In this document: piece by piece, positions 1-64,000 of the stretch
Numbering within the stretch: the first letter of the stretch is position 1
How the letters are laid out: each line of letters opens with the position of its first letter
Assembly (NCBI GenBank): GCA_947629175.1
Contig: CANRCT010000009.1
Coordinates: 1 to 64,000 of the forward strand
DNA length: 64,000 nucleotides
DNA from: an uncultured Muribaculaceae bacterium
GTDB lineage: Bacteria; Bacteroidota; Bacteroidia; Bacteroidales; Muribaculaceae
Direction: 5' to 3'
Program-made: the position numbers and the translations under genes
The notes under the pieces: generated by a model
What the model was told of the DNA's origin: nothing
The model's database searches: none
Seen by the model: only the letters and a program-made list of their open reading frames with translations

Positions 1-74
1 TGACTCCTACAGGATTCAAACCTGTAACCTTCTGATCCGTAGTCAGATGCTCTATTCAGTTGAGCTAAGGAGCC
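1..74 (-). tRNA. tRNA-Arg (anticodon ACG)
   Basis: The minus strand folds as a cloverleaf. The acceptor GGCTCCT pairs with AGGAGTC (one G-T wobble), the anticodon stem is TCTGA/TCAGA around loop CTACGGA, and the T arm carries GGTTTGAATCC. The anticodon ACG reads CGN arginine codons once A34 is converted to inosine. The discriminator base is A at position 1, so any encoded CCA would lie outside the window. A well-matched promoter sits 50 bp upstream. Confidence 0.95.
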
Positions 75-123
75 ATCAATACGCAAACTTGTCTTGAATC
101 GCTCTCGATCCCGTTTGCGACTG

Positions 124-155
124 CAAAGTTAATACCTTTTTCACTCCCCGCCAAA
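124..155 (-). promoter_or_regulatory. Promoter of tRNA-Arg
   Basis: On the minus strand a TTTG (152-155) is followed after exactly 20 bp by TAACTTTG (124-131). This matches the Bacteroidetes primary sigma consensus TTTG-N19-21-TAnnTTTG. Transcription would start near position 117-119, about 45 nt before the tRNA. Confidence 0.75.
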
Positions 156-348
156 TTTTTTTCTACTTTTTTGAGACAGTAAATGGCGCCATAGGTGTAA
201 TTGTATGTATATAAGGGAATAAGTATGATGATGGCGGACTTGAATGGATTGCCGTAGAATTACGGCTGTCGGGCGACTGGAGCTGTAAGGACGACGGTGT
301 CGCGACGCCGGTGTCGAGAAAATAAGGTGCGACGATCATGTGGGAGGC

Positions 349-379
349 TTGCAATTGACGCAAAAAATGGTTAATTTTG
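349..379 (+). promoter_or_regulatory. Promoter of the nucleotidase operon, almost touching the start codon
   Basis: TTG (349-351), a 20-bp spacer and TAATTTTG (372-379) fit the Bacteroidetes -33/-7 pattern. The ATG at 387 begins only 7 nt after the -7 box, so the predicted transcription start coincides with or nearly touches the start codon. The message may be leaderless. Confidence 0.6.
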
Positions 380-386
380 TCAGCAT

Positions 387-1907
387 ATGAACAGACTGCT
401 ATTAATGGCGGCTGCCGTTGCGACAGCCGCATCGGTCGTGGCTTCGGCGCCTGACGACCGCCTTATCATACTTCACACCAATGACACTCACAGCCGTATT
501 GATCCCGATGCATCGGACCGAGGGGGCATTCTGCGCCGCAAGGTGCTGGTTGACAGTGTGCGCGATGCTGAAACGAATGTGCTCCTTGTCGATGCCGGCG
601 ATGCCGTGCAGGGCACGCTGTATTATTCGCTCTTCGGAGGTGAGGTAGAGCGCAAGATGATGAATGCGCTCGGTTATGATATCCAGATACTCGGCAATCA
701 TGAGTTTGATAACGGTATGGATGCTCTTGCCAGGGAGTGGAGTCAACTCAACGCATCGCGCATTACTACAAATTACGACCTGACCGGGACTCCGCTTGAC
801 TCCATATTCGTTCCTTACGAGATACGTAAGTTCGGCGACCGACGGATCGCTTTCATTGCCATAAATATTGATCCTGACGGAATGATATCGGCTTTCAATA
901 CCGCAGGCTTGAAATATCTCGACGGCATAAAGGCTGCAAATGCCACTGCCTGGCATTTGAGGCACAATGAAAAGGCGGATATGGTGATAGCCATAACACA
1001 TATTGGCCATAGTGTGGCACCCGGCTATACCGATCTTGATCTTGCACGCAACAGCGAGGATATAGATATGATAATCGGAGGACACTCCCACACGCTGATC
1101 AATCCCGAAGATCCGGGATCGCCTCAATGGGCAGCTCTTAATGCGCAGGGCGACACCGTGGTCATCGCTCAGGCCGGTTCATGGGGGGCATACGTAGGCA
1201 AGGTTGAGATCGACCTTCCTACACTGGCAGTCAGCACTTCGGTAATTCCGGTAAATTCGCGTCTGGATGACCGGGTGGATCAGGCTGCCGCCGCCATACT
1301 CCGGCCATATAGGGCGAAAGTCGATTCCATCCTCTCTATCCCTGTTTCTGAAGCTGCAGCGCCGATAGTCAAAGCCGACTGGGGGCTCGTCAATCTCGTC
1401 AGCGACTTAGTGGCTGAGAAAGGCAGCCGCCTTAACGGCGCGCCGGTCGACATGGCTATAATGAACCGCGGCGGTATCCGCTGCGATCTCGACAGCGGTG
1501 TCATCACTAAGGGAGCCATAATGCAGATGCTTCCGTTTGACAATCATGTGGTGGTGATCGAGGTCAGCGGCGCCGACCTCATCCAGGCATTTGAGGTTAT
1601 GGCCGGACGCAAGGGCGATGGCATCAGCGGGGCATCGGCCGTGATTGATCCCATGACGCTTACGTGCCGCAGTATACGGGTCGGAGACAGGAAGATCGAT
1701 CCTTCAAAGCGCTATAGAGTGGCCACTATTGATTATCTCGCTATGGGAGGCGACTTCCTTAGCAGCCTTAAAAACGCTACGATCCTTCATCGCAGCGAGC
1801 CATTGCTTTACGATGATGTCATCGGATTACTCAGAGAAAAGACAAAAGGCTCATTGCCGATAGTGCCCGATACCACGGTCAGAATGACAGTAGCTCCCGA
1901 TCGTTAA
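387..1907 (+). CDS. Periplasmic UshA-type 5'-nucleotidase / metallophosphatase
   Basis: A 506-residue secreted protein with both halves of the UshA/5'-nucleotidase family. After an N-terminal signal peptide (about residues 1-21), the calcineurin-like metallophosphoesterase domain shows HTNDTH (30-35), GDAVQG, GNHEFDNG (103-110), THIGHS and GGHSH, which bind two metal ions. The C-terminal 5'-nucleotidase domain shows NRGGIR and the substrate-binding region around YLAMGGDF. It should hydrolyse nucleotides or related phosphoesters in the periplasm for nucleoside and phosphate salvage. Many Bacteroidales encode the two domains as adjacent separate genes; here they are fused. The start at 387 gives a complete signal peptide; the next ATG (405) would remove its basic end. 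Exact substrate is not readable. Confidence 0.9.
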   Translation: MNRLLLMAAAVATAASVVASAPDDRLIILHTNDTHSRIDPDASDRGGILRRKVLVDSVRDAETNVLLVDAGDAVQGTLYYSLFGGEVERKMMNALGYDIQILGNHEFDNGMDALAREWSQLNASRITTNYDLTGTPLDSIFVPYEIRKFGDRRIAFIAINIDPDGMISAFNTAGLKYLDGIKAANATAWHLRHNEKADMVIAITHIGHSVAPGYTDLDLARNSEDIDMIIGGHSHTLINPEDPGSPQWAALNAQGDTVVIAQAGSWGAYVGKVEIDLPTLAVSTSVIPVNSRLDDRVDQAAAAILRPYRAKVDSILSIPVSEAAAPIVKADWGLVNLVSDLVAEKGSRLNGAPVDMAIMNRGGIRCDLDSGVITKGAIMQMLPFDNHVVVIEVSGADLIQAFEVMAGRKGDGISGASAVIDPMTLTCRSIRVGDRKIDPSKRYRVATIDYLAMGGDFLSSLKNATILHRSEPLLYDDVIGLLREKTKGSLPIVPDTTVRMTVAPDR

Positions 1908-1920
1908 CTTTTCGACTATA

Positions 1921-4899
1921 ATGAACATTTCGTCATATATCAGATCCGTTGTCATGGCCGGTATTGCCTTGACGGCAGTGGCAGGCTTAAATGCAGCCGA
2001 TGGTGTGACATCTTTGAGGCATGATCAGGCCATTGCACGGGAGAGCCGTCACTGGGCCGATTCGGTCATGGAGAGAATGAGTCTGCGCGACAAGGTGGCG
2101 CAGCTGATGGTGCCACGCCTTGATATCGCCGACAATCCGGCCGGACATTCGCAGCTTCGCAGTGTTGTTGCTGATCATAAGGTAGGTGGAATTTTGCTTG
2201 GAAAAGGCTCCGCCGCAACGTATGCTTCGCTCATTGGATATGCCGGTTCGGTGGCCGATATACCGCTCATGGTCACTCTCGATGGCGAATGGGGGCCGGC
2301 CATGCGTGTTACGGATGCACCCCGGTTTCCTTATAATATCTGTCTCGGTGCGATCACCGACGACAGCCTTCTTTACGACTATGGCCGCGAGGTGGCACGC
2401 CAGTGCCGCGAACTTGGCATAAGCGTTGACTTCGCTCCAGTGCTTGATGTCAACTCCAATCCGCGAAATCCGGTCATCGGATACCGTTCGTTCGGAGAGG
2501 ATCCAGTCAGAGTGAGCCGTCTGGGAGTCGCTTTCTCGCGCGGCCTGTCCGATGGGGGAGTGATGCCGGTGGGCAAGCATTTTCCGGGCCATGGCGATAC
2601 GGATACCGACTCCCATCATGCTCTTCCGGTACTCAAACGCACTTCGGAAGAGATGGAGCATACAGAGCTTGTGCCGTTCCGTGATTATATACTGGCAGGC
2701 ATGCCGGCAATAATGACGGGGCATCTCACTGTGCCTTCTCTTGACCCGTCGGGGGCTCCGGCATCCTTATCCCGCGCGATAACTTCCGGATTGCTCCGCG
2801 ATGCCATGAAATTCCAAGGCATTGTGTTTACTGACGCTCTGGCTATGAAAGGAGCCAAGGCCGAGGGCGAAACCAGCAATTGTGTGGCCGCTCTTAAGGC
2901 GGGAGCCGACGTCATGCTTCAGCCTCGCGCTTTGGCTTCAGATATTCAGGCTGTTGTCGCAGCTGTCAAATCAGGAGCTATATCCGAAAAACAGATCGAC
3001 CGGAGCTGTCGCAGGATACTCGAATGGAAATATGCTGCCGGGCTTACCAAAGCGTCACGTCCAAGACCGGCCGGGATAGCATCGCGAATCAATTCGGATT
3101 CGGCCGCCGATATGATCCAACGACTTTCAGAGGCGTCAATCGTGTGTGTGCGCAATGACGGCAACCTTCTGCCAGTCGGAGGTCTGTCGGACAGGTCGAT
3201 CGCTGTTGTGACTCTCGGTGCGTCGGCCGACAATCAGTTCAGTTCCTACTGCCGCAAATATGCCCGTACTACCGATTATGGATTCACTGCCGGCCCTATA
3301 CCTGCCGCGAAACTGGCGGAGATCAACAAGGCGGATCTCGCCATAGTACTTGTGACAACCCAATCGTCGTGGGCCGTCTCGGCGCTTAAACAGATCAATA
3401 CGCCGGCCAAAGCGGCTGTAATCCTCGCCAACCCCTTGAAAATAGGTCAGCTTGTCCCTTCGTTGGACGATTACGGAGCAGTTATTATAGGCGGCGATGA
3501 CATAAAAGCTATGCGTAAGGCTGCTGCCGAAGCGGTGTTCGGAGGCATTGATGTCAGTGGCCGTATGCCGGTGGCAGTGCCCGGTCTGGCGCCTTTAGGC
3601 GCAGGTATCGATTTAGCGAAGAGCCGACTGGGATATTCTTCATTTCGCTCCGCCGGCTTTGATCCTGATCTTAAACGCCGTATCGATTCAATAGCCAAAG
3701 CCGGAGTGGCTTCAGGCGCATATCCGGGATGTCAGGTCGTCGTGGCTCGCGGCGGCAATGTAGTGGTAGATGCCTCGTATGGCAGGATAGAACGCGGAGG
3801 CGCTGCGGAGGTCACCGGCGAGACGCTTTACGACATAGCGTCGATGACCAAGGCTACGGCGACTCTTGCCGGACTGATGAAGGCTTATGATGAAGGTCTG
3901 TTCAAGCTCGATGAACCCATATCTAAGTATATTCCCGAACTTGATGCCACCGAGAAGTCGGATCTGACGCCCTCGCAGCTGCTGTATCACGAATCAGGCA
4001 TGCCTGCGGTCATCAACGTCAACAAGGTGATGATGGATCCCGACAGCTACACAGGGCCTCTGACCAAGGGAAGGGCGTCGGCTGGATACGGCATACGCAT
4101 CGCCCGTCGAGTCTATGGCAACAACAGCGCACGTCTGCGCAGTGATATCACCAGCGCGTCGCCTACAAAAAACAATAGGCTGGAAATTGCCAAAGGCATA
4201 TATGGAGGCACTCCGTTGCGCGACACCATAATGAGCCGCATTCATCAGGCTCCTCTCCGTGCGTCGAAGTCATACCGCTACAGCTGTCTTAACTTCTGCC
4301 TGCTGATGGAGATGGAAGAGAATCTTACAGGCACTGAGCATGACCGTTGGGTAAAGTCGGAAATTTTCGGTCCACTCGGAGCCTGGCATACCGGATTCAG
4401 GCCCCGTGACTATTATCCTGCCGCTAAGATCGCTCCTACAGAGAATGACGCTTTTCTGCGCAGGCAGACCATACGGGGGTATGTCCACGACGAGATAGCA
4501 GCCTTTTCCGGAGGAGTGCAGGGCAATGCGGGCCTCTTTTCCACTGCATCGGATATCGCCAAGTATTCACAGATGCTTCTCAATGGGGGAGTTTATGGCG
4601 GAGAGCGCCTTCTCAATTCCGCGACGGTGAAGAAATTCACCGAAAGCCGCAGCAGCGGTGGACGCCGCGCTCTCGGCTTTGATCTGATGGGCAATCCTCT
4701 CAGTAACGACGATACCGGAGGCTACACGATTTTCGGCCATACTGGTTTTACCGGTACATGTTTCTGGATTGATCCGGAGAAACAGCTGATATTCGTATTC
4801 CTCTCCAACAGAGTCAATCCGTCGCGTGAAAACAGTGCCTTCAGCAAGCTCAATCCCCGTGGACTGATGATGAAAGCCATTTACGAATCCTTACTGTAA
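1921..4899 (+). CDS. Glycoside hydrolase family 3 fused to a class C-type serine hydrolase
   Basis: A 992-residue secreted two-enzyme protein. The N-terminal half is a GH3 domain of the beta-N-acetylhexosaminidase (NagZ) branch, with the KHFPGHGDTDTDSHH motif at about 219-233 that holds the His/Asp general acid dyad. A GH3 C-terminal-like region follows (about 400-580). From about residue 590 there is a beta-lactamase/PBP-fold serine hydrolase with SMTK (641-644, nucleophile Ser641 and Lys644), a tyrosine motif YSCLN (787-791) and HTG (940-942). This fusion is frequent in Bacteroidetes and is thought to act in peptidoglycan recycling or cell-wall turnover; the fused domain's activity is uncertain. 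A signal sequence ends near residue 25. It lies 13 bp after the nucleotidase gene in the same operon. Confidence 0.9.
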   Translation: MNISSYIRSVVMAGIALTAVAGLNAADGVTSLRHDQAIARESRHWADSVMERMSLRDKVAQLMVPRLDIADNPAGHSQLRSVVADHKVGGILLGKGSAATYASLIGYAGSVADIPLMVTLDGEWGPAMRVTDAPRFPYNICLGAITDDSLLYDYGREVARQCRELGISVDFAPVLDVNSNPRNPVIGYRSFGEDPVRVSRLGVAFSRGLSDGGVMPVGKHFPGHGDTDTDSHHALPVLKRTSEEMEHTELVPFRDYILAGMPAIMTGHLTVPSLDPSGAPASLSRAITSGLLRDAMKFQGIVFTDALAMKGAKAEGETSNCVAALKAGADVMLQPRALASDIQAVVAAVKSGAISEKQIDRSCRRILEWKYAAGLTKASRPRPAGIASRINSDSAADMIQRLSEASIVCVRNDGNLLPVGGLSDRSIAVVTLGASADNQFSSYCRKYARTTDYGFTAGPIPAAKLAEINKADLAIVLVTTQSSWAVSALKQINTPAKAAVILANPLKIGQLVPSLDDYGAVIIGGDDIKAMRKAAAEAVFGGIDVSGRMPVAVPGLAPLGAGIDLAKSRLGYSSFRSAGFDPDLKRRIDSIAKAGVASGAYPGCQVVVARGGNVVVDASYGRIERGGAAEVTGETLYDIASMTKATATLAGLMKAYDEGLFKLDEPISKYIPELDATEKSDLTPSQLLYHESGMPAVINVNKVMMDPDSYTGPLTKGRASAGYGIRIARRVYGNNSARLRSDITSASPTKNNRLEIAKGIYGGTPLRDTIMSRIHQAPLRASKSYRYSCLNFCLLMEMEENLTGTEHDRWVKSEIFGPLGAWHTGFRPRDYYPAAKIAPTENDAFLRRQTIRGYVHDEIAAFSGGVQGNAGLFSTASDIAKYSQMLLNGGVYGGERLLNSATVKKFTESRSSGGRRALGFDLMGNPLSNDDTGGYTIFGHTGFTGTCFWIDPEKQLIFVFLSNRVNPSRENSAFSKLNPRGLMMKAIYESLL

Positions 4900-4926
4900 A
4901 AACCATATATCACATACCTTACTCCC

Positions 4927-7647
4927 ATGAGTGACGAATATAATGACGACGACGAGCTCTACGGACTGAACCCGGGCGAAGAGGAGGATAACGGCGAGGC
5001 TGTCGAGGGTGGTTTCGGGTCGATGCTTGTCGACCTCACTGACGACACCGTGCGCCATCAGCTCCGAGGCATGTTCCAGAGCTGGTATCTCGACTATGCG
5101 TCATATACCATTCTTGACCGTGCTATCCCGCATATCGACGATGGATTGAAACCGGTGCAGCGGCGCATACTCCACACGATGAAAAAGCTCGATGACGAGC
5201 ATTTCATCAAAGTGGCCAACATCGTGGGTGCCACCATGGCCTTTCATCCCCATGGCGATTCCTCGATCTATGGCGCGCTCGTGCAGCTCGGCCAGAAGCA
5301 GCTACTGGTCGATACCCAGGGCAACTGGGGCAATACCCTGACTGGCGCCTCGGCGGCCGCCGGACGTTATATCGAGGCTCGCCTCTCACCATTTGCGGTA
5401 GAGGTGCTTTACAATCCCAAGGTGACCGAATGGGTTCCGAGCTATGACGGACGTGACAAAGAGCCTGTGACTCTTCCCGCCAAATTTCCCCTGCTTCTCT
5501 TTCAGGGAGTAGGCGGTATAGCCGTGGGGCTTTCTTCGCTCATCATGCCCCATAATTTCAACGAGATACTCTATGCCGCCGTGGCATATCTCAAGAATGA
5601 GCCGTTCACGCTTTATCCCGACTTCCCTACAGGCGGATTTATTGACGTGTCGCGCTATAACGACGGCGCTCGTGGCGGAAGAATAAAGGTGCGTGCGAAG
5701 ATTGAAAAAATCGACAGCAAGACGCTTGCCATCACGGAAATACCATTCGGGCTGACTACCGAGACGCTTATCGAGACAATCATCAAGGCCAACGACAAAG
5801 GAAAGATCAAGATACGCCGTGTCGACGACAATACTTCGCGCACAGCCCGTATTATCGTCACTCTGCAGCCCGGAACATCGAGCGACAAGGCGATTGATGC
5901 GCTTTATGCTTTCACATCGTGCGAACTGCAGTTGTCGCCCAACTGTTGCGTGATCCATGATGACAAGCCGCGTTTCCTCGGGGTCAGCGACGTGTTGCGC
6001 CACAACGTGGATCATACGCGCGCAATTTTCAAGGCCGAGCTTGAGATCAAGCTTGGCGAGGTCAGGGAGCAGCTGCTGTTCGCCACGCTTGAAAAGATAT
6101 TCATCGAGGAGCGGATATATAAGGACAAGGAGTTTGAGGAAAGCCGGTCGAAGACCGAGGCTATACGCCATATTGACCGTCGTCTGGAACCCTGGAAAGA
6201 GAGATTCATCCGTCCGCTGACCGATGACGATCTGCTTCGCCTGCTTGAGATCAAGATGAGCCGCATACTGCGTTTCAGCTCCGATGCGGCCGACGATGCC
6301 ATAGCTGAATACAACCGGCGTATCGAGGAAATAGAAAAAGATCTGGCTTCGCTTACGGAGTACACTATCCGGTGGTTTGAGCATCTCAAGGAAAAATATG
6401 GAGCGGCCTATCCGCGCCAGACTGTCATAAGGAATTTCGACAGCATCGAGGCCGCAAATGTAGCTGAGGCTACCGAGAAACTTTATATCGACCGCGACGA
6501 GGGCTTCATCGGCACTGCGCTGAAAATAGAGCCTGACAAGCGTGAGAAGGCATTCCTCTTCAACTGCTCGAATATCGACGACATCATAGTGTTCTACCGC
6601 GATGGCAAATACAAGGTGATGCGCGTGCAGGAAAAAGTGTCGGTAGGCAAGGGGATAATCCATGTGGGCCTGTTCAAGCGCAACGACATACGCACAGTCT
6701 ACAATGTCATCTATCAGGATGGCAGAGGAGGCACATATTACATGAAGCGCTTCTCCGTCACCGGCATGACGCGCGACAAGATATATGACTTGACACAGGG
6801 CAAGCCGGGATCGAAGGTCGCATGGTTCACTGCCAACTCCAATGGCGAGGCAGAGTCTGTGAAGGTGGTGCTCAAACCCAAGGCGCGCCTGAAGACACTG
6901 CAGTTTGACGTGGATTTCGCAGAACTCGCGATCAAGGGTCGTGGCGCGATGGGCAATATCGTGACTAAAAATGAGGTGCATCACTTCACGCTCAGCCGTA
7001 AAGGTCATTCGACACTGGGCGGACGTCAGGTGTGGTTCGATCACGATGTGCTGCGCATCAATTACGACGGGCGCGGAGAATATCTCGGCGAGTTCGGCCC
7101 CAGTGATCTGGTGCTTGTGGTGCTTGACAACGGCGAATTTTACACATCGACGTTTGATGCCTCCAACCATTATGAGGAGGGGATAATGCTGATACAGCGT
7201 TTCAGGCCAGAGACGGTATGGACAGCGATATTGCGTGATGCAGACCAGGGCAACTATCCTTATGTGAAGCGTTTTAAGTTTGAGCCGTCGGCTCGTCGTC
7301 AGCGCTATCTCGGCGAGAACGAGCGTTCTGCTCTTATCGCGCTCAGCGACAAGGATGGAGCCCGCTTCCTGGTGACTTTTGGAGGAGCCGATGAAATCCG
7401 AGGCCAGCTGACTCTCGATGCGGATGATTTTATTGCCGTGAAATCGCTGAGAGCCAAAGGGAAGCGACTTACTACGTATGAAGTGGCGTCGATCATAGAA
7501 ATCGAACCGCGTGAGAAGCCCGATCCTGAAAACATGGCGGAATCAGATGGAGAAGCAGATTCAGAGGCGGATGAGGATGATGCTTCCGACGCCCAGTCTG
7601 ACGACGAGGTGCGTGACGAACTGACAGGTCAACAGCGTATATTCTGA
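4927..7647 (+). CDS. parC: DNA topoisomerase IV / gyrase subunit A (ParC-type)
   Basis: A 906-residue type IIA topoisomerase A subunit that cuts and rejoins duplex DNA with its B-subunit partner to decatenate chromosomes or relax supercoils. The winged-helix region contains FHPHGDSSIYGAL (106-118, the quinolone-determining region with serine at the usual resistance position) and AAAGRYIEARL (about 143-153) with the catalytic Tyr148. The C-terminal half has degenerate beta-pinwheel blades and ends in a long acidic tail rich in Asp and Glu. Sequence and length match the ParC-like paralog of Bacteroidetes better than GyrA, but the B subunit is not in the window. Its stop overlaps the next start by 1 nt (TGATG), suggesting translational coupling. 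Confidence 0.88.
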   Translation: MSDEYNDDDELYGLNPGEEEDNGEAVEGGFGSMLVDLTDDTVRHQLRGMFQSWYLDYASYTILDRAIPHIDDGLKPVQRRILHTMKKLDDEHFIKVANIVGATMAFHPHGDSSIYGALVQLGQKQLLVDTQGNWGNTLTGASAAAGRYIEARLSPFAVEVLYNPKVTEWVPSYDGRDKEPVTLPAKFPLLLFQGVGGIAVGLSSLIMPHNFNEILYAAVAYLKNEPFTLYPDFPTGGFIDVSRYNDGARGGRIKVRAKIEKIDSKTLAITEIPFGLTTETLIETIIKANDKGKIKIRRVDDNTSRTARIIVTLQPGTSSDKAIDALYAFTSCELQLSPNCCVIHDDKPRFLGVSDVLRHNVDHTRAIFKAELEIKLGEVREQLLFATLEKIFIEERIYKDKEFEESRSKTEAIRHIDRRLEPWKERFIRPLTDDDLLRLLEIKMSRILRFSSDAADDAIAEYNRRIEEIEKDLASLTEYTIRWFEHLKEKYGAAYPRQTVIRNFDSIEAANVAEATEKLYIDRDEGFIGTALKIEPDKREKAFLFNCSNIDDIIVFYRDGKYKVMRVQEKVSVGKGIIHVGLFKRNDIRTVYNVIYQDGRGGTYYMKRFSVTGMTRDKIYDLTQGKPGSKVAWFTANSNGEAESVKVVLKPKARLKTLQFDVDFAELAIKGRGAMGNIVTKNEVHHFTLSRKGHSTLGGRQVWFDHDVLRINYDGRGEYLGEFGPSDLVLVVLDNGEFYTSTFDASNHYEEGIMLIQRFRPETVWTAILRDADQGNYPYVKRFKFEPSARRQRYLGENERSALIALSDKDGARFLVTFGGADEIRGQLTLDADDFIAVKSLRAKGKRLTTYEVASIIEIEPREKPDPENMAESDGEADSEADEDDASDAQSDDEVRDELTGQQRIF

Positions 7648-8507
7648 TGAAAAGATTTTTGAGACCATTGATGATGGCTGCTTTCATAGCAGCGGCGTCA
7701 TCACTGTCGGCATCGGAGCCGGAAGAGACCTTGCTGCGTCCGGTGACCGCAGCATATACTATAGAGGCAGGTTCGTCGCATCTCGCTGATACATATCTTT
7801 CGCCCATACGCTATACAGGCTGGAGTCTTGGAGCGGGCTACTCAAGGATGCAGGCAATGAAGTTCTCGCCCGAAAAATGGGTAATGGCTTTTGATACACG
7901 CGTGGCAGCCGAACGCACACTCAACCGTGTGGGCAACGCCACTATGTGGTACTGGGGGCTTGATTTACATTGGGCGATGATGAGGCGTGTGCGTCCGGCC
8001 TCCGGAATTACGGTCGGATTCGGCGCCGGCGCCGGCCTGAAAGCCGGATGCCTGTACTCGCAGCGCAACGGCAATAATCCGGCATCAGCCAAAGCCGCTC
8101 TCACAATAGATCTTACCGGCTATGTGGCGTGGAACACGCGTGTCGGACGGCTGCCGCTTACGCTGACATATCGCCCTTCAATTCCTCTTACAGGCGTCTT
8201 TTTTGCGCCTGATTACGGAGAGCTGTATTATGAGATTTATCTTGGAAATCACTCGGGTCTGGCACGTATGGCATGGTGGGGCAATTATTTCGCACTCGAC
8301 CATATGATGGCGGTTGATCTGCACCTTGGCACGACCTCTCTGCGTATCGGATATTCCGGGCAGTTTCTGTCGACCAAGGCGAGTGACATAACGTCGCGGA
8401 TGGCTCGCCATTGCGCCGTCGTAGGCGTCACGGGCGAATGGCTCTCAGTCAGTCCCCGGAAAAAAATATCCCCCAAGGCCCGTATGATCCATGCACTTTA
8501 TGAATAA
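7647..8507 (+). CDS. DUF3316 family exported protein
   Basis: A 286-residue protein with a cleavable signal peptide (about residues 1-24) and alternating hydrophobic/aromatic stretches consistent with a small outer-membrane beta-barrel. The segment around YLSPIRYTGWSLGAGY and the later glycine-rich strands match my memory of DUF3316, found next to topoisomerase A genes in Bacteroidales. Function is unknown. The start overlaps the parC stop by 1 nt and its end overlaps the next gene by 8 nt, so it is part of the same operon. Confidence 0.75.
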   Translation: MKRFLRPLMMAAFIAAASSLSASEPEETLLRPVTAAYTIEAGSSHLADTYLSPIRYTGWSLGAGYSRMQAMKFSPEKWVMAFDTRVAAERTLNRVGNATMWYWGLDLHWAMMRRVRPASGITVGFGAGAGLKAGCLYSQRNGNNPASAKAALTIDLTGYVAWNTRVGRLPLTLTYRPSIPLTGVFFAPDYGELYYEIYLGNHSGLARMAWWGNYFALDHMMAVDLHLGTTSLRIGYSGQFLSTKASDITSRMARHCAVVGVTGEWLSVSPRKKISPKARMIHALYE

Positions 8508-9537
8508 ATATACAGTCTCTGCTATCGCGGCGGCTTCAGTGGCCGTTGCATCGATGATGTCGGCTTGTCATGAATTGCCCGATTATGACAATTCGGCAGA
8601 GGGTAATTTCGATGCTCTATGGACGCTTGTCGACGAACACTATTGTTTTTTCGCCGACAAGGATATAGACTGGAAGGAAACAGGCGACATGTACAGAAGC
8701 CAGATCCGTCCCGGAATGTCGTCGAAGTCATTGTTTGCAGTAATGTCGGCCATGCTCGACGAGCTGCGCGACGGACACGTCAATCTCTCGGCGCCGTTTG
8801 CTACGTCATACTACAGGAAGTGGTGGAGCGATTATCCTCACAACTACGATGAGCGTATCATCCAGCAAAATTATTTCGACTTCGGGTATACTTCGCTCGG
8901 TATGGCGGATTATGGCGTGCTGCTGGCCAACGTCGGTTATCTCCGCTGGCCGACTTTCGACTCTTCGCTCGGCCCGGGCAATATAGATCATATTCTTGCC
9001 TCTTTCTCCATGACCTGCGGTCTGATAATCGATATCCGTGACAACGGGGGAGGACAGGTATCCAATGCCAATGATCTTGTAGCCCACTTTATCACTGAAA
9101 CAATAACAGGTGGATATATCTATCATAAGAGCGGCCCCGGACACAATGATTTCTCAGAGCCCTATCCGGTTAAGATCGAGCCTGTCGGCAACGGGCATGT
9201 GGTGTGGACAAAACCGGTGGTGGTTCTTACCAACCGCGGCACTTTCTCCGCCGCAAACTATTTCACGGCTGTGATGAAACAATTGCCGAATGTGACCGTG
9301 GCCGGCTCTGTCACCGGAGGAGGATGCGGCATGCCTGTGAGCTACGAGCTCCCCAATGGCTGGGGCATACGCCTGTCGTCATCGCCGCTCATCGACTCTC
9401 AGGGCAACTTGACCGAAAACGGAGTGTCACCCACTGAAGGATGCGATGTAGCTATGGATCCTATGGCAGCTTTCAACGGCCGCGATACAATGCTTGACTT
9501 CGCGATAGACTATATCGTGGCTCTCGCGTCACGATAG
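8500..9537 (+). CDS. S41 family (tail-specific/C-terminal processing) serine protease, lipoprotein
   Basis: A 345-residue protein with a lipoprotein signal (MMSAC, lipidated Cys near residue 24). The S41 catalytic domain shows DIRDNGGG (about 178-185) and RGTFSAANYF, where the Ser near residue 250 is the probable nucleophile, followed by a glycine-rich GGGCGMP turn. There is no obvious PDZ domain, unlike classical Prc/CtpA. It probably cleaves exported peptides or proteins at the periplasmic face of a membrane. I chose the ATG at 8500 because it begins a standard signal peptide; another in-frame ATG lies at 8491. It overlaps the DUF3316 gene and, at its 3' end, the convergent ATPase gene. Confidence 0.85.
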   Translation: MNKYTVSAIAAASVAVASMMSACHELPDYDNSAEGNFDALWTLVDEHYCFFADKDIDWKETGDMYRSQIRPGMSSKSLFAVMSAMLDELRDGHVNLSAPFATSYYRKWWSDYPHNYDERIIQQNYFDFGYTSLGMADYGVLLANVGYLRWPTFDSSLGPGNIDHILASFSMTCGLIIDIRDNGGGQVSNANDLVAHFITETITGGYIYHKSGPGHNDFSEPYPVKIEPVGNGHVVWTKPVVVLTNRGTFSAANYFTAVMKQLPNVTVAGSVTGGGCGMPVSYELPNGWGIRLSSSPLIDSQGNLTENGVSPTEGCDVAMDPMAAFNGRDTMLDFAIDYIVALASR

Positions 9538-12186
9538 ACTCCTGCGATGCATCCATCGCAGGAGTTCGCCGATCCATAATACCGACGATGTCGATGCGAT
9601 GATTATGATCCAGTCGGAGAAGCGGAGCGGCACGACATTGAAAAGCTCGTCGCCTACGTTGACAATAAGTAGCTGTCCGACAAATATCAGCAAAGTTATT
9701 ATCACGAATCCCTGACAGTCCTTGAAGTGGAAGGCCGAGCGTCCGGTCTCGAATGCGCGGGCATTGAACATGTTCCAGAACTGGAGGAACACGAAAGTGG
9801 TGAAGAACAGTGACAGTTCGTAGGGAGTCAGCCCCGATGAGGTGTGAATAGGTAATCGGCCGATCTGCGTAAGCGATGTGAGGTCAGTATGTTCGAGATA
9901 ATATAGGAAGGCCAGAAGAATGACGAAGAAGAGGCCTCCGGTGCCGATTATGAAGCGCCGCATCGGCGGAGTGATGATGAATGACCGTCGGTCGCGGGGA
10001 GCCTCACGCATGACTGATGGAGTAGGGGGCAGCGATGCCAGAGCCATGGCGGCAAATGTATCCATTATCAGATTGACCCAGAGCATCTGGGTGACGGTCA
10101 GCGGCGACTGCATGCCCATGAACGCTCCGCAGAGCACTATCAGACATGCCACCAGATTGACCGTCATCTGGAAGAGGATAAACCGCTGGATGTTGCGGAA
10201 CAATGAACGTCCCCACATGACCGCCTTGCCGATCGATGTGAAGGAGTTGTCGATAATGGTGATGTCTGAGGCATCTTTGGCCACCGACGTGCCGTCGCCC
10301 ATCGAGAGGCCTACCTGCGCTGCTTTCAGGGCCGGGGCGTCGTTGGTGCCGTCTCCCGTCACAGCCACGACTTCTCCTTTCTGTTGAAGGGCCTCGACGA
10401 GGCGTTTCTTATCCATCGGACGGGCGCGGGCTATTATCTTGAGAGCCTCCGCGCGGTCAAGAAGCTCATGGTCGTCAAGCTGTTCGAATTCAGGGCCGGT
10501 TATTATGGCGTCAGGCGTGTCGTTGTCGTTCCAGATGCCTATCTGTCGTCCTACCTCTTTAGCGGTGGCCGGGGTGTCGCCGGTGACGATCTTAATGTGG
10601 ATGCCTGCATCTGTTACCTCTTGCACGGCCTGAGGCACATCCGCCCTCACAGGATCGGATATTGCCACGATGCCCATGAATGTCAGTCCTCCGGCTACGA
10701 CTTTTCCGCCCTGTATGGGATCCTCATTTTCTGAAAGCCGTTTATATGCGAAGCCGAGAGTGCGCATGCCCTGACTCTGGTATCCGAGCAGCAGGGCGTC
10801 TATTTCCTGCCGGTTTATGCCGCGGGTATTTTCACACATTCCGAATACTATTTCGGGAGCGCCCTTTACATAAAGCATCCTGTCGCCTCCCTTGTCAGTC
10901 ACAGCAGTGGCCATATATTTCCGCTCGGTAGTGAACGGCAGTTCGTCGAAGGGGGTCACGCTCTCACGCAGCTTCCGGTAGTCGTCGCCAATGTCTTTCA
11001 GCCAAAGCAGCAGCGCGCCTTCGGTGGGATTGCCTATCACCGATGGTTTCTCACCCCTGAGATCGAGCTCGGCGGTGGAGTTGGCCGCGATGCTTTCGGC
11101 TACGAGTTCCGCCGGAGGATTACCGAACAGCTTCATGTCGTAGACCTGCATCTGGTTTTGTGTGAGCGTTCCGGTTTTATCAGTGCATATCACAGTGGTG
11201 GCGCCCATGGTCTCGCAGGCGTGGAGTTTACGTACAAGGTTGTTGGTCTTGAGCATGCGGCGCATAGAGTATGCAAGCGCCAGCGTGACTGCCATAGGCA
11301 GTCCTTCGGGCACTGAAACTACCACGAGTGTGACAGCGATCATCAGCGTCTGGAGCAGATAAGCCATAAACGACATCCACTCAAACGGTGTATGGGCAAA
11401 GTACATTATGATCCTTCCGGCCACTATTGCGGCCGCCACTGCGTAGGCAAACCGCGATATCATCTTGCCGAGGCTCTCAAACTGTTCGTCGAGAGGCGTC
11501 TTTACATGATCATCGATCTGCGCCGCCTCGTACACCTTGCCGTTTTCAGTGTGATCGCCGACGGCGGTGACTCTCATCAGGCCGTGTCCCTCCATTACTT
11601 TCGTGCCACGCATCACGTGGTCGGAAGGGAAGGTTGCATCGGGGTCGAATTCGCTCTCTGTCACTGTTTTGTGGGCCATCGGCTCGCCTGTTAGCGTCGA
11701 TTCGTCAACGTTGAGGCTTACCGCTTCAAGCAGCTGCCCGTCGGCAGGTATCTCCATGCCGGTAGTCAGCACCACAATATCTCCGAATACGACATCTCGT
11801 TTGGGTACCATCGTCGGGTTTCCATCGCGGATCACCTGTACGGGCTCGTCGTCATTTACCTTGTTGAGAATGGCGAATTCCTTGTCGGCTTTCTGCTCGA
11901 AATAAAATGCCAGTCCTGTGGCGAGGAGTATTGCGGCAAAGATGCCTACGGGTTCGAAAAAGACTGTCTTGCCCTCATGCAGCCCCCAGTATTCGTAGCA
12001 TGAAATTCCGACTGAAAGCGCTCCGGCGACAAGAAGTATTATGATCAGAGGGTCGGTGAATTTGGCGAGAAACAATTTCCAGGCCGGAGTGCGCGGTGGA
12101 GGAGTAAGCGTGTTCTCGCCGTATTTCAGTCGGTTCTCTTCGACTTCCCGGGCGGTCAGTCCGGTAAGATGTTCGGATTGTGACAT
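9529..12186 (-). CDS. Calcium-translocating P-type ATPase (PMCA/SERCA-like)
   Basis: An 885-residue P2-type ATPase that would pump Ca2+ out of the cytoplasm. The N-terminal cation-ATPase domain (about 1-70) is followed by membrane helices, the actuator loop with LTGEP, an M4 segment with VPEGLPMAVTLALAYSM, the phosphorylation motif DKTGTLTQNQ, the KGAPE nucleotide-binding motif and the hinge VAVTGDGTNDAPALKAAQVG. C-terminal transmembrane helices complete the fold. The frame is open to 12360, but the ATG at 12186 begins the recognisable cytosolic domain and lies about 36 nt downstream of a -7 element. Ion specificity is assigned from overall resemblance only. The 3' end overlaps the S41 protease gene by 9 bp. 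Confidence 0.9.
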   Translation of the reverse strand: MSQSEHLTGLTAREVEENRLKYGENTLTPPPRTPAWKLFLAKFTDPLIIILLVAGALSVGISCYEYWGLHEGKTVFFEPVGIFAAILLATGLAFYFEQKADKEFAILNKVNDDEPVQVIRDGNPTMVPKRDVVFGDIVVLTTGMEIPADGQLLEAVSLNVDESTLTGEPMAHKTVTESEFDPDATFPSDHVMRGTKVMEGHGLMRVTAVGDHTENGKVYEAAQIDDHVKTPLDEQFESLGKMISRFAYAVAAAIVAGRIIMYFAHTPFEWMSFMAYLLQTLMIAVTLVVVSVPEGLPMAVTLALAYSMRRMLKTNNLVRKLHACETMGATTVICTDKTGTLTQNQMQVYDMKLFGNPPAELVAESIAANSTAELDLRGEKPSVIGNPTEGALLLWLKDIGDDYRKLRESVTPFDELPFTTERKYMATAVTDKGGDRMLYVKGAPEIVFGMCENTRGINRQEIDALLLGYQSQGMRTLGFAYKRLSENEDPIQGGKVVAGGLTFMGIVAISDPVRADVPQAVQEVTDAGIHIKIVTGDTPATAKEVGRQIGIWNDNDTPDAIITGPEFEQLDDHELLDRAEALKIIARARPMDKKRLVEALQQKGEVVAVTGDGTNDAPALKAAQVGLSMGDGTSVAKDASDITIIDNSFTSIGKAVMWGRSLFRNIQRFILFQMTVNLVACLIVLCGAFMGMQSPLTVTQMLWVNLIMDTFAAMALASLPPTPSVMREAPRDRRSFIITPPMRRFIIGTGGLFFVILLAFLYYLEHTDLTSLTQIGRLPIHTSSGLTPYELSLFFTTFVFLQFWNMFNARAFETGRSAFHFKDCQGFVIITLLIFVGQLLIVNVGDELFNVVPLRFSDWIIIIASTSSVLWIGELLRWMHRRSLS
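9538..9565 (+). terminator. Perfect 12-bp hairpin directly after the S41 protease stop
   Basis: ACTCCTGCGATG-catc-CATCGCAGGAGT forms a perfect 12-bp stem with a 4-nt loop. It starts at the base after the protease stop codon and lies inside the last codons of the opposite-strand ATPase gene. There is no T run, so it may stop transcription only weakly or protect the mRNA 3' end. Confidence 0.5.
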
Positions 12187-12221
12187 TTCTTGGGGTTTAC
12201 TTGTATTGTTGGTTAGCCGTG

Positions 12222-12229
12222 CAAAATTA
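12222..12229 (-). promoter_or_regulatory. -7 element upstream of the Ca2+ ATPase gene
   Basis: TAATTTTG on the minus strand, 35 bp before the chosen ATG at 12186. No TTTG was found at the expected -33 distance, so the assignment rests on the -7 box alone. Confidence 0.45.
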
Positions 12230-12323
12230 CTCAAACCTAAGGAGTAGTAGATTGAGCCGGCTGTTACATTTTTGTTAACTTTATAACACTTCGGGCCTTC
12301 TGATGTTTTGCGGATATTGCAGA

Positions 12324-12357
12324 CGAGGCGTCGTGTCGGGTCTGACACAACGCCTCG
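12324..12357 (-). terminator. Hairpin after purT
   Basis: CGAGGCG and CGTGTC arms pair with GACAC and CGCCTCG around a 6-nt loop, leaving one unpaired position. It sits 24 bp past the purT stop and before the ATPase promoter. No clear T run follows on the minus strand. Confidence 0.5.
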
Positions 12358-12380
12358 CATTATTTCAAACAGTTCGCTTT

Positions 12381-13571
12381 TCAGCGGGGGAGCACGTTGA
12401 CCCTGAGCTTGTCATAAGCGCGGTCGGCTTTAGCACGGGCCTCTTCAAGGGTGTCGGCAGTGGCGAGTATCACACCCATGCGGCGATGTCCCTTGATTTC
12501 AGGCTTGCCGAAGATGCGCATCTGTGTGCCCGGCTCTTCGAGCACCCGTTCAAGCGAGTCCATTTCGATCTTGTCTGTGTCACCCTCTACCACGACAGCC
12601 CTTGAAGCCGATGGGCCGAAGAAGCGGATCTCCGGCACCGGAAGTCCGAGCAGGGCGCGTGCATGGAGTGCGAATTCGCTCAGATCCTGAGAGATCATGG
12701 TGACCATGCCGGTATCGTGGGGGCGGGGAGATACTTCGCTGAATATCACCTCGTCGCCTTTGATGAAGAGCTCCACGCCGAATATGCCGTAGCCGCCGAG
12801 GGCATCTGTCACTTTGCGGGCGATCTCGCGGGCCTTTTCAATCGCAGCGGCCGACATCGGCTGCGGCTGCCAGGAGTAGCGGTAATCGCCTTCAACCTGT
12901 ATGTGGCCAACCGGTTCGCAGAATGTAGTGCCTGAGCAGCTTCTTACGGTGAGCAGTGTGATCTCGTAATCGAAATTGACGAATCCCTCCACTATCACGC
13001 GTCCGGCACCCGCACGTCCGCCTTCCTGAGCTACATGCCAGGCATGCTCGATCTGGTCGGCGCTCTTGATGGTGGATTGCCCGTGACCCGAAGAACTCAT
13101 GATCGGTTTTACGACACAGGGTATCCCGACGGCCTCTACTGCGGCTTTGAACTCGTCGTAGTCGGAGGCGAACCGATAGTCGGAGGTCTTGATGCCAAGC
13201 TGTTCGGCAGCCAGCCGCCGTATTCCCTCGCGGTTCATTGTGAGCCATGCGGCATTGGCTGTGGGAGTGACGTGATAGCCTTCGGCCTCAAGCTCCTTGA
13301 GCACCGGAGTGGCTATAGCTTCTACTTCCGGAATGATATGATCCGGTTTTTCGAGCTCGATTATGCGGCGCAGCTCGGCTCCGTCGAGCATGTTGAACAC
13401 ATGGGAGCGGTGAGCCACCTGCATAGCCGGGGCGTTGGCATACTTGTCGCACGCCACTACCTCCACTCCGAAGCGCTGAAGCTCAATAGCCACTTCCTTG
13501 CCTAACTCGCCGCTGCCGAGCAGCAGTGCTTTGCGACCCACCGGGGTCATAACAGAACCGATTTTTGCCAT
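12381..13571 (-). CDS. purT: Formate-dependent phosphoribosylglycinamide formyltransferase (PurT)
   Basis: A 396-residue ATP-grasp enzyme of purine biosynthesis. It uses formate and ATP to convert GAR to formyl-GAR, the folate-independent alternative to PurN. An N-terminal Rossmann-like region with [16 protein letters not shown] (about 15-30) is followed by the ATP-grasp domain, with [12 protein letters not shown] and the metal/ATP-binding segment [24 protein letters not shown]. Length matches the family. It has its own near-perfect promoter and a downstream hairpin, so it is probably monocistronic. Confidence 0.95.
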
Positions 13572-13622
13572 CTGCGATATGTGATTTGTAGAGTTGATTA
13601 GTCAGGTAATTGAAATATTCCG

Positions 13623-13654
13623 CAAAGTTAATGATTTGTCGGCTCAGGCGCAAA
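13623..13654 (-). promoter_or_regulatory. Promoter of purT
   Basis: TTTG (13651-13654), exactly 20 bp, then TAACTTTG (13623-13630) on the minus strand. This is a full match to the Bacteroidetes housekeeping consensus and leaves a leader of about 45 nt before the purT ATG. Confidence 0.75.
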
Positions 13655-13689
13655 TCCGTGGCCATATATGCCTGGCGTAACTCTTCAAA

Positions 13690-14775
13690 TCATTTGCCGA
13701 TATATTCTTTGAAGAATTTTTCAATCGAGGCAAAGGGGATGATATCTTTCCGGTCGTAGAGGTCGGTATGACTTGCGCCAGGGATCACCATGAACAATTT
13801 GTTGTTCTCCTTACCCGGAGTTACAGTAAGTTTCTTGTAGGCGTCGCTGCCGAAATAGAAAGAATGAGCCTTCTCTCCGTGGAGAATCATCACTGCATTA
13901 CCTATCTCTGAAGCACGGCTCATCAGCGGGAAGTTTATCCACGGAATCGGGGATGTCGCGTTTCGTCCGCCGTTGGAGTTGAGCGAGCGGGGATGATAGC
14001 CGCGCTTGGTCTTATAGTAGTCATAATAGTCGCGAAGGAATTTGGGAGCGTCGTCGGGCAATACATCGGGTACGCCTCCGCCAAGTCTGGGAGTGCCGTT
14101 GATATAGTCTTCGGTGCGTTGTGCGGCCAGTGTCTCGCGGAGAGCGTTGCGGGCCTCGGCACTGTCGTCGGCGTCAAAATAGCCGTTGGAGTCGACTCGG
14201 CTCATGTCGTACATCGTCGATGCAAGAGTGGCCTTGATCCGTGGATCCGCGGCTGCCGCGTTGATGGCTATGCCGCCCCAGCCGCAGATACCTATGATGC
14301 CGACTCTCTGAGGATCAACCTCGGGATTGGTCACAAGATAATCGACTGCCGCGCTGAAGTCCTCAGTGTTGATGTCGGGAGAGGTCATGTAGCGGGGAGT
14401 GCCACCGCTCTCGCCTGTGAAGGACGGGTCGAAGGCTATGGTAAGGAAACCGCGTTCAGCCATCTCCTGCGCGTACAGACCGGCTGCCTGTTCCTTGACG
14501 GCGCCGAAAGGTCCGCAGACGGCTATGGCCGGGAGTTTGCCGGTTACGTCTTTGGGTTTATACATATCGGCGGCAAGCGTGATGCCGTAGCGGTTGACGA
14601 ATGTCACCTTGCTGTGGTCAACTTTTTCACTCTTGGGAAATGTCTTGTCCCATTCTTTTGTCAGAGTCAGTTTTTCCATGTCGTTTTTGTTTTCTTTTGG
14701 ACCGGAGGCGTGGAGGTCAGTGATTCCTGCTGAAAGAATCAGAAGACTTGCCACCAGTGATTGCTTTACATTCAT
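13690..14775 (-). CDS. Secreted alpha/beta hydrolase
   Basis: A 361-residue alpha/beta-hydrolase fold protein with an N-terminal signal peptide (about residues 1-24). The nucleophile elbow is GICGWGG, with Cys in the position usually taken by Ser, as in dienelactone hydrolase-type enzymes; a C-terminal HTDLY supplies a likely catalytic His. The family is annotated broadly as alpha/beta hydrolase, and the substrate is unknown. I chose the ATG at 14775 because it starts a normal signal peptide; a GTG at 14796 would overlap the upstream flavoprotein stop. It lies 17 bp behind the flavoprotein gene and is probably co-transcribed with it. Confidence 0.8.
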   Translation of the reverse strand: MNVKQSLVASLLILSAGITDLHASGPKENKNDMEKLTLTKEWDKTFPKSEKVDHSKVTFVNRYGITLAADMYKPKDVTGKLPAIAVCGPFGAVKEQAAGLYAQEMAERGFLTIAFDPSFTGESGGTPRYMTSPDINTEDFSAAVDYLVTNPEVDPQRVGIIGICGWGGIAINAAAADPRIKATLASTMYDMSRVDSNGYFDADDSAEARNALRETLAAQRTEDYINGTPRLGGGVPDVLPDDAPKFLRDYYDYYKTKRGYHPRSLNSNGGRNATSPIPWINFPLMSRASEIGNAVMILHGEKAHSFYFGSDAYKKLTVTPGKENNKLFMVIPGASHTDLYDRKDIIPFASIEKFFKEYIGK

Positions 14776-14792
14776 ATTATCGGGTTTGGTTG

Positions 14793-15332
14793 TCACTGGA
14801 TATTATAGCCCATGGCGTAGGCTTCGGCAAGAGCCGGATGCCCCTTGATCTCTTCCGGCCCGCTGACACCTCCGGCGAACACCGTTCCTGCGAGACGGGC
14901 TTTCTCGAAACAGTCGATCCATCCGGTCAATCCCATGACTGCGCGTTCTGGAGTCGATTCTTCATCCTCGGCGGCGCTCGTCAGCATATAGATGTCACGG
15001 AAACGATAATCCGAAGGATATAGCGGGTTGGCGCGGTCGAGCAAAGTCTTCAGCTGTCCGCTCATCCCGTAATAATAAATAGGCGTTGCAAAAGCTATCA
15101 CATCGGCATCGTGCATTTTGGCAACAACAGCCTGCGAGTCATCTGCAATCACACATTTCCGTGTATTCTGGCAGGCGAGGCAACCGCGACAAAAGCGTAT
15201 GTCCTTGCCACGAAGAGTGATCAGTTCCACTACGTTTCCGGCATCGGAGGCTCCCCGTGAAAATTCTTCAGCGAGAATCTCGGAATTGCTGCCTTTGCGC
15301 AGGCTGGATGAGATTATCAGTACATTCTTCAT
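14793..15332 (-). CDS. Flavodoxin-fold NAD(P)H-dependent FMN reductase / iron-sulfur flavoprotein-like
   Basis: A 179-residue flavodoxin-like protein. The N-terminal strand and phosphate-binding loop IISSSLRKGSNSE bind FMN. The CRGCLACQNTRKC segment (about 49-61) resembles the cysteine cluster of iron-sulfur flavoproteins. The FATPIYYYGMSGQLKTLLDR segment is typical of the NADPH-dependent FMN reductase family. It probably transfers electrons or reduces quinone-like or electrophilic compounds. With the adjacent hydrolase and the AraC regulator further upstream, this looks like an inducible detoxification or small-molecule response module; that grouping is inference. Confidence 0.82.
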   Translation of the reverse strand: MKNVLIISSSLRKGSNSEILAEEFSRGASDAGNVVELITLRGKDIRFCRGCLACQNTRKCVIADDSQAVVAKMHDADVIAFATPIYYYGMSGQLKTLLDRANPLYPSDYRFRDIYMLTSAAEDEESTPERAVMGLTGWIDCFEKARLAGTVFAGGVSGPEEIKGHPALAEAYAMGYNIQ

Positions 15333-15438
15333 ATCTGTAGTTTTTTGGGTGTAACTATCGACGTTTGAATGATCAAATATGATTTATCATGAGTTGATCT
15401 GAATCAGCAGGATTATTCATACTGCGAAATTACAGAAA

Positions 15439-15468
15439 GAGCCCCACAGCGAGATTGCTGTGAGGCTC
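15439..15468 (-). terminator. Terminator hairpin after the AraC gene
   Basis: GAGCC and CACAGC arms pair with GCTGTG and GGCTC around gagatt, with one mismatch. On the minus strand it is followed by TTTCTGTAATTT. It lies 29 bp downstream of the AraC-family gene. Confidence 0.6.
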
Positions 15469-15497
15469 AATTATTGTTTCTGAAAAGGTCAGACTTG

Positions 15498-16352
15498 TTA
15501 TTCAGCCGATAAGGACGCGGCTGTCGGAGCGATACCGAATTCTTTTTTGAAAGCCGTGGAGAAGTGTGACGGGTTGCGGAAACCGACTTCGGCATACACT
15601 TCAACGACTTTCTTTTTGCCTGTTTTCATCAGCTCATATGCTTTCCCAAGGCGTCTCTTGATAAGCCATTTTTCGGGTGTAAGATCACTGATCTTCTTGA
15701 AATCACGTTTGAATGTAGCGAGACTGCGTCCTGTATAATGGGCTATTTCCTCTATACTCAGGTCGCACATGAAATTCTCTTCCATAAAGTCGAGAATATC
15801 TATCTTCCAAGGTTCGTTGAAATCAAACAGCGTAGGCACGAATCTATCGTCGATAGCTAAAAGAGCCATCAGTCCCTCTTGGAGTTTCAGCTCCATGAAA
15901 TCGGCCTTTGGCTTTACCCCCGGGTCGAAATAGGGGGTCATAGAGGCAAAGAGGCTTGCAAGTTCGACAGTGCGTGGCAATTTGATGACTCCGTCAGGAA
16001 GCTTGCCTGTTGTCGGGCTGATTCTGTTAAGTGACAGTCTGCCATACATCTCTCGAAGAAAACTGCGGGTAAACATCAAGAATATTCCGCAGTATCGTTC
16101 TCCCTGATACGTCTTCTTATACATGGTGATATGGTGATCACGTGGTATGAACACGCATTCACCTTTTCGCACACGTATTTGCTCAGCGCCGTTGTCAAGA
16201 ATCATCTCGCCGGAATACACGTAATTTACCGCATATTCCCGCGAGCGGTGTATGCAGCCGCTGATATCATCATAGAAGAAGCTGTAAAATACATTGTTGT
16301 AATTGAATATCAGCTTCATCGGGCCAAGATTCTCTTTCGGGTCTATAGCCAT
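15498..16352 (-). CDS. AraC family transcriptional regulator
   Basis: A 284-residue regulator with an N-terminal cupin-like sensor region (about 15-170) and a C-terminal AraC DNA-binding domain (about 185-280) with two helix-turn-helix motifs, visible as IEEIAHYTGRSLATFKRDFK and VVEVYAEVGFRNPSHFSTAF. It ends a few residues after FKKEFG, as in this family. It is encoded just upstream of, and on the same strand as, the flavoprotein and hydrolase genes, which are plausible targets. Alternative ATG at 16319. The ligand is unknown. Confidence 0.87.
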   Translation of the reverse strand: MAIDPKENLGPMKLIFNYNNVFYSFFYDDISGCIHRSREYAVNYVYSGEMILDNGAEQIRVRKGECVFIPRDHHITMYKKTYQGERYCGIFLMFTRSFLREMYGRLSLNRISPTTGKLPDGVIKLPRTVELASLFASMTPYFDPGVKPKADFMELKLQEGLMALLAIDDRFVPTLFDFNEPWKIDILDFMEENFMCDLSIEEIAHYTGRSLATFKRDFKKISDLTPEKWLIKRRLGKAYELMKTGKKKVVEVYAEVGFRNPSHFSTAFKKEFGIAPTAASLSAE

Positions 16353-16396
16353 GATCCTTTAATATGCCAGTCGCCGTGTACAGATATAGTATGTCT

Positions 16397-17938
16397 TCAT
16401 GCGGGAAGCAAAGCGAGGTCAAATACCTGACTCGCATCGGAAACATAATGCACGTTGAGCCCCTCGATGTATACCGGCAGTATCTCGTCTACATCCTTGC
16501 GGTTGGCTTCCGGGAGAATGACGTCGGTGATGCCGGCGCGCTTTGCGGCAAGTATTTTTTCCTTGACTCCACCGATCGGGAGCACTTTGCCCCGCAGAGT
16601 CAGTTCGCCAGTCATTGCCACCCGAGGCTTGGGGCGGCGTCCGGTCAGAGCCGAAACAATCGATGTGGCCATAGTTATGCCTGCCGACGGGCCATCCTTT
16701 GGTATTGCGCCTTCGGGCACGTGGATATGCACGGCGCGGTCGGTGAGTGCGTCGTCGGCTATACCGAGAGCAGATGCGTGGCTTCTTACATGCTGCAGTG
16801 CTATTGATGCCGATTCTTTCATCACGTCGCCGAGTTTACCTGTCAGAGTCAGACGCTCTCCTTTCGACGGTGACAGTGATGTCTCCACATAAAGCACGCA
16901 TCCGCCTGCTGCGGTCCATGCCAGTCCGGTTATGACTCCTGCATAATCATTGCCCTCATAGCGTTCGCGGGTATATGGCGCAGCGCCGAGCAAAGCGGTC
17001 AGATCGGAGGTGTCGACCGGGCTGGGCCACGATTGTCCGCTCACTTTTCGCAGAACGATTTTGCGCACGATCGACGCCAGGCGCTTTTCGAGCTGGCGCA
17101 CGCCGCTCTCGCCCGTGTAAGTGTCGATCAGCGTCCCCATCGCCTCGTCGGTGATATTGACGTCGTCGGCATTCAGACCCGCTTCGGCCACAAGACGCGG
17201 GAGAAGATGCCGGCGTGCGATCTCCGTCTTTTCTTCGGGAAGATATCCTGAAATGTCGATGATCTCCATGCGGTCGATCAGCGGAGCGGGAATGCTCGAA
17301 AGAGTGTTGGCGGTAGCGATGAAAAGCGTCTGCGACAGGTCGAAATCCACATCCACATAATTATCATGGAAGCGGCAGTTCTGCTCCGGATCGAGCACTT
17401 CGAGAAGCGCCGAAGAGGGATCGCCGCGGAAGTCGGAACCTATCTTGTCGATCTCGTCGAGAAGAATCACGGGATTGCTTGATCCGCATCGCCGCAGAGC
17501 GTCGATGATGCGTCCGGGCATAGCGCCGATATAGGTGCGCCGGTGGCCGCGTATTTCGGCTTCGTCATGCAGTCCGCCGAGAGCCACGCGGCGGTATTTC
17601 CGACCGAGAGCGGTGGCGATCGACTGTCCGAGCGAGGTTTTGCCTACGCCGGGGGCTCCGACAAGGCATATTATCGGAGCGTGGCTCGACGGCGCGCTGA
17701 TGAGCATGGCTATCTGCTCGAGAATGCGCTCTTTCACTTTTTCCAGACCGAAATGATCGGCGTCGAGCACCTCGCGTGCGTGGGATATGTCAGTGACCGG
17801 CTCATCGGTCTTGCCCCAGGGCAGATCGGTGAGAAGTTCGAGATAGGAGAGCTGCACCGAATAATCGGGGCTCTGGGGAGCATAGCGCGAGAGTTTCGAC
17901 AGTTCGCGCTCGAAAATCTTCATCACCGGCTCCGGCAT
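16397..17938 (-). CDS. lon: Lon protease, C-terminal part (AAA+ and Ser-Lys protease)
   Basis: The second reading frame of the split lon gene, at least 513 residues from the ATG at 17938; the open frame extends upstream through the conserved linker. It has Walker A GAPGVGKTS, Walker B and sensor region VILLDEIDKIG, RGDPSSALLEVLDPEQN, and the protease domain with the catalytic serine in DGPSAGITM and catalytic lysine in GGVKEKILAAKRAG. If translated on its own from ATG 17938 it could still form an ATPase-protease but would lack the substrate-binding domain. Confidence 0.78.
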   Translation of the reverse strand: MPEPVMKIFERELSKLSRYAPQSPDYSVQLSYLELLTDLPWGKTDEPVTDISHAREVLDADHFGLEKVKERILEQIAMLISAPSSHAPIICLVGAPGVGKTSLGQSIATALGRKYRRVALGGLHDEAEIRGHRRTYIGAMPGRIIDALRRCGSSNPVILLDEIDKIGSDFRGDPSSALLEVLDPEQNCRFHDNYVDVDFDLSQTLFIATANTLSSIPAPLIDRMEIIDISGYLPEEKTEIARRHLLPRLVAEAGLNADDVNITDEAMGTLIDTYTGESGVRQLEKRLASIVRKIVLRKVSGQSWPSPVDTSDLTALLGAAPYTRERYEGNDYAGVITGLAWTAAGGCVLYVETSLSPSKGERLTLTGKLGDVMKESASIALQHVRSHASALGIADDALTDRAVHIHVPEGAIPKDGPSAGITMATSIVSALTGRRPKPRVAMTGELTLRGKVLPIGGVKEKILAAKRAGITDVILPEANRKDVDEILPVYIEGLNVHYVSDASQVFDLALLPA

Positions 17939-17940
17939 GG

Positions 17941-18783
17941 TCAGCTCCGACGCTTTTTTGCGGAGGTTGGCCGCGTCGGCGTCGGTCCTTCGTCGCCGTA
18001 AAGCTCTTCGCGTATCGATTCAAGCTGCTGTTGCAAGAACACATTGCGCTGCTGATCCGAAATTTTCTGGCGTGTGCGGTCATGAATGCTCTGCGCTATG
18101 TCGAGCATCTGCTCGCTGCGGGCCATGTTGGTAAGGAGCCTGTAGGCGCGTTCCTTTATGCGCGGCGTGGCAAGTATCTCTGTCTTCGCGCTCACGGGGA
18201 GCGGCATGTGGGTGGCGATAAGGTTGATGAGCAGTGTCGGATCGGAAATATCAACGATGTTGAGCACCATCTCGGGCGGTGCTTCCGTGGTCTTCTTCAC
18301 TATTTTCACTGCGGTATCCCTTACGGTGTTTACGAGCGCCACCATTTCCTTGTCGGTCATGCGTGCCGAAGTCTCGCGTATGGGTTTCACAGAGGCTTCA
18401 AGAGCTCCAGGAATAGACTCCATGCTCCTGACGTCTAGGATCTTGAATTTGCCATGCGCACGCACGATGGCTGTGGTCTTCTCATCAGGCATCTCAAGCA
18501 CCTTCACCACTTCGGCCATCACACCGTAGTCGCATAGCTGATCCGTGGGGAATTCCACTTCGGGGTCAGTCTGCGCCACTACGCCGATATATGTATGGCG
18601 TTCGGCTGCCATTTTGGCAAGTTCGCGCGAAAATTCACGTCCGAGACTGATAGGTATTGTAACGCCCGGGAATAATACAAGATCACGGGGGGTAAGCAGA
18701 GGCAGATTGTTGAAGTCGGGTTCGGTCATTTTTGAGGAATTATCGATCTCAATCTGGCCGACAGTCACTATTTCTTTGTTCAT
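17941..18783 (-). CDS. lon: Lon protease, N-terminal part (LON domain)
   Basis: The 280-residue first reading frame of the split lon gene. Residues about 25-225 are the LON/PUA-like substrate-recognition domain (begins around LPLLTPRDLVLFPGV), followed by the helical segment FLQQQLESIREELYGDEG that leads into the ATPase in intact Lon. The last residues (after GDEG) are out of frame relative to the family and end at TGA 17941-17943. Alone it lacks ATPase and protease activity. Confidence 0.75.
   Translation of the reverse strand: MNKEIVTVGQIEIDNSSKMTEPDFNNLPLLTPRDLVLFPGVTIPISLGREFSRELAKMAAERHTYIGVVAQTDPEVEFPTDQLCDYGVMAEVVKVLEMPDEKTTAIVRAHGKFKILDVRSMESIPGALEASVKPIRETSARMTDKEMVALVNTVRDTAVKIVKKTTEAPPEMVLNIVDISDPTLLINLIATHMPLPVSAKTEILATPRIKERAYRLLTNMARSEQMLDIAQSIHDRTRQKISDQQRNVFLQQQLESIREELYGDEGPTPTRPTSAKKRRS
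17953..17959 (-). other. Candidate -1 slippery heptamer A-AAA-AAG in lon
   Basis: On the minus strand the N-terminal frame reads GCA AAA AAG CGT CGG AGC TGA. The A-AAA-AAG heptamer is the same slippery sequence used by E. coli dnaX. A -1 slip here would join the N-terminal frame to ASELTMPEPV of the protease frame and give a 795-residue product. I see no convincing downstream stem-loop, so programmed use is unproven. Confidence 0.4.
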
Positions 18784-18912
18784 CTGTGGAGTCTCGTGAA
18801 AGATTCTGTTGTTGAATATGGATTATAGTTACGTGAAGTCGGTGATGCGAAGAAGAGATGAGCGCGGATCATCATTCCGCAAGCAGGAGCTTCACCGATA
18901 GTTTTGACATTG

Positions 18913-18920
18913 CAAATATA
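18913..18920 (-). promoter_or_regulatory. -7 element of lon
   Basis: TATATTTG on the minus strand, matching TAnnTTTG, about 130 bp before the lon start codon. No TTTG lies at the expected -33 distance; the leader would be about 120 nt. Confidence 0.45.
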
Positions 18921-19033
18921 GTGCCAAAATACCTTCTGGCAGTTATCCTGAACTCTAATCATTATGAAATTTTCAAAATTATGCTGTAAAACATATCGCT
19001 CCTTGGGCTCTCTTCCGTGGATTATTCCTACAT

Positions 19034-19066
19034 TGCACTCCGAAATTTCGGTGCATGGAGATGCAC
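19034..19066 (+). promoter_or_regulatory. Two overlapping inverted repeats upstream of the EF-G paralog
   Basis: TGCAC-t-CCGAAATTTCGG-TGCA (19034-19055) contains a perfect 12-bp palindrome. Its right arm GTGCA is shared with a second hairpin, GTGCAT-ggag-ATGCAC (19051-19066). The two folds exclude each other. They lie 35-67 nt before the ATG at 19101 and could be an operator or an RNA switch. Confidence 0.4.
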
Positions 19067-19100
19067 ATCAATGAAAAACTATTAAAACACCTCTAATAAC

Positions 19101-21257
19101 ATGAAGGTTTATCAGACCAACGAAATCAAAAACATTGCCCTTCTCGGTAGCAAGGGCTCGGGTAAAACCACACTCGCAGAGTCGATGCTCTACGAGTGTG
19201 GAGTGATAAAACGCCGCGGAACAGTCGAAGCCAACAATACGGTGTGCGACTATTTCCCCGTGGAGAAGGAGTATGGCTACTCTGTGTTCTCAAGTATTTT
19301 CTATGCCGAATTCCTCGGCAAGAAACTCAATGTGATCGACTGCCCGGGAGCTGACGATTTCGTCGGCAACGCCATCACGGCTCTCAATGTCACCGATACC
19401 GGACTCATCCTCGTCGACGCACAGTATGGAGTTGAAGTGGGCACGCAGAATATTTTCCGTACATGTGCCAAGCTCAACAAACCGGTGATCTTCGCTCTCA
19501 ATCAGCTTGACGGGGAGAAAGCCGAATACGACAACGTCATCGAGCAGATGCGCGAGATCTTCGGAAACAAGGTTGTGCCCATCCAGTATCCCCTCAATGT
19601 GGGCCCCGGCTTCAATGCAATGATCGACGTGCTTCTGATGAAGAAATATTCATGGGGGCCGGATGGCGGTGTGCCTGTCATCGAGGATATCCCTGCCGAG
19701 GAGCATGATCGCGCACAGGAGCTTCACCGTCAGCTCGTGGAGGCGGCAGCTGAAAACGACGAGTCGCTGATGGAGAAATTCTTCGAGGAGGAGCACCTGA
19801 CTGAGGATGAGATGCGTCTGGGTATCCGCAAGGGGCTCGTTGACCGTTCAATCTTCCCGGTGTTCTGCGTCAGCGCTCTCAAGGACATGGGCGTGCGCCG
19901 CATGATGGAGTTTCTCGGCAATGTAGTCCCCTTTGTGGAGGACATGCCAGCTCCGGTCGATTCTGCCGGCGAGGAAGTGAAGCCCGACAGCGACGGGCCG
20001 CTCAGCATCTATATGTTCAAGACTACCGTTGAGCCTCATATCGGCGAGGTGAGCTACTTCAAGGTGATGTCCGGCACGCTCACTCCGGGCGTCGATCTCG
20101 ACAACGTCAGCCGTGGCAGCAAGGAGCGCATAGCCCAGATCTACTGCGTGTGCGGTCAGATCAAGACACAGGTCGACAAGCTCTGCGCAGGCGATATCGG
20201 CGCCACCGTTAAGCTCAAGGATGCCCGCACGGGCAATACCCTCGACGCCAAGGGTTGCGACTATGCGTTCGACTTCATCAAGTATCCCGCTCCGAAATAT
20301 CAGCGTGCAATCCGGCCGGTCAACGAGGCCGATGCCGAGAAGCTCAGTGTCATTCTCACCCGTATGCACGAGGAGGATCCGACCTGGGAAGTGGAGATGT
20401 CGAAAGAACTGAAGCAGACCATCCTTTCGGGACAGGGCGAATTCCATCTGCGCACACTCAAATGGCGTGTGGAGAACAACGACAAGCTCCCCATCATCTT
20501 CGAGGAGCCCCGCATACCGTACCGCGAGACGATCACCAAGGCCGCGCGCGCCGACTACCGCCATAAGAAGCAGTCGGGAGGCGCCGGACAGTTCGGCGAA
20601 GTGCATCTGATCATCGAACCGTATACCGAGGGCATGCCCGCTCCTACATCCTATAAGTTCGGCAACCAGGAATACGTGATGAAGGTGCGCGACACCCAGG
20701 AGATCCCTCTCGAATGGGGCGGCAAGCTCGTCGTGTGCGACTGTATCGTGGGAGGCGCTATCGATTCGCGCTTTATCCCCGCGATCGTGAAGGGACTCAT
20801 GGACCGTATGGAGCAGGGCCCGCTGACCGGATCGTATGCCCGCGACGTGCGTGTATGCATCTACGACGGCAAGATGCATCCCGTTGACTCCAACGAGATA
20901 TCGTTCCGTCTGGCCGGCCGCAATGCTTTCAGCGAGGCGTTCCGCAATGCCAATCCCAAGATTCTTGAGCCTATATGTGATGTCGACGTGATGGTGCCTG
21001 CCGACGTGATGGGCGACGTCATGAGCGATCTTCAGGGACGCCGCGCGATGATCATGGGCATGTCGAGCGAGAACGGCTTCGAGAAGATCTCGGCCAAAGT
21101 TCCCCTCAAGGAGATGTCGAGCTACTCCACGGCTCTCAGCTCCATTACCGGCGGACGCTCGTCGTTCTCGATGAAGTTCGCTTCATATGAGCTCGTTCCT
21201 TCCGACGTACAGGAGAAACTGCTCAAGGAATACGCTGAAAAGCATACAGAGGAATGA
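19101..21257 (+). CDS. EF-G paralog (EF-G2-like translocation factor) lacking the catalytic histidine
   Basis: A 718-residue member of the EF-G translational GTPase family with all five domains: G domain, domain II (about 300-390), III, IV (around YRHKKQSGGAGQFGEV) and V. The G1 loop is GSKGSGKTT (17-25). The G3 motif reads DCPGAD (80-85) where canonical EF-G has DTPGHV, so the GTP-hydrolysing histidine is replaced by Ala84. The G4 motif is NQLD (134-137) rather than NKxD, and switch I is unlike that of EF-G. These features fit the second EF-G of Bacteroides, reported to translocate ribosomes without GTPase activity and to matter under carbon limitation. A canonical EF-G should be elsewhere in the genome. 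It is monocistronic, followed by a strong terminator, and divergent from lon. Confidence 0.88.
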   Translation: MKVYQTNEIKNIALLGSKGSGKTTLAESMLYECGVIKRRGTVEANNTVCDYFPVEKEYGYSVFSSIFYAEFLGKKLNVIDCPGADDFVGNAITALNVTDTGLILVDAQYGVEVGTQNIFRTCAKLNKPVIFALNQLDGEKAEYDNVIEQMREIFGNKVVPIQYPLNVGPGFNAMIDVLLMKKYSWGPDGGVPVIEDIPAEEHDRAQELHRQLVEAAAENDESLMEKFFEEEHLTEDEMRLGIRKGLVDRSIFPVFCVSALKDMGVRRMMEFLGNVVPFVEDMPAPVDSAGEEVKPDSDGPLSIYMFKTTVEPHIGEVSYFKVMSGTLTPGVDLDNVSRGSKERIAQIYCVCGQIKTQVDKLCAGDIGATVKLKDARTGNTLDAKGCDYAFDFIKYPAPKYQRAIRPVNEADAEKLSVILTRMHEEDPTWEVEMSKELKQTILSGQGEFHLRTLKWRVENNDKLPIIFEEPRIPYRETITKAARADYRHKKQSGGAGQFGEVHLIIEPYTEGMPAPTSYKFGNQEYVMKVRDTQEIPLEWGGKLVVCDCIVGGAIDSRFIPAIVKGLMDRMEQGPLTGSYARDVRVCIYDGKMHPVDSNEISFRLAGRNAFSEAFRNANPKILEPICDVDVMVPADVMGDVMSDLQGRRAMIMGMSSENGFEKISAKVPLKEMSSYSTALSSITGGRSSFSMKFASYELVPSDVQEKLLKEYAEKHTEE

Positions 21258-21308
21258 CCATCCCGGTGCGGAGCTGACGAACCACCCGCATCCGGCCGAC
21301 GTTAATAT

Positions 21309-21349
21309 GATGCAACCCCGCAGGCAAAAAAATGCCGCCGGGTTGCATC
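21309..21349 (+). terminator. Terminator after the EF-G paralog
   Basis: A perfect 10-bp stem GATGCAACCC / GGGTTGCATC encloses a further GGCA/TGCC pairing, and ATTCTCTTTC follows. It begins 52 bp past the EF-G paralog stop codon. Confidence 0.75.
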
Positions 21350-21367
21350 ATTCTCTTTCACGGTAAT

Positions 21368-21784
21368 ATGAAGATATTTTTTCCGGCGACTCTGTGCGCC
21401 ATGATTCTTGTAGCGGCGTCATGTACGGCGCGATATGATGCCTCGGAGGCCGACCGGCTGACTGACAGCATCGAGGCTGACTCGGTCTTCACACAGCATG
21501 ATTACGGGCAGATGATTGATCTTCTCGACGACGGTTACAACTTTATGCGGGTCCACGTGGCGCGTGCGGCATTTGAGAGCGATCCTTCCAAGGCTGTCAC
21601 TGATTTCATAAATTTCATGGGAGATTCCACTCTCAAGGCAGTGGAACGCAACTCACGGGTCATGATAGAGCGGTTGGAGACGGCTCCGCTTGATAATGCC
21701 AATGCGGCACGGTTTCGCAAAATATTAAGAAAGTATGAGCTGCTTCGGCAGTCGCTCGGCACAGATACTGTGCCTGAACGCTAA
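21368..21784 (+). CDS. Small lipoprotein of unknown function
   Basis: A 138-residue protein with a clear lipoprotein signal ending in LVAASC (Cys about residue 18), followed by a mostly alpha-helical, acidic domain without recognisable motifs. The ATG at 21368 begins the signal peptide; an upstream in-frame ATG at 21332 lies inside the terminator stem and is unlikely. It is probably anchored in the inner or outer membrane facing the periplasm. It is convergent with the aldo/keto reductase gene, 10 bp apart. Confidence 0.7.
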   Translation: MKIFFPATLCAMILVAASCTARYDASEADRLTDSIEADSVFTQHDYGQMIDLLDDGYNFMRVHVARAAFESDPSKAVTDFINFMGDSTLKAVERNSRVMIERLETAPLDNANAARFRKILRKYELLRQSLGTDTVPER

Positions 21785-21794
21785 GAAACGCGCT

Positions 21795-22766
21795 CTAAAA
21801 CTGTATCGACTCTTGCTGGCTGATTTCGGTGATATGGCGCATTTCGTCGGGTGAGAAGGGGCGGCTGTCGAGCGCATTGAGATTAGCGTCGATCTGCGCG
21901 GTTGAAGAGGCTCCGATGATTACCGATGTTACGCGGCTGTCGGCCAGAAGCCAGGAAACAGCCATGGCGGCGAGCGTCTGTCCGCGTTCTTTTGCCATGA
22001 TATTGAGCAAGCTGGCCGCTTCTACGCGCTCTGCGGTCACCTGACTTGATTTCAGAAATCCGGTAGGTCGCCATGCCCGGCTGCCTACGGGTATGCCGTG
22101 GAGATATTTGTCGGTCAGCAGCCCCTGTGCCAAAGGTGAAAAACATACTATGCCCGACCCGGCTTCCACCGCCATGTCGAAATTGGAGCTCATCGCCTTT
22201 GTGTCGAATATGGATGCCCTGTACTGGCTCACAAGGCAGGGCGTTCCGGAGCGGCGCAAAAGGTCGTAGGCCCTCTGCTGTTCGGCAGGAGGGTACTTCG
22301 ATATGCCGGCATACAGGGCTTTGCCGCTGCGGACTATATCTGCGAGAGCCAGCATGGTCTCCTCAATCGGAGTCACGCCATCGTACCTATGACTGTAGAA
22401 TACATCGAAATAATCGAGGTCGGTGCGTCGGAGGCTCTGATCGCAAGAAGCGATGAGATTCTTGCGTGAGCTGCCGTTGCCGTACACTCCGGGCCACATC
22501 TCATGCCCGGCTTTGGAGGAGATGAACATTTCGTCGCGGTGTGTATGCAGGTCGGTGCGAATGACGCGTCCGAAGTTGGTTTCGGCGCTGCCCGGCGACG
22601 GGCCGTAGTTGTTGGCGAGATCGAAATGGCAGATCCCTTTGTCGAAAGCATGCAGCAGCATGGCTCTTGCGTTGCCGAAGTTGTCGGTGTCGCCGAAATT
22701 GTGCCAGAGTCCGAGCGAGATTTCAGGAAGGAATATGCCGCTGTGGCCGCATTTACGGTAGTTCAT
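21795..22766 (-). CDS. Aldo/keto reductase (YghZ-like)
   Basis: A 323-residue TIM-barrel NADPH-dependent oxidoreductase of the aldo/keto reductase superfamily. The ATG at 22766 begins the first strand (MNYRKCGHSGIFLPEISLG). Family features are FDLANNYGPSPGSAE (catalytic Asp and Tyr), the lysine region SSKAGHEMWPG, the YFDVFYSHR histidine motif and the cofactor-binding VIIGASSTAQIDAN near the C terminus. The GPSPGSAE insertion is typical of the YghZ/L-glyceraldehyde-3-phosphate reductase branch and of voltage-gated K+ channel beta-like proteins. It may detoxify methylglyoxal or other aldehydes; placement next to tpiA is suggestive only. It has its own well-matched promoter. Confidence 0.9.
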   Translation of the reverse strand: MNYRKCGHSGIFLPEISLGLWHNFGDTDNFGNARAMLLHAFDKGICHFDLANNYGPSPGSAETNFGRVIRTDLHTHRDEMFISSKAGHEMWPGVYGNGSSRKNLIASCDQSLRRTDLDYFDVFYSHRYDGVTPIEETMLALADIVRSGKALYAGISKYPPAEQQRAYDLLRRSGTPCLVSQYRASIFDTKAMSSNFDMAVEAGSGIVCFSPLAQGLLTDKYLHGIPVGSRAWRPTGFLKSSQVTAERVEAASLLNIMAKERGQTLAAMAVSWLLADSRVTSVIIGASSTAQIDANLNALDSRPFSPDEMRHITEISQQESIQF

Positions 22767-22802
22767 ATGATATAAATAGAGTTGTCTGTCTGATCGTCTC
22801 GG

Positions 22803-22834
22803 CAAATTTACATAATGCCCTCACATTTGCCAAA
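22803..22834 (-). promoter_or_regulatory. Promoter of the aldo/keto reductase gene
   Basis: TTTG (22831-22834), a 20-bp spacer and TAAATTTG (22803-22810) on the minus strand match the Bacteroidetes consensus fully. The leader would be about 30 nt. Confidence 0.75.
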
Positions 22835-22924
22835 TAATCCCGCTATGATTGAGCCTTTTTGAAGATGAGTTTCTGCCGGTAAAAGAATTATCGGGGTAAC
22901 GGTCAATCGTATTGTTTTAATTGC

Positions 22925-22932
22925 TAACTTTG
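22925..22932 (+). promoter_or_regulatory. -7 element of tpiA
   Basis: TAACTTTG on the plus strand, 61 bp upstream of the tpiA ATG. The -33 region is not a clear TTTG. It is divergent from the aldo/keto reductase promoter in the same 227-bp gap. Confidence 0.55.
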
Positions 22933-22993
22933 CAATTGGAAATTAAAAGATTTCCTTAATTACGTATTAATCCAATAATCTTAAACAATAGAT

Positions 22994-23746
22994 ATGAGAA
23001 AGAAAATCGTAGCAGGCAATTGGAAGATGAACACCACCTTGGAGGAAGGTGTTGGCCTGGCAAAAGATGTCAATGAGGCTCTCAAGCACGCCGAAGTGGA
23101 GTGCGATGTAGTGATCTGCGTTCCGTTTACGCATCTGGCTTCGGTCAATGCAGTGATTGACACAAAGCTCGGACTCGGTGCTGAAAACTGCGCCGACCAT
23201 AAGAGCGGTGCTTACACCGGTGAGGTCAGCGCATCGATGGTCGCTTCCACCGGCGCCACCTACGTGATCCTCGGTCACTCGGAGCGTCGCCAGTATTACG
23301 GCGAGACAGCTGAAACTCTCAAGGAGAAAGTGGCTCTTGCACTTGACAACAACCTGACTCCGATCTTCTGCATCGGCGAGGTGCTGGAGCAGCGTGAGAA
23401 CGGCTCGTACCTCGACGTAGTCAAATCGCAGATCGAGGATGCTCTCTTCGGACTGTCGGCAGCTGAATTCTCGAAGCTGATTCTCGCTTACGAGCCTGTC
23501 TGGGCTATCGGTACCGGCAAGACTGCCACCGACGACCAGGCACAGGAGATGCACGCCCACATCCGCAGCGTCATCGCCGGCAAGTATGGCAAGGAGATCG
23601 CCGACAACACTTCGATACTCTACGGCGGCTCGTGCAAGCCCTCCAATGCCCGTGCACTCTTCGCTAAGCCCGATGTGGATGGCGGACTGATCGGCGGCGC
23701 ATCGCTCGACGCTGAGTCGTTCATGGGCATCGTCACCGCTTTCTGA
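22994..23746 (+). CDS. tpiA: Triosephosphate isomerase
   Basis: A 250-residue cytoplasmic TIM barrel interconverting dihydroxyacetone phosphate and glyceraldehyde 3-phosphate in glycolysis and gluconeogenesis. Signature residues are visible: VAGNWKMN (Asn and Lys of the active site), ILGHSERR with the electrophilic His, [13 protein letters not shown] with the catalytic Glu and the mobile loop, and the phosphate-binding [10 protein letters not shown] and GGLIGGASL. Length is normal. A strong terminator separates it from the SPOR-folE pair, which follows it in many Bacteroidales. Confidence 0.98.
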
Positions 23747-23775
23747 AGCTGATACTTCCTGCTGACAAACATTTT

Positions 23776-23817
23776 CCGGATCGTCCCCCCCTCTCGGCGG
23801 AGCGATCCGGATTTTTT
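23776..23817 (+). terminator. Intrinsic terminator after tpiA
   Basis: CCGGATCG pairs with CGATCCGG across a 19-nt loop and is followed at once by ATTTTTT. This is a classic GC-rich hairpin plus T run, 29 bp past the tpiA stop. Confidence 0.85.
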
Positions 23818-23820
23818 CAT

Positions 23821-23849
23821 AGATGTCTTGTAAATGCATGTCGACATCT
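23821..23849. repeat. Inverted repeat upstream of the SPOR gene
   Basis: AGATGTC (23821-23827) and GACATCT (23843-23849) form 7-bp inverted arms 15 bp apart. A direct repeat TGTAAAT occurs at 23829-23835 and 23849-23855, exactly 20 bp apart. It lies about 105 bp before the -7 element at 23955 and might be an operator. Confidence 0.3.
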
Positions 23850-23954
23850 GTAAATAGCTCATCCACTCTCTGAATTGTTCCGACTGATAACTATATGGAA
23901 GCTGAGGGTTGATGATTTATTATCCTCTCTGAAATTTTTATCAAAAAAAAGTAG

Positions 23955-23962
23955 TAACTTTG
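23955..23962 (+). promoter_or_regulatory. -7 element directly before the SPOR start codon
   Basis: TAACTTTG ends 4 nt before the ATG at 23967, so the predicted transcription start falls on or beside the start codon. No matching -33 TTTG was found. Confidence 0.45.
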
Positions 23963-23966
23963 CCGC

Positions 23967-24488
23967 ATGAAAATGACCGCAGACACCACATTACGCGCTC
24001 TTGCCATGGCCCTTGTAGTGGCAACGTCGTCCTCCCTTATCCTCAGAGGTCAGGACGAGGTGGATATAGTTGATCATATTACTGCCGACGGAGTCAATAA
24101 GATAGTGCAGCCGGAGGCGTTGCGCCGTCTTATTGTGCGACAGCAGGCAGAAGTGGCCGAAGAGAAACCGGGCATGGAAGATGGTGCCGAGTCAGATAAT
24201 CAGGTTGCAACAGGTGTACGCACAAAGACTGCCGGTTTCAGAGTACAGGTGTTCTCCGACAACAATCAGCGCACAGCCAAAAACGAAGCCCGCACCAAGG
24301 CGCGACATATCGGCGAGCGTTTTCCGGAGATGCGCACCTACGTCACCTATACTTCGCCTTACTGGCGGCTGAAAGTAGGGGATTTCCGCACACAGCGCGA
24401 GGCTCAGGCCGCCGCCGACGAGATCCGTCAGGCATTCCCTTCCTATGGCAAGGAGATACGGGTGGTGCGCGACCGGGTGAACCTTTGA
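23967..24488 (+). CDS. SPOR domain exported protein
   Basis: A 173-residue protein with an N-terminal signal peptide (about residues 1-28) and a C-terminal SPOR domain (about 88-170; starts GFRVQVFSDNN, includes YWRLKVGDFRTQREAQ). SPOR domains bind denuded glycan strands of septal peptidoglycan, so the protein likely localises to the division site or cell wall. The linker is acidic and disordered. It is 6 bp upstream of folE and probably co-transcribed with it; this pairing behind tpiA recurs in Bacteroidales without an obvious functional link. In-frame ATG at 23973 is an alternative start. Confidence 0.88.
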   Translation: MKMTADTTLRALAMALVVATSSSLILRGQDEVDIVDHITADGVNKIVQPEALRRLIVRQQAEVAEEKPGMEDGAESDNQVATGVRTKTAGFRVQVFSDNNQRTAKNEARTKARHIGERFPEMRTYVTYTSPYWRLKVGDFRTQREAQAAADEIRQAFPSYGKEIRVVRDRVNL

Positions 24489-24494
24489 TAAGGC

Positions 24495-25097
24495 ATGGAA
24501 TCAGTAGAAATGCACAATCAGTCACAACGTCTTGCGGATGACGAGGCTATCGCCCGTCTCGCAGAGTGTTACCGTCAGATTATAGAAATTGTAGGCGAGG
24601 ATTCCACACGTGAGGGGCTTCTTCGCACCCCTGTGAGAGCTGCCAAAGCGCTTTGGTATGCCACGGGTGGTTATCGCCGTTCTCTCGAAGAGACTGTAGG
24701 CGACGCCGTGTTTGAATGCCAGCAGCGCGAGATGGTGATCGTGAAGGATATAGAGTACTACTCGCTTTGCGAGCATCACATATTGCCCTTTTTCGGCCAC
24801 GTATCGGTAGGTTACCTTCCAAAAGGAAAGATACTCGGGCTCAGCAAGCTTGCACGCATCGTGGATCTTTATGCGCGGAGGCTGCAGGTGCAGGAGCGCC
24901 TGACCGACGAGATCTGTCAGGCGGTAGCTCGGGTGCTTCCCACCGACGGAGTGATGGTCAGCATATCGGGCGAACACCTTTGCATGAAGATGCGCGGCGT
25001 CGAAAAGCAGGATGCGGCTACCGTCACCATAGCTACCTCCGGCCGTTTCGTCACCGATCCCTCTCTTCGCGCCGAATTCCTCGCAGCCATCCGCTGA
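24495..25097 (+). CDS. folE: GTP cyclohydrolase I
   Basis: A 200-residue enzyme that converts GTP to 7,8-dihydroneopterin triphosphate, the first step of folate/pterin synthesis. Zinc ligands appear in SLCEHHILPFFG (Cys and His) and EHLCMKMRG (second Cys). KILGLSKLARIVDLYARRLQ and the QERLT motif are family hallmarks, and C-terminal TSGRFVTDP follows. Length is normal. It lies 6 bp behind the SPOR gene. Confidence 0.96.
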   Translation: MESVEMHNQSQRLADDEAIARLAECYRQIIEIVGEDSTREGLLRTPVRAAKALWYATGGYRRSLEETVGDAVFECQQREMVIVKDIEYYSLCEHHILPFFGHVSVGYLPKGKILGLSKLARIVDLYARRLQVQERLTDEICQAVARVLPTDGVMVSISGEHLCMKMRGVEKQDAATVTIATSGRFVTDPSLRAEFLAAIR

Positions 25098-25175
25098 CAG
25101 TTCCTGATATGTATTGATTGCTGGATAATAAAAGACATTTTAGCTGCTGATAGCCAGTAGGATAGCTGTTGTGAG

Positions 25176-25190
25176 ACAACAAATTGTTGT
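25176..25190. repeat. 15-bp palindrome upstream of the signalling operon
   Basis: ACAACAA-a-TTGTTGT, perfect 7-bp arms around one base, 72 bp before the -7 element at 25262. It could be an operator for a dimeric regulator. Confidence 0.35.
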
Positions 25191-25261
25191 TTTGGCACCC
25201 GCAATTGACGATGTGGGACTGCTTTTGTTTGACGCATTAGCGTTGGTTCAAGTAATTTTAC

Positions 25262-25269
25262 TAATTTTG
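25262..25269 (+). promoter_or_regulatory. -7 element of the kinase/AAA+ operon
   Basis: TAATTTTG with a loosely spaced TTGG about 17-19 bp upstream. The first gene starts at 25367, giving a leader of about 90 nt that contains a second palindrome. The 270-bp gap between folE and this gene holds no coding sequence that I can support. Confidence 0.45.
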
Positions 25270-25295
25270 TGATTAGTATGGAACGGGTGGTTCTG

Positions 25296-25310
25296 TTATG
25301 AATTTCATAA
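25296..25310. repeat. 15-bp palindrome in the leader of the signalling operon
   Basis: TTATGAA-t-TTCATAA, perfect 7-bp arms around one base, between the -7 element and the first start codon. Possible repressor site or short RNA hairpin. Confidence 0.35.
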
Positions 25311-25366
25311 TAGAGTCAAAGCTTTGTCTCAGACTACTTTTAACCTAATACCGCAAATACAGTAAT

Positions 25367-26500
25367 ATGTACAAGCGCACTATCACACTACTTATATTGG
25401 CAGCGCTTTCGCTGGCATATTGCAATGCCAAGGAATACTGCACTGTAGCCGATCAAGAACTATGCCTTAGAAACCGACCCGGCAATCACACCAAAATCAC
25501 GCACAGGCTCGGCAAGTCCGCCCAGCTTGAATATGCCGGGCACGAAGGATTCTGGGCCAAGGTGGTATTCAAGGGCGATACGTGCTATGCCCGACTCAAC
25601 TCGCTTTCATTCAGCGAAGATGTAGCCGCCACATTGCCCGCGTGGGTTAATATCGACGAGACCCACGGCAAGTGGGGCAGTTTGGGATATTATTTCTCCA
25701 CCGACCGCATAATGGAGGCGCTTCCCAATTTCAATATTCTTAAAGATAGAACTTTGCTGCCTCCCGACAGATGCTTCCGGATAGCAGTGTGGCTGTTTGT
25801 CATCCTATATGTCTCCTTCCTGTTTCTCAAGGGTAACATACAGTTCGGGAATGTATGGTTCTGGCTGTATTATCTTGGCGTGATGGCTCTTGGTGTATTG
25901 GAGATATTGTATGTATTCGGCAGTCCGGATCCGCTTGGCTTTTGTGACATCAACAATGTATGGTGGCCAAAGGCATGGTTGTATGTGTTTCTGATAGCAT
26001 TCGGCCTTTTCGGTCAGATGAAGCTTACGAACTATATCCTGTTTGTCGTACAATCCGACAGAGACTATGACTATAAGGCAGGATGGTGGACAAAAATCCC
26101 GTTGTTTGGCGTGCTCTATTTCATTATATGGGTAGTCGGATATTATTTTGATTTCAGATATCCTCCTTTAGCTAATATTATAGCCGGACTGGTGCTCTGT
26201 CTTCCGGTTGTGGCAATGCTTATACGGAGTTTCATCAATCTGGATGTCGTGTCACTTCTTGTAGCGGCACCGTTTTATTTAGTAACTCTGGCAGCCATAC
26301 TTGCACTCTATTGTCTTGTAGGGATGGCAATCGCGGTGCTCACTTTTATTGATTTGGTGCTGATGTTCTGCGGCGAAAACGAATATTACGGTAAGATTGG
26401 CGGTCAGTGGTATAAGATGAACTATGCATATTTCTCCGAGCACAGATTAGAGATAACTGATGATTTCGTGGTGACCCCCTTTGACAGGTTTCTGGAATGA
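25367..26500 (+). CDS. SH3-like domain membrane protein, function unknown
   Basis: A 377-residue protein, first gene of the long operon. A signal-anchor segment (about 5-20) is followed by a bacterial SH3-like domain (about 23-85; LCLRNRPGNHTKI, HEGFWAKVVFKGD, CYARLNSLSF). Then come about six to seven hydrophobic segments between residues 140 and 330, rich in Trp and Tyr, and a short soluble tail. I do not recognise the membrane part. The SH3-like domain would face the periplasm, where such domains often bind cell wall or peptides, so it could be a sensor component. Another operon member (38042-39397) also has an SH3-like periplasmic stretch next to membrane helices. Confidence 0.7.
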   Translation: MYKRTITLLILAALSLAYCNAKEYCTVADQELCLRNRPGNHTKITHRLGKSAQLEYAGHEGFWAKVVFKGDTCYARLNSLSFSEDVAATLPAWVNIDETHGKWGSLGYYFSTDRIMEALPNFNILKDRTLLPPDRCFRIAVWLFVILYVSFLFLKGNIQFGNVWFWLYYLGVMALGVLEILYVFGSPDPLGFCDINNVWWPKAWLYVFLIAFGLFGQMKLTNYILFVVQSDRDYDYKAGWWTKIPLFGVLYFIIWVVGYYFDFRYPPLANIIAGLVLCLPVVAMLIRSFINLDVVSLLVAAPFYLVTLAAILALYCLVGMAIAVLTFIDLVLMFCGENEYYGKIGGQWYKMNYAYFSEHRLEITDDFVVTPFDRFLE

Positions 26501-26519
26501 AATAATCTGAGAAACCGAT

Positions 26520-27569
26520 ATGGAGAGAGAAATGCTTTTTTACACCTACGGGATGTGCACGATGTTCTATGCAATGATGGCATGGTTCTTCTGGCGCCGT
26601 GGCACCGACACTCTTTCAAGGTTAGTGATGGTGTTGATGGTGATAGTAAGCGTATCACTTATCAAAGACCTTTTCTTTCTCAATAATGAAATCAGCGGCA
26701 AGGACTGGAACTGGATTCTTATGACCTCCATGGACATGGTCGCCGAACCGTTATATGCCTTCATCCTGATTGAATTGTGTCGCCCCGGGCACCTCACTTA
26801 TAAGACGATGGCACTCCATGAGGCTCCGTTCGTCCTGCTTCCGGGTCTGCTTTGGGCAACCCATATCGAGGTTTTCTATGACATTCTTGTTGTATGGTCG
26901 GCTGTCTATGGTCTGTACTATGCCGTGTGGGCGTTGATGACTATTCCTAAGTATCATATGATGCTGAGGGAACGATTCTCCTACGATGAAAACATAAACC
27001 TGAATTGGCTGAGCACAATTTTAGGTTCGTTCTTTATTATCTTGACACTTTGGGTGGTGGACAGTCTGATAGTCAATATATATCTGGAATGTGTGTATCT
27101 GATAGGTGCCATGATAATATGGATGTTCATCTTATCCTTTATTTATCGTCATGAATCCGTCATTTCCGAACTCGCCGTTGCTGAAGCGCCAAGTAATGAA
27201 CCGGTAAGAGATGTCAACTCAGAAACTGATGAAATGGGGATTCGCATCGAACATCTGATGTTGGTGCAACGGGCATATCTCATACCCACATTAAAGATAT
27301 CCGATGTGGCCAGACAAATTGGAAGCAATCGCACATATGTCAGCAACTGGTTTAACCACAGCCGGCAGGCCACTTTTTTCAGCTATGTGAATCATCTTCG
27401 CATAAAACATGCCTGCGAGCTGTTGAATACCACCGACATGCCGCCCAAAGCCATAGCACAGGAAAGCGGATTTAACTCCAGATCATCTTTCTACCGGATT
27501 TTCAAGAATCTCAAGAGCTGTACACCGAATGAATACCGGGATAATCCTGAAAAATATGATAATGCCTGA
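26520..27569 (+). CDS. Membrane-embedded AraC-type transcriptional regulator
   Basis: A 349-residue protein whose N-terminal 215 residues contain about six hydrophobic helices (starting FYTYGMCTMFYAMMAWFFW). A short acidic linker and a C-terminal AraC helix-turn-helix domain (about 245-345) follow, with LKISDVARQIGSNRTYVSNW and AIAQESGFNSRSSFYRIFKN. The arrangement suggests a one-component regulator that senses a membrane or extracellular signal and binds DNA while membrane-bound. It is 19 bp downstream of the SH3/membrane gene and 11 bp upstream of the next, so it probably autoregulates the operon; the palindromes at 25176 and 25296 are candidate sites (inference). Confidence 0.8.
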   Translation: MEREMLFYTYGMCTMFYAMMAWFFWRRGTDTLSRLVMVLMVIVSVSLIKDLFFLNNEISGKDWNWILMTSMDMVAEPLYAFILIELCRPGHLTYKTMALHEAPFVLLPGLLWATHIEVFYDILVVWSAVYGLYYAVWALMTIPKYHMMLRERFSYDENINLNWLSTILGSFFIILTLWVVDSLIVNIYLECVYLIGAMIIWMFILSFIYRHESVISELAVAEAPSNEPVRDVNSETDEMGIRIEHLMLVQRAYLIPTLKISDVARQIGSNRTYVSNWFNHSRQATFFSYVNHLRIKHACELLNTTDMPPKAIAQESGFNSRSSFYRIFKNLKSCTPNEYRDNPEKYDNA

Positions 27570-27580
27570 AAACAGACTTT

Positions 27581-28147
27581 ATGGATAAAACAATAATGAA
27601 ACTGGCCACCATTTTCAGCAAAATGGTCGGTAACTATAACTCGATGGGTGACAGCTGGAAGAACATCGAGCTCGGACGCGAGGCCTTCGGTCTGATGATG
27701 TCTTTGCCCGATAATTATCCCGGAGAGTACGAGACTTCTGCCGATAAAGCCAATCTCCTCAGCCATATGCTCGACCAGATGGCAGAGACAGAGTCGCCTC
27801 GCTTCTGCATAACTGTACGTGAAGAAATAGCACGGCTGAATCCCGGAGATTCCGCAAACGAAAAAGCGCTTTGTATGCTGCGTGACTATATTGACACATC
27901 CCTTACTATGGAGGATTTCTGTAAGCGCTACAGACGGCGTCTGAAGTTTGACCCTGTTGAGCGGAGCGAAGAGTATGAGCGGGTCATTCCTGAAGTAGAA
28001 CGTAAGATAGCGAAGAGACTGAAAGGCCTCCCACGCGGGATGGGCTTCTGCTTCGCATATTGGTCGGCGAAAAAGGCAGAACTGGCTAAAAGAGCAATCG
28101 AATGGAATTCTCCCGCATATATGAACCCCGGAGTAATGTTTGACTGA
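27581..28147 (+). CDS. Hypothetical helical protein in the signalling operon
   Basis: A 188-residue soluble protein, predicted mainly alpha-helical and charged, with no signal peptide or known motif. It begins with METs at residues 1 and 6 and ends with a basic helical segment (RKIAKRLKGLPRGMGF). I do not recognise it. It is 11 bp after the membrane AraC gene and 16 bp before the zinc-ribbon gene, so it is co-transcribed with the kinase cassette. Confidence 0.6.
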   Translation: MDKTIMKLATIFSKMVGNYNSMGDSWKNIELGREAFGLMMSLPDNYPGEYETSADKANLLSHMLDQMAETESPRFCITVREEIARLNPGDSANEKALCMLRDYIDTSLTMEDFCKRYRRRLKFDPVERSEEYERVIPEVERKIAKRLKGLPRGMGFCFAYWSAKKAELAKRAIEWNSPAYMNPGVMFD

Positions 28148-28163
28148 GATAAGACCAACCACT

Positions 28164-28994
28164 ATGGAACTTCATAAAGATAAATCCCGATATCAGGAAA
28201 AACGGAATCAGCAGGAGACGTCCGGTTTCCGTCGCTATCGTCCGGCCAATATAATCGACAGATACGACGGTCGGTGTACGTTCTGCGGTGCTCCTGTAGA
28301 ACCCGGCATGCGCTTCTGCACCGAGTGCGGCAACAATCGAGAAGGCATAACATGTCCGCATTGCGGAACGCTCAATTACCGCAGTTTTTGTAAGAATTGC
28401 TTCGCGCCGCTCAACGAGCAGGCGCAGAAAGCCTTGACGGAAGCTAAATTCGATCCGCATTTCCAGCGCGCTGAGCAGCTTGTCAGGGAGATGGCGGAGC
28501 TGGAGAAGATAATAAGCGAAGCCGGAGCCGCCGATCAATACAATGAGGCACCCGACCGGAGTGTGAGGCTTAGCGACGAAGACCGGCAGATAATTGATGC
28601 CTATAGAGACCTCTTTGCCGGGATCGCCAATCCTCCGGCGCCATCGGCTCCTGCGGATGATCCGGCTCTAGCTGTCCGAACCCGTGAGCGAAAACAGTTC
28701 CTGATACAGAAGGCCGAGGATGCCATGAAGCTATACAAAGCTAAGATGGCTGAACTTCAGATGCACATGGACTCCATGTTGCCCGATTCGGCTGCCACTC
28801 CCGAGGAGCAGCGCGATTTCTTCAGTGCTCGAATTATTACCACTACCAGAATAGAACTTGTGAAGCAGGGATGGGTATGCAATTACTGCGGTTGCTTCCA
28901 CAAATGTCCTAATGAATGTGCCGAGCCCCAGCTTGGTGGCAAATGGATATTCTTCGAGAAGGAAGTGGAGACAAAACAATCTATAATTGACTGA
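28164..28994 (+). CDS. Multi-zinc-ribbon protein
   Basis: A 276-residue soluble protein with two N-terminal zinc ribbons: Cys38/41/52/55 (RCTFCGAPV, FCTECGNN) and Cys64/67/76/79 (CPHCG, CKNC). The middle is helical and charged, with a probable coiled coil around 190-225, and a third cysteine cluster lies near the C terminus (WVCNYCGCFHKCPNEC). Such ribbons usually mediate protein-protein contacts in double-zinc-ribbon signalling proteins. I chose ATG 28164; a TTG at 28140 would overlap the preceding gene. It is 7 bp before the kinase gene, and similar ribbons occur in the AAA+ and FHA proteins of this operon. Confidence 0.75.
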   Translation: MELHKDKSRYQEKRNQQETSGFRRYRPANIIDRYDGRCTFCGAPVEPGMRFCTECGNNREGITCPHCGTLNYRSFCKNCFAPLNEQAQKALTEAKFDPHFQRAEQLVREMAELEKIISEAGAADQYNEAPDRSVRLSDEDRQIIDAYRDLFAGIANPPAPSAPADDPALAVRTRERKQFLIQKAEDAMKLYKAKMAELQMHMDSMLPDSAATPEEQRDFFSARIITTTRIELVKQGWVCNYCGCFHKCPNECAEPQLGGKWIFFEKEVETKQSIID

Positions 28995-29001
28995 GATCGA
29001 T

Positions 29002-32000
29002 ATGAGCAATAACAACTGGGGCGCCTCGCCGCAAAAGAGCGACACCGCAACGCTTAATCGTCAGAAATGGGGAGATGCACCTCCTCAAAAAAGCGATACC
29101 TCCCGAACTGCAGGATCAGGATGGGGTAATGGCGGACCACAGAAAAGCGATACAGGCACTGCGGGTGTTGCCCCAGGGGCTCCGCAGCGCTATGAAGTGC
29201 CCCTTTATTCGGTTTTTGTGCTTAACAAAGTGATGTACCGCAATGTGCGTGTCATCTATGAAGAGTCGGGCGAAGCCAAGATTTTCGAGGTAGAGGCTGA
29301 CGGGAAGCGCTATGCTTTGAAAATATACCGATATGGCATCCGTCCGGATCATGAAGTGCTTGACCGAATTATGAAGCTGCGAGGCAACGGACTGCTGGTT
29401 GACATATATGACCATGGCACATGGCATGACGATCAGCAGGGCGTCGACTTTGATTATGAGGTGATGCAGTTCTGTTCGGGCGGCTCACTTGCCACCTTAC
29501 AGCTTGAAGGCAATGAGGCGCAATTGAAGGAGATCGCTCTGAAGATGACGGCAGCCATAGATTTTCTGCATCGAAAAGGTATGGTCCATCGCGATGTTAA
29601 GCCTGCCAATTTCATGTTTACCGATGAGGCACGGACGAAATTCGTGCTTACCGACTGGGGCTTCGCCAAGATTCTCGACAAGGAGGGCAGGGCTGTCAGC
29701 GATGATGGCCGGACCAAAATTTACACAGCCCCGGAACTATATATCAACATCCCCGGGCAAGCGACTTATGTCGATGCCAGGGTAGATTTTTATTCGCTGG
29801 GCATGTCGTTGCTTGCTCTGTGGCGAGGTGAGGGACTGCTCATTGCCGACGAGCAGAAACTGGTTCGTCAGAAACTCGACGAGGAATTGCCTTACCCAAG
29901 CCGCAAGGAGATGAGCGAGCATATGCTTTCGCTTATCAAGGCCTTGACGCGCAACAGCCCGGAGAAACGCGCCGGTTTTGATGACATCAAACGCTGGGCA
30001 TCGGGTGAGATCATCTACCATGATACGGCATCTGATGACGAGCTCAATGATTACAGGATTGTCTTCAGCGGTGAAAAGAATCTTATCGCCCACAGTCACG
30101 AGGAGCTCGGTGCAATGATGTGGGACAATCAGGAGCTTGCGAAGAAATATCTCTACAGCGACAGGATAGCCGACTGGCTTGAAGACGCCGGACGCCCCGA
30201 AATGGCATTGAGAATGCGCGAGATAACCGAGATGGAGTATCCGTCGAATACAGATACCGGATTGTATGCGGCCTGTCTTGAACTGGTTCCCGACATGCCG
30301 TTCTACGGCGTGAAGGGCGACGCAGTTTCAACACAGGGGCAACTGGCGAAGGAACTTTTAACCAACGCAGCCTTCTATAAGAATGCTGTTGGCAGCGATG
30401 AGGAAAAGATCTGGGCATACTGCCGAGCTGTAGGTCTTGGTAGCGAGATAAAACACCTTGCCGCCAAGGGCGCAAGCAAGAAAGCATCGCTGATTTTTGA
30501 GTTGGCGTTCAGACTTGACAAGACGCTTCCTTATCCAGTCCCGGTCAAGAATAATGGGAAAGTATGCAGAAATGTGCGAAACCTTACGGAATATCTGGAG
30601 GCTTTCAAGTCGGCCGACAGTATCTATCTCTTCTATCAGTCAAGATGTGACTTCCTGCGGTGGCTTGAGAATGTTGACCCGGTGATGTGCGGTCGCGCCA
30701 GAACCATACTTTCAAAAAATGACGGGAACGTGGATCGCAATGCTCTGGTGCATTATGCCATTCTGCCCGGCGTCGGATTTGACAATGAACCGCTCGATAA
30801 GTCAGAGTTGTCGACACCTGAAAAGATAGCGGAATTCATTGCCCGGCAGGAATGTCTGCGTGTTGAGACAGGTGAATATGTCGAGCTGGTTGACTGGAGA
30901 AAATTCAAGGGTTCCATGCTTGAAGCATACCTGCTCTCAAAAGAGAAATACCAAAAACAGATCAGCTATGCCAACTATTGCATGGAGCTTGACTCGGCGG
31001 ACAACAAGAAGAAGGCAGCGCCTTATGGAGCCGAGACAGCCGGGTTGAAGATTCTTGCCGGATGGCATGGGAGTGTGCTGCCCGTCACTCTGCACGGGCA
31101 TACATTTACACGTCCCGATGATCTTGACAAGGTGGATCTTGCCCGGTTTACCGAAAAGGAGCAGAATTTCCTCGTCCACTGGCTTGGACTCTTCTTTCAG
31201 GAAGACCCCAATGCAGACTATAAGGCCAAGTCATATACAGCCCGCACTCTTGAAATGTATGAGTTCATTGACCGCCGTCTTACCGGAAGCTCTTACGTGG
31301 AACGGTGCAACAGGCAGCCGGCGTCGGACATCGATGGCGCTATGTCACGCAACAAACGGGCATGGACAAAGGTGCGCACAGTGCAGATGCTTGCGATTCT
31401 CTTTTGTTTCATTCCGATGCTCTGTGTCTGTGGCGCCATGTGTTATCTCTCGGTCACCACAGGAAGCATACCGTTAGAGGCTGCTATGAAATCCATCGGC
31501 CATGTGACCGCCATTATTCTGGGCATCATCGCGGCCATCTGTTGTGTCGACGGGGGCATTTTCGGAATGGCGCTCGGTGGAATCGTAGCGTATGCGCTCA
31601 CAGAGTTGTTGTTCAAATTCCTCGCCCCGGTAGTGCCGTGGCTTGTCATAGTGCTTTTGCTTCTGGCTGTGGTTTTCTTCGGCCGCAAGATTTTTATTAA
31701 GATCGGCAAACGTTTCGGGACATCCGATTTGACTTTAAGCGAGATTAAACAGCGCCACCGGGCTGGACTTGCTTTCAATACACGTCATATCCTTCTTCCC
31801 GGCAAAGGGCTGGACTATCCGGTTAAAGACATCAACGAGAATACATCCTATGCCAATTCGCATATGTCTGGCCTGATTAAAAACGCTCTGCTGATGCTGG
31901 CGCTGACTGCCGGAGGTGTCTTCCTTTGTGGCTGGGTCGTAAAGAATTATGACAACACCGAAGTCGTGGAGGTCTCGCGGTCGTTTGAAGGAGCTTATAC

Positions 32001-32304
32001 CGGCGATGTACAAGGAACCCCAAGCTCCATAAAGCTTTATCAGAACAAGGATGGCAAATGGGAGGCCGACATGACCATAAATTACAGGTCGGGCAAGACG
32101 CAGCAGGTAATGGTGTCGAAGGAAAAAACGGAGACGCCCGGCTGTTTTTATCTTCCTTCCAATCCGGAAGTGACACTCTGCCTTGAACCTGTGCAGCAGG
32201 CTGATGCCGAAGCCCATACCTTTACAGGAACTTATACAAATTCCAAGGGCAACCGTCGTACCGTCAACTATAAACAAACCGAGACAGCGAATGAAATGCG
32301 ATAA
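29002..32304 (+). CDS. Membrane Ser/Thr protein kinase with N-terminal PQKSDT repeats
   Basis: An 1100-residue eukaryotic-like kinase. Residues 1-60 are low complexity, with three copies of a W-G...PQKSDT unit (Thr at 15, 33 and 51). The kinase domain (about 70-340) has the ATP-binding lysine in YALKIYR (Lys107), HRDVKPANF (catalytic Asp198), DWGFAK (Asp218; DWG replaces DFG) and TAPEL. The middle region (about 350-770) is helical. Several transmembrane helices lie at about 790-910, another near 960, and a C-terminal beta-rich domain of about 110 residues is predicted outside the cytoplasm. The kinase is cytoplasmic and probably phosphorylates the repeats or its operon partners. An FHA protein and a PP2C phosphatase downstream complete a phospho-signalling set. 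ATG 29002 chosen; a TTG at 28987 is the alternative. The 3' end overlaps the AAA+ gene by 14 bp. Confidence 0.88.
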   Translation: MSNNNWGASPQKSDTATLNRQKWGDAPPQKSDTSRTAGSGWGNGGPQKSDTGTAGVAPGAPQRYEVPLYSVFVLNKVMYRNVRVIYEESGEAKIFEVEADGKRYALKIYRYGIRPDHEVLDRIMKLRGNGLLVDIYDHGTWHDDQQGVDFDYEVMQFCSGGSLATLQLEGNEAQLKEIALKMTAAIDFLHRKGMVHRDVKPANFMFTDEARTKFVLTDWGFAKILDKEGRAVSDDGRTKIYTAPELYINIPGQATYVDARVDFYSLGMSLLALWRGEGLLIADEQKLVRQKLDEELPYPSRKEMSEHMLSLIKALTRNSPEKRAGFDDIKRWASGEIIYHDTASDDELNDYRIVFSGEKNLIAHSHEELGAMMWDNQELAKKYLYSDRIADWLEDAGRPEMALRMREITEMEYPSNTDTGLYAACLELVPDMPFYGVKGDAVSTQGQLAKELLTNAAFYKNAVGSDEEKIWAYCRAVGLGSEIKHLAAKGASKKASLIFELAFRLDKTLPYPVPVKNNGKVCRNVRNLTEYLEAFKSADSIYLFYQSRCDFLRWLENVDPVMCGRARTILSKNDGNVDRNALVHYAILPGVGFDNEPLDKSELSTPEKIAEFIARQECLRVETGEYVELVDWRKFKGSMLEAYLLSKEKYQKQISYANYCMELDSADNKKKAAPYGAETAGLKILAGWHGSVLPVTLHGHTFTRPDDLDKVDLARFTEKEQNFLVHWLGLFFQEDPNADYKAKSYTARTLEMYEFIDRRLTGSSYVERCNRQPASDIDGAMSRNKRAWTKVRTVQMLAILFCFIPMLCVCGAMCYLSVTTGSIPLEAAMKSIGHVTAIILGIIAAICCVDGGIFGMALGGIVAYALTELLFKFLAPVVPWLVIVLLLLAVVFFGRKIFIKIGKRFGTSDLTLSEIKQRHRAGLAFNTRHILLPGKGLDYPVKDINENTSYANSHMSGLIKNALLMLALTAGGVFLCGWVVKNYDNTEVVEVSRSFEGAYTGDVQGTPSSIKLYQNKDGKWEADMTINYRSGKTQQVMVSKEKTETPGCFYLPSNPEVTLCLEPVQQADAEAHTFTGTYTNSKGNRRTVNYKQTETANEMR

Positions 32305-35300
32305 ATGCGGTCGTAAGAACCGCGACATAGCCCGATACTGCAAGTGGTGCGGCGAGAAACTCGTCGCCGACCTACGCCCGGATGCCGAAATGCAGGAAGG
32401 TCCGCTGAGCCGCCTCTATGATAAGAAAACTATTGTAGAACAGCTGGAGGAGGTGATACGCAAGGCAAAAAAACGTGCCGACTGGTGTCGCAAGAGTGGC
32501 GTAAGGGGGCGCCTTCCCTTGAGTTTCGTAATTACGGGCAATCCGGGGACCGGCAAGAAGTCGGTGTCGCGTGCCATAGCCTCAGCGTTGTCTGCCATTG
32601 GCATATTGAACAGTCCTGAGCCGGAAATCATAAAGCCGGTGGAGTATAAGGGATGGATTGAAGCGCTTCAGAAGGATGAGGTCACACCTGACCCTCACAT
32701 GATTGTTGTGGATGAGGCCCATCGTCTTTGTCCCACAGAGAAAGTTTCCGAGATAGTGGAACTCGACGGTGTGCTTCGATATGTCGCTGACTGGCGAAGC
32801 GATGAGGATATGCCGGTGGTGGTGATAATTGGTGACGATGACCTTAAGCGATTCTTCGAGGCAAATCCGGAAGCGAAGAATCCGATCAGCTATTTTCTTG
32901 AGACCAATGATATTACAGTGCAGGGCATGGTCAGCATAGCCTGTGATATACTTGGGCGTGAACATCGTGTCCTGTCGCAGGAGGCAAGGGAAAAATTGGA
33001 AAGAATATTTGTCAACGATCAACGCAATCCGAATACAGCCCTCGGCATCAACGGTCACAATGCCCGCCGACGCGCCGAGAATATAAGCACAGCCGCCCTT
33101 GATCTGCCCGCAGATGCATATGAGGTAGGCCCCGAATATGTACACGGTACCGAATTCATCCGCAAGAGCCTGGATGAAATTATGGCGGAGTTTGACAAGT
33201 ATGTCGGTGTGGAGGATATAAAGGCCAAGGTCAGAACCATTACACGTAATATTCAGCAGGATGTGAAGGATGGCCGCAAGCCCAGGATAAAGGATCATTT
33301 CATTTTTCTCGGCAATCCCGGCACCGGCAAGACCACCATGGCACGAATATTCGGCGATGCCCTCAACGCGCTTGGAGCTCTGCCTGTAGGCCATTTCGTG
33401 GAAATTGGAGCCGACAGTCTTGTATCACAATTTGTGGGCGACACAGCCAAACTGGTTGAGAAATGGGTCAGCAAAGCCATGGGCGGAGTGCTCTTCATTG
33501 ACGAAGCATATCAACTCGTCAACAACGACCATGGCAAGGATGCTATGGACGCTCTGATACGCTATGCCGAAAATGAGCGTGGCAAGCTCGTGATGATTCT
33601 CGCCGGATATGAAAAGGATATGGCGGCACTCAACAGACTCAATGACGGATTCCAGTCGCGCTTCAATGAAATCATCCGTTTCCGCGACTATAAGCCTGAT
33701 GAGCTCACCAGGATTTTCCGCGGCATGGTTGAGCGTGGCGAGGAAGGATATACCATCTCGCCGGAGGCCGACAATCAGTTGCTCAGTTTCTTCCAGAATA
33801 TGTACAATATGCGTCTGAAAGACTTCGGCAACGCCCGCGACGTGCGCAACGTCTATTCAAAGGCGGTGAGCCGACTGAAGCAAAGACTTGCGGAAGATCC
33901 TTCGGCTGACCCTGAAATCACTCTGGAAGATATTCAGGGAAAGGAAGCTCAGACGCGGCGCACAGTGGAGGACGTGCTTGCATCGCTCGATGATATGGTG
34001 GGCCTTGGAAATCTTAAGAAGGATATCCGGTCGATTGTAGGCAAAGCCATAATACAGCGTCAGAGAGTGGAGCGAGGCTTGGTCGACCCTTCCAACGAGG
34101 GTATCCATATCGCCATTACCGGCAACCCCGGCACCGGCAAGACCGAGGTTGCCAAACGCCTCGGTCAAGTGTTCAAGGCTGCGGGCATTCTGCCGACAGA
34201 CAAGGTCGTGGTAAAAGAGAAAAAGAACCTTCTTGACAGTTATTCCAACTCAGCGGCAAAGAATATGAACGACGCTGTGGATGAGGCGTTGGGGGGCATT
34301 CTATTCATCGATGAGGCGTATAATCTTATCCCGATGGACAACCCCAATGATCAAAGTCAGGACGGTAAGGCAGCTGTCGAGAGTCTTATGACCCGTATGG
34401 TAAGCGACGCGGGAAAGTTCATCACAGTAATCGCCGGATACAAGAATCTGATTGATGAATTTATAGCGAATGCCAACCCTGGTCTGGCCAGCCGGTTCTC
34501 CAACAGGATTCATATAGCAGATTATTCCGCTACCGAGCTGGAGGAAATATACTTGCAGCAGGTGAGCCGCCAGAAAATGCGGATCGACGATGATGCAGTG
34601 GAACTCCTCCGCAAGGCTATCTGCGGGATGGTGGCTGCGAAAGATGAAAATTTCGGCAATGCCCGCAGTGTCATAGCCTTGTTCAAGGAAACAATGGCGC
34701 GTCAGGGCGACCGTCTGCAAAAGGAATTTGATCTCTACGACATTCCAAGCGAGGAGATGATGCGCATAAGAAAAGCCGATATACCCTACGAGGAGCCGCG
34801 GATAGTCGACATGGAAGAATGTTTCCGCGAACTCGACCAGCTCGTCGGCCTGGATGGTGTGAAGAAGGAGATCCGCACTCTCGCTGATGCCATTTTTACG
34901 GAGCAGGAACGTGCACGCGTGGAAGGCCGGAAGCCTGAGATTCCGATGTTTCATTATCAGTTTTTAGGGAATCCGGGCACAGGTAAGACGACTGTGGCAC
35001 GTATTATGGGGAATATATTCTATTCTCTCGGTCTGCTCCCTACCAACAAGCTTCTGGAAATCACCCCCGGCGACCTGATAATAGGATTTGTGGGCCAGAC
35101 AGCCAAACAGACACGCAAGATGGTGAAACGCGGTGTCGGTGGCGTTCTGTTCATAGACGAGGCTTACGGCCTTCATGACGGCGGTTATGGTGAGAAGGAT
35201 GCGACTCCTGAATTGCTGACCCTGCTCAATGACCTGAAAGGGAAGATGGTGGCTATTGTCGCCGGTTATCCCCGTGAGATGGAGGCTTGGAAGTCCACAA

Positions 35301-35611
35301 ACACAGGCATCGACCGCCGCTTCGAAAAGAAGATCTATTTCGAAGACTACTCCGCCGATAATCTCTCTGCCATCTTTGAAAACATCTGTCGTAACAATGG
35401 CATGAGAATGGCGGAAGCCGCCGAAGAAGAAATGCACCGCTATTTTGACAGACTCGTGCGCAACCGTACATCCAATTTCGGTAATGCAGCTGAGGCTGTC
35501 AAATATTTCAATCAGGTTCGCATCAATCAGGGTGCGAGGTTGAGACGGCAGGGAAATTATACACGCGAGGATCTCTATCTGTTTACCTTTGAAGACATGA
35601 AAATACGATGA
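32291..35611 (+). CDS. Zinc-ribbon protein with four CbbX/SpoVK-type AAA+ modules
   Basis: A 1106-residue protein. A zinc ribbon (Cys3, 6, 17, 20) is followed by four AAA+ modules of the CbxX/CfqX (CbbX, SpoVK, EccA-like) family, with Walker A loops near residues 83 (GNPGTGKK), 341, 611 and 893 (GNPGTGKT) and Walker B motifs VVDEAHR, then LFIDEAY three times. The first module is divergent (Lys in place of Thr after the P-loop lysine). CbbX-type ATPases usually form hexamers that remodel protein complexes; four modules in one chain is unusual. The start at 32291 sits inside the kinase gene's last codons and opens directly into the ribbon, so expression is coupled. It overlaps the FHA gene by 4 bp. 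A substrate is not evident; the FHA protein may recruit it. Confidence 0.88.
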   Translation: MKCDKCGRKNRDIARYCKWCGEKLVADLRPDAEMQEGPLSRLYDKKTIVEQLEEVIRKAKKRADWCRKSGVRGRLPLSFVITGNPGTGKKSVSRAIASALSAIGILNSPEPEIIKPVEYKGWIEALQKDEVTPDPHMIVVDEAHRLCPTEKVSEIVELDGVLRYVADWRSDEDMPVVVIIGDDDLKRFFEANPEAKNPISYFLETNDITVQGMVSIACDILGREHRVLSQEAREKLERIFVNDQRNPNTALGINGHNARRRAENISTAALDLPADAYEVGPEYVHGTEFIRKSLDEIMAEFDKYVGVEDIKAKVRTITRNIQQDVKDGRKPRIKDHFIFLGNPGTGKTTMARIFGDALNALGALPVGHFVEIGADSLVSQFVGDTAKLVEKWVSKAMGGVLFIDEAYQLVNNDHGKDAMDALIRYAENERGKLVMILAGYEKDMAALNRLNDGFQSRFNEIIRFRDYKPDELTRIFRGMVERGEEGYTISPEADNQLLSFFQNMYNMRLKDFGNARDVRNVYSKAVSRLKQRLAEDPSADPEITLEDIQGKEAQTRRTVEDVLASLDDMVGLGNLKKDIRSIVGKAIIQRQRVERGLVDPSNEGIHIAITGNPGTGKTEVAKRLGQVFKAAGILPTDKVVVKEKKNLLDSYSNSAAKNMNDAVDEALGGILFIDEAYNLIPMDNPNDQSQDGKAAVESLMTRMVSDAGKFITVIAGYKNLIDEFIANANPGLASRFSNRIHIADYSATELEEIYLQQVSRQKMRIDDDAVELLRKAICGMVAAKDENFGNARSVIALFKETMARQGDRLQKEFDLYDIPSEEMMRIRKADIPYEEPRIVDMEECFRELDQLVGLDGVKKEIRTLADAIFTEQERARVEGRKPEIPMFHYQFLGNPGTGKTTVARIMGNIFYSLGLLPTNKLLEITPGDLIIGFVGQTAKQTRKMVKRGVGGVLFIDEAYGLHDGGYGEKDATPELLTLLNDLKGKMVAIVAGYPREMEAWKSTNTGIDRRFEKKIYFEDYSADNLSAIFENICRNNGMRMAEAAEEEMHRYFDRLVRNRTSNFGNAAEAVKYFNQVRINQGARLRRQGNYTREDLYLFTFEDMKIR

Positions 35612-36096
35612 AGTGCCATAATTGTAAATCAAGCATCGACGACGACAGCTGGTTCTGCGACCAGTGCGGCACGAAAATATATCTCTGCCCCGAATGTCAT
35701 ACGCCCGGCAAGGGGGAAAGGAAGCGCTGCGGCATGTGCGGTTCAAAGCTCGCTCCCGCCGAAGAACTTGCCGGATCAAATACACAGCCTCAGAAGCCTC
35801 AGAGAACTGTAGTAGCGACAAAACTTGTGTGCCGACAGGAGAATATCATACTGGATCTGCATAATGGCGCAGTGCTGGGACGTCTGGAAGGCCCTTATCA
35901 GGCTATGCTTAGCCGGCTTGAATATGTCTCGGCCCGGCATGCCCAGATCTGGGCCGAAGGAGACCGGTGGATTATCAGTGACCTCGGTTCGCGCAACGGC
36001 ACTGCGGTCAATGGACAGTGGTGCTACAATCCGCTCCCGTTTCGTGTCGGTGATACGGTGAGATTAGCTAACTTTTATGATTTTGTTGCAGAATGA
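35608..36096 (+). CDS. Double zinc-ribbon FHA domain protein
   Basis: A 162-residue cytoplasmic adaptor. Two zinc ribbons (Cys3/6/17/20 and Cys27/30/41/44) are followed by a short linker and a forkhead-associated domain (about 70-162) with the phospho-threonine-binding loop residues in SARHAQI and LGSRNGTAVNG. FHA domains bind phosphothreonine peptides, so this protein probably reads marks made by the kinase two genes upstream, perhaps its KSDT repeats. The design resembles known kinase/FHA pairs such as mycobacterial PknG/GarA and T6SS PpkA/Fha. It overlaps its neighbours by 4 bp on both sides. Confidence 0.88.
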   Translation: MKCHNCKSSIDDDSWFCDQCGTKIYLCPECHTPGKGERKRCGMCGSKLAPAEELAGSNTQPQKPQRTVVATKLVCRQENIILDLHNGAVLGRLEGPYQAMLSRLEYVSARHAQIWAEGDRWIISDLGSRNGTAVNGQWCYNPLPFRVGDTVRLANFYDFVAE

Positions 36097-36812
36097 GAAT
36101 CAGATATGAAGCAATAAGTCATGTTGGAGCCGTGCGCTCGCGAAATGAGGACATGGCATATATCGGTGGTCAGACTATCCGTGACGATTCAGATTCATTC
36201 GAGTTCCAGATTCCGGACAAGGGGATGAAATTCGGAGCCATAGTCTGCGACGGTCTGGGCGGCCGTGCCGACGGAGACCGTGCATCCCGAATGGCCTGTG
36301 AACTGTTTGAGTCTTTTGTCGACGACCTTCCCGAAGGACTTGACGCCAACGAGATGATTCAGCATATCAAGAGGTGGTTTCATATTGCCAATGAGTCGAT
36401 CATGACCGCAGCGGCGGGCAATGGCATGGCCACAACCATGACGGGACTATTGCTATATTATGATCAGGCATATCTTGTCAATAGCGGAGATTCGCATGTA
36501 TATCGGTTGCGGCATGAGAATTTCCGACTTCTCACCAAAGACCATTCGGAGCGTGAGCGGCTCAATGATTCTTCAGCCCCCGCGCATCTGATGTACAACT
36601 GTCTTGGAATAGAAGATGCTTTCATCGACGTGACACCTACGCGCATTGTCGAAGGTGACCGCTATGTGATATGTTCCGACGGACTATCCGATTATGTTGA
36701 CGTTGATGAGATTGAACGTCACTCTTCATCGGCGGCAGATCTGCTTCATGACGCTCTGGCGCAGGGTGCTCCCGATAATGTGACGCTGATCGTGATCGAT
36801 TTTATGGCATGA
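36093..36812 (+). CDS. PP2C-family Ser/Thr protein phosphatase
   Basis: A 239-residue PPM/PP2C phosphatase with the metal-binding and structural motifs intact: SRNEDM (about 13-18), VCDGLGGRADGD (about 52-63), MATTMTGLL, NSGDSHVYRL, SDGLSDYV and the terminal DNVTLIVIDF. No transmembrane segment is seen, so it is cytoplasmic. It should reverse phosphorylation by the operon's kinase. It starts in a 4-bp overlap with the FHA gene, the usual arrangement for bacterial kinase/phosphatase switches. Confidence 0.93.
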   Translation: MRIRYEAISHVGAVRSRNEDMAYIGGQTIRDDSDSFEFQIPDKGMKFGAIVCDGLGGRADGDRASRMACELFESFVDDLPEGLDANEMIQHIKRWFHIANESIMTAAAGNGMATTMTGLLLYYDQAYLVNSGDSHVYRLRHENFRLLTKDHSERERLNDSSAPAHLMYNCLGIEDAFIDVTPTRIVEGDRYVICSDGLSDYVDVDEIERHSSSAADLLHDALAQGAPDNVTLIVIDFMA

Positions 36813-36836
36813 ACCCTTATAGTGCTTTTCATCAGT

Positions 36837-38027
36837 ATGGCTTATTTCAGACACAGTAACAGAATTGCGGTCATCGTGATTTTCTCCATGATAATATTGA
36901 TGCTTGTATGCATTTGCTTTATCATGTGGTTCCGTACCGGCGAGGAAGCTTCAGTAGGCATTTTCTCTCTGGCTGTAACTTTGCTCGGAACGATTTTCAT
37001 CGCCGTCGAGCTTAAAAACGGCCAGAATGTGACGTGCAGCGATATGCTCATCGATTTGAACAACTATTTCCATGACAGCGACAGATTGATGAAGGTCTAT
37101 GAGGCGCTGGAAACAAAAGTAGACAATCCCGAGGATTGTGCCATCGTATGGGATGGCGTGAGGGATGTAGAGATTGCGCAGTATGCCACGTTCTTTGAGA
37201 ATCTTTATCTGCTTTACCGCAACGAGGTGGCTTCGATAGAGGATCTCGACGACCTTTTCGGTTACCGGTTCTTCATATTCATGAATAATCCCTATATTCA
37301 GGAGAACTATATTCTTCCCACCTCTTCCTCATATGTACAGCTGTTCAAATTGTATGAGGTATGGATCAAATTCCGGAAACGCAAGGATACGGAATGGCAC
37401 AACCACATGCCCTATGCCTGTTTTGCCTACACTGAACAGTATCTTAAAGACAGACTCTTCCTCAAAGACGAGTCTTTCAACCATGATGCCGTCTGCTGCG
37501 ACTTATCGTGCAAAGGGAGGACGGTTAAGCTGAGGTCTTTACGGTTCAAGGATGTATGGGACATTATCCGGCTACAGGATGAAATTAAGGAAAGTACGGA
37601 TGCTGAAATATATTGTCCGCTAACACGGGAGGAAATTCTGGAGTCATTACATCTGGATATGGTTCTCGGAGCACTTGACGAGGACGAGGAACTGTTAGGC
37701 GTCGCTGTCCTGATCTCAAACCGCAGGTCACCGCGCAATCTTGCCCGGGATTTTCAGAAATCTCCGGGGAGCGTGCTGACATTCGACGCTGTTTTCGTCT
37801 CTCCCCGGTCGCGTGGTCTCGGTATTCAGCGCAAGTTCGTTGATATGGCAAAGCAACTTGCGATTAAAAGCGGGGCCAGATACGTGCTTACCACCGTTTC
37901 TCCATCCAACAGATTCAGTCTTGACAATTTCGAGGCAACCGGTTTCGAAACGGTATCGGAGTATCAGAAATATGGTGGCAAACTTCGCCGTCTGCTCTGT
38001 TATGTTATCCCGCAAATACAATCGTAA
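36837..38027 (+). CDS. Membrane-tethered GNAT-type acetyltransferase-like protein
   Basis: A 396-residue protein with two N-terminal hydrophobic segments (about 10-32 and 42-62), a helical middle (about 65-215) and a C-terminal GNAT-like domain (about 225-390). The acetyl-CoA-binding loop region appears as VFVSPRSRGLGIQRKFVDMA, followed by ARYVLTTVSPSNRFS and a final beta strand. It may acetylate an operon partner or small molecule at the inner membrane. The fusion of a membrane anchor to a GNAT domain inside a kinase operon is unusual. ATG 36837 chosen; a GTG at 36822 is possible. Confidence 0.7.
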   Translation: MAYFRHSNRIAVIVIFSMIILMLVCICFIMWFRTGEEASVGIFSLAVTLLGTIFIAVELKNGQNVTCSDMLIDLNNYFHDSDRLMKVYEALETKVDNPEDCAIVWDGVRDVEIAQYATFFENLYLLYRNEVASIEDLDDLFGYRFFIFMNNPYIQENYILPTSSSYVQLFKLYEVWIKFRKRKDTEWHNHMPYACFAYTEQYLKDRLFLKDESFNHDAVCCDLSCKGRTVKLRSLRFKDVWDIIRLQDEIKESTDAEIYCPLTREEILESLHLDMVLGALDEDEELLGVAVLISNRRSPRNLARDFQKSPGSVLTFDAVFVSPRSRGLGIQRKFVDMAKQLAIKSGARYVLTTVSPSNRFSLDNFEATGFETVSEYQKYGGKLRRLLCYVIPQIQS

Positions 38028-38041
38028 ATATTGCATCAGGA

Positions 38042-39397
38042 ATGAAATTGCCAGAGATACATTCTTTTTTTGACGTGATATTGTTCCCTTTCCGTCTTGT
38101 CTTCAACCTTGATATCCGGTGGAAAGCCGCACTCGGTCTTGGTCTTGTGCTCATCTTGGCAGGAATTCAGTTGAGCATTTTCCCCAAAGACAGCAGGATG
38201 GGCGCCGATAAAGTGGCGATGGCGAGCAACGGTTGGCTGCGGACAGGCATGGTGGATGATAATCTCGACAGTATGCGTGTGCATCGCGGCGATTCCCTGC
38301 GCCTGTTGGGTCGTCAGGGACATCTTCTTTGGGCAGAGACTACCGACGGAAAATATCGGGGATTCGTTTGCGACTCTCTGGTCGAAAACTCGGCTGAAGA
38401 CATCAGGGTTCCAATCCGCCGCAAACTCTCCGGCTATTTTATTTCTCAAAAGAAGTTCGAAAGCCTCATGTCGGATTCGGCAACCACCTTTGGTGAACTG
38501 GAGAACAGTTATATTCATGCTGAATATATAAAGCGCCATGACAAAAAGTTTGTAGGAGAGTTTGGCTTGATGGTAGAAGACTCGCTGGGCAACATAAAGA
38601 GGCCGGTCATTACCTTTAGCGCCGACAGCACCGTCAACGATTACATTCTTCACCGCTTCCGGAGCAATAGCGTCTTGCTCGGACATCCGGTAATTGATAT
38701 TGTATCACCGGTTATCTCAACAAGGGAATTTCAGAAGTTTTCTCCATTTGACAACAATATTTTGCAATGGTTATGGATTATCTTTCCGGGATTCCTGCCG
38801 ATTTATATCATGATACTTCTGTTGTGGGCTCGTCGTCCTCTGTATTTTGTGCCTAATACATTGATTGATCTTGTGCTTGGCGCACTGGTTGTTCTTGGTC
38901 CGCTGGCGTGGGGTGTTATGATGGTGAAGATGGGATTCAGTTCGGTTGGTGTATTTTTAATCACCGGCAGTTCTGTTTTGGTTGGCGCATTTTTGCTTTG
39001 GCTCGACTATTCCAGCATCCGATGCCCCAGATGTAAGCATCTCAGGCACCATGAATTCAAGCAGATGACCAGTGGAAAACCATTTGTTAGACATGGCTAT
39101 ACCGAAAAGGTGACACGTAGGGAAACACTTGAGCATAAGGTCGAAACAACCATTCATAAACCCACGGCCCGCGACACTATGTCTCATAAGTACGAACGTC
39201 ATTTTGGTAAAGAGAAGGTTTATTATGACATATATGAATATTGGGATACCATAAAAGTCAACACCACGCACTTCGAGTGTCCTAAGTGCGGTCATGGTAA
39301 ACAAGAGAGCGCGGAGGAAATTCTCAACCACCGTCAAGAGTATGTGCGCTCTTACAGCAGAGAGGAGAAATTCGATTATACCGAAAAGAAATACTGA
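38042..39397 (+). CDS. Membrane protein with SH3-like periplasmic region and cytoplasmic zinc ribbon
   Basis: A 451-residue protein with one hydrophobic helix near residues 28-48 and a large presumably periplasmic region (about 50-235) that begins with an SH3-like stretch (VHRGDSLRLLGRQGHLLWAE). Three hydrophobic helices follow (about 240-325), then a cytoplasmic C-terminal domain with paired CxxC knuckles (IRCPRCKHL and FECPKCGHG) separated by about 85 charged residues. I do not recognise the family. The zinc knuckle and membrane layout suggest a partner of the kinase or of the first gene of the operon. Its stop overlaps the next start by 1 nt. Confidence 0.65.
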   Translation: MKLPEIHSFFDVILFPFRLVFNLDIRWKAALGLGLVLILAGIQLSIFPKDSRMGADKVAMASNGWLRTGMVDDNLDSMRVHRGDSLRLLGRQGHLLWAETTDGKYRGFVCDSLVENSAEDIRVPIRRKLSGYFISQKKFESLMSDSATTFGELENSYIHAEYIKRHDKKFVGEFGLMVEDSLGNIKRPVITFSADSTVNDYILHRFRSNSVLLGHPVIDIVSPVISTREFQKFSPFDNNILQWLWIIFPGFLPIYIMILLLWARRPLYFVPNTLIDLVLGALVVLGPLAWGVMMVKMGFSSVGVFLITGSSVLVGAFLLWLDYSSIRCPRCKHLRHHEFKQMTSGKPFVRHGYTEKVTRRETLEHKVETTIHKPTARDTMSHKYERHFGKEKVYYDIYEYWDTIKVNTTHFECPKCGHGKQESAEEILNHRQEYVRSYSREEKFDYTEKKY

Positions 39398-39723
39398 TGA
39401 ATAAAACTGAGTTGAGAATTCTTTGGTCGGACTATGACGTCGGTCGTTTCGAGTCAGTTTCCATCAATAACGAAACTGAGATCCGCGATGATGGCATAAG
39501 GAAATGGTTCATCCTCACCAGAGAGCAGAATGACGACAGTGGCTACAACTGCCGTCAGCGGTGGATCGCCCCTCTCGACGATATGCTTCTGGCCTTTGGA
39601 ATGCAAGATTACGCCGAACTCGCCGACTATATCGAGGGCAAATACCTGGATACCAGGAGCGCCATCGGCGACATCAGGGCCGAGGCCGATTCCAAAGGAG
39701 TGAAATTTGAATATACAAGCTGA
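39397..39723 (+). CDS. Small hypothetical protein
   Basis: A 108-residue acidic soluble protein with no signal peptide, rich in Trp and Asp. I do not recognise a family. It shares its first base with the preceding stop codon (TGATG) and is 4 bp from the next gene, so it is translated as part of the operon. Confidence 0.6.
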   Translation: MNKTELRILWSDYDVGRFESVSINNETEIRDDGIRKWFILTREQNDDSGYNCRQRWIAPLDDMLLAFGMQDYAELADYIEGKYLDTRSAIGDIRAEADSKGVKFEYTS

Positions 39724-39727
39724 GAAC

Positions 39728-40516
39728 ATGACTTACTTGATAGAAAAATTTGAAAAGCCCTACCTGGCAGTTACCGTCCGCGACGAGACACGCGATATGT
39801 CTGTGGGGCATATGGAGAAAGAAGACTTTTATCTCTCAACCGACCGGCTGATTCCCGGCGAGAAATTGCCTGTACCCGTCGGTGTTTCTCTTTACGCCGA
39901 CTATACCGTGGTAAAGGTAAGCGATGAGACTATAGAACTGAGCCGCAATGGCTCCGGGTTTGTAATTGAGAAAGATGTCAATCCTGCAGATGGCATTTCG
40001 AGCGGCGGCAGCAACGGTGGGGGAGTCTATGGCAGTTCTTCAGTGATATTTGAATACCGTACGCCGCTTAGCGGGGAGGAAATAGACAAGATTCCGGAGA
40101 TGGCGCTCAATGCGGCTTCTGTCCCCGGGAAAGACTGGCTTGAAAGCTCTAACCGCCATATCGATGTGCTTGATTTTGTCAAACGGGCTGTAAAAGAAGG
40201 AAATATCGGACTTTATGTAGCCTTGGCTCTTCTTACTGCATCGAGTAATTGGGAATATTGCGAAATTTATCGTCCCGGACAGTTCCGCAAGATTTTCACT
40301 GAAGGACTCCGCAAAGGCGCACTTGCCCCTGACGACGATAACCCGGCCTGGAGGTGGATGGATATTGCCATCATGAACAATGACCCCGGCGAGTTTGCCG
40401 ACGACATGGATCTATATTACGACGCCCTCGCCACAGCTGCTGAAAACGGCGTATGGCTCGCCCGCGACATCATGGACATGATATGGGAACCAGAAAACTG
40501 TCAGGAGGAAGATTAA
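39728..40516 (+). CDS. Hypothetical protein with a C-terminal domain duplicated in the next gene
   Basis: A 262-residue soluble protein. An N-terminal beta-rich part (about 1-115) ends in a glycine/serine linker (SSGGSNGGGVYGSS). The C-terminal part (about 140-262) matches the whole of the next protein: compare FTEGLRKGAL with FTEGVRRGCL, DDMDLYYDAL with NDMDLYRRAL, and NGVWLARDIMDMIW with GEWLARDLLHVIF. Function is unknown. ATG 39728 chosen over a TTG at 39707 that overlaps the previous gene. It is 2 bp before its shorter paralog. Confidence 0.6.
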   Translation: MTYLIEKFEKPYLAVTVRDETRDMSVGHMEKEDFYLSTDRLIPGEKLPVPVGVSLYADYTVVKVSDETIELSRNGSGFVIEKDVNPADGISSGGSNGGGVYGSSSVIFEYRTPLSGEEIDKIPEMALNAASVPGKDWLESSNRHIDVLDFVKRAVKEGNIGLYVALALLTASSNWEYCEIYRPGQFRKIFTEGLRKGALAPDDDNPAWRWMDIAIMNNDPGEFADDMDLYYDALATAAENGVWLARDIMDMIWEPENCQEED

Positions 40517-40518
40517 AA

Positions 40519-40968
40519 ATGGATTTACCAAAATATACTGCGTTGCGACAGAAAGTCATCGACATGGCTGGCTGCGGCGGCAGCGACGCTCAGCATGTTA
40601 GTGAAAGCCGCGAAGAAATCATCGGCTATATCGATGCGTTGATAGAACGCGGCGACAAGGGTCTGTATGTGATGAAGGCATTGCTTATGGCATCTGACGA
40701 TTGGGCTACATGCAAGATAGTCAGGAATGAGATGTTTACCGACATGTTTACTGAAGGAGTACGCCGCGGCTGCCTTAATCCAAAGTATATCCACGCATGG
40801 GAATGGATTGAAATCGCGATCAAATACAACCATCCAGGCTCGTTTATGAACGACATGGATCTTTATCGTCGTGCATTGACCGATGCATGGGAGAACGGTG
40901 GCGAATGGCTCGCGCGTGACCTGCTCCATGTTATTTTCGGAACGGGCAACTGTAATAAATGGGATTGA
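40519..40968 (+). CDS. Hypothetical helical protein, paralog of the upstream C-terminal domain
   Basis: A 149-residue soluble protein, mostly alpha-helical, that aligns along its length with residues of about 140-262 of the preceding gene product (GLYVMKALLMASDDWATCKI against GLYVALALLTASSNWEYCEI). It probably arose by tandem duplication of a domain. No catalytic motif is visible. ATG 40519 follows the upstream stop by 2 bp. Confidence 0.6.
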   Translation: MDLPKYTALRQKVIDMAGCGGSDAQHVSESREEIIGYIDALIERGDKGLYVMKALLMASDDWATCKIVRNEMFTDMFTEGVRRGCLNPKYIHAWEWIEIAIKYNHPGSFMNDMDLYRRALTDAWENGGEWLARDLLHVIFGTGNCNKWD

Positions 40969-41017
40969 CAAGTAACGAGATACAGAAAATTTCAGTATAA
41001 AACAATATCAGTATAAT

Positions 41018-42061
41018 ATGAGTTTCTTAGATTTCTTCAAGAAAAAAGCCGATAAAGGGTCGGATAATAAAAACGTTCCGTCGGGCAAAAACATCCCGTC
41101 TGGCAGTTTATCGGGCAAGCAGCATGCAAATACCAGTCTTAACCCGTTGATGCAGAGCTTATATCAGCAAGCCAAACAGCGTGCCCAGGCTTCATCATCG
41201 TCCACCGGTACGCCGAAACGTGTCAGCCGGGACGTAGAAACGGTCAGCGAAGGCATAGGTAGTATCGAGGCGCTTTTCGATATGGAGGGCCATCGTATTC
41301 CCGACATTTTTAACAACAAAGCATACGGCTATGAGGACGAGGATTTCGCATTGTCGATTCCCCGGCCGAAGCCGGATCCGAAAAAAGCCAGGAAACTCTA
41401 TGAGATGGGCACGAAAGAATTTAAACCTTGGCGCGGTGTGGAGTATGAAGAGGAGGAAAGTTGGGGGCAGAATTGCCATCTTTTGTACTGCTCCTATATG
41501 TTCGGTTTCCGCCCGGCGCTCAAAGAGTATCAGAAACTGCGCGAACAGTGCCGGAATCGCTACAGAGAGCTGTGCGGTGTCATTGATGACTATAGCCTTC
41601 TTGCCGGCCTGCGTCATCCGGCCCGTCGTTTCGCGCTGAGCAGTGCCAGCGTCAGCGACCACTTCACCAAAGTGTGGAACTCTCTGTTGGATTCGCCGTA
41701 TGGCAGAGATCTCAGAGAAGACTGGAATTTGTTGGCTGACGCTATGAAACATTACAGAGTTTCAGGGCCGAAAAGTGCTTTTGACGACTATAATAATTAT
41801 CCCATCACCTTAGAGAGCGACCTTGAAAGAATGTGGGCCGGCATCTACAACGAACTGCATGAGTATGTGGATGGCCTTTGCCCCATCGACGCTGATGCTA
41901 TCGATAAGGTCTCAGATGACTACCAACGTGATGACTTCGTGCATACCATGCTTGGTGCATTCGTCGTGACGCTTAATTCACTCAACGCCATGTACGACAA
42001 AGTCTTCGAGGCTGTTTGGGAAAATCCTCTCAACCTCTATTACAACTTCGGTGAACTCTAA
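41018..42061 (+). CDS. Hypothetical protein with disordered N terminus
   Basis: A 347-residue soluble protein. It starts MSFLDFFKKK, an amphipathic basic helix that could touch membrane, followed by a Gly/Ser/Asn-rich disordered segment (about 10-70) and then a helical domain rich in Trp and Tyr. I do not recognise a family. It is 49 bp after the paralog pair on the same strand and probably belongs to the operon. Confidence 0.55.
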   Translation: MSFLDFFKKKADKGSDNKNVPSGKNIPSGSLSGKQHANTSLNPLMQSLYQQAKQRAQASSSSTGTPKRVSRDVETVSEGIGSIEALFDMEGHRIPDIFNNKAYGYEDEDFALSIPRPKPDPKKARKLYEMGTKEFKPWRGVEYEEEESWGQNCHLLYCSYMFGFRPALKEYQKLREQCRNRYRELCGVIDDYSLLAGLRHPARRFALSSASVSDHFTKVWNSLLDSPYGRDLREDWNLLADAMKHYRVSGPKSAFDDYNNYPITLESDLERMWAGIYNELHEYVDGLCPIDADAIDKVSDDYQRDDFVHTMLGAFVVTLNSLNAMYDKVFEAVWENPLNLYYNFGEL

Positions 42062-42108
42062 TGCTCCGTTGGAGCTGTATTTTTTACACTGAATGAGACT
42101 ATAGCGAA

Positions 42109-42756
42109 ATGAAACCTATATATCTGAAGCTTTCAAAGCCATTCGATAAGTTACCGGCGATGGCATCGCGCTTCTGGGGCAATCCCTCACTGCCGGAGGA
42201 CATGGAATGGCCCTGTTATACAGACGATGACGGCGACGAACTCGACTATGTTTTCGTGTGCCAGATTAACCTCAGGGAATTAGCGCCATACGATGCTGAC
42301 CACTTGCTGCCTTCCTCAGGTCTTCTCTTGTTTTTTGCCAGGATTGACCATTATCTCGGACATTTTGAATACGAGTCAGTAGGCGGTTCAATCAGCTCTA
42401 AGGATGCTGTCAGTATAATTTACCTTCCTTCGACCGATGGACTTGTTGAAAAGGTGCTTGTCGATGAGAACGACAATCCCGTCTCGCCCGAAGAATTGCA
42501 GATAGCCTTCACAGATGATTTCGACCCTATACGCGATGAAGACACTTGCCTATTCGCGCGGCCGGATCATCGTCAATGGGAAACATGGGACCATCCCTAC
42601 GAGGACTGGCTTATCCTCCTGCAGGTCGACTCATTTTCAGGGATGGATTTCAACCTCAATTTCATGGATTTCGGAGTGCTTGATTTTCTTATCTCACCGC
42701 TTGATCTCCGGAAAGCGGATTTTAGCGATGTCCGCGCAATAGTCCTCTCATCATGA
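42109..42756 (+). CDS. DUF1963 (YwqG-like) protein
   Basis: A 215-residue soluble protein resembling DUF1963/YwqG, with SRFWGNPSLPEDMEWP near the start, a VCQINLRELAPYD strand, SGLLLFFARIDH and a late LLQVDSFSGMDF. Family members are common in mixed bacterial neighbourhoods with immunity-like or unknown roles. The fit is by pattern memory only. It overlaps the final gene of the operon by 4 bp. Confidence 0.65.
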   Translation: MKPIYLKLSKPFDKLPAMASRFWGNPSLPEDMEWPCYTDDDGDELDYVFVCQINLRELAPYDADHLLPSSGLLLFFARIDHYLGHFEYESVGGSISSKDAVSIIYLPSTDGLVEKVLVDENDNPVSPEELQIAFTDDFDPIRDEDTCLFARPDHRQWETWDHPYEDWLILLQVDSFSGMDFNLNFMDFGVLDFLISPLDLRKADFSDVRAIVLSS

Positions 42757-43292
42757 AGTCGTTGTCAGAACAATTTCAGAGCCTGTTCGAAGAACAGCCC
42801 GACAAAGCGGCAGCCATCGTTCTTGCAGCACCCGAAAGCGAAGAACGCGACGGCTTGCTGCTGATGATGTACTCCGAGGGTATCGGTGTCGGCAAAGACG
42901 ACACCCGGGCGCTTTCCATCGCTGAAAAACTATATGTCATTCCGACAAAATGGGGAGAATACGCCCACCTTTGGCTGGGCGACTACTATATGGACTCGGC
43001 CCGCGGCGATGACACGGACAAGGCCATCGACCATTATCTTGAAATCGGAGACATCAACGGCGAAGCCGCCTGCCGCCTCACCGACATCTTCTGGAACGCA
43101 TGGAGTGACCTCGATGATGAATCCGAGCGACCGGAGGTAGAACATACCTTGTTCTATTACACCCAGCTCGCCGCCGCTTACAATCCGGAATATCTCCTAC
43201 AGTTAGGCTATTGCTACGCTACCCCGATCGGCTGCGCAAAAACAGAATCCAAGGCTCTGGATTGTTTCGAACAGTTTCTCAGACTGACGTAG
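42753..43292 (+). CDS. Small helical-repeat (Sel1/TPR-like) protein
   Basis: A 179-residue acidic soluble protein of helical pairs resembling Sel1/TPR repeats (YSEGIGVGKDDTRALSIAEKL, HLWLGDYYMDSA, LLQLGYCYATPIGCAKTESK). Such repeats act as binding scaffolds. It is the last gene before the terminator at 43339, so it marks the operon end. No enzyme motif is seen. Confidence 0.6.
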   Translation: MKSLSEQFQSLFEEQPDKAAAIVLAAPESEERDGLLLMMYSEGIGVGKDDTRALSIAEKLYVIPTKWGEYAHLWLGDYYMDSARGDDTDKAIDHYLEIGDINGEAACRLTDIFWNAWSDLDDESERPEVEHTLFYYTQLAAAYNPEYLLQLGYCYATPIGCAKTESKALDCFEQFLRLT

Positions 43293-43338
43293 TCCGCTAT
43301 AGAATACCGTCCCATAGTACATCTTAAAAAATAACGAT

Positions 43339-43365
43339 CCCCTCTAACTTATTGAGTTAGAGGGG
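43339..43365. terminator. Bidirectional terminator between the signalling operon and tRNA-Thr
   Basis: CCCCTCTAACT-tattg-AGTTAGAGGGG, a perfect 11-bp stem. On the minus strand it is followed by a T-rich ATCGTTATTTTTT tract, fitting tRNA-Thr transcription; in the plus direction it follows the operon's last stop by 46 bp. Confidence 0.8.
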
Positions 43366-43374
43366 TGCTTTGAG

Positions 43375-43447
43375 AGCCGCGAGTGGGACTCGAACCCACG
43401 ACCTTTTCGTTACGAATGAAATGCTCTACCGACTGAGCTATTGCGGC
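43375..43447 (-). tRNA. tRNA-Thr (anticodon CGT)
   Basis: Acceptor GCCGCAA pairs with TCGCGGC apart from a non-Watson-Crick innermost pair. The D arm is GCTC...GAGC and the T arm GTGGG-TTCGAGT-CCCAC. The anticodon loop TTCGTAA gives anticodon CGT, reading ACG (Thr). The last pair of the anticodon stem is A-C (31-39) instead of A-T. No CCA is encoded. A terminator and a matched promoter flank it. Confidence 0.94.
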
Positions 43448-43481
43448 ATGCTGAATCGCTTTGTAGGCGCGTTCAACGGTG

Positions 43482-43513
43482 CAAAGTTAGCAATTCTATT
43501 CGTTTCCGGCAAA
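43482..43513 (-). promoter_or_regulatory. Promoter of tRNA-Thr
   Basis: TTTG (43510-43513), exactly 20 bp, then TAACTTTG (43482-43489) on the minus strand, 34 bp before the tRNA. Full consensus match, identical in layout to the tRNA-Arg and purT promoters. Confidence 0.78.
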
Positions 43514-43566
43514 AAATATGCCGTTAATTTTGTTGCTTATGTGATAATGTGCTTAACTGTAATATT

Positions 43567-44463
43567 TTAAGTATCTGATAAAAGCTCTTTTATCACTAAG
43601 GATGTGAATTCATGATTTTTCAGTCCCCATCGCGGGGTGAGAAGCAATTCATCCGGCGACTGCGATACGAAACGGTCGATGGCTATGTCGGGGCGGAGCC
43701 GACGGACTATGCGTGAACACAACGCGGCATATTCCTGAGCTGTCCAACTGATTATATCGGCCTGTCCGGCTTCCCATAATCGGGCGAGGGGAGTGCCGCG
43801 AACTATCTGCAGCTGATGGAATTTCACTACGTCGACAGGGAGCTGGTTGACGGCATCGACCGTCTGCATCATCATCACCTCGGTTTCACCGGGAAGTCCG
43901 TTGATAAGGTGGAGGCCGGTGAATATGCCCTCTCGTCTGGTGGCATGCACGGCGTCCTCTACGGCCTGCCATGTGTGGCAGCGGTTGATGCGCTGAAGAG
44001 TGACGTCGTGGGATGTCTCGGCGCCGAATTCGATCATGACGAAGGTTGTCTCGGCCAGCTCTGACAGCCACCTAAGCAGGTCGGGATTAAGACAGTCGGG
44101 ACGTGTGCCGATGATTAGTCCGTCGACGCCGTCCACTGCAATAGCCTCACTGTATAAGTCGATGAGCCGGGAGGAGTCGGCATATGTGCCTGTGAACGAC
44201 TGGAAGTAGGCCAGATAGCGCATCGAGGGGTATTTGCGGGCAAAGAAGCGTTTGCCTGTCTCTATCTGCTCGGTCACGCTCATGGAGCTTCGGCAGTATG
44301 ACGGCGTGAACGACCGGTTGCTGCAATAGATGCAGCCGTCGCGGCCGAGAGTGCCGTCGCGGTTGGGGCATGTAAATCCTCCGTCGACAGTCAGTTTCTG
44401 CATCTTGCCCGTAAAATGGCAGGCGAGAAAGTCGGCGAAGTCGCGGTAGGGATGTGGGTTCAT
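43567..44463 (-). CDS. Radical SAM protein, TIGR01212/YhcC family
   Basis: A 298-residue radical SAM enzyme. The iron-sulfur cluster region reads [20 protein letters not shown], typical of the YhcC/TIGR01212 group, followed by the SAM-binding barrel ([28 protein letters not shown]). The substrate is not established. The ATG at 44463 overlaps the aroC stop by 4 bp, so the two are translationally coupled; the open frame extends further upstream but without family match. Confidence 0.9.
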
Positions 44464-45539
44464 ATGCGGCTGCAGCGATTGGCAAGCAGAGCGTCGAAAA
44501 TCACCATGGCCGCCATCGCCTCTACAATAGGCACGGCGCGGGGAAGCACGCACGGGTCATGGCGGCCGCGAGCTTTCAGCACGGCAGGCTGTCCTTGATC
44601 GTCAATGGTCGGCACTTCTTTTAGCAGAGTGGCAACCGGTTTGAAAGCCACCCTGAAATATATGTCCATGCCGTTTGATATGCCTCCCTGGATTCCGCCT
44701 GAATGGTTGGTAAGTGTGGCAACTTGGCTGCCGTTGCGTCGGGTGAAGATATCGGCAGCCTGACTTCCGCGCATTGTCGCGCAGCCGAATCCCATGCCAT
44801 AGTCGAATCCTTTGGCGGCGTTTATGCCGAGCATCGCCGAGGCGAGGCGTGCCTGAAGTTTTCCGAACACCGGCTCGCCCAGTCCGGGAGGACAGCCCTT
44901 GATCACGCAGCTGACTATACCGCCGATTGTGTCGCCCTCGTTTCTGACTTTTCTGACCAGTTCGATCATCTCCTGAGCCTTGGCCTGATCGGGGCATCGC
45001 ACTATATTGGTGTCGGTCAGCGAGAGATCAAGGTCGGTATAAGATCGGTCGGTCATGATATCGCCTATCTGTGAGGTGTAAGCGCTGACGGTGATGCCCA
45101 TGGGGGCGAGAGCCTGTCGGGCAAGAGCGCCTGCGACAACCCGTGCTATGGTTTCGCGCGCCGAGGAGCGTCCGCCGCCGCGATGGTCGCGCACGCCGTA
45201 TTTGGCAGTATAAGCATAGTCGGCATGCGAGGGCCGGAACAGATGACGCATATTGTCATAGTCGGCCGAATGATGATCGGCATTCTCTACGATGAAGCCT
45301 ATCGGGGTGCCGGTGCTGAATCCCTCGAATATACCCGACAGGAGACGCACCTGATCCGCTTCCTTGCGCGGCGTGGTGATGTCCGACTGACCCGGACGCC
45401 GCCTGTCAAGCTGGCGCTGCAGTTCGACTGTATCTATTTTCACACCCGCGGGCATCCCGTCGATCACTCCTCCTACCGCAGGGCCGTGGCTCTCGCCGAA
45501 GCTTGTCAGGCGGTATATGTCTCCAAAACTATTGTTCAT
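44460..45539 (-). CDS. aroC: Chorismate synthase
   Basis: A 359-residue FMN-dependent enzyme that makes chorismate from EPSP, the last shikimate step. Signatures are [17 protein letters not shown] (active-site His), [19 protein letters not shown], and the C-terminal [16 protein letters not shown] and [17 protein letters not shown]. Length is normal. It overlaps the ybaK-like gene by 11 bp and the radical SAM gene by 4 bp, forming a three-gene minus-strand operon. Confidence 0.97.
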
Positions 45540-46041
45540 CGCTGTCGGTATCTTCGTCGGTTGTTTTTATTATGTCGGCTGTGATGGCGCGCGTGTAGGC
45601 GATAAGATCGGCCGGAGCGATCTCAAACTGCAGCCCACGCTGTCCGGCGCTTACATATATGGTCGGAAAATCAAGTGCCGTCTGATGGAATATTGTCGGA
45701 AAAGCTTTCTTCATCCCTACGGGAGAGCATCCTCCGCGGATATACCCAGTCAGTGGCAATAGCTCTTTCATGTGGATCAGTTCGGCTTTTTTGTCAGAGA
45801 CAGCCTTGGCCGCTTTCTTAAGATCAATCTCAGCGTCGCCAGGCACCACACAGACGAAATAGCCTGTGCGTTCACCTCTGACCACTATGGTCTTGAACAC
45901 CCTGCGGATATCCTCACCAAGGCTGTCAGCCACGTGTGTGGCGGCGAGATTATTCTCGTCTACCTCATATGGCACAAGGCGATATGTTATATGCGAGCGG
46001 TCGAGCAATCTCGCCGCGTTGGTCTTTTGTATTTTTTCCAT
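45529..46041 (-). CDS. ybaK: YbaK/EbsC-type aminoacyl-tRNA deacylase
   Basis: A 170-residue protein of the YbaK family, which hydrolyses mischarged Cys-tRNA(Pro). Features are [28 protein letters not shown] and [20 protein letters not shown], the last being the family's substrate-binding loop. The C-terminal [14 protein letters not shown] is also typical. The ATG at 46041 begins only 6 nt after a TAACTTTG -7 element, so the message may be leaderless. First gene of the ybaK-aroC-radical SAM operon. Confidence 0.9.
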
Positions 46042-46047
46042 CAGATG

Positions 46048-46055
46048 CAAAGTTA
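46048..46055 (-). promoter_or_regulatory. -7 element just before the YbaK start codon
   Basis: TAACTTTG on the minus strand ends 6 nt before the ATG at 46041. Predicted transcription start falls on or beside the start codon. Confidence 0.5.
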
Positions 46056-46139
46056 GTGTTTTTCTACCCAACAATTTTCATTGAGGCGTGTTTTTATGAT
46101 ATCAACCCCAAATTTCCATTAAACATAAAACATGACATT

Positions 46140-46652
46140 ATGAAGAAATTTCTCATCAGTCTCGCTGCCGTGCTGGGTATTTCGCTGGCAGCTTCCGCCC
46201 AGAGCCCTGAAATTCAGATAGGTTATGGCGGTTACACGCAGATGGATGCTACAAACATGCACAAGGGTGGCGGCGTGAAGAACGCGTGGGGCGCACTGAC
46301 GGCGGGTGTCAATTTCAAGGTTGCCCCGAAGCTGTGGGTAGGCCCGTCGTATTCGTTCTCTTCGTCGAGCTACAAACATGGCGGCCCGAATCTTTACTAT
46401 CATGTGATCATGCTCAACGCACGCTATGAATACTGGCGCAATAGCATCGTTACTCTCTATGCACATCTTGGTGCGGGCGCCGATATCACTCACGTCGGTA
46501 CAGACGGCGGTGATCACAATGACGGCTATTTCGCTTTCCAGGCTTCGCCACTTGGCGCGCAGGTAGGGCTGTCGAGAAATGTATCAATGTTCGGTGAACT
46601 CGGTTTCGGAGCGCAGGGTCTGCTTCAGGTAGGCGTACGTATAGGTCTCTGA
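46140..46652 (+). CDS. Small outer-membrane beta-barrel protein
   Basis: A 170-residue exported protein with a signal peptide (about 1-20, ending ASA-Q). Alternating aromatic/glycine strands (IGYGGYTQMD, LWVGPSYSFSSSS, LNARYEYWRN, LYAHLGAGADI) end in LLQVGVRIGL, the C-terminal pattern of an eight-stranded outer-membrane barrel. It resembles the porin-family/OmpA-like small barrels of Bacteroidetes. Ligand or pore function is unknown. Codon context gives a clear ATG at 46140. Confidence 0.82.
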   Translation: MKKFLISLAAVLGISLAASAQSPEIQIGYGGYTQMDATNMHKGGGVKNAWGALTAGVNFKVAPKLWVGPSYSFSSSSYKHGGPNLYYHVIMLNARYEYWRNSIVTLYAHLGAGADITHVGTDGGDHNDGYFAFQASPLGAQVGLSRNVSMFGELGFGAQGLLQVGVRIGL

Positions 46653-46674
46653 CCGCTGTAAAATAATTCTGATT

Positions 46675-46911
46675 ATGGACGACAGATTGTCATACGAGGA
46701 AAAACGTGAGCTTCCTGATGATGTTTTCGGGCTTCCCGAACGGCGCGAGTACCCGATGCCTGACGCTGCCCATGTGAGGGCTGCCGAGGCTTACTTCCGC
46801 TATTGCCCTGAAGACCTGAAGCCACGTCTGGCCAAAGCGATCCTTCAGCGGGCCCAGGAATTCGGTGTGGATGTAAAGAGTCCTGTCATCGAGCAGTACG
46901 CCTCAATGTGA
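46675..46911 (+). CDS. Small conserved protein
   Basis: A 78-residue acidic protein. The opening LSYEEKRELPDDVFGLPERREYPMPDAAHVRAAEAYF resembles a short domain (possibly DUF6582) found in bacteria and phage-related proteins, where the LPxxxFxLPxxRxYPxxDxxH pattern is conserved. No enzymatic role is known to me. It lies 22 bp after the barrel gene and its 3' end overlaps the convergent methyltransferase gene by 9 bp. Confidence 0.7.
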   Translation: MDDRLSYEEKRELPDDVFGLPERREYPMPDAAHVRAAEAYFRYCPEDLKPRLAKAILQRAQEFGVDVKSPVIEQYASM

Positions 46912-47709
46912 GGCCAGTTCCCAAAATGCCACCGCGCTCGCCGCGGCCACATTTAGCGAGTCGACACCGTGATACATCGGTATCCTGACGGTATAGTCGG
47001 CTCGCTTTATTGTGTCGTAGGCGAGTCCGTCCCCCTCAGTCCCCATCATGATTGCAAGCCTTGGCTCGGCCTTCAGCCGCTCGTCGGTGATCGCCACCGA
47101 ATCATTGCGAAGAGCCATGGCCACCGTCTTGAACCCGGCCATGCGAGCCTCGCCGGCAGCATCGTCGCTGATAGTCCAAGGCAGCAGAAATACCGAGCCC
47201 ATCGATACCCTTGCCGCCCGTCGGTTGAGCGGGTCGCATGCGTTTGAAGAGAGTATAGCGCCGTCAATCCCTAACGCTGCCGCAGACCTGAATATGGCTC
47301 CTATGTTGGTAGTGTCGCATACCCCGTCGATTATGACTATTCTCCGGGCATCTTTGCATACTTCGGCTACCGTCGGCAAGGGACGGCGCTTCATGGCGCA
47401 GAGCACCCCGCGAGTCAGACGGTAACCGGTAAGCGACGACAGCACTTCGCGCTCGCCGGTCATAACGGTGGCTGAGCAGCCGAGACGTTCTATGATATCT
47501 GCCGCATCGCCTGTGAGATGCCGTCGTTCGCAAAGGAGAGCTACAGCTTCGTATCCGGCGTCGAGCGCCACGTTGATCACTTTCGGGCTTTCAGCGATAA
47601 AAAGGCCGTAGCCTCTTTGCATGTGGTCGCAGAGCTGCGCCTCTGTCAGACAACTGAATATCTGTGCCTCTGTCTGTCGGATATCTGTTATTTCTATGAC
47701 GTGATTCAT
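46903..47709 (-). CDS. TrmH-family (SpoU) RNA 2'-O-methyltransferase
   Basis: A 268-residue SPOUT-fold methyltransferase that adds a 2'-O-methyl group to tRNA or rRNA using SAM. The N-terminal part (about 1-95) is the substrate-binding region. The catalytic C-terminal domain shows DGVCDTTNIGAIFRSA (motif 1), MMGTEGDGL (motif 2, SAM knot) and RIPMYHGVDSLNVAAASAV (motif 3). Target nucleotide is not readable. ATG 47709 chosen. Confidence 0.9.
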   Translation of the reverse strand: MNHVIEITDIRQTEAQIFSCLTEAQLCDHMQRGYGLFIAESPKVINVALDAGYEAVALLCERRHLTGDAADIIERLGCSATVMTGEREVLSSLTGYRLTRGVLCAMKRRPLPTVAEVCKDARRIVIIDGVCDTTNIGAIFRSAAALGIDGAILSSNACDPLNRRAARVSMGSVFLLPWTISDDAAGEARMAGFKTVAMALRNDSVAITDERLKAEPRLAIMMGTEGDGLAYDTIKRADYTVRIPMYHGVDSLNVAAASAVAFWELASH

Positions 47710-47747
47710 ATATGCCCGCGATGGTTTTGGATATGGTTTTGTCACGG

Positions 47748-47755
47748 CAAATTTA
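47748..47755 (-). promoter_or_regulatory. -7 element of the TrmH-family gene
   Basis: TAAATTTG on the minus strand, 38 bp before the ATG at 47709; no -33 TTTG at the expected distance. Confidence 0.45.
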
Positions 47756-47965
47756 GTAAAAAAGGCCAATAAAAAAATCTGAAAATATGTAATAGGCTGT
47801 TGTGCCGGAGGTTAAATATTGTTGGTTGAAATAGTAGTAAAGATATTGCTCCCGTAATGCAACGCTCTGTCTGACAGAAATGATCTGATCTGATTCAGTA
47901 GACGGCATGAATCGGTAAGGCTGCTTAATTTTAACTTATTTGTAAACGGGTGTGAATGCCGGATG

Positions 47966-47996
47966 TTGTGTAATGCGTTGTCATATAGTAATTTTG
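47966..47996 (+). promoter_or_regulatory. Promoter of the NlpC/P60 gene
   Basis: TTG (47966-47968), a 20-bp spacer and TAATTTTG (47989-47996). The transcript would begin near 48002, about 28 nt before the first ATG. Confidence 0.6.
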
Positions 47997-48030
47997 CATC
48001 CGGAAAACGATAGGGTGTTCCAAATAACTG

Positions 48031-48675
48031 ATGAATCTTCCCAACATGAAAAGATATATTTACACTATTATAGTAATGATCGTGTCGGCGCTTTCACTTA
48101 CTTCGATGAAGCCGGTACCCGCCCCTGAATTGAATCTTACCGAGCCTCCTGTCTCGCAGCCTTGGTCGCTTTCCAACATACCGCAGCTGCTTGATATGCC
48201 TTCTGATGATCAGAAAGATGAGGATGATACAGAGGCGTCGCTTCGTGAGATAACCGAGAATCTTAAAAATTTTGCAGCCAAATTTATCGGGCGCAGATAT
48301 GTCTGGGGGAGCACGGGCCCCAAGACTTTCGACTGTTCAGGCTTTACAAGCTATATATTCCGCAATGCCGGAGTGACACTCAACCGCACCTCGCGCATGC
48401 AGTACACCCAGGGCGAGCCCGTGAAAAACACTTCCGATCTCCGCCCGGGCGATCTGATGTTCTTTTCGAGCCCGCGCAGCGGCAAGGGCCGGGTAGGCCA
48501 TGTGGCAATGGTAGTTGAGGTCGACGACAACGGCACGTCGCTCACTTTCATACATGCGGCTTCAAGTAAAGGTGTCAGCTACCAGCGCTTTCCCGACGGC
48601 GGCTACTACTCCCGCAACTATATCGGCGCAAAGCGCATACTCCAGCCGGAGCATACCGTCAACCAGTCGGCTTGA
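48031..48675 (+). CDS. NlpC/P60 cell-wall peptidase
   Basis: A 214-residue secreted endopeptidase. A signal peptide (about 1-25) and a low-complexity linker (about 30-80) precede an NlpC/P60 domain (about 88-205) with the catalytic Cys in FDCSGFTSYIF and His residues in VGHVAMVVEV and FIHAASSKGV. It should cleave peptidoglycan stem peptides, typically D-Glu-diamino acid bonds. An alternative ATG at 48046 (MKRYIY) also gives a good signal peptide. Monocistronic by context. Confidence 0.9.
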   Translation: MNLPNMKRYIYTIIVMIVSALSLTSMKPVPAPELNLTEPPVSQPWSLSNIPQLLDMPSDDQKDEDDTEASLREITENLKNFAAKFIGRRYVWGSTGPKTFDCSGFTSYIFRNAGVTLNRTSRMQYTQGEPVKNTSDLRPGDLMFFSSPRSGKGRVGHVAMVVEVDDNGTSLTFIHAASSKGVSYQRFPDGGYYSRNYIGAKRILQPEHTVNQSA

Positions 48676-48753
48676 CCTGACTCATATACTTAAGGGCATA
48701 TCCTTACAATCTATATAAATACCATTTTTACGTTTTTCTATCTTTTGAAGCCT

Positions 48754-48790
48754 CTGCGGCCAGATCTTCTTTGAACGAACTGGACCGCAG
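48754..48790 (+). terminator. Hairpin between the peptidase gene and leuA
   Basis: CTGCGG and CCAG arms pair with CTGG and CCGCAG across a 16-nt loop, with one bulged base. It lies 78 bp past the peptidase stop and upstream of the leuA -7 element, so it more likely ends the peptidase transcript than attenuates leuA. Confidence 0.45.
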
Positions 48791-48853
48791 ATGTCGTTTT
48801 GTGATATTTTGGAGGAATTTGAAGCTAAAATCGTTAAGAAACGAATTTTTTAG

Positions 48854-48861
48854 TAACTTTG
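48854..48861 (+). promoter_or_regulatory. -7 element of the leu operon
   Basis: TAACTTTG, 49 bp before the leuA ATG, giving a leader of about 43 nt. The -33 position is not a TTTG. I see no leucine-rich leader peptide or T-box. Confidence 0.5.
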
Positions 48862-48910
48862 TGATTTCATATTAAAAGCAACAGATAAACCAATCACATA
48901 GGATTAACGT

Positions 48911-50407
48911 ATGAGCGACAAACTGTTTATTTTTGATACGACGCTCCGCGACGGTGAGCAGGTGCCCGGATGCCAGCTCAACACCGTGGAGAAAATCGAG
49001 GTGGCGCGCACGCTCGAAGAGCTTGGTGTCGACGTGATCGAGGCCGGTTTCCCTGTGTCGAGTCCGGGCGATTTCAATTCGGTGGTAGAAATCAGCAAAG
49101 CCGTCACATGGCCTACGATATGCGCATTGACACGTGCCGTTGAAAACGATATCCGCGTGGCTGCCGAGGCTTTGCAATATGCCAAGCATAAACGTATTCA
49201 TACAGGCATAGGCACGTCGGACTATCATATCCGCTATAAATTCAACTCCAATCGGGAGGATATTCTGGAGCGTGCCATAGCCTGCGTAAGCTATGCCAAG
49301 CGTTTTGTCGAGGATGTTCAGTTCTATGCCGAGGACGCCGGACGCACCGACAACGAATACCTTGCCCGCGTCATCGAGGCCGTCATCAAGGCCGGCGCTA
49401 CCGTCGTAAATATCCCCGATACTACCGGTTACTGCCTGCCGGGCGAGTTCGGCGCCAAGATCAAATACCTGATGGAGCATGTCGACGGTATCCACAAGGC
49501 CACCATAGCCACGCATTGCCACAACGACCTCGGCATGGCTACGGCCAACACGATGTCGGGCATCCTCAACGGCGCCCGTCAGGCCGAGGTGACCATCAAC
49601 GGTATCGGCGAACGCGCGGGCAACACCTCGCTCGAAGAGGTGGTGATGATATGCCGCTGCCATCGCGAGCTCGGTATCGACACAAATATCAATACTACCA
49701 AGATCAATGCCGCGAGCCATATGGTGAGCAGCCTCATGAACATGCCTGTGCAGGCCAACAAGGCTATCGTGGGCCGCAATGCTTTCGCTCATTCGAGCGG
49801 TATCCATCAGGACGGCGTGCTCAAAAACCGCGAGAGCTACGAGATAATGGATCCCAAGGATGTGGGCATCGACGAGAATTCGATCGTGCTGACCGCCCGC
49901 AGCGGCCGCGCAGCGCTCAAGCACCGTCTGCACGTTCTCGGGGTGGATCTCGACAAGGAGGCCCTCGACAAGGCATATGAGGCTTTCCTGCGCCTTGCCG
50001 ACCGTAAGAAGGAGATCAACGACGACGATGTGCTCATGCTTGCCGGTCAGCATCACCGCGCCAACCACCGTATCAAGCTCGACTATCTTCAGGTCAGCTC
50101 GGGAGTCGGTATCCGTTCGGTTGCAAGCGTAGGTCTCGACATCGCCGGAGAGAAATTTGAGGCATGCGCCTCAGGCAACGGCCCTGTCGACGCTGCAATC
50201 TCCGCCATCAAGGTGATCATCCGCCGCAACATGCTGGTCAAGGAGTTCCTTATCCAGGCCATCAACAAAGGCAGCAATGACGTGGGCAAAGTACATCTGA
50301 CTGTAGAGCACGAGGGTCAGCTCTATTATGGTTTCTCGGCCAACACCGACATTATCGGCGCCAGCGCCGAGGCTTTTGTCGATGCGATCAATAAGTTTGT
50401 GAGATAA
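48911..50407 (+). CDS. leuA: 2-isopropylmalate synthase
   Basis: A 498-residue enzyme that condenses acetyl-CoA with 2-oxoisovalerate, the committing step of leucine synthesis. The TIM barrel (about 1-280) has [15 protein letters not shown], the metal ligands in [14 protein letters not shown] and the [15 protein letters not shown] signature. A linker with [12 protein letters not shown] follows, and then the C-terminal leucine-binding LeuA dimer domain (about 375-498), so feedback inhibition is expected. First gene of leuA-leuC-leuD-leuB. Confidence 0.95.
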
Positions 50408-50423
50408 ATCATCGGATAAGAAG

Positions 50424-51815
50424 ATGGGAAAGACACTTTTCGATAAGATCTGGGATGCCCATACGGTGACCGACATACCGGGCGGCCCCACCCAATTGTA
50501 TATCGACCGTCATTACTGTCATGAAGTGACGAGTCCTCAGGCGTTCGACGGTCTGCGCCGGCGCGGTCTGAAAGTGCGCCGTCCCGACCGGACGTTCAGC
50601 ACCCCTGACCATAACATTCCTACAATGCATCAGGATCGTCCGATCTCCGATCCGGTCTCGGCGCGTCAGGTAGAGACTCTTCTGAAGAATGCCCGTGAGT
50701 TCGGCATCACGCTGTTCCCTCTCGGCGACGAGCACAACGGCATAATACACGTCATGGGGCCTGAGAACGGTCTGACGCTCCCCGGCAGCACTATAGTCTG
50801 CGGCGACAGCCATACATCGACCCACGGCGCTTTCGGAGCCGTGGCTTTCGGTATCGGCACGAGCGAGGTGGAGATGGTGCTGGCTACACAGTGTATTCTC
50901 CAGCCACGCCCGAAGACGATGCGCATCACCGTCGACGGACATCTTGCCGAAGGAGTTACAGCCAAGGATATGGCGCTCTACATAATCGCAAAGCTCGGCA
51001 CAGGCGGTGCCACTGGTTACTTTGTGGAGTATGCCGGCGAGGCGGTGCGTTCGCTTTCGATGGAGCAGCGTATGACACTCTGCAATCTGTCGATCGAGAT
51101 GGGCGCCCGCGGAGGCATGGTGGCGCCTGATCAGACGACATTCGACTATCTCAAGGGACGCGAATACGCTCCGGCAGGACAAGAATGGGAAGATGCCGTG
51201 GCTTACTGGCGCACGCTGCCTTCCGACGAGGATGCCGTCTACGATCGCGAGATAAGATTCAGTGCCGCTGATATCGAACCGCGTGTCACGTTCGGCACCA
51301 ATCCCGGCATGGGTATAGGCATCTCTGAGACAGTCCCCGCTCCTCCGGTTGAGGAAGCAGCTCGCATTTCGTTTGAGAAATCGCTTGCCTATATGGGATT
51401 CCGCTCGGGAGAGAGCCTGCAGGGAGAGAAAGTCGACTATGTGTTTCTCGGAAGCTGCACCAACGGCCGTATCGAGGATTTCCGCTTGTTCGCCTCTTAC
51501 GTCAAGGGTCGCAGGAAACATCCCGACGTGACGGCGTGGCTCGTGCCGGGATCATGGAAAGTACGCCGGCAGATAGCCGAAGAGGAACTCGACAAGGTGC
51601 TTGAGGAGGCCGGGTTCGAGATCAGGCAGCCAGGTTGTTCGGCATGTCTCGCCATGAACGACGACAAGGTGCCGGCAGGGTGTCTGGCAGTCTCTACGTC
51701 CAACCGCAATTTTGAAGGACGGCAGGGCCCCGGAGCACGCACTGTGCTTGCCGGGCCGCTGGTGGCAGCCGCAGCTGCAGTAAACGGTGTAATCACTGAT
51801 CCTCGCAAATCATGA
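50424..51815 (+). CDS. leuC: 3-isopropylmalate dehydratase, large subunit
   Basis: A 463-residue aconitase-family protein that, with LeuD, isomerises 2- to 3-isopropylmalate. The 4Fe-4S cluster cysteines appear in [12 protein letters not shown] and [29 protein letters not shown] and the final [11 protein letters not shown] are family signatures. It is 16 bp after leuA and overlaps leuD by 4 bp. Confidence 0.97.
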
Positions 51816-52417
51816 CTGACATGGAAAATCCAAAATTTACAATAATTACATCGCGGTGCGTGCCTCTGCCTGTGGAGAATATCGATACCGACCAGATCAT
51901 ACCCGCCCGTTTCCTTAAAGTGACCTCACGCGAGGGTTTCGGAGAGAATCTTTTCCGCGACTGGCGTTTTGACTCCAACGGCGACATGCGCCCGGATTTC
52001 CCGCTCAACGACCCTCGTTACAGCGGTTGCATACTTGTTGCCGGAAAAAATTTCGGCTGCGGTTCGAGCCGCGAGCATGCTGCATGGGCAATCGCCGATT
52101 ACGGATTTCGCGTAGTTATTTCAAGTTTCTTCGCCGACATTCATAAAAACAACGAACTCAACAACTTCGTGCTGCCCGTGGTGGTATCTGATGAGTTTCT
52201 TGCCGAGCTGTTCTCGACTGTTCAGTCCGATCCCTCGGCAGAGATCAGGGTAGATCTTCCGACGCAGACCGTCGAAAACCTCTCGACCGGACGCAAGGAA
52301 CATTTCGATATCAATCCATATAAAAAGCAGTGTCTGGTGGAGGGCCTTGACGATATCGGCTATCTTCTGTCGCACTCCGAGGAAATAGACTCATATGAAT
52401 CCAACAACAATAAATAG
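51812..52417 (+). CDS. leuD: 3-isopropylmalate dehydratase, small subunit
   Basis: A 201-residue swivelling-domain partner of Leu[14 protein letters not shown] and [17 protein letters not shown] are the standard motifs of the family. The start overlaps the leuC stop (ATGA); an in-frame ATG at 51821 is the alternative. leuB starts at the next base after its stop codon. Confidence 0.96.
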
Positions 52418-53482
52418 ATGAAATTCAAGATAGCACTTCTGGCCGGTGACGGCATCGGCCCCGAGATATCGCGTGAAGGCGTGAAGGTGATGAATGCCGT
52501 GTGCGGCCGCTTCGGTCATGATGTCGTCTATGCGCCCGCTCTTGTGGGCGCGGCGGCCATAGACGCGACGGGCGATCCATTCCCCGAAGCTACGTATGAG
52601 ATATGCCGCGACGCTGATGCCGTGCTCTTTTCGGCAGTCGGCGATCCGCGCTTCGACAACCGTCCCGACCTCAAGGTACGTCCCGAACAGGGTCTGCTTG
52701 CCATGCGCAAGAAGCTCGGACTGTTTGCCAACATCCGTCCCGTGACCACTTTCGCCTCTCTGATACATAAGTCGCCGCTTCGCGAGGATATCGTCAGTGG
52801 AGCCGACTTCGTATGTATCAGAGAACTGACAGGAGGCATGTATTTCGGCGAGAAATTCGAGAGCGACGAACGTGCCTACGACACCTGCGCGTATACACGC
52901 GGCGAGATAACCCGTATCCTGAAGGTAGCGTTTGACTATGCGCGCCGTCGCCGAGGGCATTTGACTGTGGTCGACAAGGCCAACGTTCTCGCATCGTCGC
53001 GCCTCTGGCGCAAGATCGGTCAGGAGATGGCCGCAGAACATCCCGAGGTGAAGACCGATTTCATGTACGTCGACAACGCGTCGATGCGAATGATACAGGA
53101 TCCTCGCTTCTTCGACGTGATGGTGACTGAAAACACGTTCGGCGATATTCTGACCGATGAGGGCAGCGTTATTTCCGGGTCGATGGGGCTCCTCCCGTCG
53201 GCATCCATAGGCGAGGGTACGCCGGTGTTTGAGCCTATCCACGGCTCATGGCCTGAGGCGGCCGGAAAGAATATAGCCAATCCGCTGGCGCAGATACTGT
53301 CGGTAGCCATGCTTTTCGAATATTTCGGACTTCAGGAAGAGGGCGACTGCATCCGCAAGGCCGTCGACGCTTCCATGGAAGCAGGCGTGTGCACACCCGA
53401 TATCGCTCCCGATCCCGCAAAGGCTGTCGGGACGGACGCCGTAGGCACATGGATAGCTGACTTTATATCACGCAAGGCATGA
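52418..53482 (+). CDS. leuB: 3-isopropylmalate dehydrogenase
   Basis: A 354-residue NAD-dependent enzyme that oxidises and decarboxylates 3-isopropylmalate to 2-oxoisocaproate. It shows [55 protein letters not shown], the metal-binding [21 protein letters not shown] and the cofactor region [18 protein letters not shown]. Its stop overlaps the GH125 start by 4 bp. Confidence 0.97.
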
Positions 53483-54942
53483 ATACGCATCTGCTTTCTC
53501 TCTTAGCCGCCACATTCCTTCCGGCAGCCGCATGGGCTGCCCCGATGGCCGAGCTGTGTCCTCAGGACAATACAGCCGTACAGGGGGCAGGCCGCATAGT
53601 CACAGGCCAGCGGCCTCCTGTAGCCAAGCGTTTGTTTACGTCGAAAGCTGTAGAGGAGAAAATTCAGAGAATCAAATCGCAGCTTACCGACCGCAAGCTT
53701 GCCGAGATGTTTGAGAACTGCTTCCCTAACACTCTTGATACCACGGTGCATTTTCGCAAGTCCTCCGACGGGACGCCCGATACTTTTGTGTATACCGGCG
53801 ATATACCTGCCATGTGGCTTCGCGATTCCGGCGCTCAGGTATGGCCTTATGTGGCTCTCGCGGGTGAGGATCCGGAGTTAAGGGAACTCATAGCCGGAGT
53901 CATCAACAGGCAGCTGCAAAGCATCATTCTCGATCCGTATGCCAATGCGTTCAACGATGGCCCGACGGGAGGGGAGTGGCAGAGCGATTTCACCGAAATG
54001 AGGCCGGAGGTGCATGAGCGCAAGTGGGAGATCGACTCGCTGTGCTACCCTATCCGTCTCGTTTATGAATACTGGAAGCGCACCGGCGATGATTCGGTTT
54101 TCAAAACCGGCGACTGGCAGAAAGCGATGGCTCTTGTGGTGAAGACTTTCAGGGAGCAGCAGCGCAAGGACGACAAAAAAGGTCCCTACCGCTTCCTGCG
54201 ACGCACTGACCGCGCTCTGGACACACTGAACAATGGAGGGTGGGGAGCGCCTGTCAGCGGTTGCGGACTGATAGTGTCATCATTCCGTCCGTCGGACGAC
54301 TCCACGACTCTCCAGTATCTCATCCCCTCCAACTTCTTTGCAGTGACTTCGCTCCGTAAGGCAGCCGAAATACTGTCGGAAGTCAACGGAGATACGGATC
54401 TGGCAGGCGAATGCTCTTCGCTTGCCGACGAGGTTGATGCCGCGCTCAAACAGTATGCTACATACGATCATCCAGAATTTGGCACGATATATGCCTATGA
54501 GGTAGATGGTTTCGGCAACAGGATGCTCATGGACGACGCCAATGTGCCGTCGCTTCTCGCCATGGGATATCTTGGCGACGTAGCGATGGATGATCCTGTC
54601 TACCGAAATACCCGACGGTTTGTCTGGAGCGAAAGCAATCCCTATTTCTTCCGGGGAAAGGCCGGCGAGGGGATCGGCGGTCCGCACGTCGGCTACGATA
54701 TGGCATGGCCGATGAGCCTGATGATGCGGGCTTTCACTGCTACTGATGACGATGAGATCCGCTCGTCGTTGAAGATGCTCCGCGATACTGATGCCGGCAC
54801 GGGATTCATGCATGAATCCTTCAATGTCGACAATCCGGCGGATTTCACACGCCCGTGGTTCGCATGGCAGAATACGCTTTTCGGCGAACTGATAATACAT
54901 CTGGTCGACTCCGGAAAGCTTGACCTGCTCAACAGTCTGTGA
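53479..54942 (+). CDS. GH125 exo-alpha-1,6-mannosidase
   Basis: A 487-residue exported (alpha/alpha)6-barrel glycoside hydrolase of family GH125, which removes alpha-1,6-linked mannose from host or yeast glycans without a metal cofactor. A signal peptide ends near residue 20 (AWA-A). Family features are [18 protein letters not shown] (catalytic Asp region), [36 protein letters not shown] and [14 protein letters not shown] with [14 protein letters not shown]. It should act in the periplasm. It overlaps leuB by 4 bp and is followed by a terminator, so it is transcribed with the leucine genes, an unexpected pairing. Confidence 0.92.
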
Positions 54943-54986
54943 AGCGATGTCATGAGACTGTAATCGTAAGGACACATAGCTTATCA

Positions 54987-55030
54987 CCCCGTCGGACCGA
55001 GACTTCTCAATGTCTCTCCGGCGGGGTTTT
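54987..55030 (+). terminator. Terminator of the leu/GH125 operon
   Basis: CCCCGtCGGA pairs with TCCGgCGGGG (one wobble), with an inner GAGAC/GTCTC extension, followed by TTTTC. It begins 44 bp past the GH125 stop. Confidence 0.8.
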
Positions 55031-55080
55031 CAACATTCATGGGCATTTATGAACATTTAACGCATTTTTGGCGTGGAACA

Positions 55081-55113
55081 TTTGCGCAGTGTGTTGAATT
55101 CAAGCTATCTTTG
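55081..55113 (+). promoter_or_regulatory. Promoter of parA-parB
   Basis: TTTG (55081-55084), a 21-bp spacer and TATCTTTG (55106-55113). The transcript would begin about 28 nt before the parA ATG at 55147. Confidence 0.7.
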
Positions 55114-55146
55114 CAGCCGTGTAACAATAGCCACAAGAAAAAACAC

Positions 55147-55935
55147 ATGGGCAAAATCATTGCAATAGCCAACCAGAAAGGTGGAGTGGGCAAGACCACC
55201 ACCACGATCAATCTCGGAGCATCGTTTGCCGCCGAGGGTAAAAAGGTGCTCATCATCGACGCCGATCCTCAGGCCAACGCGACTTCAGGCTACGGTATCA
55301 ATCCGGATCAGATGACATCGTCGATCTACGAATGCCTGGTAGATGATTATCCGTTGGAGGGATCGCAGGTGCCTACCTGTGTAAAGGGCCTTGAACTGGT
55401 CGGATCGAGAATCGACCTGGCCGGCGCAGAGCTGGAGCTTATCAATCGCCCCAACCGTGAGCGTGTTCTCGCTAAAGTGCTTGCTCCGGTAGCCGACAAA
55501 TACGATTATATACTCATCGACTGCTCTCCGTCGCTGGGACTGATTACTGTCAATGCTCTCACTGCAGCCAATTCGGTCATCATTCCTGTCCAGGCTGAAT
55601 ATTTTGCCCTTGAAGGCATCACCAAACTCATCAACACCATCCGCATCATAAAGCCGCGTCTTAACCCCTCGCTTGAGATCGAGGGATTCCTTCTGACAAT
55701 GTATGACGCGCGTCTGCGGCTCGCCAATCAGATCTACGAAGAGCTGAAGGGTCATTTCGGCGATATGGTGTTCAATACCGTCATACCCCGAAACATCCGT
55801 TTGAGCGAGGCTCCTTCACATGGATTGCCTGCCCTCATATATGATCCTGAGAGCCGTGGAGCGACCTCTCACAATGCATTGGCCAAGGAGATAATCAACA
55901 AGCAGAAGAAAAAAGCTAAAGCCACATCCAGATGA
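55147..55935 (+). CDS. parA: Chromosome-partitioning ATPase ParA
   Basis: A 262-residue deviant Walker ATPase (ParA/Soj). The start MGKIIAIANQKGGVGKTTTT carries the deviant Walker A with both lysines; LIIDADPQANATSGYG and YILIDCSPSLGLITVNALTA follow. It forms DNA-bound dimers that position ParB-parS complexes during chromosome segregation. The frame is open upstream to 55039, but only ATG 55147 lies downstream of the promoter and begins at the family's first residue. It overlaps parB by 4 bp. Confidence 0.96.
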   Translation: MGKIIAIANQKGGVGKTTTTINLGASFAAEGKKVLIIDADPQANATSGYGINPDQMTSSIYECLVDDYPLEGSQVPTCVKGLELVGSRIDLAGAELELINRPNRERVLAKVLAPVADKYDYILIDCSPSLGLITVNALTAANSVIIPVQAEYFALEGITKLINTIRIIKPRLNPSLEIEGFLLTMYDARLRLANQIYEELKGHFGDMVFNTVIPRNIRLSEAPSHGLPALIYDPESRGATSHNALAKEIINKQKKKAKATSR

Positions 55936-56813
55936 AACCAAAACGACAGGCACTCGGCCGTGGGCTCGACTCGCTTATCCCTATGGATGATGTCCCTGCC
56001 TCGGGAGCATCAGCCATCAACGAGATCGACATAGATCTGATTCAGCCCAATCCGGATCAGCCGCGCAGCAATTTCGACGAAGAAGCGCTCGCCGAGCTGG
56101 CATCTTCGATCAGAGAACTCGGTATCATCCAGCCCATATCGCTGCGAAGCGTCGGCGGTTATTATCAGATCATAGCTGGCGAACGGCGCTTCAGGGCTGC
56201 CCGTATGGCCGGACTGACCACCGTGCCGGCCTACATACGTAATGCCAGCGACAGCGAGCTGACGGAGATGGCCCTGATAGAGAACATACAGCGGGAGGAT
56301 CTCAACGCCATAGAGATAGCCCTGACATTCAAGAAGCTGATAGAACGCTACGAGCTCACTCAGGAGCGTCTGAGCGAACGCATAGGCAAGAAACGCGCCA
56401 CTGTGGCCAACTTCCTGCGGCTTCTGCGCCTGCCGGCTGAAGTGCAGCTCGGTCTGCGCGACAAGCGCCTTGACATGGGACATGCCCGCGCACTCCTTTC
56501 GATTGACGACCCGACTATGCAGCTCAAGATCTACAAACGCATTATCAAGGAGGGGCTGTCAGTAAGGAAAGTGGAGGATCTGGTGAAATCCATACGTGAA
56601 AACCGTGAGGAGAATGGCCCCGATAAAGACAGAGGCTCGCTGTCGAAAGATTTTGAACTGCTCCGCAACCATCTGTCGAGCAAATTCAATACGCCTGTGC
56701 ATTTTTCATGTTCAGCTTCCGGAGCGGGTAAAATCACGTTCAGCTTCAAGAGCGAGGATGAACTTGAAAGATTAATTACTATCTTTGATGACGTAAAAGC
56801 TCACGAGGGCTGA
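55932..56813 (+). CDS. parB: Chromosome-partitioning protein ParB
   Basis: A 293-residue ParB/Spo0J protein, a CTPase clamp that loads at parS. It starts with the LGRGLDSLIP leader shared by the family. The N-terminal CTP-binding domain has LIQPNPDQPR, GYYQIIAGERRFRAARMAGL and ENIQREDLNAIE; the helix-turn-helix domain follows (LSERIGKKRATVANFLRLLRLP, MGHARALLSI); the C-terminal dimerisation domain ends the protein. It overlaps parA by 4 bp. I found no parS palindrome within the window by eye. Confidence 0.95.
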   Translation: MKPKRQALGRGLDSLIPMDDVPASGASAINEIDIDLIQPNPDQPRSNFDEEALAELASSIRELGIIQPISLRSVGGYYQIIAGERRFRAARMAGLTTVPAYIRNASDSELTEMALIENIQREDLNAIEIALTFKKLIERYELTQERLSERIGKKRATVANFLRLLRLPAEVQLGLRDKRLDMGHARALLSIDDPTMQLKIYKRIIKEGLSVRKVEDLVKSIRENREENGPDKDRGSLSKDFELLRNHLSSKFNTPVHFSCSASGAGKITFSFKSEDELERLITIFDDVKAHEG

Positions 56814-56874
56814 CATGTCAGAGGAATCTTTATGAAGAAGATCTGATAACATAAATAAATACAGTGGAATAAGG

Positions 56875-57714
56875 ATGCGCAGAGGAAACTCAGGCAAGAG
56901 AAGGATTTATAATCCCATGGCTTCGGCTGCGATGATTTTTACGGTCATCGCGATGCTGCTGTGTCCTTTTAACATTTTTTGTCAGAATACTCGTCCAGTT
57001 AAACCTGTAAAGCGTCACCATAAGATTGAATTGCCTGATTCCATAGCTTTAAGTCAGCCGGTTAAGCTTCCTGCGGAAGTGGTGGCTGATTCGATTAAAG
57101 CTATAGGGGCTGACAGTCTGGCGGTGACTCCTGTCGACTCGGTGGAAATAGTCGATTCGCCTATGATGTCAATGCTTCCCGATTCCATCAAGGATGCGGC
57201 CGGAATCAACCGCAATCTAAGGGAGTTTAATCCCGACCCGATGAGAGCGGTCTGGATGTCTGCATTGTTCCCCGGACTCGGTCAGGTATACAACCGTCGC
57301 TACTGGAAGTTGCCGTTAGTCGCGGCAGGGTTCATGGGACTTGGATATGGAGCTTCGTGGAACAATTCCATGCTCAAGGACTATACCCGTGCCTACAGCG
57401 ACATAATGGACAACGACCCGAACACCAAAAGCTACATGGATTTCTTCCCCTCTACCATCAAGGAGGAGGATCTCGACAAGACGTGGCTTACCAACATATT
57501 GAAATCACGCAAGGATTTTTACCGCAGAAACCGCGACCTGTGTATTATCTCCATGGTAGGAGTCTATCTGCTGGCTATGGTCGACGCTTATGTCGACGCA
57601 TCGCTGGCACATTTTGATATCTCTCCAGATATCTCCATGGAGGTGGCGCCTGCCGTAATACCCGACACGCGCACGCGACCCGGCGTCGGGCTGCAATGGG
57701 CATTGCGATTCTGA
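56875..57714 (+). CDS. DUF5683 membrane protein
   Basis: A 279-residue protein with an N-terminal signal-anchor (about 17-36), a Ser/Asp-rich presumably periplasmic linker (about 40-115) and a DUF5683 domain (about 118-250) with FNPDPMRAVWMSALFPGLGQ and YNRRYWKLPLV followed by hydrophobic helices. It is commonly found between parB and a lytic transglycosylase in Bacteroidales, as here. Function unknown, probably envelope-associated. Confidence 0.82.
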   Translation: MRRGNSGKRRIYNPMASAAMIFTVIAMLLCPFNIFCQNTRPVKPVKRHHKIELPDSIALSQPVKLPAEVVADSIKAIGADSLAVTPVDSVEIVDSPMMSMLPDSIKDAAGINRNLREFNPDPMRAVWMSALFPGLGQVYNRRYWKLPLVAAGFMGLGYGASWNNSMLKDYTRAYSDIMDNDPNTKSYMDFFPSTIKEEDLDKTWLTNILKSRKDFYRRNRDLCIISMVGVYLLAMVDAYVDASLAHFDISPDISMEVAPAVIPDTRTRPGVGLQWALRF

Positions 57715-57746
57715 CAGTGAATATCACCGCTATAGTTGACTGACTC

Positions 57747-59366
57747 ATGAAGAAACCTGTTATCACACTATTGACCGGACTGCTCATGCTGACTGCATCG
57801 GCTAAAGGGCTATCCATACTCGACATCAAGCATTCGATCACCGACGACAATATTATAGCGCCGGAGAGTTTTGAGACGAAAACCCGTGAACTTCAGGAAA
57901 ATTTCTATCTCAAGCACTTCGCTACGCGCGCCGCTGATGCCGGTATGGTTCCGGTCAAAGGCAATGCCGCAGAGTATGAGGAACTGTTGAGTCAGCTTCC
58001 GGCAGAGATCGAGCTTCCCTACAACTCTATCGTAGGCAACTATATCGACATGTATCTGGTGAAACGCCGCGATCTTGTTGCCGACATGCTTGCCCTCAAC
58101 AATTACTACGGCAATATATTCGTCGAGGAACTCATCCGCGAAAAGCTTCCCCTCGAACTGCAGTATCTTCCGGTCATAGAGTCGGCTCTCAACCCCAACG
58201 CAGTATCACGGGCAGGAGCCTGCGGATTATGGCAGCTTATGCCTACAACCGCCACAGGTCTGGGCCTTGAGGTGAATTCACTCGTCGACCAGCGGCGCGA
58301 TCCGCGTCTTGCTTCGCGCTATGCGGTGCGCTACCTCAAGCAGCTTTACGATATCTATGGCGACTGGTCGCTTGCCATAGCTGCCTATAATTGCGGCCCC
58401 GGCAACGTCAACAAAGCATTGCGCAGAGCCGGAGGCTCAGGCAAGAAAGACTATTGGGAAATCTATAACTTCCTGCATCCCGAGACACGCGGCTACGTGC
58501 CCGCTTTCATAGCCGCGAATTTCGTGATGAACTATTACGGCAAATACGGCATACGCCCCACTCTTGTCAGGCAGAAGCTGATAACCGACACAGTTCTGGT
58601 CGACAAGCGTGTGCACTTCGACCAGATAGCTCAGGTGCTGAATATTCCGGTAGAGGAGATCCGGATGCTCAACCCGCAGTTCCGCAAGGATATAATTCCG
58701 GGCGACAACCATCCGTACGCTCTCGTGCTTCCGTCGCAGCAGGTGTTGAGCTATATAATGAGTGAGCAGGCCATTCTCGACATGAATTCCGACTCCTATG
58801 CTCGGCGCACTCATGTGGAGCCGGGTGAGAGTCTGGAGCGGCAGCCCGACGGATCGTCCTTCGTGACGCGCATGGTCAGCAAGACCCATACGGTGGGCCG
58901 AGGAGAGAATCTCCGCTCCATTGCCCGCAAATACGGTGTCAGCGCTACTGATATCAAGCGTTGGAACAATATGCGGAGCGGCAAGGTGCACCGCGGCAAA
59001 AAACTCAAGATCCAGACCTATGAAAGGGTTAGAGTATGGGCTGATTCCACTTCCATGGCTTCGGCCGACAGCCTGTCGGTAAAGGATAGTATGCAGCCCG
59101 AAGTAGCAAGTGCGAACGTGACCCGAAATGATGCACCCGAGACAAAACAACCGGCCGCGCGTTCTGAAAAGAAAGTGGGGAAACCGGCTAAAAAAGCAGC
59201 TTCCGCTAACGCTGCCACGACTTATACGGTGCGCCGGGGCGACAATCTCAGCAAGATTGCCAAGCGTTTCGGCACTACTGTAGCGGCCATTCAGAAGGCC
59301 AACAGCATGTCGGGTACGCGTATCGACATCGGCGACAAGCTTAAGATTCCGGCCCGACGTCGTTGA
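57747..59366 (+). CDS. Membrane-bound lytic murein transglycosylase (MltD-like) with LysM domains
   Basis: A 539-residue exported muramidase. After a signal sequence (about 1-19) the SLT family 1 domain (about 110-270) carries the catalytic Glu in LPVIESALNPNAVS and the AGACGLWQLMPTTA and IAAYNCGPGNV signatures. C-terminal LysM domains at about 375-425 (THTVGRGENLRSIARKYG) and 490-537 (TYTVRRGDNLSKIAKRFG) bind peptidoglycan, with a degenerate LysM-like stretch near 290-330. It cleaves glycan strands to 1,6-anhydro ends. It is 32 bp after DUF5683 and probably in the par operon. Confidence 0.92.
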   Translation: MKKPVITLLTGLLMLTASAKGLSILDIKHSITDDNIIAPESFETKTRELQENFYLKHFATRAADAGMVPVKGNAAEYEELLSQLPAEIELPYNSIVGNYIDMYLVKRRDLVADMLALNNYYGNIFVEELIREKLPLELQYLPVIESALNPNAVSRAGACGLWQLMPTTATGLGLEVNSLVDQRRDPRLASRYAVRYLKQLYDIYGDWSLAIAAYNCGPGNVNKALRRAGGSGKKDYWEIYNFLHPETRGYVPAFIAANFVMNYYGKYGIRPTLVRQKLITDTVLVDKRVHFDQIAQVLNIPVEEIRMLNPQFRKDIIPGDNHPYALVLPSQQVLSYIMSEQAILDMNSDSYARRTHVEPGESLERQPDGSSFVTRMVSKTHTVGRGENLRSIARKYGVSATDIKRWNNMRSGKVHRGKKLKIQTYERVRVWADSTSMASADSLSVKDSMQPEVASANVTRNDAPETKQPAARSEKKVGKPAKKAASANAATTYTVRRGDNLSKIAKRFGTTVAAIQKANSMSGTRIDIGDKLKIPARRR

Positions 59367-59408
59367 AGCCATCTCTGTAGGCGACATTTCTTAAAATCTT
59401 AGATAATC

Positions 59409-60455
59409 ATGAAAAGTTGTGTTTTTGCGTGGCTTGCATTGTCGGCCGCTTTGTATTCGGCGTCACTGACCGGATGTTCCGATAGTAAAGCCAAGGAAAT
59501 TGAGCATAAGGATATCCTCGTAGAGGATGTGGAGATCACTCCCGAACCGCTGATCGGGCGTCCGCTTTCGATGAATAGAGCAGGTGATTATCTGCTGATT
59601 CTGGACAACAAGATCGATTCGATGGCGCATCTTATCGATGTCGCCCGCGGCCGCTATGCGGGCAAGTTTGTCGCCAAGGGCGCCGGTCCCGGTGAATTCG
59701 GCAATACAGTTCTGTTTTCGACGGTTCCTGGCCGCGATGACGCTTTCACGTTGCTTCGCGCCGATAACAGGGATCTGTATCTTGCGGAAGTGAAGGGAGC
59801 CGACAGCCTCTATCTTGCATATACCCGCATATTGAATCTCCCGGACGCATGGTTCGTGGGGATGCTGGCCGACGGCGGCTATATAACTACCGACGGTTAC
59901 GTGGAGCATCCCGAAATATTCACGATGTTTGACAGCGAGGGACGTGTGACAGGCCGTTATGGCGACCGCATGCCTGATGCAAAAGCTCTTGAAGCCGGGA
60001 CTGTCGCGATGACGGCTGCTTATCAGTTTGGATTTGTCGTATCGCCCGACGGCACGAAAGTCGCCGCTATATCCGCGGGTGACGAAGCTGCCGCCTTTTT
60101 CCGTCTGGAAGCCGATACGCTCCGGACTGTCAACCAGTTCTGCAACCATTCGATGAAATATCAGTTTGTCGGCGGCGAGTCTTTTGTCGACGGCAACGAT
60201 GGCGGCAATGTGACATTCCTTGAAGGTTGCGCCGACAACGACCGCGTATATATACTTTATGATGGCAGGAATTTCAGGGATTCCGACTGGAATGGAAAAA
60301 TGATCTGGGTCTATGACTGGGATGGCAACAAGGTAGGGGAATACAATCTGTCGCGTAGCGTACGTGCTCTGACGGCTCCTGATAATACCGGACGCATATA
60401 TGCCATCAGTCAGGACGGATCTGATCCGATTCTTGTAAGTTTTTCTGTAAGATAA
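59409..60455 (+). CDS. 6-bladed beta-propeller lipoprotein
   Basis: A 348-residue protein with a lipoprotein signal (SLTGC, Cys about residue 23) followed by repeated four-stranded blades with GAGPGEFGN and DGTKVAAIS-type turns. The fold matches the BF2992-like 6-bladed beta-propeller lipoproteins of Bacteroidales, which often sit near surface systems. Its ligand is unknown. It is 42 bp after the transglycosylase gene; co-transcription is possible but not certain. Confidence 0.75.
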   Translation: MKSCVFAWLALSAALYSASLTGCSDSKAKEIEHKDILVEDVEITPEPLIGRPLSMNRAGDYLLILDNKIDSMAHLIDVARGRYAGKFVAKGAGPGEFGNTVLFSTVPGRDDAFTLLRADNRDLYLAEVKGADSLYLAYTRILNLPDAWFVGMLADGGYITTDGYVEHPEIFTMFDSEGRVTGRYGDRMPDAKALEAGTVAMTAAYQFGFVVSPDGTKVAAISAGDEAAAFFRLEADTLRTVNQFCNHSMKYQFVGGESFVDGNDGGNVTFLEGCADNDRVYILYDGRNFRDSDWNGKMIWVYDWDGNKVGEYNLSRSVRALTAPDNTGRIYAISQDGSDPILVSFSVR

Positions 60456-60597
60456 TGCATATATGTGCAGCGGCGACTTTTTTAACTAAAATTAAACTGA
60501 TTGACGCTCCGTATGCATCTGTTTTAATTGTATATTAGCAGAAACAATAACCAAAAATTACGGTTAACCAGTATCTATACCTTAAAGAATCAGAAAA

Positions 60598-61935
60598 ATG
60601 GACATTAACAGTATCATGAGCTCCCTCGAGGCCAAGCACCCGGGTGAAAAGGAGTATCTGCAGGCTGTGAAAGAAGTGCTGATGTGTGTGGAAGATGTCT
60701 ACAACCAGCATCCTGAGTTTGAAAAGGCCCGCATTGTAGAGCGTATGGTCGAGCCCGACCGTATCTTCACGTTCCGTGTCACATGGACCGACGACCGCGG
60801 CGAAGTGCAGACCAACCTCGGCTATCGTGTACAGTTCAACAACGCCATCGGCCCGTATAAGGGCGGTATCCGCTTCCATGCGAGCGTCAATCTGTCGATT
60901 CTGAAATTCCTCGGTTTCGAGCAGACATTCAAGAACGCTCTCACCACTCTGCCTATGGGTGGCGGCAAGGGAGGCAGCGACTTCTCTCCGCGTGGCAAGA
61001 GCGACGCCGAGATCATGCGTTTCTGCCAGGCGTTCATGCTCGAACTCTGGAAGAATATCGGCATAGACCGTGACGTTCCTGCCGGTGACATAGGCGTTGG
61101 CGGCCGTGAGGTGGGTTACATGTACGGCATGTACAAGAAGCTCCGCAACGAGTGCGACGGCTCGATGACCGGCAAGGGTCTTGATTTCGGAGGATCGCGT
61201 ATCCGTCCTGAAGCTACCGGTTTCGGCGCTCTCTACTTCGTTCAGAGCATGCTTGCCGAGAAAAACGACTCCATCAAGGGCAAGACCGTGGCCGTAAGCG
61301 GTTTTGGCAATGTTGCCTGGGGCGCTACTCTCAAGGCCAATGAGCTTGGCGCAAAGGTAGTGACCATATCTGGTCCCGACGGATATATCTATGATCCGGA
61401 AGGCGTGAGCGGCGACAAGATCAACTATATGCTCGAACTGCGTGCTTCGGGCGAGGATATCGTTGCTCCCTATGCAGAGCGTTATCCCGAGGCTACTTTC
61501 TATCCCGGCCGCAAGCCCTGGGAGCAGAAGGTCGACATCGCTCTTCCTTGCGCCACCCAGAACGAGCTCAACGGCGACGATGCCCGTCAGCTCATAGCCA
61601 ACGGCGTCGAGATGGTGGCCGAGGTATCCAATATGGGCTGCACTCCGGAGGCTATCGACGCTTTCATCAGCTCCCGCACGACTTATGCTCCTGGCAAGGC
61701 AGTGAATGCCGGCGGTGTGGCTACATCCGGACTTGAGATGAGCCAGAACGCCATGCACCTGCAGTGGAGCGCCGAGGAGGTCGACCAGAAACTCCATGGC
61801 ATCATGCGCGACATCCACGGGCAGTGTGTGAAATATGGCACTGAGCCCGACGGATTTATCAACTACATGAAGGGCGCCAATATAGCCGGCTTCATGAAGG
61901 TTGCCAACGCCATGATGGGACAAGGTGTGATTTGA
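60598..61935 (+). CDS. gdhA: Glutamate dehydrogenase (NADP-type)
   Basis: A 445-residue hexameric enzyme that reversibly aminates 2-oxoglutarate to glutamate and links carbon and nitrogen metabolism. Features are GPYKGGIRFH, LPMGGGKGGSDFSPRGKSD (substrate lysine and Gly loop), PAGDIGVGGREVGYM, the Rossmann segment VAVSGFGNVAWGA and TSGLEMSQNAMHLQWS. Length and motifs fit the NADP-dependent small GDH of Bacteroides. A terminator follows directly. The 142-bp upstream gap is AT-rich, with a weak TATATTAG box near 60530. Confidence 0.96.
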   Translation: MDINSIMSSLEAKHPGEKEYLQAVKEVLMCVEDVYNQHPEFEKARIVERMVEPDRIFTFRVTWTDDRGEVQTNLGYRVQFNNAIGPYKGGIRFHASVNLSILKFLGFEQTFKNALTTLPMGGGKGGSDFSPRGKSDAEIMRFCQAFMLELWKNIGIDRDVPAGDIGVGGREVGYMYGMYKKLRNECDGSMTGKGLDFGGSRIRPEATGFGALYFVQSMLAEKNDSIKGKTVAVSGFGNVAWGATLKANELGAKVVTISGPDGYIYDPEGVSGDKINYMLELRASGEDIVAPYAERYPEATFYPGRKPWEQKVDIALPCATQNELNGDDARQLIANGVEMVAEVSNMGCTPEAIDAFISSRTTYAPGKAVNAGGVATSGLEMSQNAMHLQWSAEEVDQKLHGIMRDIHGQCVKYGTEPDGFINYMKGANIAGFMKVANAMMGQGVI

Positions 61936-61966
61936 TTGGTTTAATTTATATTTACCCAATGAATGA

Positions 61967-62000
61967 GGCCGCGCTGCATGGGTTGCAGAGCGGCCTTTTT
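61967..62000 (+). terminator. Intrinsic terminator after gdhA
   Basis: GGCCGC and CTGCA arms pair with TGCAG and GCGGCC around a short loop, followed by TTTTT. It begins 32 bp past the gdhA stop and ends 11 bp before the convergent integrase gene. Confidence 0.85.
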
Positions 62001-62010
62001 CTGTGCATAA

Positions 62011-63213
62011 TCAGACAGATCCGATGATCATGGAGTTGGCGTCGTCTATCGCTGCCGTGTCAAGGCTCGCAAGGTAAATTTTTGTAGTCGCCTCTGAATC
62101 ATGCCCCATGCCCTCGCTGATGATGCTGAGAGGCACTCCCTTCGCACGCGCCACCGATGCCCAGCTGTGGCGGGCGCAATACATGGTGAGTGTCTGGCGT
62201 GAATCGACGAGGGCTGCAACTTTCTTTAGACTTGTGTTTATCGCGAACGAGGCGTTGCGGTAGGCTTGCCTCTCGTTGATGTTATGGCGTGTGATGATCG
62301 GCAGGAGATATTGTGTGGGATTGCATGGGTATTTGTCGACTATAGCCTGCATTTCGCTGGTCCAGCCTACGGTCAGCTGTTGGCCCGTCTTGCGTCGCCG
62401 GTAGGTGATATGGCCCCCTGAAAGATCCGATTTTCTTAAAAATGCCATGTCGATAAAACTCATCCCCCTCAGGAAGAAACTCATCATGAACATATCGCGT
62501 GCGTAGTCGAGTTTTGGCTGGCATGAGAGCTTGAGCGACCTTATCTGGCTGATAAGAGTTATCGGAAGCGCTCTTTTTACGGTTTTGCCGATACCGGTAT
62601 AAACGTGCCTGAAAGGTTGCCGGCTTTCAAAAGATCCCTCTTCGGCGGCGCGGTTATATACCGCCCTGAGCACTCTCATATAGAACGACGAGGTATTGGG
62701 GGCTATTCCGTTTTTCCAGAGTGAGGCTTCGTACTGGCGTAGCATTTCGGCCGTTATGGAGCAGATTCTCATATCCTGTTGCTGACGGAACCGGCGGAAA
62801 CTGTTGAGTGTGGTCCGGTAGATCTCGGCCGAACGCATCTTGCCGAGAAGCTGCAGATCACTGATCTTACGTTCCATATATCCGAAGAGAGAGAACTCGC
62901 GCGTATAGCGTGAAAATTCATCGACGATGTCGGATGTGGAGAATGGAAGCGCCGAATTTTCAAGCCGGTGTATAATGCGCGTGATCTGCTCCATATCCTG
63001 TCGGATCCCCTCTCTGGTTTCGGTAAGAAGCGACATGCGTCCGGGAATTGTGCTTTCGGACGGGAAAGAGGCATTCTTGTTCCATTCCCATGCATAAAGC
63101 CGATAGCCGCTCGCTATCATCAGTGGTTTACGGTCGTGAATTACCTGATAGGCTATGCGCCCCGGTTGCATTGAGTCGCGTGCAGGTCTGAACTTTACTT
63201 TGATTGAAGTCAT
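62011..63213 (-). CDS. Tyrosine site-specific recombinase (Bacteroidetes integrase/invertase type)
   Basis: A 400-residue tyrosine recombinase with an N-terminal Arm-type region, a SAM-like core-binding domain (about 105-195) and a catalytic domain (about 215-390). Catalytic residues visible are Arg249 (FFLRGMSF), Lys275 (YRRRKTGQQ), Arg348 (YCARHSWAS, with Tyr345 where many integrases have His), His371 (GMGHDSE) and Tyr380 (TTKIYLASL). In Bacteroidetes this branch includes both mobile-element integrases and chromosomal DNA invertases that phase-vary surface polysaccharides. Lying next to a flippase gene, an invertase role is plausible but unproven; no flanking inverted repeats were seen in the short gap. 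Confidence 0.88.
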   Translation of the reverse strand: MTSIKVKFRPARDSMQPGRIAYQVIHDRKPLMIASGYRLYAWEWNKNASFPSESTIPGRMSLLTETREGIRQDMEQITRIIHRLENSALPFSTSDIVDEFSRYTREFSLFGYMERKISDLQLLGKMRSAEIYRTTLNSFRRFRQQQDMRICSITAEMLRQYEASLWKNGIAPNTSSFYMRVLRAVYNRAAEEGSFESRQPFRHVYTGIGKTVKRALPITLISQIRSLKLSCQPKLDYARDMFMMSFFLRGMSFIDMAFLRKSDLSGGHITYRRRKTGQQLTVGWTSEMQAIVDKYPCNPTQYLLPIITRHNINERQAYRNASFAINTSLKKVAALVDSRQTLTMYCARHSWASVARAKGVPLSIISEGMGHDSEATTKIYLASLDTAAIDDANSMIIGSV

Positions 63214-63305
63214 GTGGTAGTCGGTTTAGATATATTTTCATAGTAAAGATATGCAAATCGCTTCCAAAAGTGTGCGAAAACCGGGTGCAGGTCTCGTGTA
63301 GTATA

Positions 63306-64000
63306 TCAGCGCATGAACCGGCTACGGAAGTGATCGATGACTTCCGACTGTATGCGTGATCCGGCTATCCGGTTAAGTCCCATGTAGATAATTGAGCCTA
63401 TGGCAAGTTGTCCTATGACAAGAACGAGAGGAGAGCCGGTAAGGCCCGTCAGCATTGCAGCGATTGTCACCGATATGAGTGCGGTGGCTGCATAGGGGAG
63501 CGAGTCGCAGACAAACTGCCATGAGGTGCGTCCCGAGAGCCGGGCCGCTATGACAAGCGTTATGGCCCAGGTGATGGCTGACGCTCCGATCTGTCCCCAC
63601 AGCAATATGGCGATGCCGAGAGTGGGATCTTCGGCAGTCTCAAGGGTGATGAATGGCCATGTCAGCGCTATGGCTATCAGGGCAGCAGAGTCGCGGAGCA
63701 GCTCTGTGAGCACTATAAGCCGCGCGCGGCCCAAAGCGAGCAGATAGTTGTTGTAGAGACTGCTGAGCACCGTAAAAATGCCTCTGAGCATCAGGAGCTG
63801 AAAAAGATAGATCGCTGCATCCCATTTCGACCCGAAGCACAGATGGAAGAGGGCGGTGGTGATGATGATGGCGAGTCCGCAGCAGGGGAAGAGCAGATAG
63901 GAGGTGAATCGGTTCATCTTAGCGGTAGAGGATGCAAAGCGCTTGGGATCGTCCTGAAACTGCGAAAGGGCCGGGAGAAACGACTGGGTGAATATGGCAG
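63306..64000 (-). CDS. Polysaccharide flippase (Wzx/MurJ-like, MATE-type), 5' end outside the window
   Basis: The C-terminal 230 or so codons of a multi-pass membrane protein of the oligosaccharide flippase superfamily. The frame stays open to the window edge: residues before the internal ATG at 63917 read FTQSFLPALSQFQDDPKRF, a motif typical of the half-way loop in O-antigen/capsule flippases, so 63917 is not the start. At least five hydrophobic helices remain. It would move lipid-linked glycan units across the inner membrane, implying that an exopolysaccharide or LPS locus continues beyond 64000. The recombinase gene lies 92 bp downstream on the same strand. Confidence 0.82.
   Translation of the reverse strand, partial: AIFTQSFLPALSQFQDDPKRFASSTAKMNRFTSYLLFPCCGLAIIITTALFHLCFGSKWDAAIYLFQLLMLRGIFTVLSSLYNNYLLALGRARLIVLTELLRDSAALIAIALTWPFITLETAEDPTLGIAILLWGQIGASAITWAITLVIAARLSGRTSWQFVCDSLPYAATALISVTIAAMLTGLTGSPLVLVIGQLAIGSIIYMGLNRIAGSRIQSEVIDHFRSRFMR

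Follow-up and report, generated by a model that had tools for sequence, protein, structure and literature searches.

Few Hanks-type kinase circuits are known in Bacteroidota, to our knowledge. The PpkA-PppA-Fha set of type VI secretion systems (T6SS) joins a kinase, a PP2C phosphatase and an FHA protein in one operon, and the AAA+ protein CbbX reads the tail of Rubisco. In the passages of PMC8546545 used here, the actinobacterial Ser/Thr kinase PknG carries several autophosphorylation sites on a disordered N-terminal extension, which recruit the FHA substrate GarA/OdhI, and PknG-OdhI controls metabolism. SpoVK, CbbX and EccA proteins are described in part of PMC10659427 as dedicated chaperones, some of them acting in envelope synthesis. 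Part of PMC7159879 describes a kinase, often with a zinc ribbon, that adjoins PP2C. The KKP (kinase-kinase-phosphatase) module of Pf prophages is, in a partial account, a mobile set of two kinases and a phosphatase.

The window analysed here is a stretch of 64,000 nucleotides, in which positions 25367 to 43292 are occupied by 16 plus-strand ORFs, neighbours overlapping or separated by at most about 50 bp (Table 1). This agreed with the tightly spaced same-strand operon of an initial annotation. Pfam matches across the operon were Pkinase, four AAA stretches with three AAA_lid_6, DZR and FHA, and PP2C_2, consistent with the membrane Ser/Thr kinase, PP2C, FHA and four-AAA+ proteins annotated there. 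GNAT, AraC HTH, DUF1963 and Sel1 (the last below the cut-off) were also matched, and no match up to E = 1 was obtained for six genes (g01, g03 and g11-g14). In the kinase g05, K, HRD, N and the aspartate of DFG (here DWG) are retained, and the metal-site motifs of g08 are intact.

Table 1. Features of the operon and its borders in the window
Feature	Position	Strand	Description
Likely promoter element TAATTTTG	25262..25269	+	TAnnTTTG type; retained in the two closest relatives
g01	25367..26500	+	Accessory; TM protein, SH3-like in the initial annotation; no Pfam match; 3 loci
g02	26520..27569	+	Accessory regulator; membrane protein, C-terminal AraC-type HTH (HTH_18 2.8e-19); 4 loci
g03	27581..28147	+	Commonest accessory gene; predicted all-helical; 17 loci
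g04	28164..28994	+	Core; double zinc ribbon, then conserved C-terminal Cys/His domain
g05	29002..32304	+	Core; Ser/Thr kinase: Thr-repeat N-tail, 4-5 predicted TM segments, C-terminal domain
g05 Thr-repeat tail	29002..29205	+	18-residue repeat x3 (WG....PQKSDT); Thr15, Thr33, Thr51
g06	32294..35611	+	Core; N-terminal zinc ribbon, divergent AAA domain 1, three canonical CbbX/SpoVK-type AAA domains
g07	35608..36096	+	Core; double zinc ribbon and FHA domain
g08	36093..36812	+	Core; PP2C phosphatase
g09	36837..38027	+	Accessory; TM and GNAT; 4 loci
g10	38042..39397	+	Accessory; TM protein, C-terminal zinc-ribbon cysteines (weak matches below cut-offs)
g11	39397..39723	+	Accessory; no Pfam match
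g12	39728..40516	+	Accessory; paralogue of g13; no Pfam match
g13	40519..40968	+	Accessory; paralogue of g12; no Pfam match
g14	41018..42061	+	Accessory; no Pfam match
g15	42109..42756	+	Accessory; DUF1963; 13 loci
g16	42753..43292	+	Accessory; weak Sel1-repeat protein; 7 loci
Hairpin, 11 bp	43339..43365	-	Probably the tRNA-Thr terminator
tRNA-Thr(CGT)	43374..43447	-	3' end borders the block; boundary relative to the empty site

The kinase tail and FHA protein form a putative docking arrangement that resembles PknG-GarA/OdhI, here tied to a tandem AAA+ ATPase. As in the cited part of PMC8546545, a Ser/Thr kinase has an N-terminal extension with several (here candidate) phospho-Thr sites for an FHA partner. 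The cassette differs in that the candidate sites lie in tandem repeats, the kinase sits in the membrane, zinc ribbons accompany the FHA domain, and PP2C and tandem AAA+ are regular partners. The PknG model was not among the NCBIfam matches, and the kinase models that did match scored far below their cut-offs. Like PpkA-PppA-Fha, the cassette joins kinase, PP2C and FHA in one operon. The Pfam scan of the 16 genes, however, found no T6SS or other secretion structural genes, as the initial annotation had stated, and a T6SS/T7SS regulator was therefore dropped. The TagH model scored 18.7 against a cut-off of 120.25. With the CbbX/SpoVK/EccA clade, g06 shares an AAA core with AAA_lid_6 and CbbX-like domains, but the cassette proteins carry a zinc ribbon at the N-terminus and three to five such domains per chain, the first of them divergent. 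No Rubisco, spore/sporulation or ESX genes were found among the 16 (Pfam). The cassette kinase adjoins PP2C as in the arrangement that we take to be the TerY-P triad (vWA, kinase and PP2C), but with FHA and CbbX-type AAA+ in place of the vWA protein; this assignment was dropped because a vWA match was absent from the 16 genes (Pfam). TerB-domain proteins adjoin the cassette in one sub-lineage. KKP, with its two kinases, is alike as a mobile kinase/phosphatase module. No named system was matched in PADLOC or NCBIfam, each given 10 of the 16 proteins, and we found no earlier description of the five-gene set in the literature; the initial annotation likewise knew of none.

The conserved part of the operon is a five-gene core in the order g04-g05-g06-g07-g08, and the remaining genes vary. 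Searching other genomes for conserved gene order, a check suggested in the initial annotation, gave 57 loci (64 minus seven duplicates), of which 38 had the complete order, interrupted by a single gene in a few cases (e.g. L208, L210, L212 and L225). This count combines 35 loci from the tally with L151, L157 and L211, where the gene listing shows all five genes. The other 19 comprised 11 loci cut by contig or locus ends, seven without detected PP2C and one that was reordered. L220 and L037, two contigs of one genome, may be halves of a single cassette, and L147/L148 and L150/L152 are near-copies. The core set occurs in a range of Bacteroidales bacteria, several from animal guts, and its order is kept across many families and in other Bacteroidota classes at about 20-50% identity. 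Most accessory genes differ from locus to locus; g10, g11 and g14, for example, were not found in the sister operon L206. The C-terminal end of g03, MNPxVMFD, is conserved though predicted to be disordered. AAA_lid_6 alone was rejected as a cassette marker because it is too broad: the family is present in 81 of 392 genomes of the order, and the neighbourhoods fetched from such genomes (leaving out G231, G248, G347 and G359) contained the cassette only in L052, L090, L096 and L102.

PP2C was absent in five Prevotella loci, in which the kinases have lost the DFG glycine and APE, thus the circuit there must differ. The tail threonines and the FHA Arg/Ser are retained in these loci, and a concerted loss of all phospho parts was rejected. 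L142 lacks PP2C although its kinase is intact, and perhaps likewise L139, which lies near a contig end.

The catalytic Asp, Asn and DFG Asp were found in all 56 kinase rows, and the VAIK Lys in 55. In most kinases, 4-5 TM segments are predicted and the C-terminal domain is variable. For g05 the hydropathy script gave four segments, not five, and the side of the membrane on which its C-terminal domain lies hinges on this count. Tandem Thr windows in the N-terminal tails exceeded shuffled sequences in 48 of 55 kinases at p<0.05 (42 at p<0.01), leaving seven without significant repeats; the g05 tail alone gave p = 0.036. The second kinase of L153 was excluded from these counts and retained in the 56 rows. 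Of 29 kinases taken as controls from the same order, 21 were located, and repeats were found in none of these; 12 of the 21 have no 20-aa tail and so could not show any. The repeat motifs are lineage-specific and not made of Thr alone (Pro 52% versus Thr 60% of residues).

The pThr-binding residues of the FHA domain were conserved, with Arg and Ser in 45 of 45 rows covering the region and His in 44; the truncated FHA of L214 was left out. At five of six letters, the tail motif of the same locus was present in 9 of 40 FHA proteins; among the remaining predicted non-kinase proteins it was present in 1 of 608 (Fisher 5e-11). It was absent at this level from the other 31, and g07 of the window lacks its own kinase's motif even at four of six letters. 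At four letters the motif was also frequent in AAA proteins (16/50, compared with 17/40 for FHA). Own-locus matches exceeded other-locus matches (2% of pairs) and were equalled in 0 of 20,000 permutations, which keep relatedness in. The nine motif-bearing loci fall in five separate places of the kinase tree, which omits three short or second kinase rows. These places were read off the drawn tree, counting only the nine FHA proteins at five letters; the label "FHA has motif" on the tree also took in L135 and L139 (four letters only), and the one-change result of the tree tool, which compares two labelled groups only, was set aside.

In the window genome, FHA was matched at E <= 0.001 by g07 alone. 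No Pkinase match other than g05 was better than 1e-15, although a 284-aa frame with a partial match of 1.2e-12 also passes the Pfam cut-off. The circuit is less exclusive in other cassette genomes, with more than one Pkinase match in nine of ten and two or more FHA matches in five of ten. Having a single strong kinase match and a single FHA match, the window genome could allow substrates and targets to be traced with little cross-talk.

The AAA+ protein g06 matched AAA_lid_6 three times (PF17866 1.6e-30) and AAA in four stretches. Domain 1 has an altered Walker A (GNPGTGKK), and domains 2-4 are canonical. Complete orthologues consist of a zinc ribbon, a divergent domain and 2-4 further domains. 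CbbX and EccA1 were the only solved structures matched at 1e-10. Whole-protein NCBIfam scores passed the equivalog cut-offs for SpoVK (581.6/422.95), EccA (486.6/466.65) and CbbX (476.7/459.25), but each score sums four stretches, and one protein cannot bear all three names.

The 18-kb block is absent from one congener and present in another genus at 84% DNA identity, which is best explained by lateral transfer. Phage or plasmid cargo was dropped, since kinase residues 331-796 had no match in phages or plasmids; the g04 pattern matched 14 stretches in viral contigs, none of them a g04 relative. Att-like direct repeats at the block ends were also rejected: only two 9-mers were found, and the tRNA 3' end is nowhere repeated in the window over more than ten bases. 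A general link with tRNA genes was also dropped: of 52 loci only L206 has tRNA-Thr, and six others have another tRNA. The probable transfer, the Thr-repeat tail and the motif copy in some FHA partners had been missed by the initial annotation.

With slightly better than even confidence, we read the block as a phospho-signalling module that is self-contained, has been transferred laterally and drives an AAA+ remodeller of its own. Judging from predicted topology and repeats, the membrane kinase g05 would sense a signal through its predicted TM bundle and C-terminal domain and, when active, phosphorylate several threonines of its own tail. The FHA adaptor g07 would dock on these pThr sites. In some relatives (9/40, not the window's) the FHA protein may itself be phosphorylated on its motif copy and so close or release, like GarA/OdhI. 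The zinc ribbons of g07 and/or g04 would then relay this state to g06. There the three canonical AAA domains would remodel a dedicated client, with divergent domain 1 as a regulator or docking part. PP2C g08 would reset the circuit, and the accessory genes would supply local inputs and clients. The initial annotation had proposed a self-contained phospho-controlled remodelling system; recurrence of the set and the single strong Pkinase and FHA matches in the genome favour that part, but the conserved unit does not extend to all 16 genes.

A bolder version, which we consider doubtful, would make the cassette a mobile signalling machine of a new class in bacteria. Its tandem pThr tail would form a multivalent platform that collects many FHA/zinc-ribbon adaptors at the membrane and, with them, an AAA+ remodeller in covalent linkage. 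The motif of the kinase and the site on the adaptor would drift together as a private phospho-code of each cassette. A C-terminal tag, for instance the g03 end, would mark the client, with the reading of Rubisco by CbbX as the model. Such co-drift would be a directly testable rule for private phospho-wiring. The favoured module would be a compact circuit of five genes that seems to have moved between genera, and it would couple phospho-signalling to a clade of AAA+ chaperones for which few clients are known.

We give a rather low probability to an envelope or nutrient homeostasis switch, in which firing of the membrane kinase would lead the AAA+ protein to switch on one particular enzyme of the envelope or of metabolism (cf. 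SpoVK-MurG and EccA). The TM segments and variable C-terminal domain of most kinases, the membrane and SH3 genes among the accessory ones, and the cited passages on a chaperone clade acting partly in envelope synthesis (PMC10659427) and on metabolic control by PknG-OdhI (PMC8546545) would fit it, whereas the clustered neighbours included no recurrent envelope-synthesis gene and the sporadic distribution speaks against a core function.

An anti-phage or other conflict system, whose kinase module would sense infection and whose AAA+ machine or accessory proteins would be effectors, appears unlikely, and the stress or defence role suggested initially found no direct support. The block is sporadic and apparently laterally moved, but several cassettes lie among housekeeping genes, and the phage, plasmid and viral-contig searches above gave no relatives. 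The kinase domain matches the defence kinases mad6 (3.2e-29) and PD-T4-6 (2.9e-21), and the AAA protein matches IetA (8.9e-22); these matches span the kinase or AAA domains only, plus a few weak ones (10/16 proteins, PADLOC 2.0). A named defence system was dropped, as no full set of system proteins turned up in that search. Around some cassettes, individual neighbours gave strong matches to candidate defence proteins (best HEC-01A 2.2e-124 and PDC-M13B 2.5e-64; also AriA, mad3 and AbiLi), and a DUF4062/AAA protein adjoins one sub-lineage and M48/TerB proteins another. However, 66 of 124 neighbours were scanned, and each of the 25 PADLOC families listed (of 80) matched a single neighbour at most, indicating no recurrent defence partner; 30 of the 66 rescanned singly at 1e-15 gave no match. 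None of the 16 genes had a nuclease, NADase or pore domain recognised by Pfam.

Chance co-transcription of unrelated genes, or a strain-specific island without joint function, would suit the variable accessory genes but is highly improbable and was dropped, because the five genes recur in fixed order over the taxonomic range and divergence given above.

The borders of the operon were also compared. The two promoter palindromes of the initial annotation are not conserved: the two best, picked by eye, each lack one half in the two closest relatives. The hairpin annotated as a strong operon terminator is terminator-like on the minus strand only, thus it more likely ends tRNA-Thr than the operon. 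Upstream of g01, what we take to be a TAnnTTTG promoter element reads TAATTTTG in the window, and TAACTTTG and TAATTTTG in these two relatives.

We read the operon, with moderate confidence, as a probable mobile phospho-switch that serves a dedicated AAA+ remodeller. Its 16 plus-strand genes (g01 to g16 in order) were confirmed by open-frame reading to be tightly packed, neighbours having at most about 50 bp of overlap or spacing, and the kinase, FHA, PP2C and quadruple AAA members named in the initial annotation were all found by Pfam. The Pfam search gave no match for g01, g03, g11, g12, g13 and g14.

Features of the operon and its surroundings in the window
Feature	Position	Content	Basis
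folE	24495-25097	flanking gene, one side	
Block missing from congener G005	25103-43373		
Operon	25367-43292	g01 to g16	
g02		AraC-type HTH	Pfam
g03, C-terminal end	28121-28144	MNPxVxFD	
g04		double zinc ribbon	Pfam
g05		Ser/Thr kinase	Pfam
g06		four AAA stretches, three CbbX-type lids	Pfam
g07		zinc ribbons and FHA	Pfam
g08		PP2C	Pfam
g09		GNAT	Pfam
g12/g13	39728-40968	tandem paralogues without any Pfam match	
g15		DUF1963	Pfam
g16		weak Sel1	Pfam
tRNA-Thr	43374-43447	flanking gene, other side	

Relatives were sought with g04 profiles built from alignments of the first six cassettes, and one genome per species was scanned. A g04 match at E <= 1e-30 was present in 16 of 297 same-family genomes and in 7 of 395 phylum-sample genomes, five of the latter outside the class; weaker phylum-sample matches resembled generic zinc ribbons. 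Scanning named genomes yielded 37 loci, of which 36 carry Bacteroidetes titles, several of these being faecal or ruminal in origin, and one lies in a Desulfomonile MAG, whose contig stops just past g04. After removal of 7 duplicates from 64, 57 loci were compared. The order g04-g05-g06-g07-g08 was complete in 38 (35 from the automatic count plus L151, L157 and L211), a few with one interposed gene. Eleven loci were cut by contig or locus ends, PP2C was undetected in seven, of which L139 and L150 end less than 1 kb from the FHA gene, and the core was reordered in one (L153). Among the window's accessory genes, g03 was found in 17 loci, g15 in 13, g16 in 7 and the others in at most four each. 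Since the core order recurs and the accessories vary, the unit is five genes with a local set; the proposed 16-gene module thus held for its core, while its accessory genes differ between loci.

Several cassettes have housekeeping neighbours, for instance metA or peptidase genes. Sequence comparison suggests that the cassette is mobile. In G005, a congener with 85% identical AroC, folE is followed by 278 unmatched bases and then the same tRNA-Thr, the whole block being missing from one contig of this draft genome (L253). This empty site was seen in G005 only; the contig of the congener G012 stops short of the region, and in four other fetched congeners folE has no neighbouring tRNA. A sister operon, 84% DNA-identical over a 12.9-kb block, is present in G1007, which belongs to another genus (AroC identity 65% and 53% in two segments); it adjoins tRNA-Thr(CGT) and lacks g10, g11 and g14. 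Genome relatedness was judged on AroC alone. A quite different cassette is found in G009, of the window's own genus. The block ends showed no clear direct repeat or target duplication, Pfam found no integrase among the 16 genes, and searches with kinase residues 331-796 (phages, plasmids) and g04 (viral contigs) found no copy.

The catalytic Asp, Asn and DFG Asp of the kinase were kept in 56/56 alignment rows, FHA Arg92 and Ser108 in all 45 rows covering the region, and the PP2C metal-site motifs in all five aligned sequences. Five related Prevotella loci without PP2C (L147, L148, L150, L152, L158), one lineage on the kinase tree, have lost the DFG glycine and APE segment of the kinase. PP2C loss and kinase-motif loss are not strictly tied, because L142 lacks PP2C with its kinase intact. 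In the PP2C-less Prevotella sub-lineage the tail, the N-terminal stretch ahead of the kinase domain, has PTPMD/PTPVD, and FHA Asn is replaced by His; in L147, L148, L150 and L152 a second AAA protein, together with a c12-family member (DUF4062/AAA in L148), is encoded upstream.

In the window genome, the core kinase was the sole Pkinase match better than 1e-15 (1e-28), with a second, partial 284-aa frame at 1.2e-12, above the Pfam cut-off, and g07 was the sole FHA match at 0.001; the proposed phospho-circuit would be nearly closed in this genome. Among ten cassette genomes tested, five, including this one, had a single FHA match and only G044 a single kinase match; G871 and G936 had 16 and 12 kinase matches.

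The window tail contains an 18-residue unit three times, with PQKSDT in each (Thr15, Thr33, Thr51); the units of other lineages are DKTLRP, KTVRA, GTATAPQ, GTAVPPS, HATGRA or PTPMD. Of the 55 tails, 48 held more repeated Thr-centred six-mers than their shuffled versions at p<0.05, and 42 did so at p<0.01; the window tail gave p=0.036, and the excess was not significant in the other seven. Thr lay inside repeated windows most often of ten residue types (60%; Pro 52%, Ser 30%). Of 29 control kinases chosen from the same order, 21 could be located and 8 could not; none of the 21 showed such repeats, 12 of them lacking a 20-aa tail and 9 having one.

Within each locus, all predicted proteins other than kinases were then scanned for the tail motif of that locus. 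At 5 of 6 letters it was present in 9/40 FHA proteins versus 1/608 others (Fisher 5e-11), and at 4 of 6 in 17/40 versus 63/608, with AAA proteins at 16/50. Other-locus pairs matched in 2%, and none of 20,000 permutations, relatedness not removed, reached the own-locus count. The nine carriers occupy five places on the kinase tree. In four cassettes from other Bacteroidota classes the FHA protein ends in DKTVRI, DATVRV, EKTVRI or EKTIRV; in others the site sits at another place outside the FHA domain. The window's g07 has no copy of its kinase's motif. The nearest precedent is PknG, which recruits GarA/OdhI via FHA to autophosphorylation sites in its disordered N-terminus and also phosphorylates GarA/OdhI (passages of PMC8546545); the cassette may work in a similar way at the docking step.

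By simple hydropathy, five TM segments are predicted after the kinase domain in 34/56 kinase rows, which would place the variable C-terminal domain of the protein outside; four are predicted in the window kinase and five in its sister (L206).

A defence system is possible but unsupported, and we regard it as unlikely. Single neighbours of some cassettes strongly match candidate defence proteins in PADLOC (HEC-01A, best at 2.2e-124, PDC-M13, PDC-M10A, AriA, AbiLi and mad3, one protein each among 66 neighbours). These matches, together with the second kinase match, slightly raised the weight given to defence and lowered that of the switch mechanism. However, no family among the 25 listed (of 80) matched more than one neighbour, 30 of the 66, scanned singly, had no match at 1e-15, and the core gave no full system match, in agreement with the earlier view that it belongs to no named system. 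Tests on the genes of the operon placed the cassette outside the T6SS, T7SS and TerY-P modules, and outside the PknG-GarA pathway, no PknG model being among its NCBIfam matches. No description of the five-gene set was found in the titles, abstract openings and passages covered, which include few subscription journals.

For the favoured phospho-switch, g03 is a candidate client. It is predicted to be all-helical (mean pLDDT 87.9) except for its last seven residues, and its end is among its best-conserved parts yet predicted disordered, which suggests a peptide read by some partner; that this reader is the AAA+ protein is speculation. MNPxVxFD was found in 27 of 30 g03-family loci examined (L265-L294), at the very C-terminus in 26; in L269 the match fell in a neighbouring frame. 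Relatives of g03 occur in 10/16 family genomes with the cassette versus 23/281 without, taking two 297-genome samples as the same genomes, and lie on another contig in at least three of the ten. The conserved end is also present in genomes without the cassette.

AAA+ kin of the remodeller, SpoVK, CbbX and EccA, are described in the passages seen of PMC10659427 as chaperones with narrow clients. In complete AAA proteins of the cassettes, a zinc ribbon and a divergent first AAA domain are joined by two to four further AAA domains. Walker A of this first domain reads GKK in the window, and in no protein does the first domain show the FIDEAY Walker B seen in the others. The AAA proteins of L221, L223 and L225 are about 1390 aa long and contain five AAA domains; other sub-lineages have three or four. 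A separate CbbX-like protein (G000:C7:76253-77122, frame of 646 aa) lies outside the cassette, and ones of similar length are present in several relatives. Two neighbour families, c8 and c9, recurrently adjoin the core in five loci each (upstream genes of L143, L145, L149, L151, L156 and L157); their L156 members are M48-peptidase/TerB and TerB/TPR, which hints at a connection to Ter-type systems.
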